Part shown: positions 1 through 64,000 of the stretch, piece after piece
How positions within the stretch are numbered: the first letter of the stretch is position 1
Layout of the letters: every line of letters starts with the position of its first letter
DNA from: Macrolepiota albuminosa
Taxonomy: Eukaryota > Basidiomycota > Agaricomycetes > Agaricales > Agaricaceae
Assembly: GCA_027475525.1 (NCBI GenBank)
Contig: JAMWFC010000066.1
Span: 372,001 to 436,000 of the forward strand
Reading direction: 5' to 3'
DNA: 64,000 nucleotides
Translations under genes and position numbers: made by a program
Notes under the pieces: generated by a model
What the model was told of the DNA's origin: nothing
Database searches by the model: none
Seen by the model: the letters and a program-made list of their open reading frames with translations, nothing else

Positions 1-2
1 AA

Positions 3-106
3 GAAGTCACAGCCAGAATGTCACCCCATTTTGTCCTTAGAGGCCCTAAGGAACAAAAGGAGGGCGGGTCGAGAGGCGAAACAAACCCTGAAAGCAAAAG
101 ACTATA
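3..106 (+). pseudogene. 5' fragment of hypothetical ORF split by a Tc1-like element
   Basis: The frame starting at base 3 is open up to the TA at 105-106, where the Tc1-like element begins. If the element, one TA and the 77-bp duplication at its right end are removed, this frame runs on without a shift into the open frame at 1791. This is therefore the upstream piece of the gene described at 1791-2966. Its true start lies outside the window. The encoded stretch is polar (Lys/Arg/Glu rich) and I recognise no domain. Confidence 0.45.
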
Positions 107-325
107 CAGTGGCTCAAAAAACTGTCCCAATGTTTTATACTTTTTGAAAGATGACATTGGCATGAAGGATGGGAAGTATGTAAAATCCTGATTAAATCAT
201 GTAAAATACTATGGCATCATAGCTACAGAATGAATCTAGGTTTATATAATCAAGATCAAAACTGATGGAGCAATAGCCATTTTAAAATATTCACTCATTG
301 GGACAATTTTTTGAGCATCTCTAAT
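107..325 (+). repeat. Left terminal inverted repeat of Tc1-like element
   Basis: 219 bp, near-perfect inverse of 1495-1713. The two arms differ mainly by C/T and G/A changes and short indels. Confidence 0.9.
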
Positions 326-466
326 TTTTCAGGTTTATCCTTATTTTACTCAGAAATAAAGAGTAAGTTGCATGTGGGAATATAACCAAAGTCATGTGAC
401 CATGTTTAGATATATTTGGGAGTAGTTCAAGCTGGTTGAACCACATCTTGACCTTCAACCACTATC

Positions 467-1486
467 ATGAAACCTATTCCTTCTGCACAACACTCTACTG
501 TTGCTTCTCTTCTTGCTCAAGGGTATTCTCTGGTCAGATTGGAGCTCAAACTGGTCTAGGGAAGTCTACTACTGGGAGGATTGGTAGAGAGTTGGAGATG
601 GACAAGGAAAACCATCCTGGAGGCCATCCTGCTAAGCTTACTCCATGTGATAAACAGGCTATTGTTTGACAAATCTCAACTAGGAGACTTGATACAGCTG
701 TCCAGGCCACTAATTTTATCAACAACATCATTTCCAACCCTGTCTCTTTCAAGACTGTCTGGAATGTGTTGAAGGAGGAGGGGTATTGGTCTGCTACCAA
801 GAGAAAAGTTCCTATGCTCAAAGCTAAACATTGACAACTACAGCTTAAATGGGCTCAGAAGCATCAGAACTGGACTATAGAGGACTGGAAAAGGGTGTTG
901 TGGACAGATGAGACAAAGATTAATAGGATTGGGTCAGATGGGAAGCAGTATGTGTGGAAGCTACAAGAAGAAGACATTTCAAGACCAAACAACTACACCT
1001 ACTGTGAAGCATGGAGGAGGGAATAATCTCATGGTATGGGGCTGTATGAGTTGGAATGGGGTAGAAAAGCTTGTAGAGGTGGTGGGGATCATGAATGCAG
1101 AGCAGTACTGTGAAATTTTAGATGATGGAGCAAAGGAGAACTTTGAGAAGTTGGAGATGGAGGAGGGTGCCTACTACTTTCAACAGGACAATAACTCCAA
1201 ACACAACTCCAAGAGGGCTGACAAGTGGTTTGAGGACAACAACTTTAATGTCCTTTGGTGGCTAGCCCAATCCCCTGATCTCAACCCTATTGAACATCTC
1301 TGGAAGTACCTCAAAGAGCAACTTAGGCAGTATGAAACACCTCCTTATGGTGTGCATGAATTATGGGAGAGGGTTGCAAAGGAGTGGGATGAAATACCAC
1401 CAGAGGTATGCCAAAGACTAATAGAAAGCATGCCTAGAAGGATTCAAGCAGTTATCAAGGCAAATGGAGGACATACAAAGTACTAG
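467..1486 (+). pseudogene. Broken Tc1-type DD34E transposase
   Basis: The start at 467 (MKPIPSAQ) opens a helix-turn-helix N-terminus. The frame must shift near 530 to reach the second DNA-binding segment (GAQTGLGKSTTGRI) and shift again near 985 to reach the catalytic core. There are in-frame TGA codons at 667 and 832, both explained by CGA-to-TGA. Catalytic residues are still visible: WTDET (first Asp, near 902), QQDN (second Asp) and SPDLNPIEHLW (Glu), with 34 residues between the second Asp and the Glu. The protein would have cut and moved this element by the TA-targeting cut-and-paste route. Two shifts and two stops make it inactive here. Confidence 0.88.
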
Positions 1487-1494
1487 ATACTAAA

Positions 1495-1713
1495 ATTAGA
1501 GATGCTCAAAAAACTGTCCCAATGAGTGAATATTTTAAAATGGCTATTGCTCCATCAGTTTTGATCTTAATTACATAAACTTACATTCATTTTGTAGCTA
1601 CGATACCATAGTATTTTACGTGATTTAATCAGGATTTTAAGTACTTCCCATCCTTCATGCCAATGTCATCTTTCAAAAAGTATGAAACATTGGGACAGTT
1701 TTTTGAGCCACTG
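1495..1713 (-). repeat. Right terminal inverted repeat of Tc1-like element
   Basis: 219 bp, inverse of 107-325. It ends GAGCCACTG next to the TA target duplication. Confidence 0.9.
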
Positions 1714-1795
1714 TACATTACTTCCCATCCTTCATGCCAATGTCATCTTTCAAAAAGTATGAAACATTGGGACAGTTTTTTGAGCCACTGTACAT
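1642..1795. repeat. Exact 77-bp tandem duplication (likely assembly overlap)
   Basis: 1642-1718 is repeated at 1719-1795. It duplicates the right end of the Tc1-like element and hides the true TA junction. Confidence 0.95.
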
Positions 1796-2966
1796 ATGTA
1801 TATCAGCAAGAGATGAGACATGGATGAGTTATTCTGATGTCCTGAAACTGGATTTATCATTTCCATATTTTGATTTACTTGGGATCAAAAGTATGGCTGA
1901 GTTACTAGATGGTGTAGATGCGCCACCCCTGATGACCCACAAATCTATTTGCGAATGGTTGATGCAGCACCACTTAAAAGTGAGGGAGGACTTACCTGCA
2001 ATGTGACACAGGACCTCTTTACAACCCCCATCTCTTCCCTCCACCTATCTCTGGCCCAACCTCCCTTCTGATCACCTTCCAATTCCACCCTATTGTGCCA
2101 ATCATAGTTATGGAGGGCACTACAATTACCATGGTCAAGGATTCTCATATTGCGGCCAACCCTGCGATGTCCTGAGCATGTCCAAGCATCCTGATTGCAA
2201 ATCTAACTTCATCTTACATCCACTCCATATGATCAAGTATCTCGAATTTAATAGGAAAATCTGCAAAGGGAAGGGATGTACCAAGCGAGCCAATCCCTTT
2301 GGCTTTATACAGTTCACCAAGATCTTCAACTCAGTCTCTGAATGTGAATGCAAGTATCAGTTTGCAAAATATGATGCTAAGACAGATTGTTGGATTGCTC
2401 CTGTGCATCATGAGCTTATCACTATGGGTCTGGTCACTGAAGGAGGTAATGTCATTACCATCATGTTGAAAACCACCATGACTGCCCTCTACCAACCTCA
2501 TCTCGCCAACTTGTCCAAAAACTACTTCTATCAGTGCTGCCAGGATGATTGCAAGGAACGAGCAGGTTGTGACAGTGACAGCGACGACTCTGAATCTGGC
2601 TTTAGTGATGACAACGATATCTCAGATGATGATACTCGCCACAATCAATTGCGTTCCCCTATTTTTGGCTCCAACAATCGGCCTCCTCCTCCTAAACAAC
2701 TATCTGCCTCACATAATATCTCATGTAAAGTCCAGCTCACAGTTCCTGCCAAAAGGATTGTCCACAACTCTAGGAGAAGCCCAGTTATCATGGCTGCAAA
2801 TGGATTCATAACCAACAATCATTACGCACCTGACAGCCCTTGCTCTACTTGCAATCCCACGTTGTTGACTCACTCGGGTGTTGATGACAACGTCTATATG
2901 AAGAATGTTGATGCCTTGAAGGCATCTGAAGAATTTTTCGATTTTAACGTGTCCCAAGCCAACTGA
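1791..2966 (+). pseudogene. Hypothetical ORF, 3' part, interrupted upstream by Tc1-like element
   Basis: This continues the frame of 3-106. It is open from the element end to a TGA at 2004, then open again in the same frame to the TGA at 2964-2966. The stop at 2004 fits a CGA-to-TGA transition, so the intact reading would give at least 425 residues. The middle has Cys-rich stretches (CKGKGCTKR, SECECKY) that could bind metal, then an acidic Ser/Asp run (about 2570-2640), then a basic Pro-rich stretch. I recognise no family. It may be a gene of another transposon or a decayed host gene. No intron is needed to read it. Confidence 0.4.
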
Positions 2967-3390
2967 ACCGTGACTTCAGATGGATGCCACGTCGTATACC
3001 CTCAAGTTTGATTTTGTTCCCACTCCATTGACTTCTCGAGCTATCTTGACCTCCCACACTCATTTAACTTTGATATGATCTTATCTGTTTTGTCCAAAAC
3101 CGTAACTTTCCTTTGTTAAGTGCCGTTTAATTCTTATCGCAACTTTTTAATTGTCTTATCCCACCAATTGTTGGTCACCCTCTTTATTGATTCTTTTACT
3201 TTAGTGAGACGAGCCAGGACCGCCTGTTCATCTGGAGGGCATATGTAATGGGTTTGTGACTACGTTACACTTTACTTCATATGTTTTACCATCACACTCC
3301 TTGACTACCGCTTACATATCCTATAAGTATCTAACCGAATGTTGTAGCTAGGCAGTTTTCTTGCAATCAAGGACTTACACTACTGTAGCG
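2967..3390. other. No gene seen
   Basis: AT-rich sequence between the interrupted ORF and the start of the pogo-type element. No open frame or repeat stands out. Confidence 0.4.
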
Positions 3391-3658
3391 TGTCACGATC
3401 TGCAAAGGTGTCCCTATGTGCAAAATGCAATGCTCAACTGAGTGTGCTCAGCCGTTAAGTCTAGGAAAAATCTTATAGCTACATATAATGTATTTCAAGC
3501 GTTCCTTGTAGTTTTTGAGAAAGATAATTGAGAACTAAAAATGTAGTAGGTGCAAGAGTGCAAAATCAGAGGGAGGTTTGTTACTAACCAGAGCTCGGTC
3601 AAGTGAATTAAGATTGAAAAATCTAACTACACAAAATGTTTCCATACATATCAAATGA

Positions 3659-3812
3659 CTTGGAATTCACATTCCGAAGTATATTGGGGAGTAGAAAGCT
3701 CAGAGGAAGAGACATTCTTCAGGTCGATGAAAGAGCTTGGAATTCACATTCCGAAGTATATTGGGGAGTAGAAAGCTCAGAGGAAGAGACATTCTTCAGG
3801 TCGATGAAAGAG
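3659..3812. repeat. Exact 77-bp tandem duplication (likely assembly overlap)
   Basis: 3659-3735 is repeated at 3736-3812 in the 5' untranslated part of the pogo element. The second pogo copy near 34000 has only one such unit. Confidence 0.95.
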
Positions 3813-3920
3813 AGTGTGACAGCTTGGAGGCAGTTGAAGTTCTGCATACAGCTGGAACGGCATAGTCAAAATGTGCACTAGTGCCATGACACTCTGCTTT
3901 TTTTTCAACGTTCTGCTGAA

Positions 3921-4174
3921 ATGGTCCATGCTGCCATCTACCGCAATACTGTTTACCCTGACACTGAGGCTCTCATACAAGAGGCCTGTAAAGACTTGGA
4001 GAATGAGGTCTTTTTATCTGTTATCAAGGCAGCTCAACATTATAAAGTTCCATACCACATTTTATGACGTCGATATAATGGCCTTGCTGCACCTAAAACC
4101 AAAGTACACAAGAACCAACTACTTCTTACTCCTGCACAGTAAGAGGCACTTGTTGAGTGGATTAAATACCTTGG
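3921..4174 (+). pseudogene. Pogo-type transposase, N-terminal DNA-binding part
   Basis: The ATG at 3921 opens a frame coding for a psq/CENP-B-like helix-turn-helix (AAQHYKVPYHIL, then RRYNG) followed by a second DNA-binding start (LTPAQ, EALVEWIKYLG). It has a TGA at 4065 (from CGA) and a TAA at 4140 (from CAA). The frame ends two bases into a Gly codon at 4174, where Gypsy-1 begins. It resumes in phase at 15768, giving the expected Gly-Val-Thr. The nearby relic at 33692 keeps the same ATG context. Confidence 0.8.
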
Positions 4175-4410
4175 TGTAGCGTAGTCCGCTATGTGGTGTT
4201 GGCCACATAGCTTTACTTACTGTAGTAGATATTATATTATATTTATTATAATAAATATAATATATTAATTACTTTACTATATATACGTACATATGTGCTG
4301 CTTATTAAGCAGCTTACTTTTGTGTATACTACATTGCCAATAGACCGGTCTGGTCTGATTCAGTGTTGTGTGTGCACACTAAGCTCTCTAACCTTCGTAA
4401 CTTCGTTACA
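4175..4410 (+). repeat. Gypsy-1 5' LTR
   Basis: 236 bp, TGTAGC...GTTACA. It contains a 9-bp hairpin (GCTATGTGG/CCACATAGC near 4189), a TATA-rich block at 4225-4285 that may be the promoter, and a GCTGCTT/AAGCAGC hairpin near 4297. Confidence 0.95.
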
Positions 4411-4423
4411 TTTTTTTGAATCC
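4411..4423 (+). promoter_or_regulatory. Putative primer-binding region of Gypsy-1 (possible self-priming)
   Basis: Directly after the 5' LTR lies TTTTTTTGAATCC, with no TGG that a tRNA 3' end would pair with. TGAATC here is complementary to GATTCA in the LTR (4357-4362). Gypsy-2 shows the matching pair TAAATC/GATTTA. Self-priming is known in Tf1-type elements. Its use here is inferred. Confidence 0.35.
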
Positions 4424-4517
4424 GCCAGCTAGGATCTATTGCCTAGCATCCGACGTCAGTCGTTGAGTTCGTTGACAGAACTCTATCAGCTTCTCGAGCT
4501 TCTTGCACAGCCACACC

Positions 4518-7500
4518 ATGCAAATTTCAAACAGGGGATCGATGAGTAATCCCATACCTGCAGCGCCCACTGACGGTGGGCGAAATGCCCACGACCTATG
4601 GGGAGACCCAGCAGACACCCAGGATGCGTCAGCGTCCAATGCGGGTCAGGTAAGACCCAAGGCTCGAGACCGAGGTCAGAGTGCCGACCTGGCCGGGAAT
4701 GAGAGCGAGGCCCGGAGAGCTGAAAGCTCACAGCAGGACGGTCCGCAACACCTCCAGGACAAGATGCCTGGAGGATTAACGCCCCCAGTTACGCAGCTGC
4801 CAGGAAGACCGCGACGGTCTAGCCGATTGGCTTCCAAAGGACCCCTGCAGGACGGCCGACAGTCAACCGGCGCCTATGGCGCCCCAGGAGACGCCGAGTC
4901 GTCAGTACAGACTGGGAGAGCCCTCCCTGCGAGCTGGAGCAGTGGGACCAGGCGGTCCACAGCGGGTCCAATGCCTTCTAAAGTAGCGGAAGCCCGCTTA
5001 GAAGAGGTACCGGAGGAGGCTGCAAGGCCTGAAGTATACCGTGCGGAAGATCGATTCCCGTGCACCCCAGCAGTGGAGGAAGCTCCGGAGGTTGTAGAGC
5101 TTCCAGAGGAGGTGATGGAGTCGTCAAGTGACGACGACGCCGGAGCAGAGGAACAGCGGCTGAAAACCGTGTACACCGTGCGCTTGCGGGTGTTCTGGGA
5201 CTTGCACCCAGAGGTGATGAAATACACCACCCAAGCGCGACTCGAGCGCTACGCGTCAGCCCATATAGTAGCACTTAGGCGACAAGGGCATGAAGTGCCC
5301 AATGTATTCAGTACGAAATATACTGATTTGATGGTGAGAGTGCTCACTATGGAGCTGCAAATGTATGTGCAGCGTAAGGCCACACGGCAATTGGGGGTCT
5401 CGACCCCCTGGAGCCACACGTCCGAGGAATGCTCGGCACGACGCAATCAAGACGTCGGAATCGAGCTAGTGGAGGCACTAGCACGGGCGCAAGAAGTGCC
5501 CGAAGTAAGACTGGTGAGTACTTTTTATACTCCAGCAGGACAAGGGTGGCGTGAGGAGCCCCCGCACATGCGTAACCAAGACCGTAGGACAGATATGTCA
5601 GGTCCGGATGGGCACGATAGTACTGTGCTCAAAGTGGAGAGCGAGGCATCTGTGATGCCGCGCGTGCCCATGGCCGATATGTTGAGCGACAGAGTCGCGT
5701 ATCAACGTATGCGCAATGGTGACCTCAGAACTAAGGGACAGTCCCTTATCAACGATCAGGGCATCGTATTCGAGAGCACTAAGCCCATTGACGAGATGCG
5801 TCATCAATTCGTCATGCAGGGTCAGGAGAATCAAGCTTCTCCAGGTCCAGGGCGGCGCAACAATCATGATCGAGGAGACTTCCTCGATCGAGATGGCACC
5901 ACAAGACGTGATGTCCCTGGTAATGGCCGGGATGACGGCCCTAGGTCGATTCCTCGAGACGAGGGCAATTATGCCCACAGTCGAGGAGGCTCGGGACGTC
6001 CTTCGCAAGGTGAACGGGGGAAGTCACTTCCCCATGCCGCTGATTTGGCGACTAGATCCCCAGGTCAGTGGGAAGCCATTCGAATGCATCGTGAAGCCAT
6101 GCATGATCGCCTGCATCGAGTAGTCGATGATGCCCTGGGCGTAACCCTACGGTTACCAGACGGAGTAAAGCTGCGTAAAGCAGACAGTAGGCACATTCGT
6201 GCCTATACAGGAGCATCCAAGTTCAGCGACCTGGAAGATTGGGTGATGGATGTATGCACCCATCTTGCCATGTGCTTATACGGAGGTGACCGTATGGAAC
6301 GAGAACGAATCTTCGTTCTGCCTGAGTTCTTGGCCGGAGAGGCCATGGGTTGGTTTCAACGGGCAGTACTGCACGTCAACCGTGTCCAATATGACTGGAC
6401 ATTTAAAGGAGTCCTTACAGGACTGTACAATCGATTCGTACACCCCTTAACGCTCCAGCGGGACTTCCAGTCCGCCAAGTACACCGAGAAGTTGGGAGTA
6501 CAAGGGTTCTATGATACCCTTAATGACCATGCCCAGAACATGGCAGTATACCCGGACGGGTATACAATGCTCGAAACGTTCTTGGATGGCATTCCAGCAG
6601 ATATGCGCCGCTATTTGATACGTGAGGACGGATTGTCCCCAGAAGTCAACGATGTGGAAGAATTTGTGGCATATGCCATCCGGTATGAGCAGTCTCTGAA
6701 GACTGCTAACCACTACGAACATCGGAGTGGACACAAAGGGGGACCCAGGCGACTACCGTCTGGTGGGACACCCTCATGGGGTCAGCATGTGGGGACCTTC
6801 CTGGCCAAAAAGACCGATTTGGACCGTGACCGCAACACGCAGTTTGTTGTACGCAGAACCCCTGCTGCAAACTGAGGGTGGAGCCACCCACGCCCAGAGC
6901 GGGCGCCGGACGGAGAACGTCCTAAACCAAGGCCGGACTTCAAGCCGGCCAACCCACCGGGGCAGTCGGGGACTTGTTTTGCGTGTGGCCAACCAGGCCA
7001 CTACGCTACCAACTGCCCTGCGAAGCCAGGACCCCCGAGGAAGGGGTATACACCCCGTGCCCACCTTCGAGCTGCACATACTGCAGCTGCGAGTGGGAGT
7101 GATGGAGACGTATCTGCCGATTCTGAGGCAGAGCACCCCACAAACGACCAGGAGCCCCCAGAGGAGGCATCGGGCGCCGAGCCCAAGAGTGTGGTCGTGG
7201 AGGGGGAGGAGTACGTCACAGTCGACGTATATGATGACGTCTACGACAATGAGTATTACAGTCGTGACAGCGACTCTGAGTGCCTAGCGGCGATGACAGA
7301 TTGGCCGTCCACAAATGATCCCAAACGGAATAACGTAGTTCAGATGAAGAAGGTGACCCTTCGTCATGCAGAGGGCACTTTGCAGCGCCCTACATTGAAA
7401 CGAGCAGACAAGGAGTGCCTGGTCTTGTATGTGGACGTAGACGGCCACAAGGCATGGACCCTATGGGACTCTGGGAGTACCACATCGGGCATAACGCCCC

Positions 7501-7844
7501 AGTTCGCCCATGTGTACGGAATATCCGTGCAGGAGTTGGATACGCCATTGGCGTTACAGCTGGGCACCGTAGGGAGCCGAGCCATGGTGCAGTATGGGAC
7601 AAATGTGAATGTCCAAACGCCGGGCTCACATAGCCGGGAATACATGGATGTAGCGAACTTCGATCGCTACGATATGATACTGGGAACACCATTCATGCGG
7701 CATAACAAAGTCATACTAGACTTTGACCAATGTCAGGTACTAGTGAATGGGAAAGTGATCCCAGCCAAACGAGCTACAGCAGACGACACTGATAATCGTC
7801 TGCGACGTCATCACACTACGGAGAAACGCAAGGACTCTCCATAA
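4518..7844 (+). pseudogene. Gypsy-1 gag and aspartic protease
   Basis: The first ATG is at 4518. About 480 residues of N-terminal extension come first. They include a helical block (about 5160-5500) that also occurs in Gypsy-2. Then comes the capsid-type gag domain (about 6190-6720, with FLDGIPADMRR and AYAIRYEQS). A zinc knuckle of the CX2CX4HX4C type (CFACGQPGHYATNC, 6975-7016) follows, then the protease with DSGST near 7468. There is one TGA at 6873 (CGA-to-TGA) just before the zinc knuckle. The frame ends at the TAA at 7842, which is discussed as a possible leaky stop. The products would form the particle core and process it. Confidence 0.9.
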
Positions 7845-7868
7845 CTTGGCCGGCGCAGAGTGCCGGCC
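7842..7868 (+). promoter_or_regulatory. Stop codon plus hairpin at protease-RT junction of Gypsy-1
   Basis: TAA (7842-7844) is followed three bases later by a perfect 7-bp stem, GGCCGGC (7848-7854) and GCCGGCC (7862-7868), with a 7-base loop. The frame stays open beyond. Gypsy-2 has TGA CTA and a 5-bp hairpin at the corresponding place. Readthrough is an inference. Confidence 0.4.
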
Positions 7869-10800
7869 GTGGAGGATGTGGAGGAGGAAGTGCAGGCTAT
7901 GCCTGGACTGAGTGCAGACCACAACGTGGTAATGATGAGCGAGGAGGAGTATCAAGCCTCCAAGAGGAGCAACGAGCGACTAATCGCTCCTGAAATTCGA
8001 GGTGCAAGGCCTCCAGACAAACGCCATCGAAAGATGAGACGACGGGAGGACTCAGTGGATGTATGTCCACCTACGTCCTTACGAGTCAAGTTGGAAGACT
8101 TGAAAGACAGCATCTGAGAGGCGGAAGCTTCAGTAGAGGGGGACACACGGTCCCTATGGGAGCAACCAGCTCCCCTGCTGGAGTACGACTGGGCATACGA
8201 CCCCCGAATGCCGCAAGAGTGGAACGAGCTGGTGGCAGCCACGTGTGTGCGAAATGCGCACCAGAGACGGATGACTGTCAACCCAGCGTATCGCCAGTCA
8301 GCCCCGGACGAGGTGTCTGTAGCGTACTCGCTTGTACGTGAGGGAAGAAGCCTCGTGGCTTATAAGACAGCGGCAGCGGGTGCTCCGCTGAGACTACATA
8401 TACCCAATGACAGTGTCAATCGAGTGCTCGCAATGTGCGAGCAGTATGCACCGCCGCCTCGGCCACCCTCAGAGACGGTGGAAGTACTTCCCCCGGTGCG
8501 TATGAAGGGGAAGCAGAAGGCGACAAGCCTTCGTGAGGAAGATATTCCTCGGTTGCGTCAGCAATGGCAAGAAGAATTTGCCGACATGGTCAATGGGACC
8601 AAGGAGGAGCTCCCGCCATGGCGGGAGGTGAACCATGAGATTAATCTCATAGACAAGAACAAGCAGTATAAGTACCACTTGCTGCGCTGCCCGCGCGCCC
8701 TCCAGGAGCAACTATGCGATAAAACTAATCGCTACTTGAATGCTCAATGGTGGTCCCCATGCACCACCGCTCAAGCTGCACCATTATTGTGCATCCTGAA
8801 GAAGGATGGAACCCTTCGAACAGCTCTTGATGCGCGTCAGCGCAATGACAATACCATAAAGGATGTGACTCCTTTACCAGATCAAGAGGTGATCTGGGAA
8901 GACATGGCTCAGGCGAAGTATCACTCGAAGATTGACCTTACTGACACCTACGAGCAGGTGCGCATTCGCACCGAGGACGTACCCAAGACCGTATTTGCGT
9001 TGATCATGGGTACATTCACGAGCAATATAATGCAGATTGGAGACTGCAATGCTCCAGCAACTTTCCAGAGGCTAATGACCTCTATCTTCCGAGACGTAAT
9101 AGGACGTTTCATGCACGTCTACTTAGATGACATATTCATCTACTTGGATACTATGGAGGAGCATGAGCAGCACCTCAGAGTCATATTCGAACGACTGCGC
9201 AAGTACAAGTTGTACTTGAAGTGGAAAAAATGTGAGCTCTACGCTCAGAGTATAGACTGCCTAGGGCATGTCATAGATGAGCGGGGTATCCACCCTGATC
9301 AGGACAAGCTCGATCGTATTTGGGAGTGGCACACGCCCCGAAACTACAATGACATCCAACGATTCGTTGGCCTTGTCAACTACATATCGAGCTTCTTGCC
9401 CGATGTCACAGCCTATACTGGGCCACTTATGGCCATGACGCAGAACGGATCACCATTCAATTGGAGGCCGTTGCACCAGCGGTGCTTCGAGATGGTCAAA
9501 CGGATCTGTACAAAGACTCCGGTGATTTGACCAATCGACCCTAGACGGGACGAGCCGATATGGCTCATTTGCGACGCGTTTAAGACAGGCGTCGGAGCCA
9601 TGTACGGCCAGGGAAGCAGCTGGCAGACGTGCCGCCCAGCAGGGTTCATGTCGAAGAAGTTCATGACGGCCCAGCAAAACTATGTGGTGCACGAGCTGGA
9701 GACTCTTGCCATACTCGAGGCCCTCCTCAAGTGGGAGGATAAGCTGATGGGATACCCCATCCACATCATAACGGACCACAAGGCCCTTGAGATCTTTAAA
9801 ACTCAGGTGAACTTGTCGCCGCGTCAGTGACGGTGGATAGACTACATGTTGAGATACCAGTTCGACATTACCTATGTTAAAGGTGAACTCAACAAAGTGG
9901 CAGACTGCTTGTCGCGCTACTTTGAGAGTGATGTAGTTGGGGAGGCTCATGAGCCTCATGAGTATGTGCAGGCAGACTGCTGCATAGACCCTGATGGAGA
10001 GGATTTACCTCTCCACCGATACCAGGAGCTCAGGGAGCATGTCCTGGAAGTACGCGCTATGCGTGATGATGAACGGAGGCGAAGCACTCACCTCAGAGAG
10101 CAGCATGAAGAGCGGGACGTAGCCGCCCAGTTGCTTAAGGAGCATGAAGCCATGGACCCAGCGTCCACTAGGGAGCACGAGCGCCACGATGTACCCGTTA
10201 TGCTGGCGGAGATGTTCAAAGGCGAATTGCCTTCATCCCAGCCTCCTAGCCTGGTCAATGACGACTTCCGGCAGGAGGTGGTGCAGGACTATGGCAATGA
10301 TTCTCTCTTCGCCGAGATAATCGCCAATCCTGACGACCATCCTTGGTTCAGGCATGAGCCTGGTGGACTCATCACGATGGAGAACCATCAAGGGGTGGCA
10401 GTGGTATGCCTCCCCCGTACGCGAACCATTGTTACGCGGGTCTTGGACCAGGCCCATGCCCTGGTGGGGCACTTTGGTGCTGCCCGGACGTTGGGCTACA
10501 TCCGGAGATGGTATTGGTGGCCACGTATGGCCCAAGAAGTGACTAAGTTTTGTGCATCATGCGCAGCGTGTCAGAGGGCAAAGTTGCCCCCTGGATCCCC
10601 TCTCGGGAAGCTACACCAGCTACCCATGCCGGTGAAATCTTGGGATTCGATTGGAATGGACTTTGTAGGTCCCTTTCCCGAGTCCAGAGGGTTCGATTAC
10701 CTCTGGGTGGTCATATGTCGCATGACAAGCATGGTGCACCTCATACCGGTGCGAACTACGCTGACGGCTAAGGAGCTGTCGTGGATCTACCTGAGGGAGA

Positions 10801-11747
10801 TTGTTAGGCTGCATGGGCTGCCTAGCACCATTGTGAGCGACCATGACTCAAAGTTCACGTCTCAATGGTGGAGAGAACTCCACAAACTGCTAGGAGTGCG
10901 ACTCCCCATGTCGACGTCCTTCCATCCTCAAATGGATGGGCAGACAGAGTGGGCTAACTGCAGTATAGGTCAGATTTTGAGGGCAGTTGTTCGCCCGGAC
11001 CAACGGGACTGGGTGGACTGGTGTCCACTCACTGAGTTCGCGATTAATGCGAGTATCTCGGATACCACAGGGTATGCGCCCTTTGAACTCAACGGAGGGT
11101 ACTTGCCCTCCATGCTGCACGAAGTTCGTGCTGATACAGTGGCTCACCGCGGAGTTGTCGAGTTCGCCAGGCAGGCCCTGGAGAACATCGCAGCGGCGCA
11201 TGACGCCATTATAGAGGCACAAGTCTTCCAGGCGAAAAACGCCAATCACCGTAGGCAAGCAGACCTGCCAATAGCTGTAGGAGCATTGGTATACCTATCA
11301 ACGCGTAATCTGAGGCTCCCAAAGGGACGGGCGAGTAAACTCTGCCCGAAATGGGTAGGCCCATACCGCGTCCTAGACGCAGAGCCAAGTACCTCCAACT
11401 ACGTGCTGGAGTTGCCTCTGGCATTACAGGAACGACACATCGTTCCTAAGTTTCATGTGTCGCTGTTGCGACCGTACAGCGCATCTCACGATGCGCTGTT
11501 CCCTAACAGGGCAACCCCGGGCCCCTATGATTTTGGGGCTCGAGACGATGACGAATGGTTTGTTGAGTGCATAATTGGGCACTGGTGGACTGAGCGTAAC
11601 ATGCTCGAGTTTGAAGTACGATGGTCCCTGGGGGACACAACATGGGAGCCACACTCCCATTGCTCCAAGTTAGCGGCACTTGACCGTTATTTGGAGTTGA
11701 AGGGCGTTAAGCGCCCACATCAATTAAGTAAGCGTGCCGGCGCTTAA
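7845..11747 (+). pseudogene. Gypsy-1 pol: RT, RNase H, integrase, chromodomain
   Basis: Same frame as gag-pro. An RT-N-terminal linker (7845-8560) is followed by RT with YLDD near 9120, RNase H (about 9540-9830), the integrase zinc finger (VGHFG, CASCAACQ near 10460-10580), the DDE core (GMDFVG, VSDHDSKF, and a Glu in the QTEWAN region) and a C-terminal chromodomain (FEVRWSLGDTTWEP, about 11610-11650). Stops at 8115, 9528 and 9828 are TGA. Gypsy-2 has Trp and Arg at the last two places, so they arose by G-to-A or C-to-T. The chromodomain would steer insertion to marked chromatin. No 77-bp duplication lies in this part. Confidence 0.93.
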
Positions 11748-12391
11748 TTTGATCGGCAGTGCCGATCGCGGCTTGGCTGAGTTGGTCAGCAGCTGTGGCT
11801 GAAACACGTCTTAAAAGGCAAAATTTCTTTTTCGCTTTTTTCCCCAACCATGGACAACATGCCCGTGGACTTGAGTGAACAGCAGCAGCAGCAGTTTGAG
11901 AGTACGCCGTCGGTCTTACCGTCGGCTGAAGGGGGGGGGGCAGATGGCTTCCCCGCTGACCCAAAATGCATCCCAGTGGAGACAATCGCAACCAGCTGTG
12001 GGCTTCCCACAGCAGCAGCAACTACCAGCGGTGGGCTACCTGCTGCAGCAGCCGGTGATCAGTGGCGATCCATCACTTCAAACCATGCAGGGCAACTTCA
12101 TGCCCCAGAACGCACCTGTGGGCAGCTATCAGCCCCAACAACCAGTACCGGGCACTTATGCGCCACATCACACCAAGGGCCAATCCCAGCAACAGGCCTA
12201 CGGGGGGCTAGTCAGCCCCCAAGCAGCGTCGGCATGGAGGCAGCTTGCCCCCGTACCGGCAACAGGGCAACTGGGGACACATCCTTTTCCCCAGTTTATG
12301 GCCCCGGCGCACTACCCTGGGATGGGTGGTGTGCCCGTAATGATGCCGTACCCCCCGGCTTGGATGGGGGCTTGGGGCGCAATGCCCCAGT

Positions 12392-12545
12392 ACAGCGACT
12401 CGCATGAGTCGCAAGCCAAGGGAGGCCGGTCGATTTCCCTGTTGACCACAGCACCAATTGACAATCTAACAGCGACTCGCATGAGTCGCAAGCCAAGGGA
12501 GGCCGGTCGATTTCCCTGTTGACCACAGCACCAATTGACAATCTA
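12392..12545. repeat. Exact 77-bp tandem duplication (likely assembly overlap)
   Basis: 12392-12468 is repeated at 12469-12545 in Gypsy-1 ORF3. Confidence 0.95.
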
Positions 12546-12564
12546 GAGAGACGCAAAGCATCCC

Positions 12565-12774
12565 TCGTGCAGGCCACCGTGGCCATTGAGAGTACAGAAA
12601 CTCTCAATACAGAACGGAGCATCAGTTCATCAGCTGATGCGCCGACAGAGAGCTTGGCCAAGCTCTCCTTCGTGCAGGCCACCGTGGCCATTGAGAGTAC
12701 AGAAACTCTCAATACAGAACGGAGCATCAGTTCATCGGCTGATGCGCCGACGGAGAGCTTGGCCAAGCTCTCCT
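12565..12774 (+). repeat. Imperfect 105-bp tandem repeat in Gypsy-1 ORF3
   Basis: Two units of 105 bp (35 codons, frame kept) coding for a Ser/Thr/Glu-rich segment. They differ at two or more A/G sites, so unlike the 77-bp copies this is a real repeat. Confidence 0.8.
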
Positions 12775-12910
12775 TGCTACAGCGGCTGGAAATGCCGCAC
12801 CAATCTGAGCCCAGCTCGGAAGAAGAGTCGCGTGCTTGGCCAAGCTCTCCTTGCTACAGCGGCTGGAAATGCCGCACCAATCTGAGCCCAGCTCGGAAGA
12901 AGAGTCGTGT
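12757..12910. repeat. Exact 77-bp tandem duplication (likely assembly overlap)
   Basis: 12757-12833 is repeated at 12834-12910 in Gypsy-1 ORF3. Confidence 0.95.
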
Positions 12911-13093
12911 CCTTGACGTGACAAAGGAAAAGCATGGGCTGTCGAGCCCACTCACAGCCAGGACTTAGTCCTGGCTACCCTTCTCCAACGTCTGGGAGAT
13001 AATGGGTATGATGTCCAGCAAAAGGGCACGTCGGCAAGGAGTGGAGGACGCACCCTCCCGCTCGATTAAGTTGAGCGTTGCTGCCCCCAGCCG

Positions 13094-13247
13094 GGAGGCT
13101 GGCCTAGGATGGGACATCCTTCCCTATGAAGATGTCCCTGCTCCAGCCGCCCCCCGGCTTATCCAGCGCCGGAGGCTGGCCTAGGATGGGACATCCTTCC
13201 CTATGAAGATGTCCCTGCTCCAGCCGCCCCCCGGCTTATCCAGCGCC
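13094..13247. repeat. Exact 77-bp tandem duplication (likely assembly overlap)
   Basis: 13094-13170 is repeated at 13171-13247 in Gypsy-1 ORF3. Collapsing it joins the frames on either side. Confidence 0.95.
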
Positions 13248-13368
13248 TCGCAAGCGGCGCGTCTGAGGTCGCGTCTTCGCGACCAGTATCCGTGGTTTCC
13301 ACCACATACTCTGGGGAGCAGAGTTCCAGGGGCGTGAGCACACGCCCCACCGAGGCTAAGGCCTCACT

Positions 13369-13522
13369 ACCCCGAAAGGATCGTCGGGGTAAGCAACCGG
13401 AAGGGCGCGCCTACGTCAACGTGCACTTCCCCGAGGATGCCCTGAACCCCGAAAGGATCGTCGGGGTAAGCAACCGGAAGGGCGCGCCTACGTCAACGTG
13501 CACTTCCCCGAGGATGCCCTGA
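13369..13522. repeat. Exact 77-bp tandem duplication (likely assembly overlap)
   Basis: 13369-13445 is repeated at 13446-13522 in Gypsy-1 ORF3. Collapsing it joins the frames on either side. Confidence 0.95.
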
Positions 13523-14807
13523 AAGGGGCCCCAGGGGCTAACATCCCCTTTTTACCCGCTATACTAGTAGAGGGCCTACCAGCCCGACTCCCGCAGTGTA
13601 TGTGGGCAATGGACCCACGGTCTGAGAAGGCAGAGCCAGAGAGGCTGCCATCCCCGCCCTCCGACGACGATTGGTATGAGGAGCCTGAAGATGCTCGTAT
13701 GGAATCCCCTGTGCCGCACAAGACGGTGGCACAACGTATGGCGCGCGAACAGCGCAACAGCAATCGACGGGCCAAGATGGAACGTCGGGCACAGAATAGC
13801 GCCAAGTGAGGAGCTGCCCTCCTCGAGGACCAAACCGGGCGCATTCCTGATGCACTCGGTGTTGTGATCTATTGAGATCACACTATTGAGCGCCAAAACT
13901 CATTCTTTGGCGCGGGGTTAGCTCCCCAATTCTATTGGTCGCCAATGACCAATACCATCTTCGTCGGGCAAGAAGCCCACGCAGCCAGGTCCTTCAAGGA
14001 CGATAAACAGGGCAACGCCGCGGCGACGCCCCACAACAGTAAGGTGTACCAAGTGGCACCTCACGGGTTTCCCCGCAGTCCTCGAGAAGCCCGAAGACTT
14101 CATGCACTGGTTAACAACCAGTTTACGCCGCTTCGTCAGCATCAGTTGGGCTACCTCTTGCTCAATGAATTCAAGTGGGTGGCGCTCAACTGCCACCCTA
14201 CGGCCCGAGACAGAGCTATGTCTCATCTACTCGACGAGGTCAAGTATAGAACCATCACGGTACCCTTCGCGAGTCCAGAGGAGCGGGAGAACGTCCCATG
14301 AATGATTGTGCCGTCGTGGCTCTATTGCCGCAAAGAGGGAGGGAAAATTGCCTTCGTTGGCCTTACCCCTCCTGATCCAAAGCAACCATTTGCTTTGGAC
14401 TACCTGGGCTCATACGCCCTCCTCTATGGACGTCCTGGGACGTCCAATGTGTGGACCGGTCTGGCCATGGACCGAGCCATGCGCATTCATTGGCGCAGCC
14501 TTTTTGGGTTTGCGCTTGTACGCGCCCTCAGCGCCAGCCGCCCTTCCAAGGCCACGGTACACAAGTACCTGGCCTATGTCTTCGCCAGGCCAGGCCTCTA
14601 CAAAGAGGCCGTGGCTGAGTACGAGGCGGCCACGGGGCAAGTCTTTGAGCCCCTCCCTGCTGACGACCCTACCTTCGAGGTTCGGGCTGTGGACATCCCG
14701 GAAGCGTCAGCTTCCGTGTTCACCACTTCGGATGTGTTACGCATCCTTCTTCACAATCAAATTCCGGTCAGCTGGGCTGACCACGCGTATACTTATGGGG
14801 TCACCTA

Positions 14808-14961
14808 TTTGGCCCATCTATTCTTCAGCAACAGCCGGCTCTACAACGAGGCGGCTGCTATCGACGACGAGAGGCTACAACGCCTTTGGCCCATCTATTC
14901 TTCAGCAACAGCCGGCTCTACAACGAGGCGGCTGCTATCGACGACGAGAGGCTACAACGCC
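14808..14961. repeat. Exact 77-bp tandem duplication (likely assembly overlap)
   Basis: 14808-14884 is repeated at 14885-14961. Collapsing it joins the two halves of the most conserved part of ORF3. Confidence 0.95.
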
Positions 14962-15432
14962 TCGACCATTACAGTACACCCCAGTCCATCCCTCAGTGGG
15001 ATGGGTGGCGTGAGGCCACCATTGGCGATCGCCAACGCCTGATGCTCCAGCAGCAGGACAGTTGTTGTGCATACGACGACGCGCTCGCCAAGGAGATGTA
15101 CCTCTTCATCGGGCAAGACATTCATGCCCGCGAAATCTGGACGCGCCAGTACCCGTCCGACACCGGGGATCTGCCTGATCCCCAACCACCTGTCCCGGGG
15201 TCGACCATCGACCCCAATCTCACACTGTCCCCCCTCCGGGACTATGACGATTCCCTGCCAGTAGCAGGGCCTTCAGGCACTTCTTACATGCCCGCACCTG
15301 AGAATGAACTCCTCGACTACAACATGGACGACGCGACTGCCGATCCATTCCGGGAGCCTGGGGACTCTCCCATTGCCCCCGTCCCTGACTTACCAACGGC
15401 ATGACCGTTGTATTATCTCAAGACCATAGCTC

Positions 15433-15586
15433 GGTCTGATTGGGAGGTGTGTAGCGTAGTCCGCTATGTGGCGTTGGCCACATAGCTTTACTTACTGTAG
15501 TAGATATTAGGTCTGATTGGGAGGTGTGTAGCGTAGTCCGCTATGTGGCGTTGGCCACATAGCTTTACTTACTGTAGTAGATATTA
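15433..15586. repeat. Exact 77-bp tandem duplication (likely assembly overlap)
   Basis: 15433-15509 is repeated at 15510-15586, doubling the purine tract and the start of the 3' LTR of Gypsy-1. Confidence 0.95.
15515..15526 (+). promoter_or_regulatory. Polypurine tract of Gypsy-1
   Basis: GATTGGGAGGTG abuts the 3' LTR and is the likely plus-strand primer. Gypsy-2 and Gypsy-3 have similar G-rich tracts at the same place. Confidence 0.6.
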
Positions 15587-15762
15587 TATTATATTTATTA
15601 TAATAAATATAATATATTAATTACTTTACTATATATACGTACATATGTGCTGCTTATTAAGCAGCTTACTTTTGTGTATACTACATTGCCAATAGACCGG
15701 TCTGGTCTGATTCAGTGTTGTGTGTGCACACTAAGCTCTCTAACCTTCGTAACTTCATTACA
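15527..15762 (+). repeat. Gypsy-1 3' LTR
   Basis: 236 bp, matching 4175-4410 except at two CpG/TpG or CpA sites. A partial extra copy just before it belongs to the 77-bp duplication at 15433. Confidence 0.95.
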
Positions 15763-15767
15763 CTTGG

Positions 15768-18068
15768 AGTGACAAGCTGCCCTGTCAGCAAAAAAACTCT
15801 TCGTCCTAAAGTGGAGAGCCTTCTTTCAGAGGCTCGGCAAAGTCCCATCTCGAAGTCCTGGGTTCGAAGATTTCTTGCCTGTCACCTGGAGATAAAGTTA
15901 GGACGAGATAGTGGTCTTGATCCAAAGCGGGCATGAGCATTCAACTATACAACAGTTCATAACCATTTTGAGCAGCTGATAAAACATATGAAGGAACACA
16001 GCATACCTTGGGAAAATGTATATAATATGGATGAGAAGGGAATACAAATGGGAGGAAGCTGAAAAGGAAAAGCAGAAAAATTTCTCTTTGATATCCTGGA
16101 CAAGTCACAATACCGCCTGAAGAGCGATAGTCTTCAGCTAGTTACAATCATTGAAGTGGTCTGTGCAGATGGAACTTACACAATCAAACCATGTTTTGTG
16201 TTCCCAGGAAATTGCACTGCATATGGAGAATGGTTTGCAGAACCTGGTGTGCTGTGAGTCAAAGTCATTGAAATCTTTTGGCTTGTTAGCTCACGGATGG
16301 TCTTAGAATTGCAACGTCTGAAAATGGATAGACTGATGACTATATCGGTCAACAGTGGTTTGAGAAACAGTTTATTCCTGGGGCAAAGGCAAGAAACACA
16401 TCAGGGAAGCCCATTCTCTTAATATACGATGGACATGGATCACATACCACATTTGAAATAATCCAATTGGCCTGCACAAATGGCATTCATCTCTTCTGCC
16501 TTCCTCCTCACACAACCCATTGCCTTCAGCCACTGGATGTTGGTGTCTTCTCACCTCTTGCCACAGCTTGGTCGGAACGTTGTGCAATGATACTGGAGGA
16601 AACTGACGAGGGGATGGAGCTTCGATATGTTGTTGAAGAGTACATGAAAGCATGCGAGAAGTCCTTCAAAAAAGAAACAATTATCCAGGCATGGCGAAAG
16701 GCAGGCATAAATCCTGAATAGACTGATTCTTTTCAAGAGTCAGATACTCCCAACATTTTTACAGAAAAAGATTTCACACCTAGTTACTCATCTTCAATAA
16801 GGACCTATGGCATCCATCAATCTACCAGACTACCTCGAGCACCAGATGCTTCTTCAGATGATTATGTTCCAGTGGATGCTCCATTAGACAACAAAGCTCA
16901 GGATGATGGTGAAAGTGAGGAGAATGGCGATGAAAGCGAGGACTTGAGTAATGAGGAAGAGTGGGAATATTCAAGCACAGATACCAAATCGGAGCATGCC
17001 AAAATAACCATCACATGCCCTGCTACAGAAACACATGCTTCCTCTCAAGTTACATCAACAATGGGCCCTCACAAAAATATACATCCAAAGGCCTCGACAA
17101 TAGGCCATTCTGATTCATGGATTTCGCCCCACTCACCATCAACCCCAACACCGTCTGGTCCTCACTACCATACATGGTCTATGACTTTGATTGCTACCTC
17201 CTCTACCTCAGATTTCTCATCAACTCCTTGCTCCAACATGAAGTCCAAGCCAGCTGCTGAACAATGCTGTGAGCTTGAGAACGAGATTGCAGCTCTTCGT
17301 TGGCAGCTTGAACTTACAGCTGCACAACATGATTCTGCAGAGGTCCATGTGGTCTTTGCCATGTGCAAAAATGCCATTCTCCGTCAGCAGGCAAATTGTC
17401 GTGTTGAGAAGCAAGCAAAACAGGACCACAAAATTCACACTTCAGCTTGCGTCATGACTTCGGATGAAGGACTTCAAGAGGCAGAGATGGAGCGGGCTAA
17501 GCGTGAGGAGAAAGAGAGGACGAAGGCACAAAAGAAGGCAAAAAAAGATGCCATGGAGAAGGAAAACTTGGTTTGCCGGACAACAATGGGTTCACAGATG
17601 ATCTTCATGGGGTCCCTGGATGCAAAGAATAAGACGGAGCTTCAAGATCTCGCATCAGTTCTTGGCCTCTCCCTTGAAGGAAAGAAGATTGACCTACAGC
17701 AACGTATTGAGGATGAATTTGACAGACACCCTGAGATGAAGGATGAACCACAGTATTCCGGATTGTTTAAACGATTACAGAAACGGCCCGCTCCGTTGAA
17801 TGAGGACACTGTCGAGGCATCAAACAACGCATTAAATACACAGCCACCATTACAGCGCCGCCGCCTCAATACCGATAACACACCTGTTTCACTGTACTTG
17901 ATGGGGGCAGCCCTTACTCCAGCCCCTCCTGCTCCTGTACATTTCTCGACCCCAGGCATTCCCACAAGTTATTCTACTGGTTCGTCCACGGTACAGCACC
18001 CAGCCTACTATTCCATTAATTCCTTACATGCTCGTAACAGTACTTACTATAGTAGATTTTGTCAATAG
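15768..18068 (+). pseudogene. Pogo-type transposase, catalytic part with C-terminal SAP motif
   Basis: Continues the frame from 4174. An intron of 53 bp (16254-16306, GTGAGT...TTAG, with a CTCAC branch-like site) restores the frame to IATSENG. Catalytic landmarks of the DDE_1 fold are NMDEKGIQMG (first Asp, near 16028), YDGHGSH (second Asp, near 16427) and THCLQPLDVGVF (third Asp, near 16520). Stops lie at 15934, 16060, 16329 and 16719, each one transition away from Arg, Gln or Trp codons. Past 16870 comes an acidic linker, a coiled coil (about 17260-17560) and a SAP-like motif (KTELQDLASVLGLSLEGKK, about 17630-17700) that may bind AT-rich DNA. With the N-terminal part it would total about 833 codons. 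Confidence 0.82.
16254..16306 (+). other. Intron in pogo transposase
   Basis: GTGAGT to TTAG, 53 bp. Removing it joins GVL to IATSENG in frame, as expected for this family. Confidence 0.8.
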
Positions 18069-18150
18069 AAGCATTGATTCATTGACAGATAAGGTGTACA
18101 CATGGTTACTAATGCCTGGCTTGTGCGCGATGCACCATCTAGCGTCCAAG

Positions 18151-18304
18151 GCAAGTCGAGCGGAGCTAGAATTGGGACTGTGACCCGGTGTGACGGATTT
18201 TGCACTTCCCGGTGCTTTTGGTACCTCGCAAGTCGAGCGGAGCTAGAATTGGGACTGTGACCCGGTGTGACGGATTTTGCACTTCCCGGTGCTTTTGGTA
18301 CCTC
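18151..18304. repeat. Exact 77-bp tandem duplication (likely assembly overlap)
   Basis: 18151-18227 is repeated at 18228-18304, near the right end of the pogo element and the LINE piece. Confidence 0.95.
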
Positions 18305-18448
18305 ACACTCGGTCATCGACCGACACAACTTATGCAATAGAAAACTCCAGACAAAAATTACTAGTCCGTAGCCAAGATGCATATTGAGATGACCTGAAAA
18401 GACTCTGAACCGTGTGCCGTGACCCAAGCCTAATCCGGCTGGCTCCCG

Positions 18449-18754
18449 TCACACTGGGCTAGTTTCCCCTCGTCCTGTTGTTCTTGTCTTCCACGATTGT
18501 AGGAAGGGGGACATTTTTATTCTATCGTCCACTTTCTCCTCGTTCTTCGGGACGTTGCCTGCCATTAGAGCGTCCACCACTTTGGCCCACATCGGGCGAT
18601 CCGGACCAAATTTTAGGTACGACTTCAACCATATAATGTTTATCGCTTTGTTCCGCGTTCTGATATCCACCAAGGCTCTACCCCCTCTGTTGAGGGGTTC
18701 GAACAATGTCTTCTCGTTGACTAGTGAGCTCTTTTTAGCCCACATGAATTTCAC
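18449..18754 (-). pseudogene. Fragment of a Tad-like LINE reverse transcriptase ORF
   Basis: The minus-strand frame encodes KFMWAKKSSLV, then GGRALVDIRTRNKAI and WLKSYLKFGPDRPMW. I recognise this as a stretch downstream of the RT domain in basidiomycete non-LTR ORF2 proteins, where similar GGRGLLDI...RNxAI...WLKSYL blocks occur. It is recognised from family memory, not an alignment. Only about 100 residues are present, with no RT active site, endonuclease or poly-A tail visible. The upstream side fades out near 18780. Confidence 0.5.
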
Positions 18755-21700
18755 CGCCCTGCTCTCTACCTATAAGATCTCCAAGTCTCCTGCAGGGTCG
18801 TCTTGCCTATTTTTACAATCGCTCAGAACTATCATGTTGTGCTCTTCTGATTCTCATAAACATTACATCACATTCGTGCCTATCTATTCCAAGAAGCATC
18901 TTAAAATGACGATTATTCGTGTACATGAAACTTGGAAAAAGCTGATACAAGAAGCTGAGCGATATACTCCCATGTATTTTGACGAAGCCTTGGCATGAGC
19001 ATCGCAGTCATGAAACGTTATTGGCTTGAGCGTACAGGCTAACTGAGTTTGTCCTGAGGATAACGACAGTAATGCATATTTACAACATGTCCTACAAGAA
19101 CAAAAGTTATTATGTCAACACTTCCTTTGCACAAGATGAGTCATATTCTGATAACAAAGTCGAGGTTTAAACTTGAGCAACGAAAGGCGATGGCGGGTTT
19201 GTCGCTGACTCACTGTAATTGAGAAGTCCTGAGCCAGACACCGCGTACATATCAATTAATGTGGATATGTCGACCCAGTTGCATAGAGAAACGAGGGCGT
19301 AACCCGTGAAAAGTCACATAAAGGAACCTATTCAAGGGTGTAATGTTGATACTTCAGTCAGCGAAGTTAACAGAACGATTAGGGATGCTTGTCACTTGCC
19401 CCGGTATGATAGCACGGCGTTTATGAGTGTCTAAGCCACCTGTAAGTCACCCCTCGCGGCGCATGAAAATCCTAAACACATCCATCGTACTCACGTGTGA
19501 TTCTAGGTCCCTGTATACTGAGCCATGGTTGTCGTGATTGACGAGGACATCAATTCATAAATCAAGCAACTCACTGAAATCCCATCCTTTTTGTCCTGCT
19601 CTTGAATTGTTACGGGTTCGGGGTTGGAATGGAGGAGTCCCGTGGGCAGCATTCACTTAAAACGTCATCAAGTTGCACGTGGGACTCGCGTGTTGCGCGA
19701 ATTCCTCTTTTTTGTCAACTGCTGAATCTGGCCATGTATGTACTCGTTTCCGTAGCCTTGTAAGTTTCAATACAAGTTAAGTTTATGTGCTGAAGCTATC
19801 CAGAAATGATCAAGCCCTGATGCTGCGTTACGCGTAGAAAACAAGAAAAAATCCAGAGATGTGCCACTTTCTGCTGTTTTCCATTACTTCCACTAGCACT
19901 TGCATAGCTGACAACAAAGGACAGGATGCGAGATAGAGTTCCAATCAGGTTGTTTTGATTGAATGGCACAACAAGTCAATAATCGACGATGTCATGATCA
20001 ATTCCTCATTATCCTCAGTGATATATTATTTCCTGTCAGTGTCTGTCACGTTTCAGATGTACAATAGTTTTGGGTTGTGGATAACTATATAAAAACATAA
20101 GAGCCCTTGGAGGAGGTACGTTATTCTGTCCTTCTCTCCTTCCCGTCAATTACCTGCAACTTCTCAACTAGGACCCAGGACCAGCTGCTTATCTTATTTC
20201 ATTGATCTGGTATTGTCAGTACCTCACTTTGATACATTGCCCAAGTCCTCATTCCTCTTGCCAATGGCAGATCCAATTTTACTCTCCAATATGCTTCCCA
20301 AGTGATAAAGTCACAGTTACCGACTTTAACGCCTATGTAACTTCCTTTTTGAATCAACTTTTGATCTTTGGTGATTCTTTTGAACATCAGTGGCGTGGAC
20401 GGTTCCAGCTCAGTTTTCTTAACTGTGGAAGAAATTCGTTGCGGGAGAGGTTGGGAAGGTGTCGCCGTGGGCTGCGTTTATATCGCCTCATGATATCATA
20501 TCATTTATCGCTTCCCTTGGTCCCAAGACGATTGGGTCTGACCAGGTTACAGCCTTCTTGCCTGCAGTTACCAAGTGTACCGGTGTTGCCTCGAAAAACT
20601 TGTGCCTTGCTGTAAGATTGACTCCGGCTCCCTGTCGCATATTGTATGGCATACCATTGCTTGAAGACAAGACCACTGCTGGATTCAGAAATCATTTGTG
20701 TTGTCAAATTTCGATCCGCTTATAAGTAGCAGAGTTGTCCGCAGCTAGTATAGCAGTGTCTTCCCCAGCTGTTGCGCCTACAGTTGTGCCATCGCTTATT
20801 ACACTTTCTGCTGAAGGACCTTCAGGGATAAAGTTCTCAGGGCACGGCAGCACCAGTTCCCCTCTTGATATGAATATTTACAATATCGAACGACTCAACG
20901 TGGCCTGACGGTGGTACCTTTATAAAACGAATCTGTAAGTAGTGCCTCCAAGGACAAAATTTGTCAAGCGCGCTGCTATTAGTTGTGAAAATGTTTTAAG
21001 TAAGCAATTATGCATTATGGTTTAATTTGCGGGTTTATAGTCCCATAACCTCACGTACTTCCTTGCAAGTTCAATATTGTCTTCGTTACTTGTCTGAGCT
21101 TCAGATGCAACTGATGAGATCGAGTGTTGGAAGTTGACCAGTGAGGAATGTACGGAAGCCTTTGGAGTACGAGGCTAAGAATTGTGTGCGGTGATGAGAT
21201 CAAGTACCACGTAGCATGGACATCCTGGAGATATAATTCGCCGCAGGCGGTCCTATCAATAGGTAGCACGAAGAAGGACAATACGAGATGCCCATTCCTG
21301 AACTTTGTTGGAGGTGCAATTAGTCTAGTCCAGTTTTTCAGTCAAGAAACCTGGTTTTCACGATGATAAGGAAACAATGAAACAAGGCCACAGACGTGTA
21401 CATTTGCAAGGATGTGACACGGCTACATATGATGAAATCATGTACAACTCGTCGACAAAAATCATTTGAAACAAGTGAGAAGTTGCGCACGAGGATTCAG
21501 GTCGGAACGCGAATCGAGGTTGGAATTGAAGTGTTACTTTGGGGAGACGTACAGTAAGTATCCTTTACTCAACCCTTGAATAGAAGGAGCCTAACGCTCC
21601 ACTTGCTTTGCTGGGCCGCAATGCTAAAGAGTCGCGAGCCTCAACTCAAGGTTCGCTAGACATGAGGTCCAAATCTAGACCGGGAAATATAAATGCGAGA

Positions 21701-22136
21701 CCAGAAATGGGCGGCGTCTTCGAAGCACCGATGCGACGGGCATCTGTCACCGAACGTTGTCTTGGAATTCTGAGCAGCATCTGGTTGCAGTTGACGTAAA
21801 GGAGGATCTGTCTGCCTCAAGCTCAAGCGATACAATGTGAAGGACGCAGAATTGGATGGTGTCGAAGACTAACTTAATGGATAACGTCTTCAAAGGAGGT
21901 CTGGGTACCACAACATCCGGGCACTGTCGTCAAATAAGTCCAAGCAAATGTGTAGTGCTACCATCAACAACCGGACATGGCTGAGGCTGTGTGACATTTG
22001 ACAAAAAAGCAGTGCGGCGGGCTTGTTCATGTTTGGTATGCATCCATCCATATATGGGCCGGCTGACCTGCTCATCCCTCATTTTAAACCCCATCTCATC
22101 TTCAACGCGCTTTCTACCTTTCAGCTTGTCGTTTCA
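18755..22136. other. Long intergenic stretch, no gene supported
   Basis: Short frames occur near 18555-18998, 20200-20730 and 21150-21370. None shows a recognisable domain or convincing intron pattern, and they overlap in conflicting frames. The stretch near 20245-20725 could be a decayed gene. Sequence is unique-looking, with no terminal repeats seen. It includes the GFAT upstream region. Confidence 0.35.
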
Positions 22137-22192
22137 GTGAGTATCATCTTCATCCTATCTATTAAGATCCCCACCCTGATCAACGCCCCTAG
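22137..22192 (+). other. Possible 5'-UTR intron of GFAT gene
   Basis: GTGAGT (22137) to CCCTAG (22192), 56 bp, with a CTGAT-type branch site, 16 bp upstream of the ATG. A pyrimidine-rich leader precedes it. Confidence 0.4.
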
Positions 22193-22208
22193 ATCTCTTT
22201 AGTATATC

Positions 22209-24681
<2,473 letters not shown>

Positions 24682-26899
24682 ATGTCACAACCATTCTTCC
24701 TGAAAACCTCTCATTCTGAATTCATGGACCAAACAAAACTAGTGTACTTTTACGGACGTCAACTCAATGGACCCTTCCTTGTTCCTTTCCTTCTCTTTCG
24801 CCTTACTCGACCCTCCAGATTGATAGAATTCATACCTTTCTCTTGTAACAAGAAATACAATAAGGAGAATGTCCGGACTTACATTGCATTTCAGGGTCAA
24901 GATTTGGTTCCATCGGTATATGATCGTTGTGATTATTTGGAAGGGGTCGAACATCGCAAACAGGTCCTTGGCTTGCTGCATGAGCGGCCGAAATCACTCG
25001 AATTGCACGAGTATGCTTCTAATTGCTCTGTACCTTTGATACTCTTTCCAAAGACGCAGATAGCTCAACACGCGGGGCATTCACTGGACGATGATTTTTT
25101 CTGAACCAAGACAGCCTCAGAGAGCAGCCAATACATCATCCAAAAATATATTCGCCAAAGATAGAGCGTTGAATCATTGCAAAAGCTAATAGTTGGCAAT
25201 CAGGTTTCCTAAGACATTGAGTCGACTCTGAGAAGTCCGCCCGATGAGGCCCATGTTCATTGTTGGTAAGTAAAATGTGACTCTAAGAAGGGCGATAACC
25301 CAAGCGGGAAACAGAAACCCATTGGTAAGTGGGTCGCTAACTCGGAACAGAGACGATGGTCTTTGCAGGTTCCACGGGTAGGAAGATGTTTTTGACAGTA
25401 ACGCTGTCTTTCACACCCTCTTTGAATGATTCGGCCACAAAGAAACGCACATTGAGTCAATCAATCAGTTATTCTCAGAGAGATCGCCTCAAAGCATAGT
25501 GTTTCACATTTAATTGTTTTCTAAGGTATAGGACGTTTTGGCAGATGATAGGCGGAACCGATTGAACTACTATCCCTCCTTATCTATGAGAGAGGTGGAC
25601 TTTCATGTTGGCACGCCATGGATGTGGGCATGTGGGAATAATTGAGTGTACAGTTATAGAAGATGGAAAGTGCTGTTGAAAGTGCCCTATCAAAGTGTTC
25701 CTAACCGAGTAATATGAGGCTTCGAGGCCGATGGTATACGCAGCGACTGGAGCTGAACAGCAAGTTCTTCCAGAACCACCTTCATAATAGTTGCCTGAGT
25801 TCGTATACGGGTGGTTTTGGAAGCACAGTTTCCCAATGAATATCCTGATAAAGCTGAGACAATTGTCAATTTTACGGTGTGATTAACGATAAATTCTGGC
25901 ACGACTTTGAGAAAGCATTTTTCGTAAGTCACTGACGATTAACTTTTAACAGGGTGACCTAGTATTGGTTGTTCCCTTATCAACACTGGCCTTTAAGCCA
26001 GCTGGGAAGTGCACGGATAGGAGAAATTCGAGAGTTGCAGAGGTCTTTCAAGTCATGTCCAGCTTCTAGATGTAGTATTGACGCTGATGTCGGCGATGTA
26101 TGTCTGGTGACAATGATATACGGATGAAAATAGATAGCCGTAACTGAGAGCAAGAGCATACTAGGAGACAGGTTAGGATATGTGTCAGATCCAGAAACAT
26201 GGAAAGCACAACTTGTTCCAAATCAAGCTCCGGACCATTATCACCCTATTCGATTTCCTTTCAACTACCATTGAGTGAGATCTATGATAGCATGACGGCA
26301 TGATGGCAGTAAGAAAACATGCTCAAGGTTAACCGAAAGGACTTGTGAGCACTATATATATTGCCTTCTGAGTCGGAAATTGACGTGAAGACTGACAAAT
26401 CTTGCTGAGGACTATCGCTCCTGTAACTCGGATTACCCTTCAGTTTTCTGCTAGAACCCAGCATGGCCATCGCTCCAAACTTGGTAGAAGAAAATGGGCA
26501 CATAGTATCCTTCTGATTTAGCTTGTCTCGAGGGATAAACGGTCTTGTGAATCACTTTGTCAAAGGTTGCTGCGTTCTCATGCGAGGCAGTTCTACGGCA
26601 AAGCTTCGTTGGAAAGAACACTCCATAAGCCCCCGAGTCCAACTTCCTCATCACTGCTGACGAAGAAATGTAACGATCAGTGACGTCCGAGAGGTACTGT
26701 AACCCGCCGTTGGAAGTCCGAGTCAACAGCCATCACTTCAATGGATTGGATTCCTTTGTCTGCTATAGTGAGAGTGCATGAGTGATAGAATCAGATGATC
26801 AACCGCTGTTTCGGCCCGCTGACCTGAAAGTCTTTTGTCACCAATGTTCATTTGTCTTGATGGCTCTCTCTCTCAGGATACCGTCAATACTATATTGTT
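24682..26899. other. Intergenic stretch between GFAT and P450 genes
   Basis: Contains scattered short frames on both strands (for example minus 25690-25932 and 26451-26726) without recognisable domains or splice-consistent extension. I see no repeats. It probably holds the GFAT terminator and the P450 promoter. Confidence 0.35.
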
Positions 26900-29215
26900 A
26901 TGGCAGCTATATTGCTCGACAAAGCTCGCTTCTTCTCTACGTACTCGGCCAGCTTGAAGCTTCAATTCTTCGGCCATGAAGTCGGCTTGGTATCTGCGTT
27001 ATTCGCGATCTATGTTGTGTCGCGAATTTTCAAGTTGCTCCATGGTATTCAAGTGCGTTCTGTGGCCTTTCATAATTAGAGTGGCTTTCAACACAATCTC
27101 TATCTAGGCTGTGAATGGCTTACCTGGGATGCGAGTCCCGTTCCAGCCTTTGGCTGCTCCTGGTGCGATCTTCCCAACAACCTGGTGGAACCCTGGCCTT
27201 CGGTTTCCGTGGTTTTGGAGACTTACTTGTGCGTGCTGCTGGTTGACTCGTAGTCTGCAAAAGTTCATCAACTTACCACCCTCTTCCAGTCTACAAGCAG
27301 TACCAAAGCGAGAATGTATCTATGGTACCCTTCATCTCAGGAATTCCTGGCATATATACATCAAACCTGGATGTCGCGCGACAGGTCGCTGGGGGTGGTC
27401 ATAGAAGTAGTTTTATAAAACCTCAAAGTGCCAGTGGAGCGTTACTGTTGGTCATGACATTTTGCGCGGAGTCGTTTTTTGTTTCATTTTCTTTCCATGC
27501 AGTATGTGGGGTATGAATCTTGTTGCAGCGGACGGTGATACATGGAGAAGGCATCGTCGCATAATGGGTCCGGCTTTCAACAACAAACTGTACATCGCAA
27601 GGATTTATTGTCTCATGAAGCAAGTACTTATGATCAGGTAGCTACCAACTGGTGTGGACAGAGACTCTGGAAACATATCGCGAGATGATATCTGCTGAAA
27701 ATTGGAGATCCAAAGCCACGATAGACGTGCCTGTTATACAGAAATTGACTTTCAAGGTGTGCGTGAACTCTATCGCCGATCTCATCATTGCTGAATGCTC
27801 AATTTAGTTGGCCTTGCTCATCATTGGGAAATGTGGCTTTGGATTCTCTTTTAACTGGGCTGCGCCACCAACCGCGCCCGATGGCAATATGTCAATTCAG
27901 GAAGCTCTACGTGTTGTTGCCGATTCACACCTACTAGCCATCGCTGCCCCGAAGTGGCTGCTTTCGTTGCCTTTTCGCAGGTAAGTCGCAGTCGATTATT
28001 GAATGTTTTTAATCCAAATTCTTAATACAATTCTTGCCCTGTAGATTTAGGATAGTTCGGGAGGCACATGAGCAACTCATGGGATTCATGCGTAGCCAAG
28101 TAGCGGAACGTAGGGCTGACATTTCAGGCCAGAACTCAGGCATAGCAGGCAGAAACGATGCTTTTACTTTACTTGTCAAGGCAAATGAAGACGAAGAAGC
28201 GAAAAAGCTTCAACTGGATGATCAGGAATTGGTGTGTGTTGTTTGTGAAGGACATGACAGTTTACCAACGTCGCCTCAGATTGGGAACGTTTACGTCATG
28301 CTTTTTGCTGGTCATGGTGCGTTTATCCTCTTTATCTCACATCTGACACGAGACTTGATCCAGATCTCCCTGATTCAGAAACCACTGCCCACACTCTAGC
28401 CGCTACTCTCGGTTTCCTGGGTCTTTACCAAGATATCCAGGAAGAAGTCTTGGAACAGATCATCTCTGTCATCGGTCGGGATCGTGATCCTGTGAGACTT
28501 CTTTCATCTCGTACGAGTTACGTTGTTGGTTATATCTTGTCATAGGTGTACGAAGATTATCCCAGCCTCAATAAGGTCCTTGCTGTCTTCTATGAAGCTC
28601 TTCGGATGTTCCGTATGTTGTGATATGTCTGAGATTCTTAGAGCCCAATTCATGAAGAGATATGACAGCTGCTGGATATATCATGATTCGTGAAGCCACG
28701 GAGGATACTGTTCTAGAGATTCCCAAGCCTTTGGGTCAAGAGGGGACGACCCCTTTCCCTGTTCCTAAGGGAGTACAGGTACCTCGTTTATCTGAAGTGC
28801 TTAGAATATGTAATGAACCAACCCTCGTAGGTCATGGTCGACATGATCGGCGTTCGTGAGTCATGGTTTTAATATTAAATGACAATCAATGATGACATCC
28901 TTCTTGGAAGAATACAACCCCCGCTACTTCGAGGAGCCAGAAGAATATAAACCTTCGCGATGGTACAACATCTCGAGCGAGTCAGAAGCCTTCTCTGCTT
29001 TCAGTATCGGGCCTCGTGCGTGTATTGGTCGCAGGTTTGCTACCACTGAAGCTGTTGCTTTCCTGACAATGCTTCTACGTGATTGGAGAGTTGAGCCTAT
29101 TTTGAAGGACGGGGAAAACAAGGAAACGTGGCGTAAACGCGTGCTGGATGCACACCTAGCTTTGACCCTTGGAGTGGCAGATGTGCCGTTACGGTTTACA
29201 AGGAGGGAGAAATAG
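26900..29215 (+). CDS. Cytochrome P450 monooxygenase
   Basis: Membrane-anchored haem monooxygenase, likely of the ER. Thirteen exons: 26900-27052, 27108-27228, 27290-27446, 27503-27589, 27642-27756, 27808-27980, 28045-28231, 28280-28316, 28379-28491, 28546-28612, 28669-28778, 28831-28855 and 28911-29215. They total 1650 nt (549 aa), divisible by three, with all introns 48-64 bp. The N-terminus has a hydrophobic segment (about residues 29-44). The I-helix is AGHETT (about 341-346), the K-helix EALR (398-401) and the haem loop FSIGPRACIG with Cys486. Key residues are intact, so it should be active. Substrate cannot be told. Basidiomycete P450s of this type act on lipids, terpenoids or aromatic xenobiotics. 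Confidence 0.93.
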
Positions 29216-29692
29216 GGTTTTTCTATGTTCGTTTACTTTTTACAATAGTGATTTTAGCCGTGGCGGTGTTGAAGCACCGTCACTTTACTTTCTCATGATT
29301 GTCGAGTCATCCGATAGCAAGCATGATGAATGGCGGCCAGGTTTCTAGCCATTTGACGATTTATAGAGTTGTCCTATGACACCGAAACAAGAATCCCGAC
29401 GGGCACGGACAATTGGAGCTTGTATTGACTTTCCTTCGTCTAGGAGAAGGCCCTGGTTGTAGTATCGAATTTAACCCCTCTTGGTACAAGCTGATACCCA
29501 AGGTAGATGAAGTTTTCGTGCCTCAGTAGCCTTTCCACGGACATGCCTTCTACCTTGCATGATTAATGCTTGGATTCACTGGATACCTGCTACCGGCTAT
29601 GTTGGGGCTCAGCAACTCGGGTTTTGGTCTCAGAATGACGCACTCTTTCGCTCAATAGTCAGTCTTGATCGAGGCTGATGACCTTCCAGGTA
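29216..29692. other. P450 downstream region, no gene seen
   Basis: Unique-looking 3' flank of the P450 gene up to the MITE at 29693. No open frame of note. Confidence 0.4.
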
Positions 29693-29998
29693 CGGTTGCC
29701 CTCCAGGACCAGGTCAAACTTTCAGCGTAAATTAAGCGGATCGATCATATATCACGAAAGAAGTTGAACGTTGAGCCCCTATCAACCATTTTGAGGGGTG
29801 ACTGGGGTATCTGGCACCCCTCGCCCGGGCACATGATCAGTTGTTGGCAGAAAGCCGCCCTAAAGTTAAAGTTAATGGAAATATATTGGTTTGAAAACTA
29901 ATATATTAGTTTTGTGTGTTACATGGTGACATGTAACTTAGAAAAAGGACCCCATCAGCTCGTGTTCGAAAGTTTAACCTGGTCCTGGAGGGCAACCG
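29693..29998. mobile_element. TA-flanked MITE, 306 bp
   Basis: Flanked by TA on both sides (29691-29692 and 29999-30000). Terminal inverted repeats of about 32 bp start CGGTTGCCCTCCAGGACCAG, with one mismatch between arms. It has no coding capacity. The AT-rich interior contains an inverted ATATATTGGTTT/AAACTAATATAT motif. The TA target suggests mobilisation by a Tc1/mariner or pogo transposase, though the termini do not match either such element in this window. Confidence 0.75.
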
Positions 29999-30141
29999 TA
30001 ACATGTCAAGTGTAAACTCTGGGTTCTAGTCTACCTGTCTCATTGAGTTTTAGTCTCTGGAGGACTTCTCACGTCTCCACGTATGTAAAGCAGCTGCTCG
30101 CCTCTCACAGATATCCCGGCCCACACAAGTCCCCCAAGAAT

Positions 30142-30989
30142 ATGTTACTAGGTTCTCTGTCGTCACTTGTACTAGCTCTGAGTGCGTTGGAAAGCACTGC
30201 TTTGGCTGGAATAACTGGTGAATCAGTTATTCTATCGTGGTCCAACGTGCTCATAATCATCTTACTTCGGTCAGGGCCTCGTATTGGCAAAAACGATGAA
30301 ACTCTACATACTATGTCGACGATTTTTGACACCGGAGAAGGACATATGAATACCAGGGCCCAGCACGTCCATCCTCAAATTTCATTCGTCAACTGCTCGT
30401 TACCCCAGCAGAATCTTCTGGTGGAAGCTACTAAGTTCGCAGACTCATACTCTCAGAAAGCCTATCAGTATGTATGAACATGACATCCTATCGACGCATG
30501 CTCAACACGTTTTGAAATAAGATACCTTGAAGGCAACCCTGCCACAACACCTCGCTATGATACTTGGTTTGGAACGTATGATAACTTGCGCCATGGCATT
30601 GTCAAAGATAACTTCAGGCGTATCAGCTGTAATAGCTTCTCGTCATTCAAGTACGATTGTACATGCACAAAGGAGGGATTATGGGGATACGTCATTCCAG
30701 ACCAGTTCGGTGTCGTCTACTTGTGTCCTACTTTCTGGACTTTACCTATCAAAGGGAAGGAATCTATGGTGACTTCTCTTCCTTTTCATTGCAAATGCTC
30801 CTTACAACAATCATCCAGGCAGGTAGTCTCGTTCAAAAGTCTTCTCAATTTATAAGGAATGGCGGGGCAGTGAGTTACGTGTACTCTCAACCGGCATGCA
30901 AGGATCTCGCCAACAGCAATGCGACAAAGGCTATTCATAACGCTGATAGTTATGAATACTTCGCCGAGAATGACCCTGCCATTGAATAG
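30142..30989 (+). CDS. M35 (deuterolysin-like) metallopeptidase homologue lacking zinc ligands
   Basis: Three exons, 30142-30467, 30522-30768 and 30819-30989, give 744 nt (247 aa) with no stop. It has an N-terminal signal peptide (MLLGSLSSLVLALSALES). A shortened pro-region precedes a peptidyl-Lys metalloendopeptidase-like domain (YDTWFGTYDNLRHG, NSFSSFKYDCTCT, YLCPTFW, ACKDLANSNATKA, NADSYEYFAENDPA). The zinc motif HExxH reads QKSSQ (codons 30834-30848, residues 197-201), and GTxDxxYG reads GAVSYVYS. Both His ligands, the catalytic Glu and the third-ligand Asp are therefore gone, while the structural Cys remain. Known family members are secreted proteases. This copy should be inactive: a secreted pseudoenzyme or a gene early in decay. 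Confidence 0.8.
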
Positions 30990-31439
30990 ACATTATGACT
31001 CTCGAATGTTGTTTGATGATAATAGGACATTGCATGAACTCTTTTAGCTCGAACAAAGTTCTTCCTTGGGCAGAAGACGCCATGAGAATTGTTGTCTACT
31101 TCATTGAGCGGTGTAACGGGCTGAGTAGTCGCGAAGGTAACGAAGCATAGTATGCGCAATGTATTACTTAATAATTAGGTCAAAGCGACATGAAGCGCAA
31201 GCGGAACACTCGGTCTGAAGGAATCAAAGCAATCCTGAAGATTGTCTATGGGTACTCAGTCCAGTAAACACTGAAGCAAGATACAGGTCTTCGAGTATTG
31301 TCCTCCAAGGTCAAAGCGAATTTGAGTTCAAGCAGTAGCAATATCGACATCGCATTTGCCAAAGCGGGAAACTGACGACTATAAAGCTTACAATCCCTGG
31401 TCGACACAAGAACAAACTAGCCATCCATCCTACCAATCG
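30990..31439. other. Intergenic, no gene seen
   Basis: Separates the M35 homologue from the Ser-rich ORF. It probably holds the ORF's promoter. Confidence 0.35.
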
Positions 31440-32162
31440 ATGATACTCACTCGCAGCCAGGCAATATCTCTTGAGACGGAGGATTTCATGATCATCGACC
31501 GCTCCAGAGACATGGACGAGGATCCAGACATTTTCAGCATCCCCCAGGTCAAACCTCTTTTACCGGCAGACTCGAGCTCGAGTGAATTCTCTTCATCCTC
31601 ATCGTACTACACTGCCAATACCTCTTTGAGCACCTCATCCTCATCCTCATCCTCACTATATTTCACCCCGAACGCGTCGTTTGAAGAAGAAAACCCAGGG
31701 GCATACCTCCTGAAGGACGGTATTACAAGGCACATTCTCTCAGTGGAAACCCCTGAGACCATCGCGAGAAAACAGGAGATCAAGCTCGAGCAGACCGCGG
31801 ATCGGGAGCTAGAAGCGATATTGAAGGGAAGAGACTTGGCGTACAACTCAGAACAGCGGTACTTCCACATAGACGTGGACAGCGAGCCAGAACCTTGGGA
31901 AGACGATGATATATGGATGACATCCGATGGAGACAGTGCTTCCATGGCCATTGCTTACGGGAATAAGGATTCAGCAGAAGCTGCAGATACGGTGGCTCCA
32001 TTGTCAGGCCCTTCAAAGGAAGTTCGGCCACTAGCTCGTAGTGACACAGAAATCATTGAATGTTCAATGGTCTTCCGAACAGCCTCGACCCCACTCGACA
32101 TTGGCACCTGGAGGCATCCGAAGCCACTATGCAGCCAGCACATGGAGAGATGGAACATTTGA
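31440..32162 (+). CDS. Hypothetical Ser-rich acidic protein
   Basis: A single open frame of 240 codons from the first ATG (MILTRSQAI) to TGA at 32160. The frame is open upstream for 28 codons without an ATG. It has two Ser-rich tracts (about residues 45-80), then a charged helical stretch (ARKQEIKLEQTADRELEAIL) and an acidic region (DVDSEPEPWEDDD). I see no signal peptide or membrane segment. Low-complexity Ser and acidic runs are common in fungal regulatory or disordered proteins, but I recognise no domain. The length without introns and the codon use support a real gene only moderately. Confidence 0.45.
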   Translation: MILTRSQAISLETEDFMIIDRSRDMDEDPDIFSIPQVKPLLPADSSSSEFSSSSSYYTANTSLSTSSSSSSSLYFTPNASFEEENPGAYLLKDGITRHILSVETPETIARKQEIKLEQTADRELEAILKGRDLAYNSEQRYFHIDVDSEPEPWEDDDIWMTSDGDSASMAIAYGNKDSAEAADTVAPLSGPSKEVRPLARSDTEIIECSMVFRTASTPLDIGTWRHPKPLCSQHMERWNI

Positions 32163-33691
32163 CAAGACTCTTTCCACACGCTAATGATAAGTTATGCACG
32201 CGCCATGATCTATGCCTATGTTATTACATTCGACTCTTACATATGCATATTAACGATGTAGTTACCTATGCTCGTGTAATCCTTGTTATTTTTTTTTCAA
32301 CGCCCATCCTTCAATCCAAGTCTTCGTTCATTGCATTGAATAGGTGTAATCGTTATTTGGGCGCCAAGACTGTGAATGCAAGCAAAGAAGTTCAAAATAC
32401 GATCACACCCCTCATGAGTATGCACCGACCTTGAAATGAGCCCTCCGACCATCCAGTTCTCTCAGTTCTTCCTTCTTTGATTCTACTCACCTGAGCAACC
32501 GTCGGGTTCAGCGATGGCCATGCATTGAGAGAAGCTTTCGGTCTCAAGTGAAGGGATCATCTTGATCGACGAAAAAGCGGGTTCCGAGGGTAAGGAGCGT
32601 TATCGGAGGCCTCTGCGTGTACAAGCAGGCATTCCATCAAGACATCAGCGGCCGTTTCCGATTCGACGCCATGGCATTGGCAGAGGTTGGGTCGGAAACA
32701 GTAGGGCCGAAGTCTCAGTCAGTCGCGTTACATGCATGTTGATTGCACTGTAACCCATGCAACGGTCTTGCAGAAAATTTTCTTCTAGTCGTGCAACGGC
32801 CTTGCACCCGTACCATCACAGTCCCCAGTCAGGTCAGCGCAGAGTCGCTCACACACAGTTCATCAGTAATTGACATCCTTCGCAGAGTAGTGATTCATCC
32901 TCATCGCAGTTGTCCTGCTCATCTTTTGGCATCACTACTCTAAGAAGTAAGGTCGATTTTACAGTCGTCAGCAGTCGATCAGTCATCTCATTATTCAAAG
33001 CAGTCTACAGACGTACGCCCGCTCGAAAGAATTGATTATAATTCGCAAGTCGAGTCTTCACAGTAAGCGACAGCCAGTGCATTGACGTGTTATCGTTAAA
33101 CTCAATCATACTTCTTTCGGTATTAGAATTTTTATTAGCGTAGTTTTACTTTCTTCGCACACCCTCCCACCTCTCCCTAAAATATCTTGGACTTTTATTT
33201 TCGTATTACATACTACATAGTGTACAGCCACAGCTACGTTTGCCGCTTCAAGTAAAAATTTTATAAAAGTGGTCATCTCGGCGGCCGATTGGGCGCTAAA
33301 AACTTTGATTACTCTACCTCATCCGAACTCTCATCAAATCTCGCTAAGAGCTGCAGAGGTTTGCGGGAACCATAGCATGAGCTGGTTAGCCAGCATGACA
33401 CAGAATGATTGAGTTGAATTCTTTGCTTGTGAATTCGAGGGTATGTTGCAACGGCAAAGACTGTGGATGTATCATAGAATGGCGGAAGTACAGTCGCGGA
33501 CAAGCGAACTCGACAAGTTCATGCGACCAATTTTTCCGCCATCAGTGTTTGTACCGTATCCTAGGACTTAAATTTTAATTGAGCAAGCATTCACGAGCCA
33601 ATTTTCCTAAAACGGTCAAAAGAAATTTTGCATGCTCCTGTAGTTCCCATGCAACCCCTGATATTAGAGGTGGATATAAATACTACTGACA
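32163..33691. other. Intergenic, no gene supported
   Basis: Short frames only (for example minus 33309-33503), with no domain. The region becomes AT-rich towards the pogo relic. Confidence 0.35.
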
Positions 33692-34172
33692 GGTGTCACG
33701 ATGTGCAAAGGGGTCGCTATGTGCAAAATACATTACTGAACTCGTTCTGCTCACCTGCTGGATCTGGCAACAAATCTGTAGATACCTATAGTATATATCA
33801 AGACTTCACTGTACTTTTTTTAAGACAAAATCGAGACATAAAAATGTCAGAGGCATGAAAGTGTGAAATCAGAGCCAGTTTTGTCACTTACCCGGAGCTC
33901 GGTCAAATGAATCAAGATGGAATATACAAAATCTGAGTATACAAAATTTTTCTATGCATAGAAAATTGACTTAGAAACACCTTTCCAAAGCATACTAAGT
34001 GGTAGAAAGCTCATAAAGGTGGTTATCTTTCTATGCAATGAAGGAGAGCATGACAACTAGGAGCCATTGAAGCTCTGCATATGGCTAGGCCAGCATGCTC
34101 ACGCATTAGCACTAATTTGGCACATCTGCCTCCTTTTTTTTCAACCTTGCAGAAATGGTTCATGCTGCTGTA
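33692..34172 (+). mobile_element. Truncated 5' end of a second pogo-type element
   Basis: Aligns along its length with 3391-3945. It has the same tip (TGTCACGAT, then TGCAAAG), the same GAGCTCGGTCAA block, the same poly-T stretch before the start codon and the same ATGGTTCATGCTGC start context. Similarity stops a few codons into the transposase. It is much more diverged than a recent copy and has one unit where the first copy shows a 77-bp doublet. Confidence 0.7.
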
Positions 34173-34699
34173 TTGGTACCATGATTGACAACACACCTGC
34201 TATATTAGAATATATATAGGTAATACAATCATAACTACTCACCTGGCAGAGGGAAATTCAAAGAGAACAAGTCTAGGGATTCCCTATGCCAGGAGTGATG
34301 CTTCCAAGGCTCTAGAAGCATGGGAAGCAACTGTACAGCATGACAAAAGCCACAATAAATTTTATAATCTAAAAAAGGAAAATCTCCAAAAATAATCAAA
34401 AACTCGGAAATTGCCAATGCCAGAGGTCATGCACATGTCTCATGTGACTTGCTTAGTAATTTGGAGGCTAGCCTGACAATGACTAAGCCTCTGAATGCTT
34501 ACTAAGCCTCTACAAGCATTGGCTACACTTGTCTGAATAATAACTAAAGAACCAGAGCACCTCAAGGGCTGAGAATGGTACTAATAGATAGTGTTGAAAA
34601 AATAGAAGCAGTAAGGTAAAAGAGTGACAGCAAAAATAAGGAAATAAATAGAGGAAGAATGAAGGAATAAAGAGTGAAAGAAGGGAGAAATGAGGAGTC
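34173..34699. other. Unassigned AT-rich stretch between pogo and Copia relics
   Basis: No recognisable gene. A short duplicated motif (ACTAAGCCTCT) lies at about 34480 and 34502. It may be the decayed 3' end of Copia-1 or an insertion into it. Confidence 0.3.
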
Positions 34700-34709
34700 C
34701 CCTGACAGC

Positions 34710-35310
34710 TTGTTTCATGCCATAAAGACCTTTTTCTAGCTTGCACACATGATTCTCCTTTCCTGGTTTTTTGAAGCCTTTTGGTTGCTCCATATAGGTT
34801 GTCTCCTTAGGTAAGACACCATATAAGAATGTCATCTTTATATTGACCTGCATAGCATCCCATCCTTGTACTGCTGCCAAATGTAATAAAACATGCCATG
34901 ATTCAGAGTGGGCTGTTGGTGAAGTAGTCTTTGTGTAATGCCTGACTTTAAACCACATGATATCTCTCTTTTCATTCTATTTGAATGCAAATACTGGTTG
35001 TCCACAATGTATCCTATGCCTTGCCAATACTTGTTTCCTTGGTACTAGATGATACATGCCCATATCCCTGAGAGATCTTAACTCATCATCATAAGCCACT
35101 CACCACCTTTCTGCATCTGGGGAGTTCTGTGCTTTGTTCCATGTTTTCAGCACCTGGGGATCAACATCACTTGCATTCATACCCAGTTCATCCTCAATCA
35201 CACTCATTGCTGCCAGGATCTCATCAAAGTTGGCATTTTCATTCACAACTTCTTGTTGATCCATTTATTCATTGCAATGTAGGTCTTCACACATTGACAT
35301 TCTGCCTTTG
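34710..35310 (-). pseudogene. Copia-1 RT fragment
   Basis: The minus strand reads the linker before RT (EILAAMSVIEDELGMNASD), then VFAFK, NEKRDIMWFKVR and LYGVLPKETTYMEQPKGF, the first third of Copia RT. It ends after KLEKGLYGMKQAVR. The YVDD active site is absent. Stops replace Trp/Lys and Arg at least twice. It is dead. Confidence 0.75.
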
Positions 35311-35492
35311 CCTCACAGATGTGGTCTGCTAACTCTTTAGACTCTCTCATAGCACGTTGCACAGGAGTTTTGGGAGCTGCATCTGGCTGGCTCCATGCTG
35401 TTGGGACTGAAATACATGTCAATCTTCATGATTGTTCCAGGACAGGCTGAATAGCTTGTTCCACTTGATGTTCCTGAGGCTTGGCTTGAGGT

Positions 35493-36960
35493 TTACTGGT
35501 AGGTTTGGTATATCAGGGCTTGCTCTGGTCTGTTATTCACAGCAGGAATGGATTTGTTATTGTCTTCTGGGATTATGAAGGGTTGATTGGCTACATTCTT
35601 TGATATGATCTGGCTGGATGGAATGTCTGTAGATTCTGTGTATTGAGCAGGCATCATACCAAGGTCTGATGTATTGTAATTGTCCTGGTGTTCAATGAAT
35701 TTGATATGATATGTGCTGTATACCTGTTTTGATGCTCTGTCATAGCAATGATAGGCTTTTGCTTCAAGATCATAGCCTATCAGGAAACATTCAATTGACC
35801 TTTCATATATTTTTGAGTTGTGCTTGCCCAAGACCAAGATGAAAACTTGACATCCAATCTCACAAATATAAGAATAATTTGGCTTTTTCCCATACCAGAG
35901 TTCATCTGAAGTTACATCTTTCACAGCTGACATCTTTGTTTTTCCATGTAAGTGAGTTGCAGTTAAGTAGAACTCATTCCATAGAAAGGCAGAACACTTC
36001 ACATAAATTCTTATGGCAATACTTTTTTCTATAAGTGTCCTGTGCATCTGTTCAATGTGTCCAAGATGTATCAACATATATACTGCACCATGCTGAGTTG
36101 TTATTCCTTGTAAATGATACCATGCTTTGTTCTCCTTGGCTATGATTTCAGAATCATTTCCTGATTGAAGAATTCCAAGTTGTAGTCCAGTCTCTACTTG
36201 GCATGCCAATATCCATGCTTTCAGCTCGTTGAATGCATTGCTCTTTAGTCTTAGCAGAATAGACCATGGTTTATTCATATAATCATCAACAATATTCATT
36301 ATATAGCTATTCCCAGTCCAAGAAGTAATGTCCTGCTTCCCAGTCAAGTCAACCCAAACAATTCCCAACCTCCATGTAGCTCTATGACCCAACTCTTCTT
36401 CTCTAATTTTTGGTACAGGTGTTCTTGCCTGCTTGCCATAGATACACTTGTCACATTTTGGTGCCTTGAAGGAAAAACTGGGTGGCATACCTTCAATCAT
36501 GCCTGACTTTGCCATTTCAATAATTGTTTGGTAATTAGCATGGCCTAGATGGTGGTGCCACATGATGATGCTAGAGAAGGAGTGAACTGACAGTGCAAAT
36601 TTGTCATGGAGATTTAATGCATATAGATTTTTCATAGGAAGTAAAGTCCCACTCACCACCAGTGTGTTTGTGACCTTTTTGAATAAGGTTGCTCCTGTGT
36701 CACCAAATGTTGTGAAAATCTCAGTCTTTTTTGCCATAGAGCTAACCAATAGTAGTCTGACTGTGGCCTTGGGGACATATAGTGTGTTGTCAAGTATAAG
36801 GTATGAGTCATTTGCTAAGCATAAGTGCATCTGACCAATTGCCATTGCTGAAATTGCTGAGTCTCCAACACCTTGGATTGGTTTGTGAGAGATGGATTTT
36901 AGGGTGCTGAAATCTGACATGTTTGGTAAGATATGGACTGTGGCTCCTAAATCAAGGTAA
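35493..36960 (-). pseudogene. Copia-1 protease end and integrase
   Basis: Reads from a protease active site changed to LDLGAT (normally DSGAT) near 36950, through a gag-pre-integrase zinc motif (HHHLGHANY, CDKCIYGKQ), into the integrase core. The first Asp is present (VDLTGK), but the second is lost (SGND where the family has SDNG). The Glu position survives (IEQMHRTL). An open frame of 475 codons remains, although the catalytic triad is broken. Confidence 0.8.
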
Positions 36961-38215
36961 AAGGTGTATGCATCAAGTACAGTGGTGGCAATGGATAGTG
37001 TTGATTTGGCAGTGTAGTCCTTCCAATCAACACTGACCTGTGGCTCCTCCTCCAGTACAATTCATGCATTGACTTCAAAGCTCCTGATCCAGCTAAACCC
37101 CCCAGGATATCATCAGAGGCAAGGCCTGCAAACTTGTTCTTCTCTATCACATCTATTGCCATCTTTGTCTAGTTTGCAATGTACACAGCTAAGGCACTCA
37201 AGTCTCCCTCAACTGTGAAGGCTGATCCCCCAGCAGGAGTTATTGTGAGCTTCATGGTCTCCTTCTTCTTGTTGCAGTTATCCCTCCATGTCTTGTAATA
37301 GGACAGCCGTGCCATTCGTGCCTCATCAAGCATCTTACCAGCCATCTCTCCACCATCTAGAATACACCACAGCTTTGTATGGCCTGTATACACAGGGCGT
37401 CCCTGTGACTTGCAGCTGTCACAAACTAGGTTGTCCCACCAGTTTGTTGTCTTCATAGCCAGTACAGTGGGTTGTGTGTCAGACATGCCCTTATCTGCTG
37501 AGTACAATGTCTGTTCATTTTTTAGAAATTGTCAGATTTTATCAGGCCCATAAAGCACTGCTGCAGTTGCTGCTGCAAGGTCATGAGAGATGATTGACCA
37601 TGCACTGGCATATAGAGAATTATTAGAAAGAGATGACAATATTGCAATAGATTGCAATAGCTCCTTCATTATGTTTCCAACATCAAACACACAATTTATC
37701 TTCTCAAAGATTCAGTCTATCGTCTTTGTAATTGGCTCAGCCAGGGAACATTTTGTAGTCAGTGCTTCCTGAAGCAGATGGACGTACTAGACAGGTCTGG
37801 CCCCACCATGTATCACCTGTAAGTAATCCCACAGCTCTTTCACACTGATTGAGTCATCAGCAAGGTTGTGCTCAGACTCAAATAAGCCCAGCATCAAAAA
37901 GGAGTAGACAAGACAGTCATTCAATCACCAGTTTTGGTATGCTCACAGTTCATAAGATCCATGCAGAACCTCAGAGGGGTCAAATATGTATTCATAAAGG
38001 CCAGACATAGTAAGTTCCAATCTCATATATTTGGACCAGGGCATCCATTTCCCATCATCTTCCATGAGGAGCTCTCCTGAATAGCAAAGAGAGATCTTGA
38101 TCTGCATAACAACAGGTGTAGAGCCATTGATCTGCTGCATCTCTGCTATCTTGGCATCTGTGATGGTTAGAGCAGGGGTCCCAGTGGTATCATTGGTTGT
38201 AGTAGCAGGAGCCAT
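36961..38215 (-). pseudogene. Copia-1 gag
   Basis: The ATG near 38215 (MAPATTTND) opens a Copia-type gag N-terminus (ITDAKIAEMQQING, KWMPWSKYMRLEL). Later pieces include WWDNLVCDSCKSQGR (a degenerate zinc motif) and a Lys/Glu-rich tail. Stops near 37943, 37541, 37169 and 36947 break it. Confidence 0.65.
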
Positions 38216-38322
38216 ATTCAATGGTCAAAGATAAGAAGAAAACAGCATGTGTCCTCAAGCTAGGAGACTATGTGATGCAGTGTGCTTGGCAATCAAGCAG
38301 TAATATCAGATAAATATCAAGC

Positions 38323-38498
38323 TGTAACCAGAGTTACGAGTTAGAACTATCTTGTGTGTATCACACAAGTGCTAAATCAGACCGCAGTATCGGATTGACT
38401 AGTACTTAGAGTGAAAACAAGATGTTATCTTATGTAATACTCTACTAATTGATTATAGCGTCGTTGACGCTGATGGTAATACGGATGACTCCGTTACA
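38323..38498 (-). repeat. Gypsy-2 3' LTR (minus strand)
   Basis: 176 bp, three transitions from the other LTR. Confidence 0.95.
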
Positions 38499-38512
38499 TA
38501 CCCCCCAATGAG
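38499..38512 (-). promoter_or_regulatory. Polypurine tract of Gypsy-2
   Basis: Minus-strand ATTGGGGGGTA abuts the 3' LTR. Confidence 0.6.
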
Positions 38513-39018
38513 ACCGAATACTCGGTCTTGAGAAAGGGAGGTAGAGCGAGATGAAAGATGCACGGTAGTGCAACAACGGATGAATGCATGCGTATTGCGT
38601 GGCTGCAAGGCGTTAGCACTCATGCGCAATGAAGATGTGTCGGCTGGACACAATAGACAGTAGTCCTTATCAGACACGGGCGCAGGGGGCGCCAGCAGTA
38701 GAAAGCCAATGGTGTGTATAATAAAATTATAAAAAACAAAAAAGAATGACCCCTCCTCTGGGTCCGCTGTATCTACATGCGACTCTAAAGTGCGTATCAG
38801 CTGAAATGGCTCGAGTTAAATACTCAGAGGTACATACAAAATAATGTATACAAGGGTCTAGGACCCGGATGACGATGCTCCCGTGACAGCGCCCGTTTCA
38901 GTCACCATTGCCTCCTCCTCCAGTGCGACGTTAATCACGGGAGGGGGAGGCGCCAATTCCATCCTCGGTGGGGTTATAGGCCCCTCAGCTGCAGGCGTGT
39001 CTACCACCATAGGCTCTG

Positions 39019-41784
39019 TTAGTGCGACATTAATCGCTGAAGCGGTGGTGGTAAGCGTACCCTGCTCTGCCGTGCGTGACAGGAGATTGACCCGGCGTCT
39101 GCTGCTGGCAGGTCATGCGCTGCCGAGCGTTTTAGGAGGTTGACCCGATTCGGGTCCATGCCAATCAAGTAATAGAGGCCGTTGGCCTCAGGGTTTTCCG
39201 GGAGCTTGCTCTCCTCGTGGTGCTTGAACATCAGACGATAGTGATCGTCTTCAGTCATCTCCCGCCATCCATCCCATTGCGGGATTGCGGCGGGGGTGCC
39301 ATACGTGGAGAGGCGCTCCATGCGCTCGTCATCGACCTGCTTAAAGATGTCCATAGACATCGTGGGGGAATGGAACTGCTGTTCCAGGAAGACCACGCCG
39401 TACGTGTACGCGTGGTCCACCCATTCCAGCGGAATCTGGTTGTGTAAAAGGACGCGTAACACGTCGTCGTCGGAGAAGTTCCGTGCATGGTCGTCGGGCA
39501 CGTGAACTTGGTGAATTTCGAGCTGCGGCCCACGTTGGGGCTCAAATGGCTGCTCGGGGAACATGGCGTCATACGAGGCAATCGCCTCTCGATAAAGCCC
39601 TGGACGGGCCACGACGAGGGTCATGCGCCGTACGATCACCGGCTTGGCTGCGCTGTTAGCGCACAATGCTCGACATAGGGCGAACCCAAAGAGGGTCCGC
39701 CAGTGCATGCGATAGGCATGATCCACGGCGATACCTTGATAGGTATTTTCCAACCCCGGTCGGCCAAAGACCAGCGCGTACTGCGCCAGTTGGTCAAGGT
39801 CGAACGGGGTGGCTGGATCCTGAGCACGCATTACGCACAACGCCGTGGTGCCATCGTCTTTTGTGCGCAAAAAGCGCCCCGGAATGTGTCGTCGCTCGAC
39901 AAGAGCGAGGTCGTCAGGGCCCTGCATCGGGTTGACGAGTTCTTGATACCTGGGCTCCTTCATCAGGAGCTGCATGGTTCGATCATGCAGAGCCTCCACT
40001 GTTTGCTGCACAAACATCTGGAGCTCTGTGATCAACATATACGCGACGATTCTGTCGCGACGCGGAACGTGTACATTGGCGTAATACTTGTAGAGCCGGT
40101 CCAGCTCTAGAGGAGTGCGGGGAAGACCGCGTGGGGCGTGCTTATACACAATCGTGCCCGGGATGTGGGCAGGATGGCCAGAGGAGTATTCATATGACGC
40201 CGCTCTATTGGCGTCAGCTCCCATCAACACCGTATTCATGGCATACGAATAATAGGTGCAATGGCTGAGTGCTCCTCTAAAGCACGAGTTCATTCGCTCG
40301 ATATCGAGCGGACCCCACACCTTCACCCCCAAGCCATCGGGGATCCTCCCCAAACATTCATCCTCGGCCCTCGACTTCTGGGCCTTTAGCTCCTTGGCGT
40401 GAATCGCCTTCTTCTTTGCAATGCGCTTATTGCGCGCTACTCGTTGGAATCGGTCTGCAGCCAATTCCCCCTCCTCCCCGTCCTCCTCCTGCTCCAAGCT
40501 TGACTCTCCATAGTCGCTCTCGTTGGACAGGGATGGTACTGGTTTTTTGCCTTTATCAGGCCTAGTCTTCCCCCTTGAGGTTGCCACCAGACCATCATAC
40601 TGCTCCAGCGTGCGAGGGTCTGGGGTCAAAACAACCATGGGATACTTTGCTGGAGGGGCCGGTACAAACACCGGCAACATGAACAACATCTGGACTTCTC
40701 CCGCTTGTGCGGGAATGCCAGCAGGAAAGAGTATAACCTCCAATTTGGAGGCATCGAGAGGTGGCTTGCGGCCGCGGCGTTGACAAGACGGCCCCGACTT
40801 GGTCAGGGCGGACGATTCTGGTTGTGGCTGAGCCACCGGAGGGGCAGGCGCATTTCGTGCCAGAGTATTCCCTCCAGGCCCAGCGCAAGGAGTAACAGTA
40901 ATGGGCGCTCTTGGCGCCACAGCGATGGGTTTGGACCCCCTAGGTGGGGCCCGAGATGATGCGGCTTCCCGCTGACCCAAGGACAGATCTGCCAAGGGTT
41001 CACTGACAGCAGCCAGCGACTCTGAAGAGGCCTGCGGGCCCGACTCGGGTAGCCGTGATGATGAAGCTACGGGCTGAGGAGGCTGCTCATGGTGCGCGAA
41101 TTGCGCTTCCGACGGCATCCTTGCCTGTGGAGGAGCGACCGGTCAACTGGGCTGATATCTTGCCCTCTTGACCTCAGCGGTCGATTCCTCACTCGTGGCA
41201 ATTTTGCGCTTAGAAGCGCGTTCAATCTGCTCCAGCGCTGCGACGCGCTGCCTCTTCATCAGCTCGATCTGGTCGAGCAGCCCCTCCATTACCATTACGG
41301 CCAAGCTGTCCTGCAGAAAGGACGCAGTTGCAGGGACTGGCTGTCCCGCTGCTTCCAGTCTGCCCAACAGCACGTCTGACCCAGCTACACTCTGCGCTTG
41401 TGGCGCAGGCTCCCCATATGACTCTTCCATGGGCCGGTGCGCCCATGGTACTGACGGCGGCCCCGTCACCACACCCGCATACGTCAGATACGACGCAGTT
41501 GGACGTGACGATGGCTCCTGATAATAGCGCTCACGGCGCGTGCTGTCCTCCGGGCGCCCATAGCACCCTTCATCATCGACCTCCATCTCTTGCGAGTGGA
41601 GAGGCGTCTGATACGGAAGCGGCTCATCACGGCCTGGATATGCCACCGCTGACTGAAACTGGCTTGCCGCCGGATATGGCGGCTGCCTCGGAAACTGAGT
41701 TGAAACTTGTATATTCGGGGGTCTCCCCCCTCTACTAGAGCCTTGCTGGCTCTGATCAGTATTTTGCGGCCCCCAATAGGCCAT
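39019..41784 (-). pseudogene. Gypsy-2 ORF3: extra conserved ORF, one stop
   Basis: A single frame of 922 codons from the ATG at 41784 (MAYWGPQNT) to 39019, with only one TGA at 41143 (CGA-to-TGA). The N-terminal third is Pro/Gln/Ser-rich and low in order, with a basic helix (IERASKRKIATSE). The middle holds a Lys-rich helical stretch (KRIAKKKAIHAKELKAQKS). The C-terminal 450 residues carry the blocks shared with Gypsy-1 ORF3: GRIPDGLGV, MHWRTLFGFAL, LLHNQIP, DHAYTYGV and QWDGWRE. Domain and position are conserved in two separate families, which suggests a useful product. The function is unknown to me. Confidence 0.75.
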
Positions 41785-43562
41785 TTTCGCTAAACACGTA
41801 GACTACGTGTATTGGGACTCGAGAAAAGAGGGAAAAAAAAACAATCTCCCAACTCCGCTAGTGGTGTAAACAACCACAAATACATGCCACCCGGCCTCTC
41901 ACCGGCGATCATAGTCGCATAAATGGTCACAAACAGTAGCCACAATTAGTAGCCACCCGGTTATTCACTGGCCATCAAAGTGGACTTCGTCCACATTCCA
42001 CCACCCCACGCGCATTATGCGCGTTTTGCTAGCTGTTGAGGGTGTTTCACGCCCTGCAACTCTAGGTACCTGTCCATCGCTGCAAGGTCTCTGCAGTTCA
42101 CGAGTGGTTCCCAGGTAGTATCACCTAAGCTCCACCTCACCTCGAATTCGAGGTTTCCTTTTGCCCACCAGTGACCGATGAGGTCATCTACAAACCACTC
42201 CTGGTCATTGCCAGTTCCAAAGTCATACGGCTCTGGCGTTGCGCGATTAGGAAATAGCGCATCACTACTGGCCATATACGGTCGCAATAGCGACACGTGA
42301 AACTTGGGCACTATCCTGCGCGCTTGCAGCGCCTGGGGTAGTTCCAGCACGTAGTTAGACGTGCTCGGTTCTGCCTCAAGGACCTTATATGGTCCAATCC
42401 ACTTCGGACACAGCTTGCTCGCCCTGCCTTTCGGCAAGTTCAAGTTCTTCGTTGAAAGGTACACTAGGCTCCCTTTCTCGATATCCGGCTCATCACGTCT
42501 GCGATTATTTGCATGTTTGGTTTGCCACACACGCGATTCTATAATTGCGTCATGGGCATCTGCCAGATTCCTTAGCGCGTTGCGCGCAAACTGCTTGACT
42601 CCCACATGAATAACTTCGTCCGTACGAAGTTCACGAATCATGGATGGCATGTAGCCATTGTTGAGTTCAAAGGGTGAGTACCCTGTGGTTTCCGATATAC
42701 TCGCGTTTATCGCGAATTCTACGAGTGGACATCTATCCACCCAGTCCTTCTGATCAGGACGTACAAATGCTCGCAAGATTTGCGTGATATTTCTATTCGC
42801 ACGTTCCGTTTGACCATCCGTTTGCAGATGAAACGATGTCGACATGAGCAGCTTTGCTCCTAGCAGCTTGTGCAACTCCTTCCACCATTTGGAAGTAAAC
42901 TTAGCATCTCGATCGCTCACGATCGAGCTGGGCAGTCCATGGAGACGTACTATCTCCTTGAGATAGATCCACGACAAGTCTGACGCGGTCATGGTGGTTC
43001 TCACTGGAATGAGATGGACCATACTGGTCATTCTGCAGATCACTACCCACAGGTAGTTAAAGCCTTTCGACTCGGGGAACGGACCTATAAAGTCCATCCC
43101 AATCAAATCCCAAGGTTTGACCGGTATGGGTAGCGAATGCAGCTTTCCCGGTGGCTTCAAAGTCGATACTTTCGACTGTTGACATAGCTCGCATGTCGAG
43201 CAGAATTGGCTCGTCTCTTTGGCCATTTGTGGCCACCAGTACCAGCGTCGCACATAGTCCAGCGTTTTCTGAGTTCCGAAGTGGCCCACTACTCTATGGG
43301 CCTGGTCCAGGATAGTCGTAATCAACGACCTCTCCCGGGGAATGCAGATGACTTTGGACCCCGTGGGTCTGGTAAGGTAGACGAGCTGCTGCTCCATCCT
43401 GAAGCGCGGATGCGCTTGGATATTGTTCAGAATCTCTACGAAGAGATTATCATCCTTGTATCCTTGCTGGATACGTGTGCGGAATTGCGCATTGCCTAAG
43501 TCGGCCGGTGCAGGTGTATGGTCCTGTGACTCCAGCGCTTGCTGGAGCGTCATATCAGTACC

Positions 43563-43716
43563 TCTCATAGGCACCTCTTGCCTCGTCTCTTCACGTGGCT
43601 GAGGGGCCTCATGGTCCACTAGCACCTGAGCTTCGATATTCTCATAGGCACCTCTTGCCTCGTCTCTTCACGTGGCTGAGGGGCCTCATGGTCCACTAGC
43701 ACCTGAGCTTCGATAT
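43563..43716. repeat. Exact 77-bp tandem duplication (likely assembly overlap)
   Basis: 43563-43639 is repeated at 43640-43716 in Gypsy-2 pol. Confidence 0.95.
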
Positions 43717-44042
43717 TGCGAGTCTCTCGCTGCTCCTGCAGTTGCTTACTGCGACGTGTTTCCTGCGCTCGCATGGCGTGTAACTCAACCCTATGTTCCC
43801 TGATTTCATGGAATCGATGCAGAGGCAAATCCTCGCCCTCTGGGTCAATACGTTTGTCCGCCTGGACATAGTCATGCGCGTCATGGACGTCATCTCAAGT
43901 ATCACTCTCGAAATATCGAGATAGGCAATCCGCCACTTTGTTCAATTCACCTTTTACATAGGTGATGTCGAACTGGTACCGCGACATGTAGTCTATCCAG
44001 CGACGTTGTCGCGGAGACAGGTGCACCTGAGTCTTGAAGAAC

Positions 44043-44196
44043 TCTAGTGCTTTGTGATCCATGATAATATGGATCTTATATCCCATCAGTTTATCCTCCC
44101 ACTTTAGGAGGGCTTCCAGTCTAGTGCTTTGTGATCCATGATAATATGGATCTTATATCCCATCAGTTTATCCTCCCACTTTAGGAGGGCTTCCAG
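44043..44196. repeat. Exact 77-bp tandem duplication (likely assembly overlap)
   Basis: 44043-44119 is repeated at 44120-44196 in the RNase H part of Gypsy-2. Confidence 0.95.
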
Positions 44197-45115
44197 TATT
44201 GCGAGTATTTCTAACTCGTGCACAGCATAATTCTGCTGAGCAGCAGTGAATTTACGGGACATAAATCCCGCTGGTCGGCAGGTCTGCCATGTTTTACCCT
44301 GGCCAAACATGGCCCCAACCCCAGTCTTTGACACATCACAGATGAGCCAGATGGGCTCGTCGATGCGTGGGTCAATTGGCCAGATGACCGGCGTTTTCGC
44401 GCATATGTGCTTAATCATCTCAAAACACCGCTGATGCAGCGGTCTCCAATGAAACGGTGACCCATTCTGGGTCATGGCCATAAGTGGCCCAGTGTATGCA
44501 GTGATGTCTGGCAAGAAATTGCCAATATAGTTCACCAGTCCGACAAATCGTTGGATATCATTATATGTGCGTGGAGTACGCCACTCTCGGATTCGGTCGA
44601 GCTTATCCGTATCAGGATGAATGCCCTTCTCGTCAATGACGTGACCGAGGCAATCTATACTCGTTGCGTACAACTCGCACTTCTTCCATTTGAGATAGAG
44701 GCTGGCCTTCCGTAGTCGTTCAAATACGACTCGTAGGTGCTGCTCATGCTCCTCAATGGAGTCAGAAAATATGAATATATCGTCTAAATAGACGTGCATA
44801 AACTTCCCGATTACATCTCGGAAGATTGAGGTCATTAACCTCTGAAATGTCGCCGGTGCATTACAATCACCAATCTGCATGATGTTACTCACGAACGTCC
44901 CCATCAGGGACGAGAACAGTGTCTTCGGTATATCCTTTTCGTGGATGCGAACCTGTTCGTACGTGTCTGTGAGGTCGATTTTCGACCGATACTTCGCTGT
45001 CGCGACATCTTCTTGTATCACTTCCTGATCTGGAAGAGGTGTTACATCCTTGACGGTATTATCATTGCGCTGTCGCGCATCCAATGCCGTACGTAACATT
45101 CCATCCTTCTTGGGG

Positions 45116-45269
45116 ATACAAAGCAATGGTGCAGCTTGCACCGCTGGTCGTGGTTCCCACCACTTCGCGTTTATGTATCTATTTGTCTTTTCATACAAAG
45201 CAATGGTGCAGCTTGCACCGCTGGTCGTGGTTCCCACCACTTCGCGTTTATGTATCTATTTGTCTTTTC
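45116..45269. repeat. Exact 77-bp tandem duplication (likely assembly overlap)
   Basis: 45116-45192 is repeated at 45193-45269 at the start of the RT of Gypsy-2. Confidence 0.95.
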
Positions 45270-46125
45270 ACGAAGTTGATCCTGAAGTGCTCGCGGGCAG
45301 CGAGGCAAATGATACTTGTACTGCTTGTTATTGTCAATGAGGTTGATCTCATGATTAACCTCCCGCCACGGAGGAAGCTCCTCCTTCGTTCCATTGACGA
45401 TATCAGCGAACTCCCGTTGCCATTGCTGGCGCAGTCGAGGGATATCCTCCTCTGTAAGGCTCAAAGCATTGCCTTTTCCTTTGGCTACGCGTGCTCTACG
45501 TGGTTGAACCTTTGGTTCAAATCACTCCCGTAAGGCACGTACGTGCTCCTCTGTGAGGTCTCCCAGGTTCAACCTTACAACCGGTTGTTTCCTTGTTGTA
45601 CTCGCCGACGACTGCACACTTCTCGCCTTCAGCGAGAATCCGTCAAATACGATATCCGATGTTTCGGAGATCTCGTCCTCTCGTGCGTGACGGTACACTT
45701 CTCCCGTCTGGGTCGCTTGCCCACTTCCCATAGCCTGCGTCACCATTGACGCTACCAACTCATTCCACTCCCATGGCATTCGTGGGTCATACGCCCATTG
45801 CACTCCTGGCCGAGGCACTGGTCGATCCATTAGCGACCTAGTGCTACCCACAGTTCCCATCGTACTGTATACCTCGTCCTTGACGAGATCCTCAACCTTC
45901 ACTCAAGAGCTAGTCAGCTGGCATTCCAGCGACTCCACCACGTGTTTACTACGCTCATTCTTGCACTGCACAGCCTGTTTAGGCTTTCCATTGGTACACC
46001 CAGTCACATCCGGGTGCTTCCCCTTCTTCAGAGTTCCTTGAAACTCTTCCTCAGTCATCAGTATAGCCGGCGAATCAGCCGGCAGGCTTTTCGGTGGGGC
46101 CTGTTCGTCCTCCACCTCCTGTACA

Positions 46126-46151
46126 GTCGCTCTCCTGCGACCATCTAGTCA
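46126..46151 (-). promoter_or_regulatory. TGA-CTA stop context plus hairpin at protease-RT junction of Gypsy-2
   Basis: The minus strand reads TGA CTA G, the classic leaky-stop context in other systems. It is followed by GTCGC-AGGAGA-GCGAC (46126-46141), a 5-bp stem. The frame is open and homologous to Gypsy-1 on both sides of the stop. Confidence 0.45.
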
Positions 46152-49100
46152 GTTGCGCTCATCACGCCGCTTTTCAGTTGCGCGATAGCGCCTCAAACGA
46201 CCATCTGTATCGTTCAACACCACTTTCTCCGCCTTCAAAGGCGTACCATTCACAACGACCATGTCGTTCACGAAATCCAGCGACACCTTGTTCTTACGCA
46301 TGAACGGCGTACCGATAATCATGTCATAGCGATCAAAATTCGCTATATCCACGTATTCTTTCGTCGACGTTCCTGACATCTTTATTCTCACCTCCGCGCC
46401 AAACTGCACCATAGCGCGACTCCCCACAGTCCCCAGCTGGAGCATCAAGGGCTCCTCCAGTTCATGAACGCGAATCGCATTGACGTGAGCAAACTGGGGC
46501 GTAATGCCCGTAGTGGTACTCCCGGAGTCCCACAACGTCCATGCCAGATGTCCATTGACATCAACATACGTGACCAGGCACTCCTTCTCCTCGGGAGTAT
46601 AGCGTGGCCGCTGCAACTTATTAGTTGCCTTCTGCAGGGTTACGCGTCTCATTCGGACGCGCTGATCTCCACGGCACTCCGTCAGTGCAAACAGGTGTTC
46701 CCCCTCGTCATCACAAGCATAGTAGTCGCTGTCGTACACATCCACTGCGACGTATTCGTTGCCATCAATCTGGATGCTCTCAGCGTCATCCACTTCCGAC
46801 CCATCAGCCTCTACCTGCGGTTCTTCCTCCGCTTCCTCAATGATCTCGTCATCCTCGTCGTCACTGACGACATCGCTAGGGGCCGCAGCCGTATGGGCCG
46901 CTCGGATGTGTGCCTTAGGTGGGGCAGGACACTCCTTAGTGAAATGCCCGCTCCTGCCACAGTTATAGCACGCTGAGGGATCCCCGGCAGGCCTTCTCTG
47001 GGCCGCTCCTGGAGTTCCAGCGGTTTTGCCCGCTATACGCGGTACAGGCGCCACCATTCCTCTCGGTGCTACTTGATTCTGACCCGAAAAGGGTCGACTA
47101 TCCTTTGCTGGCAACTGTCCAGCAGGCTTCGATCGAGGCCGTTGGCCTCCAGGAATTGTCTTACAAACAACGAATCGCGGATTGCGATTATTCTCCATAT
47201 CTGTCCGTTTGGCCAGGAAGGTTCCCACCTTCACTGCCTGACGGTTCACTGGTCCTTGGCGTGAACTACGCTGCTCATAATGGTTTGCAGTCCGTGTCGA
47301 CTGCTCATAACGGATGGCATACGCCAAGAATTCGGTCACAGTATTGACCTCCGGAGACAAATTATCGTCACGTATCAACGCTCTCCTCATGTCTGCGGGT
47401 ATTCCGTCCAGGAATGTCTCGCGGATAGTGTATTCATCTGGATAGACGGCCATATTCTGTGCATGACCCACCAGGTCATCATAAAAGGTCTGGATGCCAG
47501 TCTTAGCGTCATACACTGCCTTTCTAAAGGCATCACGAGCTTCCTGCATCATAGCAGCGTTGACGAACCGATTATACAGTCCTATCAGGACCTCTTTAAA
47601 TGTCCAGTGCAATTTGTCACGATTAATGTGGAGAACATGGCGACGGAACCAATTCCGAGCCTCTCCTTCCATAAATTCGTGTAGCACGAATATCCTTTCC
47701 TGGTCCATGTCGTCTCCACCATAGCAGCAGGCTGCGAGGTGGTAGCACACGTCCATGGCCCAGTCCTCCAGTTGAGAGAACCTATGTCCTCCAGCGTACG
47801 CACGTATGTGCTTACCATCGGATTTACGGGGGCTTACCCCAGCAGGGAACTTAAATCTGACTCCAAGGGAGTCATCCACCAGACAAGTGAGGCGGTCATG
47901 CATATGATCCATATGGATCCTGACCGCTTCATTCATTCCCGGCGTAGTTTCATGCAAATCATGAGGTGCGGGCATCAAAAATGCCCGAGGACTGCGAAAC
48001 AGGTGCTCATTGGCCACTCTTTCCGGCCGTGTGGTGGGCTGTTGCCTCACTTGTTGCTCTGCTGGTAATCCACCAGCCTGCCTGCCACTATCACGACGAT
48101 TATTATCATCCTGATCGTTATTTCTACGATCACGATCTCCACCGTCGTGATTGCGACGACTTGGCTCCCTCTGTTCGTAGTGACCACTACTGTCGTCACT
48201 ACCACCCGGATCTCTGTCCGGTTCAGCAGTCCGAGCCGCGAATTGTCGCCGCATGTCATCGACAGGCGTTACGCCCTCACGCCCTTCAAAGACTACCCCC
48301 TGGTCATCAATGAACGACTCACCATGATCGCGCAAGTCCTGATTGCATATCCTTTGGTAATTGACGTGTTCATTCCAGTTGTCCACTAGGTGGACACGTC
48401 GCACTACGCGTTGTGGTCGCGTTCGCTCCTCAAGAATGTGGACTTCGTCCACCTCTTCCTTGATTGTAACTTGCTTACGAGGTGTCTTAACCTCCTGCAC
48501 TGCAAGTGGTGCCTCTGGCTCTGCCGGAGTCGTCGTTACAGTCTCCACCTCAGACAATGCCTGCTGAGGCACTCCGCTAACAATGCGTTGATGGTTTGCA
48601 GCGTTCTGACGCCAAACGTAGTCTTGCTGAGACTCGTTAGCCTGACGAGGCACATTGAGCAATTCCATCGCGTCCGCGATTAATGGCGCTTGTCTGTGCA
48701 CACTCATCTCACATTCTACTGAGTCGGCTGGAGTAGCCGTTGAGACTGCTGACCCTCGTGCCGCTTTGCGCTTAAGGTATTCCACTACTTCGAGTTCGAA
48801 GATGCGCACAAACAATTTGATATATTCACTCGAATCTGCACGGGGTACATCGTGGCTCCTAGCCGCCAGCAACTGTAAGTGCTTCACTACATAAAGCTGA
48901 AGACGCTTTTGCGTCGATTCCTTCACGACCGCCGGATATCGGTCCAATACTAGCTGCAACTGGATAGATAAGGTCGAATGTGACCTTTTGCTTTCCTCAT
49001 CATCTGAGGACTCCAACTCGGACTCTAAGTCCATAACTCTCCTGAGGCCGTCATGCCTCACTTGCGGCTGTTTGCCGGCTCGTCGGTGCAACTCTGGACT

Positions 49101-49649
49101 TCCAGGTGCTGTTAACGCCTTGTCCAACCTTACGACATTGTCGTCTTCCCTACTGACCACTATTGCTGGTCCTTGCTTCTGTCCTGGTGTTGTCAACGAC
49201 GACGGTCCCGGTTCAGTGGCAGCATTGGCCACATATTCCAAATGCCGTTCCGTAGGTGCAGTCCGGAATGGGGTGCTATGCGCAAACACGCTGTCTTGTG
49301 CCATTTCCGAGTACTGGGTAACATCCAGTTGACTCTCAGAGGGAGCTGAAGAGCTCTCGGGCAATACCGGATACATCAGTGAAGGCATTTGGCTCACTGG
49401 CAGCGACACTCCTGAGACCGCGGATCTATCTCCTGGTTTTTCACCAGGTCGTACAATGGACATCATCCGTGATACGGATAGCCCACCAGGCATTCCATAG
49501 CTCGCACTGACATCGCGAGGGGTCTTTTTGTCCCGCTTTGGCGGAGGTTGGTATGCTGACGCAGATTGCGTCCTCACCACCTGAAGCACAGGTAAGTCAC
49601 CTGCGTCTGCAGCTGGGAACGGAGGATCCGGATCAAGAGAGCCAATCAT
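46149..49649 (-). CDS. Gypsy-2 gag and aspartic protease, intact frame
   Basis: An open frame of 1166 codons from ATG (MIGSLDPDPP) to TGA at 46149-46151. The N-terminal extension of about 600 residues includes the helical block shared with Gypsy-1 (QLQLVLDRYPAVVKESTQKR). A basic Arg/Asp-rich linker leads to the gag capsid domain (FLDGIPADMRR, AYAIRYEQS), the zinc knuckle CYNCGRSGHFTKEC (about 46930-46970), an acidic spacer, and the protease with DSGST (about 46520). No internal stop is present, so this part could still be expressed. The stop at the end sits where Gypsy-1 also has one. Confidence 0.92.
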   Translation of the reverse strand: MIGSLDPDPPFPAADAGDLPVLQVVRTQSASAYQPPPKRDKKTPRDVSASYGMPGGLSVSRMMSIVRPGEKPGDRSAVSGVSLPVSQMPSLMYPVLPESSSAPSESQLDVTQYSEMAQDSVFAHSTPFRTAPTERHLEYVANAATEPGPSSLTTPGQKQGPAIVVSREDDNVVRLDKALTAPGSPELHRRAGKQPQVRHDGLRRVMDLESELESSDDEESKRSHSTLSIQLQLVLDRYPAVVKESTQKRLQLYVVKHLQLLAARSHDVPRADSSEYIKLFVRIFELEVVEYLKRKAARGSAVSTATPADSVECEMSVHRQAPLIADAMELLNVPRQANESQQDYVWRQNAANHQRIVSGVPQQALSEVETVTTTPAEPEAPLAVQEVKTPRKQVTIKEEVDEVHILEERTRPQRVVRRVHLVDNWNEHVNYQRICNQDLRDHGESFIDDQGVVFEGREGVTPVDDMRRQFAARTAEPDRDPGGSDDSSGHYEQREPSRRNHDGGDRDRRNNDQDDNNRRDSGRQAGGLPAEQQVRQQPTTRPERVANEHLFRSPRAFLMPAPHDLHETTPGMNEAVRIHMDHMHDRLTCLVDDSLGVRFKFPAGVSPRKSDGKHIRAYAGGHRFSQLEDWAMDVCYHLAACCYGGDDMDQERIFVLHEFMEGEARNWFRRHVLHINRDKLHWTFKEVLIGLYNRFVNAAMMQEARDAFRKAVYDAKTGIQTFYDDLVGHAQNMAVYPDEYTIRETFLDGIPADMRRALIRDDNLSPEVNTVTEFLAYAIRYEQSTRTANHYEQRSSRQGPVNRQAVKVGTFLAKRTDMENNRNPRFVVCKTIPGGQRPRSKPAGQLPAKDSRPFSGQNQVAPRGMVAPVPRIAGKTAGTPGAAQRRPAGDPSACYNCGRSGHFTKECPAPPKAHIRAAHTAAAPSDVVSDDEDDEIIEEAEEEPQVEADGSEVDDAESIQIDGNEYVAVDVYDSDYYACDDEGEHLFALTECRGDQRVRMRRVTLQKATNKLQRPRYTPEEKECLVTYVDVNGHLAWTLWDSGSTTTGITPQFAHVNAIRVHELEEPLMLQLGTVGSRAMVQFGAEVRIKMSGTSTKEYVDIANFDRYDMIIGTPFMRKNKVSLDFVNDMVVVNGTPLKAEKVVLNDTDGRLRRYRATEKRRDERN

Positions 49650-49747
49650 GGAAGCACGTTTTCAGTGTGATGCCAACAGAGAATCGAGAGGTTTTGATGA
49701 GAGTTGCCTAGTCGGTAACAAGCCTAGAGTCTAAAGCCGATAGCAGA

Positions 49748-49760
49748 AGATTTAAAAAAA
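49748..49760 (-). promoter_or_regulatory. Putative primer-binding region of Gypsy-2
   Basis: On the minus strand TTTTTTTAAATC follows the LTR. TAAATC pairs with GATTTA in the LTR (plus coordinates 49811-49816). This mirrors the Gypsy-1 arrangement with one compensating change on each side. Confidence 0.35.
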
Positions 49761-49936
49761 TGTAACCAGAGTTATGAGTTAGAACTATCTTGTGTGTATC
49801 ACACAAGTGCTAAATCAGACCGCAGTATCAGATTGACTAGTACTTAGAGTGAAAACAAGATGTTATCTTACGTAATACTCTACTAATTGATTATAGCGTC
49901 GTTGACGCTGATGGTAATACGGATGACTCCGTTACA
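49761..49936 (-). repeat. Gypsy-2 5' LTR (minus strand)
   Basis: 176 bp with TGTAAC/GTTACA ends. It contains several perfect hairpins, such as CTTGTGTG/CACACAAG and AGCGTC/GACGCT. Confidence 0.95.
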
Positions 49937-50008
49937 CAAGCAGTGGGTCCACAAAAAAGATTTCCAAAAGTCAACCTCAATTATGCAAAGCAGCACACTC
50001 CCATAACC
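49937..50008 (-). mobile_element. Copia-1 leader with primer-binding site, displaced by Gypsy-2
   Basis: Starts with the CAAGC target copy. On the minus strand GGTTATGGG (just inside about 50008) follows ACA, as it does in Copia-2, so it marks the end of the Copia-1 5' LTR. Confidence 0.5.
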
Positions 50009-50403
50009 TGTTAGAGGTCAAACCTAGAACACAAGTAAGTACTTCAATCCTCAGTCATTGTGTACTTGACTGTATTGAACCTACCTAGAACACAAGTAAG
50101 TACTTCAATCTAGGTAGTGTTTGTATAAGTTATAATGTCCATATATCATATGTATAGTTCACTTATCCTCAGTCATTGTGTACTCAGCTGAGGGTAGTGT
50201 ATGACAACTGTAAGTATATATATGTAATTGTCAGTATCAAGGGTAATATTAAATGTCAATGGAAAGTGTATATTGGCCCTTTGCCAGTAATCAGAGTCCT
50301 AGGTGCTTATGGTATCCGTCAGCATCCAACAGATAGTGCATTTTTCTTACACAAGCCTAGCTTGTAATTTCTATTTTCTCAGAAAAATCCAGGCCCAAGG
50401 GCT
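50009..50403 (-). repeat. Probable Copia-1 5' LTR region
   Basis: Begins TGTTAG on the plus strand, as an LTR end should. It holds a 27-bp direct repeat (CCTAGAACACAAGTAAGTAC at 50023 and 50084) and a second repeat (CTCAGTCATTGTGTACT at 50050 and 50168). No matching 3' LTR was found, so the outer limit is unknown. Confidence 0.35.
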
Positions 50404-50712
50404 TTTACAGGGCTCAAAGAGGATAGAGCTGAGCCCTGAGCTGGCTAAAGCCCATCAACACTGCTGGTACTGGAAGATTTTTCCATTAGAGAAAGTATAA
50501 AAGAAAGCTGTCATATCATTTCAAATATGCAAATTTCTGAGGGAAAAAGTCTTTAAACAAAGGAAAGTGCTTTTTTTTATCAGAAATTGGCACTCCAGAA
50601 ATAGTATAACAGCTTTCTTTTACTCTTTTTCCAAAAGAAACATCTTCCAGTGTCAGCAGTGCAGAGGGCCTGGCTCACTGGGCTCAGGGCTTATGAGCCC
50701 GGCCTTGCATAT
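50404..50712. mobile_element. Foldback/MITE-like element with long imperfect inverted arms
   Basis: The left arm (about 50425-50512) and right arm (about 50615-50700) are inverse copies, sharing CTGGAAGAT and AAAAGAAAGCTGT blocks. The arms are separated by about 100 bp. There is no coding capacity and the exact ends are unclear. Confidence 0.5.
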
Positions 50713-51349
50713 TACTAACACAGAGTCATGCATGGACATGGTGGGGTACCAGAGAAACTCAAGGACCAGTGTAAGCTGGGGCAAGGTCTGGTCCACAAGA
50801 CCAAAGAGCCATCCATGTCTTTGCAGTGCACAAGGACCACCAATCATTGGGGCACTTAGTTGGCATTGGTCAGTGTACATGTAGATGGTGGCGCGTACTA
50901 TTTTGCAGAGTGGGCAAAGTGGGCTGGGTGCACCATGGACTCAAGCGATGGGGCATGCAACCTATCATACTGTGGCCTAAGTCCATGTGTGTTCCATCAC
51001 AAGTCTGAGAGAGGCATTTGCAGCAGCCGCACTTCTACAGTACATACTCTCTCACTCTGACTCTCCTGCATGTCTCTTTGTGTTGCTAATGGGCTTAATT
51101 CCATTGTGGGATGTATAATCTGAATTATCCACTCTAACAACTTGCCACTGATTATGCTTGGGGCTGCATGCTTTCGATTCCTATCAGTAATCATAATTTT
51201 CAAAATTCTTGTATAATTTACATGCTGTATAGATGACAACCTATAGAAAAAAGCTATGTACAAGGAATTCTGTTGCAGGGTTTGCTCGGCACTGACAATG
51301 GCAAAAGTGATCTTTAAAAAGTGCTAAGCCTCTAACATGGTGAGGATTC
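50713..51349. other. Left flank of Gypsy-3, no gene seen
   Basis: Unique-looking, no convincing frame. It ends with the GATTC target copy at 51345-51349. Confidence 0.35.
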
Positions 51350-51584
51350 TGTAATCCAAAGATTACGACCACTCATAAATAGCAGTATTTAGCATTGTGT
51401 GGCTGACTTAGTGTCTGTTTTGGGACACTGTTTGAGGAGTCGTGATTCCACTAGATTACTGACTTACTTGTTTTCTTACTATTATTTTACAACATGCATG
51501 TATTAGTAGTATCTTGCTTATAGAATACAGCAAGGTTCTATTGTCTGTTGGTTTCCTTTTCCTAAGTGAGGATTGCATCCTACA
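51350..51584 (+). repeat. Gypsy-3 5' LTR (heavily transition-mutated)
   Basis: Differs from the 3' LTR at about 21 sites. Twenty are transitions with A or T in this copy, and there is one 4-bp indel. Confidence 0.92.
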
Positions 51585-51949
51585 CTTTTTTGACAATTCT
51601 AAACCTTTGCTGTCATTGACTCTTGCATCTCTTGGTCAAGCTGTGGAACTACGGGTTCAAGTATATGACAAAGGGCTGTCATACAGTGGATATTTGTAAT
51701 ATTTCTGGGGTTTAGCGCTATTTTTCAGATGCATATACAAAGTGTTTTCTTTGCAAAGAAACGCCACATCACTCGAGAGCTTTTCAAACTGCCTTGAACA
51801 TCTTCTACACCAGTTCCCGTGACAACATGTCAGAGTGCGTGTAAGTGACTTGAACTCCCATCTGCAATAACATCACTACCTACTGCCACGACCATTACAT
51901 GCATTGAGCCTCATCTAGAGAAAAAATGAGTTCTGCCTTCTGATAGTTC

Positions 51950-52840
51950 ATCTTTCCCAGCGCATTCTCCTGTTCCTGTCCATGGCTCAATGGCATCTGT
52001 TGGGGAGTCTGGTCCTAAACAAGCAACAGTAGAAGATTGTTACACCAAACTGCCGATTTTGATGGAGGGAGGACTCCTGAAGTTGCGAAAGAGTATGAAA
52101 CTGCTTGTTGAGACTTTTTTGATACAAAAGGTATTGAAGAATCGGACCAAGTTTGTCATCTGCTGGTCAGAATCAAAGATTACTGCATGCAAGACTGGAT
52201 TTCAGGTCAACATGATCATATTCTCCAGCTATTGTTTACCAACTTCATAAAAGAAATCTGCTCGAATTATTTGCCTCCTGACTGGGAACCTCAAGTTTGT
52301 ATCCATATTTTATCCGCCAATTTCAATCACAAAAAGCAAACTTTCTGAGACTTTGTATTATACATTCAACGACAAAATTTGCTGTTACTGGGTACTCCTT
52401 CTCATTTTGATTTAACCCACCTTTGCACTCAAATCGAAGCAAAACTGGATTCGGCTCTTTCGATTATGTATTTCAAATGTAATTTGGATGCAACTACAGA
52501 TTTCCACACCTGGCTGAACAGTATTTGATTAATTGATGAAACACATCATCAATTGAAGAAGAGGATGAGAGAAATAGCTGATGAGGTTTTCCGTCAAGCT
52601 AAGAAGCTGTTGACTACTGCTAACAAGTCGAACATGTCCTCGAATTTGAATATGTTTTCCATGCCAAAAGATGCAAGGTTGCTGCCCTTAACGGATGAAG
52701 AAAAACATCTTCTTCGGAAAAATAGTGGTATTATCATTGTCTTCATCCTTTCATGTCCTGCCAAACAAATAATTGTACTGAGTCATTTCCTGATCCTGCA
52801 AAATACCAAACATAGATGCAGGGTCATATCAATGCATTGA
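51950..52840 (+). pseudogene. Gypsy-3 gag remnant
   Basis: Shifted frames read a gag-like helical region (YTKLPILMEGG, then DWISGQHDHI and LLLLGTPSHFDL) and a tail with REIADEVFRQAKK and LPLTDEEKHLLRK. No intact zinc knuckle is visible. Stops and shifts abound. Confidence 0.6.
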
Positions 52841-53554
52841 AAGCATCGGGAGCACAAGCCTCAAGACCGGTTGCGGCTGTTGCTGCTGTTTTGCTGGATT
52901 CTTCTTTGCAGGAGGGTCATATTAATAAGATGGTGTCAGATGATGAATCTGATGTGAGTCGTGTTCCTATTTCAATTCCACATTTAGTATGGATTGAATG
53001 TTCAGCCATCAATGACTATCCCAATGCTGTTAGATGATGGCTCACATCTTGTTCTGATTGACACAGGCTTAGTGAATAAACTTGGAATAAAGAAACACTG
53101 CTTGAAGAATCCAATTGTCATGTCTGTCACCTTGTCAAATGCCAAACAGAAAGTATCAACTGTATTATCCAAATATTGTAAATTATCAGTGATGTCCCTT
53201 GATCAGAGTTGGATGTCCAATACTGTACGTGCTATTGTTGCTCTGAATTTGTATTATCTTGTAATTCTTGGTCGACCATTTTTAAAAGTAAATCAAATTG
53301 TCATTGATCACGAGAAAGATACTGTTATAGATAAACGTATGGCATATGATTTATTACATCTGTTGCCAGAGAGAAAGAAAGATGTTCAAATATTTGTGCC
53401 TCTAAGAAAGAAGTTCAAGGAGGTGATGGCGAACCGTAGAGAATTGGTGAAAGAATTAAAGACAGTATGCCAATTATGCTTACAAAGAATGGAACATCTG
53501 GGTTTATTTGAAAAGGTAGCAGAAGTTGATGTAGTCACAGCTATCCAGCAGTGA
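52841..53554 (+). pseudogene. Gypsy-3 protease remnant
   Basis: The frame from 52994 reads SHLVLIDTGLVNKLG, a retropepsin-type active site (IDTG), then LGRPFLK near 53268. TGA at 53552 joins on to the RT part in the same frame. Confidence 0.6.
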
Positions 53555-55081
53555 ATTGAAGCATTGGCAACAGAGAAAATGTTTGGAAAATGTGATGAAT
53601 ATATGAAACATGAATTCAAAGATGTCTTTGAACCAGTGGTAGATGTTAAAGAACTGCCATGGGATGTTCTGGCCAAAATTAAATTGAAAAATGCAGATCA
53701 TACTATAAAGACCCAAACATATCAGTGTCCATGCAAATACAGAAAAGCATAGAAAACATTGATTGATGATCATTTGAGCACTGGCAGAATTCAACCTTTG
53801 GCTTCTCAATTTGTGTTGCCTGCTTTTCTGATTCCAAAGGCTGATCCTACTGCCTTGCCTCAATGGGTAAATGATTACCATGCACTTAATGCAGCGACAG
53901 TTCTGGATAATCATTCAATTCTCAGAGTAGAAGACATACTTCATGATTGTGCCAAAGGAAAGATATTTGCTGTCCTTGACCTGACCAACATGTTCTTTCA
54001 AACATGGATGCATCCTGATCATGTGCCTCTGACCGCAATGTCTATGCCATTTGGGCTATATGAGTAGCTTGTCATGCCTATAGGGCTTCACAATGCCCTG
54101 GCAATACAACAACAACAAATAACGGCTGCATTATGCAAATACATAGGCAAAATCTGTCATATTTATTTAGATAACATCGTGATTTGGTTGGAGACGCTGG
54201 AGGAACATCATTGCAATGTCCGTAAAATTCTGGAAGCGTTGCAGAAAGCACGTATATTTGTGAATTTGAAGAAATCTCATTTGTATAAGAGCAGTATTGA
54301 GTTCCTGGATCATCACATATCAGCTAACGGGATAGAGGCTGACAGTAAGAAGGTGGACCATATTCTTGCATGGCCCACACTACAATCTGCTAAAGATGTG
54401 AAGTCATTTTTGGGACTGGTTCAATATATTGCAGATTTTTTGCCGAATTTTGCTGAGCATACGAGATTTCTCCACACTTTAACAACACAAGAATATAATA
54501 AACATTTTCCAACGTGGTCTTGGAAGCACCAACGAGCCTTTGACACAATTAAAGAATTGGTAGTTAGTTGTGATTGCCTAACTACGGTGGATCATAAAGA
54601 TACAACTAAGACAATATTTGTAACAACGGATGTGAGTGATTTTTGCTCTGGCGCAGTGCTGTCTTTTGGGAAATCATGGGAAGCATGGGAAACAGCTTGC
54701 CTAGTGGCTTTTGAGAGCCAGACCTTCAAAGGTGCTGAATTGAATTATCCTGTACATGAAAAAGAACTACTTGCAATTGTGCGTGCACTAAAGAAATGGT
54801 GGGCAGATTTGTTTGGTTCAAAATTTGTGGTGTTTACTGATTATAAGACATTGCTGAATTTCAACACCCAGCATGACCTGTCACATTGACAGGCTCGCTG
54901 GATGGAGTTCCTGTCACAATTTGACTGTAAGGTGGTATACATAAAGAGGGAAGATAATACCATCACAGATGCTCTATCAAGACTCCCATATGATTTTCCT
55001 GACTCAGAACATTCAGTAGAGAATGCACAAACGTTGGCAGAGATGCATGATGATGATTAAATAAATGAATGTATTGGTGCC
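53555..55081 (+). pseudogene. Gypsy-3 RT and RNase H
   Basis: Same frame as the protease. RT blocks are LIPKADPTALPQWV, AVLDLTNMFFQ and MPIGLHNA. The active site reads YLDN (near 54163) where YLDD is expected, a G-to-A change in a catalytic codon. RNase H shows VTTDVSDFCSGAVLS and VFTDYKTLLNF. Stops lie at 53750 (TAG), 54065 (TAG), 54887 (TGA) and 55058 (TAA), each one transition from Trp, Gln or Arg. It is inactive. Confidence 0.85.
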
Positions 55082-56025
55082 GTGCTTCCAGTCAGTCACA
55101 CATCCCCATTCATGAGTGTGTATTCACTGGCTCGGGGAGAAGAAATGGAGACACCAATTTGTGCAGTGTCATCAGTACAAGCTATTACAGTGGATAAATC
55201 ATTGTTGGATGAACTAAGCGCCGGTTTTAAAACAGACTCCTGGTGCAAGAATCTTATTGGAGCAGCGCAGGGAATTTCTTCATTGACTGAGAAAGATGGA
55301 CTGTGGTTTTTGGGCTCACGTTTGCTTGTGCCTTGCACAGGCAACATACATGAGCAAATCTTTTGAATGGCTTACAATTCATTAGGCTATTTCAGTTTTG
55401 AAAAAGCTTACAAAGCATTGCGTTGGTCATACTACTGGCCAAAAATGCAGCGAGATTTGGAAGAAGGATATATTCCTGCTTGTGCAGAATGTCAACGCTA
55501 TAAATCGCCAATGTCACGGCCCATGGGGCCGCTTCACCCCTTACCAGTACCAGATGGTTGGGGAGAGGCAGTGGTGATGGATTTTGTAGGGCCACTGCCT
55601 GAGGATGACGGGTTCAACTGTATATTGACCATTACAGATCATCTTCATTCAGACATAAGGATTGTGCCTACCCAAATTGATATCACTGCGCCTCAATTGG
55701 CTGAGCTCTTCTTTGAACACTGATACTGTGAAAATGGACTGCCATCAGAGATTGTGTGTGACAGGGATAAACTATTCACATCTTGCTTTTGGAAGCATTT
55801 AGCACGACTGATCGGGGTAAAGATTAAGATGTCAACCATGTATCACCCTGAGACGGACGGTGCAAGTGAGCATTCAAATAAAACAGTGGTTCAAGCATTG
55901 CATTTCCATGTAGATTGATCACAAAAAGGATGGGCTTGTGTACTGCAACGTGTCAGGTTTGATATGATGAACATCATAAATAAATCCACTGGCTTTTCAC
56001 CTTTCCAGTTGCGAATAGGTTGCAG
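55082..56025 (+). pseudogene. Gypsy-3 integrase, part before Copia-2
   Basis: The zinc finger is degenerate in its His pair, but the Cys pair remains (CAECQRYK). The core has VMDFVGPLPEDDG, VCDRDKLFTS and TDGASEHSNK (the DDE triad still visible). TGA stops occur at 55364, 55721 and 55916. The frame runs into the Copia-2 target at 56021-56025. Confidence 0.85.
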
Positions 56026-56283
56026 TGTCGCAGCATAAAGCAGAATATGTATGTATTCACGTATATAATACAATCTAAAGTTCGAAGTTGGAGATGATTC
56101 GAACTTCAGGTAACTGTGTACCTTTTATATCTGAAGGTGAAATATTTTGAATTTTGAAGAAGTTTTATGACGCAACAAAAGAAAAGAAATATATGTAGAA
56201 GTGAGGAACGTACATCATGAACGAGTCATATATGATTACAAATTGATGTAGATCTTCGCAGTCAGACATTATTTTCCTCGACA
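56026..56283 (-). repeat. Copia-2 3' LTR (minus strand)
   Basis: 258 bp, single copies of both segments that are doubled in the other LTR. Confidence 0.92.
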
Positions 56284-56309
56284 CTCCCACTAGACGGCAA
56301 TGGAGAAGA

Positions 56310-57820
56310 TAAAACTCAAAGTTTGTTTCGGTATTTAATAAAAGTTTTGCGAGGTAAGGCTTTAGTTAGCATGTTGGCTATCATGTTGTGTGTCAATACA
56401 TATTGCAATTTTATATTGCCTCTTTTAATTTGGTTGCGTATAAAATGGTAACGTATGTTGATGTGCTTAGCATAAGAGTGACTGACAGGGTTATTGGAGA
56501 GTGCGATACTTCCAGCGCTATCTGTGTATATAGTTGTTGTGCCCACTTGTCCAAAATTGAGATTGTTTAGTAAGTTTCGTAGCTAAATTGCCTCCCTTGT
56601 GGCATTAGCAGAGGCTATATACTCGGCTTCGACAGTAGACGTAGCAACTCCGAGTTGCTTTTTGGAGGACCAGGACACAATGCTCCCATTAATGTCATAA
56701 CACCATCCGCTGACAGACTTTCGATCAAAATGATCCTGTGCCCAATTTGCATCACTCCATCCTACAAGGTTTATTTCATTGTTTGGAAATCCACCCAATA
56801 CTAGCCCATAGTATTTTGTGCCCTTTAGATATTGTAAAATTCATTTACAGGCTATAAGGTGAGGTATCCCAGAGTTATTGGCGAATTGTGCCACCAGGCT
56901 GACGGCGAATTGAATGTCCAGTCAAGTTTGAGTTGCATACAAAAGTGAGCCGACCATCAACAGATAGTTTGTACTGTTAGAATATTTAGCATACAAATTG
57001 TCTTCTCCGGCAGTTTTGGGTGACTGAAGCGAAGACAGATTGTGATTAGTGGCAAGAGGTGTTGCCATTTCATGGCAAGTGGTCATGCCGAAGCGATTCA
57101 GGATGGAATCAATATACACTGATTGGTCAAGATGAATAGTATGTTTATCTTTGTCGCAGCTGATTTGTAGTCTGAGCATGTAATGAATTTCACCAAAATC
57201 AGTTATTTCAAACTGGTTGCTCATATTTGCCTTGAACGTGGAGATACGGTCGAGATCTTTTCCTACAACAGCATATCGTCAACATACACAAGAACGATCA
57301 ACACAATCTCGCCCTGTGATCTGAGAATATAGAGACAGTTGTCAGCTCACAACTGCTTAAACCCTAAGCACATGAGCACATCATGGAGCTGTTCCTTCCA
57401 TTTCTGACCAGCTTGCTTAAGGCCGTATATGGCTTTGCACAGCTTCCAATACCTTGCATTTCCGAGATTTTCAGGCGCTCTCATATATATTTCTTCATCC
57501 AAGTCAGCTTCAAGGTACGCTCCCACTACATCGATCTGATGTATTTCAAGATTGAGTGTAGCTGCTATATTCAAGAAAACATGTAGTGTGGTAAATTTTG
57601 CCACAGACAAAAACATGTCGTGGTAGTCTATTTCAGGAACTTGTGAAAAACCCTGAGCTACGATTCTGGCCTTAAACTTGATTTGATTGCCTTGTCCATC
57701 GAACTTTTCCTTGAGTACGACTTTACTTCCCATGGCTTTCTTATTCAGAGGTAAGTGATCTGTTTCCATGAAGACTTCCTTTTTGACCAGTTGATTGTAT
57801 TCATTTTCTATGGCTTGTTT
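56310..57820 (-). pseudogene. Copia-2 RT and RNase H
   Basis: RT begins KFKARIVAQGFSQ (near 57690), continues IHQIDVVGAYLEADLDEEIY and LCKAIYGLKQAGQKW. YVDDML is near 57275, where a frameshift follows. The later parts are ITDFGEIHYMLRLQI, RNase H (LVGWSDANWAQDH, STVEAEYIA near 56650) and HINIRYHFIRNQI at the end. Three or more stops or shifts break it. Confidence 0.85.
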
Positions 57821-59158
57821 CTATCTTTCCGCATCTGAAGTGGACAAGGCCTTGCATATGGATAGTCCTGACACAGCTACATAAGCAATGTGAGCCCCGG
57901 TTTCCTCACCGTCATCCTGCTGATATCTGATGGGAATGTGTTGGAAATGCATGGGCAATTGCCGTTTTGGCAAATTTTCCCATCTTGCTCTCTTTCTCAG
58001 TGCATCAGGGGCTTCGGAGTCGGAGAAAACTTGTTCTGGAGTTACAGGCCTAGTTTCCACCATATGTTGTGGTTCGTCGTCACTGATGTTACCTTCTGAG
58101 GCGCTTGTGTAGGTGTCATTGCCCTCAGTTAGTTGGTTAAGATCGGAGGGTTGTGCAGGTACATGTACTTGCCAAGGTGTGTCGTCTTCAGGGTACGTAG
58201 CAGTTTCAATAAAATCCGGAGTCACTTCTGACTCAGTTTCGATTGAATCATGCTTGACCTGCGCAAGCTTGCTTGGGACATCATCTTCATGGAACTGCAC
58301 ATCACGGGAAGTGATCAGTTTTCTGTTTTCGAGGTCCTCTAATCTGTAACCTTTAGTTTCACCAGCCCACCATCCCAATATGTGGACTCTTATGGCACGA
58401 GACTCAAGCTTCCCATGTCTTACCTCTTTTGGGACATGCGCCCAACCAAATGATCCAAAGACACATAGGTGAGATACGTCCAGTTTTTCATGGGAGTTAC
58501 TCCATTTGGTAAACGGTATCTTCCCATTTAGTGCCGAATTCAGTGTAATTGAACGGATATATGTGGCATACATAAACGCCTCACCCCAATATCGCATGTC
58601 CATGCTTGCTGCATGCAGCATGCTCCGTGTCATTTCCATGAGGACGGTGATCATACGTTCGGCTATGCCATTTTGTTCTGGTCTGTAGGGATTCGTAGTT
58701 TCATGCACAATGCCGTTTGCCTTGCAAAACTTCTCAATGGTAGAATTCACAAATTCTGTGCCATTGTCTGTCCAAATTATTTTGACAAGTCGACCAGATT
58801 GTTGCTTGAGTCGAGCAACAGTACCTCGTATCTTGTTGGCGGTTTCTTCTTTTCTCTCCAGGAGAGAGCTATTAGGCAAACGTCGACTTACTTTGACAAT
58901 AACGAGGGCATATCTTTTGCCGTCCCAGGTAGGGACATTCATAGGCCTGACAAGGTCCATGACCAATAACTTGTTTTTGTCATAGGTTTTCATACTTGCT
59001 TCGGGTAAGGGAGGCCATGTCGACTTTCCTTGAATGCATCTACTGCAAAGACAATCAAACTCACGAGGTAACTTAATTTTTAGACCAATGACTAGATTCT
59101 GGTTGACCATATTATTAATGGTCCTAGGACTAATATGTCCTAGACGTCGGTGCCACAA
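57821..59158 (-). CDS. Copia-2 gag-pre-integrase and integrase
   Basis: An open frame of 445 codons. Zinc-binding HRRLGHIS and CSRCIQGK are followed by the integrase core with MDLVRP (first Asp), IIWTDNGTEF (second Asp) and PEQNGIAERM (Glu). The DDE triad is complete. The tail includes FGSFGWAHVPKE and a Glu/Asp-rich linker towards RT. It is cut from protease by one stop and from RT by another. Confidence 0.88.
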   Translation of the reverse strand: MWHRRLGHISPRTINNMVNQNLVIGLKIKLPREFDCLCSRCIQGKSTWPPLPEASMKTYDKNKLLVMDLVRPMNVPTWDGKRYALVIVKVSRRLPNSSLLERKEETANKIRGTVARLKQQSGRLVKIIWTDNGTEFVNSTIEKFCKANGIVHETTNPYRPEQNGIAERMITVLMEMTRSMLHAASMDMRYWGEAFMYATYIRSITLNSALNGKIPFTKWSNSHEKLDVSHLCVFGSFGWAHVPKEVRHGKLESRAIRVHILGWWAGETKGYRLEDLENRKLITSRDVQFHEDDVPSKLAQVKHDSIETESEVTPDFIETATYPEDDTPWQVHVPAQPSDLNQLTEGNDTYTSASEGNISDDEPQHMVETRPVTPEQVFSDSEAPDALRKRARWENLPKRQLPMHFQHIPIRYQQDDGEETGAHIAYVAVSGLSICKALSTSDAER

Positions 59159-59713
59159 TCACATCGTGGACTCACTCGCAATATAGGCGACTTGATTGTT
59201 ATCAAGGCCCACGTTCAGACATTTGATCCGGTATAGAGTTCCGTGATTGCCCATAAGTCTTGCTCGCATAAACTCCTTGTTGCCCCAGGCCAGACTTATA
59301 CCATAAGGGAATCCGCTGAGTATGGTGCCAGCTCGTTGTAGTAACCCGAGACTGATAAGATTTGCTCCAAGTTTAGGCACGTACAGCACGTTGTCGAACT
59401 GAACGTCATTTGTTCCGTCAACGACGTAGGTTCGGAAGACGATGGATCCTATACCAGTGACGTTGAGGCGGTTATGCCCTCCAACAGAGATGTATTGGTT
59501 CTCAACGTCTTGCATTTTGTAGAACCAGCCTTTGTCTGCGACCATGTGGCAGGATGCGGCACTGTCAAGAAGCAATCCAGAAGGCATGCCATTAGTTGTG
59601 GCCATAAGAACCTTTCCCACTTCTCTGCTCAATGTTGTGGAACAGTCAATAGACATGTTTGCGTTTCCCACTTGCCTGGGTTTCCTAGGTTTGGGGCACT
59701 TGGGACTCCAATG
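59159..59713 (-). pseudogene. Copia-2 protease
   Basis: Active site LLDSAASCHM (DSAA; DSGA is usual) near 59558. It reads on into FDNVLYVPKLGANLISLG, the standard Copia region before gag-pre-integrase. Its frame ends in TGA at 59159, directly before the integrase frame. Confidence 0.8.
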
Positions 59714-59790
59714 GTGGAACAGTCAATAGACATGTTTGCGTTTCCCACTTGCCTGGGTTTCCTAGGTTTGGGGCACTTGGGACTCCAATG
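59637..59790. repeat. Exact 77-bp tandem duplication (likely assembly overlap)
   Basis: 59637-59713 is repeated at 59714-59790 at the gag-protease joint of Copia-2. Confidence 0.95.
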
Positions 59791-60687
59791 GCCCTTTTCT
59801 CCACAATTATGACACACGTCGTTGGCTTTTGGTTCACGCTTGGACTTGAGCCTTTTCTTCGAGCCCTTAGCATCGACTTTACTCCCACTGGATAAATTAC
59901 TGGGTTTGGATATGAAGGCAATTTGCTTATTTGAAGCGTTATCTTCTTGTGATACATGGTCATAAACGGATATGAGTTCTGCAGATACGTTTTCGATAGT
60001 GAGGGTATTTCCTCGATGTAACAGGTTTTGCTTCATAACTTCCCAGGTCATAGTGTTAGGCAAGGAGAGTAGTATTGCGTTAATGACAGTGTTATTGTCG
60101 ACTTTGTAACCAGCATCAGTGATGCGGTGTCGAATGTCAAGGTAGAATCCAATATGACTCGTCATGGAGGAGCGACCATCCCACTTCTTAGCATATAGTT
60201 GTTGGTAATAGTAGTGCACATTTACACTACCTTGTTGATCAACATAGCTTTTGTGGAGATGATCCCAGATAGCCTTGGCAGTTTGGAGGTTGATGATGGA
60301 ATCCTGCTGCGTATACTCGATGGCACTACAAATCAAACCAATAGCCGCATTGTTTTTGCTCAACCATCGCTCATATTTCTCATGAGCTTGTTCCCATATG
60401 AGGTAGGGCTTGGATAAGATTGTATCCCACAACCTGCGGACTTCCTCCTCCTTCTTGACCGCTGGAGTTGAGCCGTCGTTGGTAGGGGTTGGATGAGGGG
60501 TGGTTACCATACCCGGGAACTGGTTGGGGGGTTTCAGTGGGCATTTGTCACGTCCACTAGTAATACCCCAAAGTGACTTTGTTTGCAGCGCAGCCTTCAT
60601 GTTATCAGACCATATGTGATAATTATTTCTGTTGAACTTCACAAACTGTAGAGTATCGAAAGTCGATTCACTGACAGTGGGGCCCAT
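59791..60687 (-). CDS. Copia-2 gag
   Basis: ATG at 60687, four bases inside the LTR. Copia-type gag (FVKFNRNNYHIWSDNMKAAL, AKAIWDHLHKSYV, MTWEVMKQNLL) ends in the zinc knuckle CHNCGEKGHWSPKC near 59777-59820. Collapsing the 77-bp doublet at 59637 runs it straight into the protease frame, so gag-pro is one open frame. No stop occurs in this part. Confidence 0.85.
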
Positions 60688-60691
60688 AACC
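60676..60691 (-). promoter_or_regulatory. Copia-2 primer-binding site overlapping the gag start
   Basis: GGTTATGGGCCCCACT follows the LTR directly. The ATG inside it opens gag (MGPTVSEST). Copia-1 has GGTTATGGG at the same place. Confidence 0.5.
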
Positions 60692-61084
60692 TGTCGCAGC
60701 ATAAAGCAGAATATGTATGTATTCACGTATATAATACAATCTGAAGTTCGAAGTCGGAGACGATTAGTACAAGTAAGTGAATATTTTATGTATCTCACCT
60801 GAAGTTCGAAGTCGGAGACGATTTGAACTTCAGGTAACTGTGTACCTTTTATATCTGAAGGTGAAACATTTCGAATTTTGAAGAAGTTTTATGATGCAAC
60901 AAAAGAAAAGAAATATATGTAGAAGTGAGGAACGTACGTCATGAACGAGTCATATATGATTACAAGTTGATGTAGATAAAAGAAAAGAAATATATGTAGA
61001 AGTGAGGAACGTACGTCATGAACGAGTCATATATGATTACAAGTTGATGTAGATCTTTGCAGTCAGACATCATTTTCCTCGACA
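60692..61084 (-). repeat. Copia-2 5' LTR (minus strand), enlarged
   Basis: Starts and ends TGTCG...CGACA. A 58-bp unit at about 60741 is repeated at 60799, and the 77-bp doublet lies at 60901. Confidence 0.9.
60901..61054. repeat. Exact 77-bp tandem duplication (likely assembly overlap)
   Basis: 60901-60977 is repeated at 60978-61054 in the Copia-2 5' LTR. The other LTR has one unit. Confidence 0.95.
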
Positions 61085-61798
61085 CGCAGCTCTTGGATCA
61101 TCCCTTCATTGGTACCTCCTTCAGAGCCTGTGAAGACTGAAGAGGATACTGGAAAGGCTTGCATCAGACACGGCTACTGCACAAGATAACTTAATTCAAG
61201 CAAAAATCCAACAAGCTGTGCAGGCAAACAAGGTCAGGGCAGATGACTGTGAATTTTGTATTGGAGACAGGGTACTGGTATGTATGAACAAGCTGTGCAG
61301 GCAAACAAGGTCAGGGCAGATGACTGTGAATTTTGTATTGGAGACAGGGTACTGGTATGTATGAAAGACAGCTGTTGACAGTATAAGAAGAAAGGACACA
61401 AGCGAGTTGCAAAATTAATGCCATGTTACGATGGACCTTTCGTGGTAACAGACGTCCACCCCAAATCTTCTAACGTCACAGTTTTCCGTCCGAATGACCC
61501 AGAGGCATATGGCCAGTATCACACGTCCAAGCTGTTATTCTATAAGGAGAACAATGCGTTGCTGTTCCCCTCCCACGAATTTGAGGAACCCGGGCCTGTG
61601 TTCACGCTGGATACAGGGTTGGAAGAACATTATGTTGACAAAATTGTGGACTCACAAAGAAGAGGTCGGGGCTGGCAATACTTGGTACAATTCCGTGGAT
61701 ATGGTCCTGAACACGACGAGTGGAAGTCAGGTCAAGAACTCGAAAACAACGAAGCTCTCGACATGTGGTTGGCAGGTGATGGTTTGGGTTCGGCTTAA
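61085..61798 (+). pseudogene. Gypsy-3 integrase C-terminus and chromodomain, part after Copia-2
   Basis: Resumes after the second target copy (61085-61089). It reads IPSLVPPSEPV, then QAVQANKVRADD, then across the 77-bp duplication GHKRVAKLMPCYDGPFVV. The chromodomain (VDKIVDSQRRGRGWQYLVQF and EWKSGQELENNEAL) ends at TAA 61796. Unlike the part before Copia-2, the stretch from about 61400 on is rich in CpG and free of stops. Confidence 0.85.
61210..61363. repeat. Exact 77-bp tandem duplication (likely assembly overlap)
   Basis: 61210-61286 is repeated at 61287-61363 in the Gypsy-3 integrase tail. Confidence 0.95.
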
Positions 61799-61950
61799 TC
61801 TGTTCCTCTTCGCCATGTGCCTGCCACCGGTAGCTTTCCCCGCAGGGTTTTTGACGCACCCGTGTGAGCAGTTTTTTTTGTATATTACTAACATTTTCCA
61901 TTTTCCATTTCATTTTCACCATGACTGTGAATTTTTTTTGGTCGGGGAGG

Positions 61951-62181
61951 TGTAATCCGAGGATTACGACCACTCATAGATAGCGGTATTTAGCATTGTG
62001 TGGCTGACTTAGTGTCTGTTTTGGGACACTGTTTGGGGAGTCGTGATCCCGCCGGATTACTTACTTGTTTTCTTACTATCATCTTACGACGTGCACGTAT
62101 TCGTAGTATCTCGCTTACAGAATACAGCGAGGTTCTATTGTCTGTTGGTCTCCTTTTCCTAAGTGAGGACTGCGTCCTACA
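61951..62181 (+). repeat. Gypsy-3 3' LTR
   Basis: 231 bp, CpG-rich compared with the 5' copy. It starts with the palindrome GTAATCCGAGGATTAC and is preceded by a GGTCGGGGAGG purine tract. Confidence 0.92.
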
Positions 62182-62186
62182 GATCC

Positions 62187-62628
62187 TTGCTGTTGTCATG
62201 ATCAGCCATGTCCTATTGCTGCTCGTAAACTCTGAGGCCGGCCTCGGATCACTGGTACTTGGTCATACTTAGTATTGTCCAAGAGTTTTCATGCCGACGT
62301 TTCTATAAGTCGATCCAGTGATGCTTTTTCTTGGCTCTATTTCTACTACTCTCGTAATGCCGCCCGTGAGACAACTTGACCGAACGCAACTTTGTCGGAA
62401 AACTGGACAAAGTCGGAGAGGTCCTGAGTGCTGTCTTATGCTGTTCTTGGGAGCCATCTTCCCACTCTGAACAAGAGCTCTCCATGCGTATGAGAGAACC
62501 TGAGGAGCTCTTCGAGCGTTATTTATTTTGACAAAAAGCTCTTGGCGCCGTCGGATGACTCGCTGTACGCTCATGACTACCAAGCTTGAACGGTAGGTCT
62601 TGTCGCTAGTACTGCCCTTGCTTCATGG
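62187..62628. other. Right flank of Gypsy-3, perhaps decayed importin 3' part
   Basis: A minus-strand frame (62269-62583) is open for about 105 codons but shows no clear domain. It could be the degenerate C-terminal part of the karyopherin-like gene. Confidence 0.3.
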
Positions 62629-63963
62629 TCAACCATAAACTTTTCCTGTACTAGTCAGCAAGTTGGCCGGGATTGCAATCAATGATTTGGGAGGTTGTAA
62701 ATAGACAAAATTAGCAAGATAATAACCCCCTAAGCCCTGTATAGGACAGCAAGAGACAGAGAAACGATTGAAAGAGTTCTCCTCTAGTTTTTGTGGGCGT
62801 AATGGGTGTGCCGGATGGTGACGGGGTACAACATTTATCGGAGAGGCTAAGTTGGCGGCAATGTAGTAGGTGGAATGATCACCCAGCGCTACAATGAGCT
62901 TGCACAGAGAATGCAAAATTTCATTGATATATCCTGATTGCGCTGTAGCTTGTACGATATTGCCGCCGTGCCAGTAGATCCAAATTAGCAAAGGCTCCGT
63001 CAGCGTCCGTGGGCCCGAGCCATCCGAGAGTGCAGATTTTGTCATTATCTCCTGTATCGCGTCCAATGTGGCTTCAAATGCTTCGCTGTCGGATTCGGCG
63101 CGGATAAAGAGATATATGAGAGAAGGAATAAGAGGTGTTATGTTGCTTGATGGAATGATCGACATCCATAATTGGAAACACTTCAGCGCCGACGGTATCT
63201 GTTGCGACGATTCCAATGATGATCGGACTGCTTGCACGACCATGGGAATAGCATCCTTGAGTGACTGCTGTATCTGAAGCCTTCATAATTCTCTTAACGC
63301 ATTGCCGCATCCAAAAGAGACATAATAACTCGCTTGAACCAATCAAATCAGGGTTTCCAGCTTCTTCGGCGACTGTGGCGAGAAAGTCGTGTAATATTCT
63401 GCAGGTGCTCGTGCACCCAAAAAGGCCTTGGTACATCCCATGATCCACTCCGGCCAGCGAGCGGGATGTCCCGGAACCAGTTTAAGCGCAAGAGATGCGA
63501 GCGCAACGAACAGCTTGCAAAGGATGAATTTACTACGGCCGATCGACAGAGAGCGTGCCGTGAGTTGAACCATTAGATCCCAGAGAGGTACTGCAAATGT
63601 CAGCTTTACCGCGACTGGTGAAGTGGTACATTAATCTAATGAACAACTGACCAGTCCCTCGCAATCTTCACCTGCGCTGTGTGCGTACCGAAAAACTGGA
63701 CATTTTGATCAGGATGCTCCAACAATTGGATCACAAGTCTCCAAGCCTCCGGTCGATTTTGGAACTCAAAGAGCTCACTCTGTAACTGCTTCAGATTTTC
63801 TAAAGAGGCCAATGCTGTCGGAGGCGTGTACGTCTGTTGGATCAACTGAAAACGGTGATGCGTCGGTGGCTTTGAGCAATCTTTGCTGACATTCACTCAC
63901 TTGTGTTGTTCTCTCAACATCAGACTGCGACAGAGCAGGAAGAAAGCTCGTATACACAACCAT
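62629..63963 (-). pseudogene. Importin-13/Kap122-like karyopherin, frameshifted
   Basis: The ATG at 63963 starts MVVYTSFLPALSQSDVERTT. A 55-bp intron (63846-63900, GTGAGT...TTTCAG) leads to exon 63652-63845 with EFQNRPEAWRLVIQLLEHPD and NVQFFGTHTAQVKIARDW, the importin-beta N-terminal signature. Further parts read SKFILCKLFVALASLALKLVP, FLATVAEEAGNPDLI, MVVQAVRSSLESSQQ and LHSLCKLIVALGDHST, HEAT-repeat segments in the right order. At least three single-base shifts (exon 2/3 joint, near 63440, near 62730) are needed to read them together. In fungi this family carries cargo through nuclear pores. Here it is a decayed copy, or carries sequencing indels. It may extend beyond the window's left-hand reading. 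Confidence 0.6.
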
Positions 63964-64000
63964 TCATCCGCGTGGTTTCGCGAAACTATGGAAGATTGAA

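Follow-up and report, generated by a model that had tools for sequence, protein, structure and literature searches.

Two Ty3/gypsy retrotransposons in Macrolepiota albuminosa, Gypsy-1 and Gypsy-2, are filled with perfect short hairpins in a pattern that is unlike selected RNA structure and resembles the matching of arms in DNA. Both lie in a stretch of 64,000 nt (GCA_027475525.1, contig JAMWFC010000066.1, 372,001-436,000, forward strand), referred to here as the window. The reading we favour, with a probability of roughly two in five, is that hairpin arms become exact copies of one another, at the level of DNA, during the element's own replication. The more specific proposal that reverse transcription in a clade of retrotransposons converts the element's own sequence into perfect hairpins, through arm copying in cDNA synthesis that is frequent relative to other substitution, is more tentative.

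Gypsy-1 (4175..15762, forward strand) was delimited by repeat families, flanks, and LTR comparison. It is flanked by CTTGG (4170-4174 and 15763-15767), and its LTRs (4175..4410 and 15527..15762) show 3 differences across 240 b. Gypsy-2 (38323..49936, reverse strand), delimited by repeat families and flanks, lies between copies of CAAGC (38318-38322 and 49937-49941). Paired LTRs and 5-b flank repeats in both elements place them in Ty3/gypsy, as does the order of protease, reverse transcriptase (RT), RNase H, and integrase in Gypsy-2. On the forward strand, a Gypsy-1 frame for gag, zinc knuckle, and aspartyl protease (4476..7844; Pfam RVP_2, zf-CCHC) is broken by a stop at 6873-6875 and is followed by RT and integrase frames (8118..11747; RVT_1, Integrase_H2C2, rve, SH3_Tf2-1) and by a 3' region (11748..15432), termed ORF3 in the original prediction, which is disrupted by 77-bp duplications; protease, RT, and integrase were matched, and RNase H was without a match in the frames given. 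Gypsy-2 encodes, on the reverse strand and by Pfam matches, gag, zinc knuckle, and protease (46149..49661) and RT, RNase H, and integrase (42015..45255), together with an ORF3 of 707 aa (39019..41142) that had no Pfam match at 1e-3. The Tf2-1-like C-terminal domain of the integrase (PF24626), as in Tf1/sushi-type elements, is present in both. No chromodomain (PF00385) was detected at 1e-3 in the scanned frames of either element, which are broken, such that a damaged copy could escape detection. A comparison of transcript start and primer site, made for the self-primed reverse transcription of Tf1/sushi-type elements, gave one 6-b complement per element, at like places, although chance gives each in 37% of shuffles. 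Protein relatives are present in agaricomycetes.

Perfect inverted repeats with loops of 0-10 were counted against dinucleotide shuffles and, as a second null, synonymous-codon shuffles. Gypsy-1 holds 143, 77, 41, and 18 stems of at least 6, 7, 8, and 9 bp, where 25.8, 6.6, 1.8, and 0.4 were expected from dinucleotide shuffles; Gypsy-2 holds 113, 37, 11, and 1, against 24.7, 6.2, 1.6, and 0.4. The excess persists in both elements under shuffles that preserve protein and codon usage, with stems in Gypsy-1 at 30 versus 7.2 expected in gag, 10 versus 2.5 from nucleocapsid to protease (NC-PR), 16 versus 3.3 in RT, 15 versus 5.0 in integrase, and 9 versus 2.2 in part of the 3' region, and in Gypsy-2 at 37 versus 9.4 in gag-protease, 12 versus 3.1 in RT, 14 versus 4.0 in integrase, and 19 versus 6.2 in ORF3. 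The excess is thus confirmed as real, as originally predicted. The assembly contains 77-bp duplications, some of them inside the elements, which might suggest an artefact; masking the second copies alters little (137, 73, 40, and 17 stems in Gypsy-1; 111, 36, 11, and 1 in Gypsy-2), neither kind of shuffle yields the excess, and 20 further genomic copies of Gypsy-1 carry it. Chance, base composition, codon usage, and assembly artefact are excluded on these grounds.

The densest part of Gypsy-1 is its 5' LTR, with 7 stems of at least 6 bp in 240 b (29 per kb) and hairpins with stems of at least 5 bp covering 60% of it, as compared to 23% in shuffles; the 3' region (counted over 11745-15432) has 46 stems of at least 6 bp versus 8.4 expected. 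All 13 example stems listed in the original prediction were found in place, among them two adjoining perfect hairpins in the RT frame (8610..8650, forward strand; 8 bp with a loop of 2, 8 bp with a loop of 0); GCGGTCA at 47892-47927 is correctly positioned but, with a loop of 22, does not belong to the short-loop class. Hairpins of at least 6 bp are separated on average by 90 b in Gypsy-1 and 107 b in Gypsy-2, with random-like spacing in both, rather than by the 30-60 bases first proposed. The excess consists chiefly of inverted complements at short spacing: among 7-mer pairs in Gypsy-1 with gaps of 0-10, inverted complements number 140 (8.1 expected), direct repeats 25 (8.3), mirror repeats 12 (7.4), and complements 34 (6.8). 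The loop length at which it stops is about 16 for Gypsy-1 and 10 for Gypsy-2; in a third family, L032, it extends to loops of 17-24 (16 stems versus 5.4 expected).

The excess marks a single clade, comprising Gypsy-1, Gypsy-2, and L032. A different gypsy lineage showed none at two loci (L029, 5 stems versus 7.6 expected; L030, 2 versus 6.8). Of 23 random genomic stretches, the three that had an excess proved to be L032 and one copy each of Gypsy-2 and Gypsy-1. No stem excess against dinucleotide or codon shuffles was seen in host stretches or GFAT exons, in agreement with the claim that host genes do not resemble the Gypsy elements. The same claim for Copia elements stands in part: the Copia element at 57347..61085 (reverse strand), used as an internal contrast, has no stem of at least 8 bp but a mild excess of stems of at least 6 bp (19 versus 8.1). 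Confinement to one clade points to the RT or life cycle of that clade, not to the host. A first look at the genome yielded about 1000 candidates apiece for Gypsy-1 and Gypsy-2.

A host-wide or post-insertion process, such as gene conversion, repair of extruded hairpins, or CG deamination, could also build stems in the genome. Most variants among copies are C-to-T changes (2059 of 2764), and some of these complete a stem, as did 11 of the 108 that are private to the Gypsy-1 copy in the window. When the null is matched for nothing beyond codon position and base, the 741 copy variants of one region show 46 gains versus 27.4 expected (summed). Once neighbours are matched, however, variants among Gypsy-1 copies (n = 1456) are near neutral, with 101 gains (92.0 expected) and 186 losses (203.6). 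The process is already contradicted by the clade limits, the excess being absent from L029 and L030 and from 20 of the 23 random stretches, and we consider it very improbable.

RNA viruses have genome-scale ordered RNA structure, with dense local hairpins through coding sequence, and a compact genomic RNA selected for packaging or protection, as in many plus-strand RNA viruses, could produce a similar picture. Predicted folding energies run 16-24% lower than those of shuffles, as expected of such structure, and stem density (9.6-12.2 per kb) matches or exceeds the value for Qbeta (8.7 per kb). Loops on the sense strand are A-rich (0.33 in Gypsy-1 and 0.36 in Gypsy-2, versus 0.24 and 0.25), and A-rich loops are frequent in RNA. 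The energy excess, computed over the initial 8.0-8.2 kb of each window element and 4 kb of L032, is nevertheless equal on the two strands (sense/antisense: -22.2/-20.9%, -16.2/-17.6%, and -23.6/-23.1%). To separate RNA from DNA pairing, 6-bp stems with one interior mismatch were scored for G.T versus other mismatches, with the RNA phages MS2 and Qbeta as controls. G.T, A.C, and other mismatches stood at 1.76, 1.75, and 1.74 times expectation in Gypsy-1 (perfect stems, 9.6 times) and at 1.36, 1.20, and 1.29 times in Gypsy-2 (perfect stems, 5.4 times), whereas the controls, of known RNA structure, gave 2.6, 2.4, and 1.4 times (MS2) and 2.7, 2.3, and 1.3 times (Qbeta). Of the four-base loops, 1 of 45 and 3 of 42 were GNRA, and no stem pair was common to the two pol regions among 23 stems of Gypsy-1 and 28 of Gypsy-2. 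For example, the Gypsy-2 stretch aligned with a 10-bp stem (loop of 4) in the Gypsy-1 integrase frame (11476..11499, forward strand) lacks its pairing. Paired substitutions between the two elements, a check proposed at the outset, gave no clear excess (double changes that preserved pairing: 7 of 12 and 8 of 14). Selection for RNA structure, one of the two causes originally suggested, is therefore disfavoured in Gypsy-1 and Gypsy-2 by G.T parity, strand-equal energy, and the absence of shared pol pairs. The wobble test nearly refutes ordered RNA structure for these families, and we regard it as improbable overall. L032 is less clear, with G.T running in the opposite direction (37 versus 13.2, or 2.8 times, with other mismatches at 1.32 times).

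Over the longer term, substitutions favoured stems. The 381 lineage-specific substitutions produced 61 gains (18.6 expected) and 11 losses (53.7 expected), an approximately five-fold avoidance of stem breakage, and the contrast between fixed (61:11) and polymorphic (101:186) gains and losses is strong (Fisher p 1.8e-14). Active elements may be selected for many tight nucleic-acid hairpins, in single-stranded cDNA, for instance, or as cruciforms, with selection acting on how dense the hairpins are rather than on where they lie. Such selection accords with the change of both arms in 13 of 17 multi-change stems, and DNA hairpins predict the wobble-blindness and strand symmetry seen here, G.T being as bad as other mismatches. 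On the other hand, stable pairs and stable mismatches are not preferred: no thermodynamic order was found among mismatches (T.T 5.4 times, G.G 1.7 times, pooled), and internal stems were not biased toward G-C (0.591, 0.536, and 0.521, versus 0.606, 0.545, and 0.562 in shuffles). Variants common to at least 4 copies were not purged of losses (27 versus 28.0 expected), and we know of no benefit of dense DNA hairpins to LTR elements. The fixed-polymorphic contrast also fits a mutation bias of the replication cycle, because most copy variants arose after insertion. Stem gain in Gypsy-1 was as common among nonsynonymous (9 of 51) as among synonymous changes (10 of 59), which does not tell the readings apart. 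We judge selection for hairpins somewhat less probable than the favoured reading.

Under the favoured reading, the arms of near-palindromes would be made exact copies of each other in DNA within the replication cycle. By the simplest route, RT or the polymerase that finishes the second strand would briefly fold the nascent strand back, copy the opposite arm, and return, altering one or a few bases in either arm per event. Purifying selection on protein would filter the products, so that hairpins would settle wherever the protein permits, at different places in each family; inserted copies would stop gaining and keeping stems and would decay chiefly by C-to-T at CG sites. Counted for arm copying were wobble-blindness, strand symmetry, short loops, the lack of shared pol pairs, of mismatch order, and of G-C preference, the clade limits, and the lineage-specific bias beside near-neutral copy variants. 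Also counted were the private variants of nine young copies, C-to-T excepted (57 variants; 7 gains versus 3.8, 3 losses versus 8.7), copies that were picked post hoc. Counted against it were the G.T enrichment of L032, the A-rich sense loops of Gypsy-1 and Gypsy-2, and the 93 non-C-to-T variants common to at least 4 copies (8 gains versus 6.0, 11 losses versus 11.8), where a strong replication bias was expected. Template switching that perfects near-palindromes, the other cause originally suggested, fits the wobble and strand results and the excess of perfect arms with short spacers, but its direct footprints are at control level in 21 Gypsy-1 copies, with neither same-branch copying of the opposite arm nor spacer inversion in excess. 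Of 262 clustered changes in these copies, 9 brought the sequence closer to a reverse complement in the vicinity and 14 took it further off; across 634 hairpin loci, loop inversion was confined to a single position in the LTR, where 3 copy pairs showed it, as compared to 2 copy pairs for a reversed-loop control (gag-pol part). Single-arm changes in multi-change stems (4 of 17) were near chance (5.5 by arithmetic), so whole-arm copying in one step was not seen. Template switching is favoured, not proven, and with its footprints not beyond controls, hairpin selection stays a serious rival.

Dense hairpins in a genome are commonly attributed to selected RNA structure. With RNA-phage controls, the wobble test separates such selection from DNA arm matching by sequence alone, and by this measure Gypsy-1 and Gypsy-2 come out clearly on the DNA side. 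If element replication makes the hairpins, structure in a retroelement genome can arise as a side effect of mutation, and the correction of quasi-palindromes, an event known to be rare, can mould entire genomes; the element would be poised between the perfecting of palindromes and selection on its protein, with an element-specific, directional mutation process yielding structure without selection for structure. Selection, if it is the cause, would imply an as yet unrecognised use of DNA hairpins in LTR elements. Both outcomes can be tested within this genome, given the candidates available for each window family.

Several known systems invite comparison. RNA phages resemble the Gypsy elements in the density of local hairpins in coding sequence, measured as similar in Qbeta, but G.U is tolerated in MS2 and Qbeta and not in the two Gypsy elements. 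Tf1/Tf2-type and related fungal Ty3/gypsy elements have the Pfam SH3_Tf2-1 and integrase domains in common with the window elements, which differ in having no chromodomain in the scanned frames and in having a third reading frame. Yeast Ty3 is likewise a Ty3/gypsy element with structured coding regions; about a fifth of its genomic RNA is described as forming a well-folded core, along with a few palindromes, and the parts of that account consulted describe no element-wide excess of perfect hairpins (PMC11381356). Copying of the opposite arm has been proposed as the origin of perfect RNA stems and compensatory changes (PMC8794818); that system is one of conserved RNA genes whose stems keep their positions, whereas Gypsy stems shift between families and serve no known RNA. 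A further system is the homogenisation of quasi-palindromes in yeast, where, according to the sections consulted, template switching at short inverted repeats perfects imperfect repeats, favoured by short spacers, in coding DNA and with amino-acid changes (PMC8604942, PMC3820800), as would hold for the Gypsy clade. The yeast events, attributed in those sections to host DNA synthesis and not to reverse transcriptase, are rare, are detected gene by gene, and come with multi-base clusters and spacer inversions (PMC8604942, PMC3820800). In the Gypsy clade such clusters and inversions do not exceed controls, and it is an entire clade of 11.6-kb elements that is saturated.

Perfect inverted-repeat hairpins (stems) occur in large excess in two Ty3/gypsy LTR elements, Gypsy-1 (4175-15762, plus strand, 5-base flank repeat CTTGG) and Gypsy-2 (38323-49936, minus strand, CAAGC). 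The stems quoted in the original prediction were all present, and the excess it claimed was upheld: counts of perfect stems with loops of 0-10 bases, at thresholds of at least 6, 7, 8 and 9 bp, were 143, 77, 41 and 18 in Gypsy-1 (25.8, 6.6, 1.8 and 0.4 expected from dinucleotide shuffles) and 113, 37, 11 and 1 in Gypsy-2 (24.7, 6.2, 1.6 and 0.4 expected). Host stretches had stem numbers near the shuffle expectation. A codon-preserving control had also been proposed; against synonymous-codon shuffles, which keep protein and codon usage, a 3- to 5-fold excess remained in the coding parts tested. The two types of shuffle rule out composition, codon usage, and chance as the cause. Stem density in Gypsy-1 was highest in noncoding sequence (29 per kb in the LTR, 14 in the leader) and lowest in the reverse transcriptase-integrase (RT-IN) region (8.8); Gypsy-2 lacked such a gradient (LTR 11, gag-PR 10.5, RT-IN 9.1 per kb), with no stems in the 100 bases of its leader. 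Among integrase alignment columns with at least 70% conservation, no raised amino-acid deviation was found in stem-coding stretches of Gypsy-1 (3 of 35 columns in stems, 33 of 265 outside) or Gypsy-2 (1 of 35 and 23 of 229).

Both elements encode gag, a zinc knuckle, protease, RT, integrase, and a Tf2-1-like SH3 domain, followed by a third reading frame (11748-15432, plus strand, in Gypsy-1; 39019-41142, minus strand, in Gypsy-2) that has no Pfam match in either; parts of the two third frames pair by tblastx at 31-47% identity. The LTR pairs differ at three positions each, over 240 bases in Gypsy-1 and 176 in Gypsy-2. No tRNA-type TGG primer site was seen by eye after either 5' LTR. A 6-base complement to the LTR lies at like places downstream of the 5' LTR, TGAATC in Gypsy-1 (4412-4423 with 4357-4362) and TAAATC in Gypsy-2 (minus strand); its one-base covariation hints at self-priming, yet each complement is within chance. 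A frame resembling a DDE superfamily transposase (Pfam DDE_3) was observed at 881-1483. Exact or near-exact 77-base tandem duplications were observed at 15 places in the 64-kb window (1642, 3659, 12392, 12757, 13094, 13369, 14808, 15433, 18151, 43563, 44043, 45116, 59637, 60901 and 61210); a further 73 were counted in 268 kb of sequence from outside the window, with 77 almost the sole period. They look like an assembly artefact, the joining of overlapping pieces at k = 77, and they disrupt reading frames, those of Gypsy-1 and Gypsy-2 among them.

The genome (100 Mb, 129 contigs) gave, at a first look, 968 candidate copies with an RT piece of Gypsy-1 and 1039 with one of Gypsy-2; 40 per piece were scored, all at 96% identity or above. 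The Gypsy-2 integrase had 1053 protein relatives, and the organism-named entries among the best 120 were agaricomycetes (genera Hypsizygus, Agaricus, Armillaria, Meripilus and Peniophora, with H. marmoreus, A. bisporus and Armillaria ostoyae among the species), which makes a mushroom-type fungus the probable host. Two scans of viral contigs found no relatives. The stem excess was seen in all 20 further Gypsy-1 copies (67-99 stems in 5.9-8.3 kb) and in three of 23 stretches chosen by coordinate: a Gypsy-2 copy (L045), a Gypsy-1 copy (L052), and L032, a third family with up to 79% identity to Gypsy-1 and Gypsy-2 over short stretches and 49 stems in 4 kb (7.9 expected). The largest deviations among the remaining 20 were 12 stems against 6.4 at 6 bp (L036) and 4 against 0.8 at 8 bp (L044). 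Two loci of another gypsy lineage (L029 and L030), with an RT 36-37% identical by translated match, were without excess (5 stems against 7.6 expected and 2 against 6.8), and a Copia element at 57347-61085 had a mild one (19 against 8.1). In base pairs counted without independence within a stem, the 5' arms were purine-rich in Gypsy-1 (G-C 332 versus C-G 216, A-T 229 versus T-A 194) and L032 (113 versus 76, 93 versus 68) and leaned the opposite way in Gypsy-2 (196 versus 220, 135 versus 163).

Selection for RNA structure was one of two causes originally offered. A force acting on RNA should favour G.U, and 6-bp stems with one interior mismatch were scored accordingly, with the structured RNA phages MS2 and Qbeta as controls. 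Enrichments for perfect, G.T, A.C and other stems were 9.6-, 1.76-, 1.75- and 1.74-fold in Gypsy-1 and 5.4-, 1.36-, 1.20- and 1.29-fold in Gypsy-2, as compared to 3.2-, 2.6-, 2.4- and 1.4-fold in MS2, 5.7-, 2.7-, 2.3- and 1.3-fold in Qbeta, and 1.7-, 1.9-, 1.3- and 1.0-fold in E. coli 16S+23S. L032 was partly opposite to Gypsy-1 and Gypsy-2 (12.7-, 2.8-, 1.75- and 1.32-fold), a result given little weight because it comes from one copy and C-to-T decay converts G-C into G.T. In small numbers, and unlike the gypsy elements, the Copia profile leaned to G.T (1.62-fold versus 1.11-fold for other mismatches). The proposed comparison of local folding energies gave an excess equal on both strands in Gypsy-1 (-22.2/-20.9%), Gypsy-2 (-16.2/-17.6%) and L032 (-23.6/-23.1%); values were -8.8/-10.0% in Copia and near 0 in the other gypsy lineage and host sequence. 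Loops were A-rich in Gypsy-1 and Gypsy-2, for which RNA folding could also account. A G-C pair deficit was left unused, being partly due to the A+T-rich LTR and gone in internal Gypsy-1. On mismatch types, strand symmetry, tetraloops, and between-family pairing, RNA-structure selection fails in Gypsy-1 and Gypsy-2, although it may still apply to L032; the cause is probably not RNA folding, at least in the first two families.

When the pol regions of Gypsy-1 and Gypsy-2 were aligned (69% identity), their 23 and 28 stems had no stem pair in common. Paired substitutions, another suggested check, were in no clear excess: pairing was kept in 7 of 12 and 8 of 14 double changes at paired sites, not clearly above chance. 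The stems are therefore not fixed structures; it is their density that is maintained. In a three-family alignment (1173 common sites, 381 changes private to one family), stem losses numbered 11 against 53.7 expected under random placement, and gains 61 against 18.6, where gains were scored per site in the present-day sequence and a stem with several changes counted several times. Matching codon position in Gypsy-1 gave 19 gains against 4.4 and 4 losses against 17.6. Stems with exactly one private change numbered 13, near the 11 losses, and stem density may be steady; loss avoidance is the firmer part of this result.

Variants among 21 Gypsy-1 copies behaved differently from private changes (Fisher p = 1.8e-14). 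Under a neighbour-matched null, gains were 101 of 1456 (92.0 expected) and losses 186 (203.6 expected), which gives no support to stem formation in genomic copies. C-to-T or G-to-A accounted for 2059 of 2764 derived letters, and C-to-T variants were found at 744 of 1091 CG sites, as expected of post-insertion decay, as of methylated DNA. In one region of 741 variants, a null matched for codon position and base only gave 46 gains against 27.4 (losses 104 against 104.6), a surplus that we attribute to this CG context being unmatched. The nine youngest copies, grouped post hoc after related data had been inspected, had 7 gains against 3.8 and 3 losses against 8.7 among 57 non-C-to-T variants.

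We give a probability of roughly 0.4 to the reading that near-palindrome arms would be made matching within the element's replication cycle. Such arm perfecting would explain the blindness to wobble, the strand symmetry, the lack of thermodynamic order among mismatches, the short loops, the clade limits, and the turnover of positions. Template switching, the second cause originally offered, is favoured, with its footprints absent beyond controls. Among 262 clustered changes in the Gypsy-1 copies, 9 bring the sequence closer to a nearby reverse complement and 14 take it further away, and no template-switch clusters beyond controls were found; loop inversion had one possible place in 634 hairpin loci, not above the reversed-loop control. 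A candidate 4-base inversion at 4222-4223 in the LTR (copies L015, L016 and L017 versus L020, TGTA versus TACA) was the sole candidate footprint. Only one arm was altered in 4 of 17 stems with several changes, and variants common to at least four copies showed no stem bias. Copying of whole arms should show in these cluster, inversion, one-arm, and shared-variant tests, whereas stepwise correction of single bases would not. Selection for hairpin density in the DNA itself is the other remaining reading, and it would account for the different behaviour of private changes and variants among copies; no preference for stable pairs was seen and we know of no benefit of dense DNA hairpins to the element, and we consider this explanation somewhat less likely than arm perfecting.

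No report of an LTR retrotransposon with element-wide perfect hairpins was found in the titles and opening abstract text of the literature matches listed, a search with few subscription journals; this is weak evidence of absence. Among the papers found, the closest ideas are that template switching homogenises inverted repeats in genes of yeast (PMC8604942; PMC3820800) and that it has a role in RNA stems (PMC8794818).
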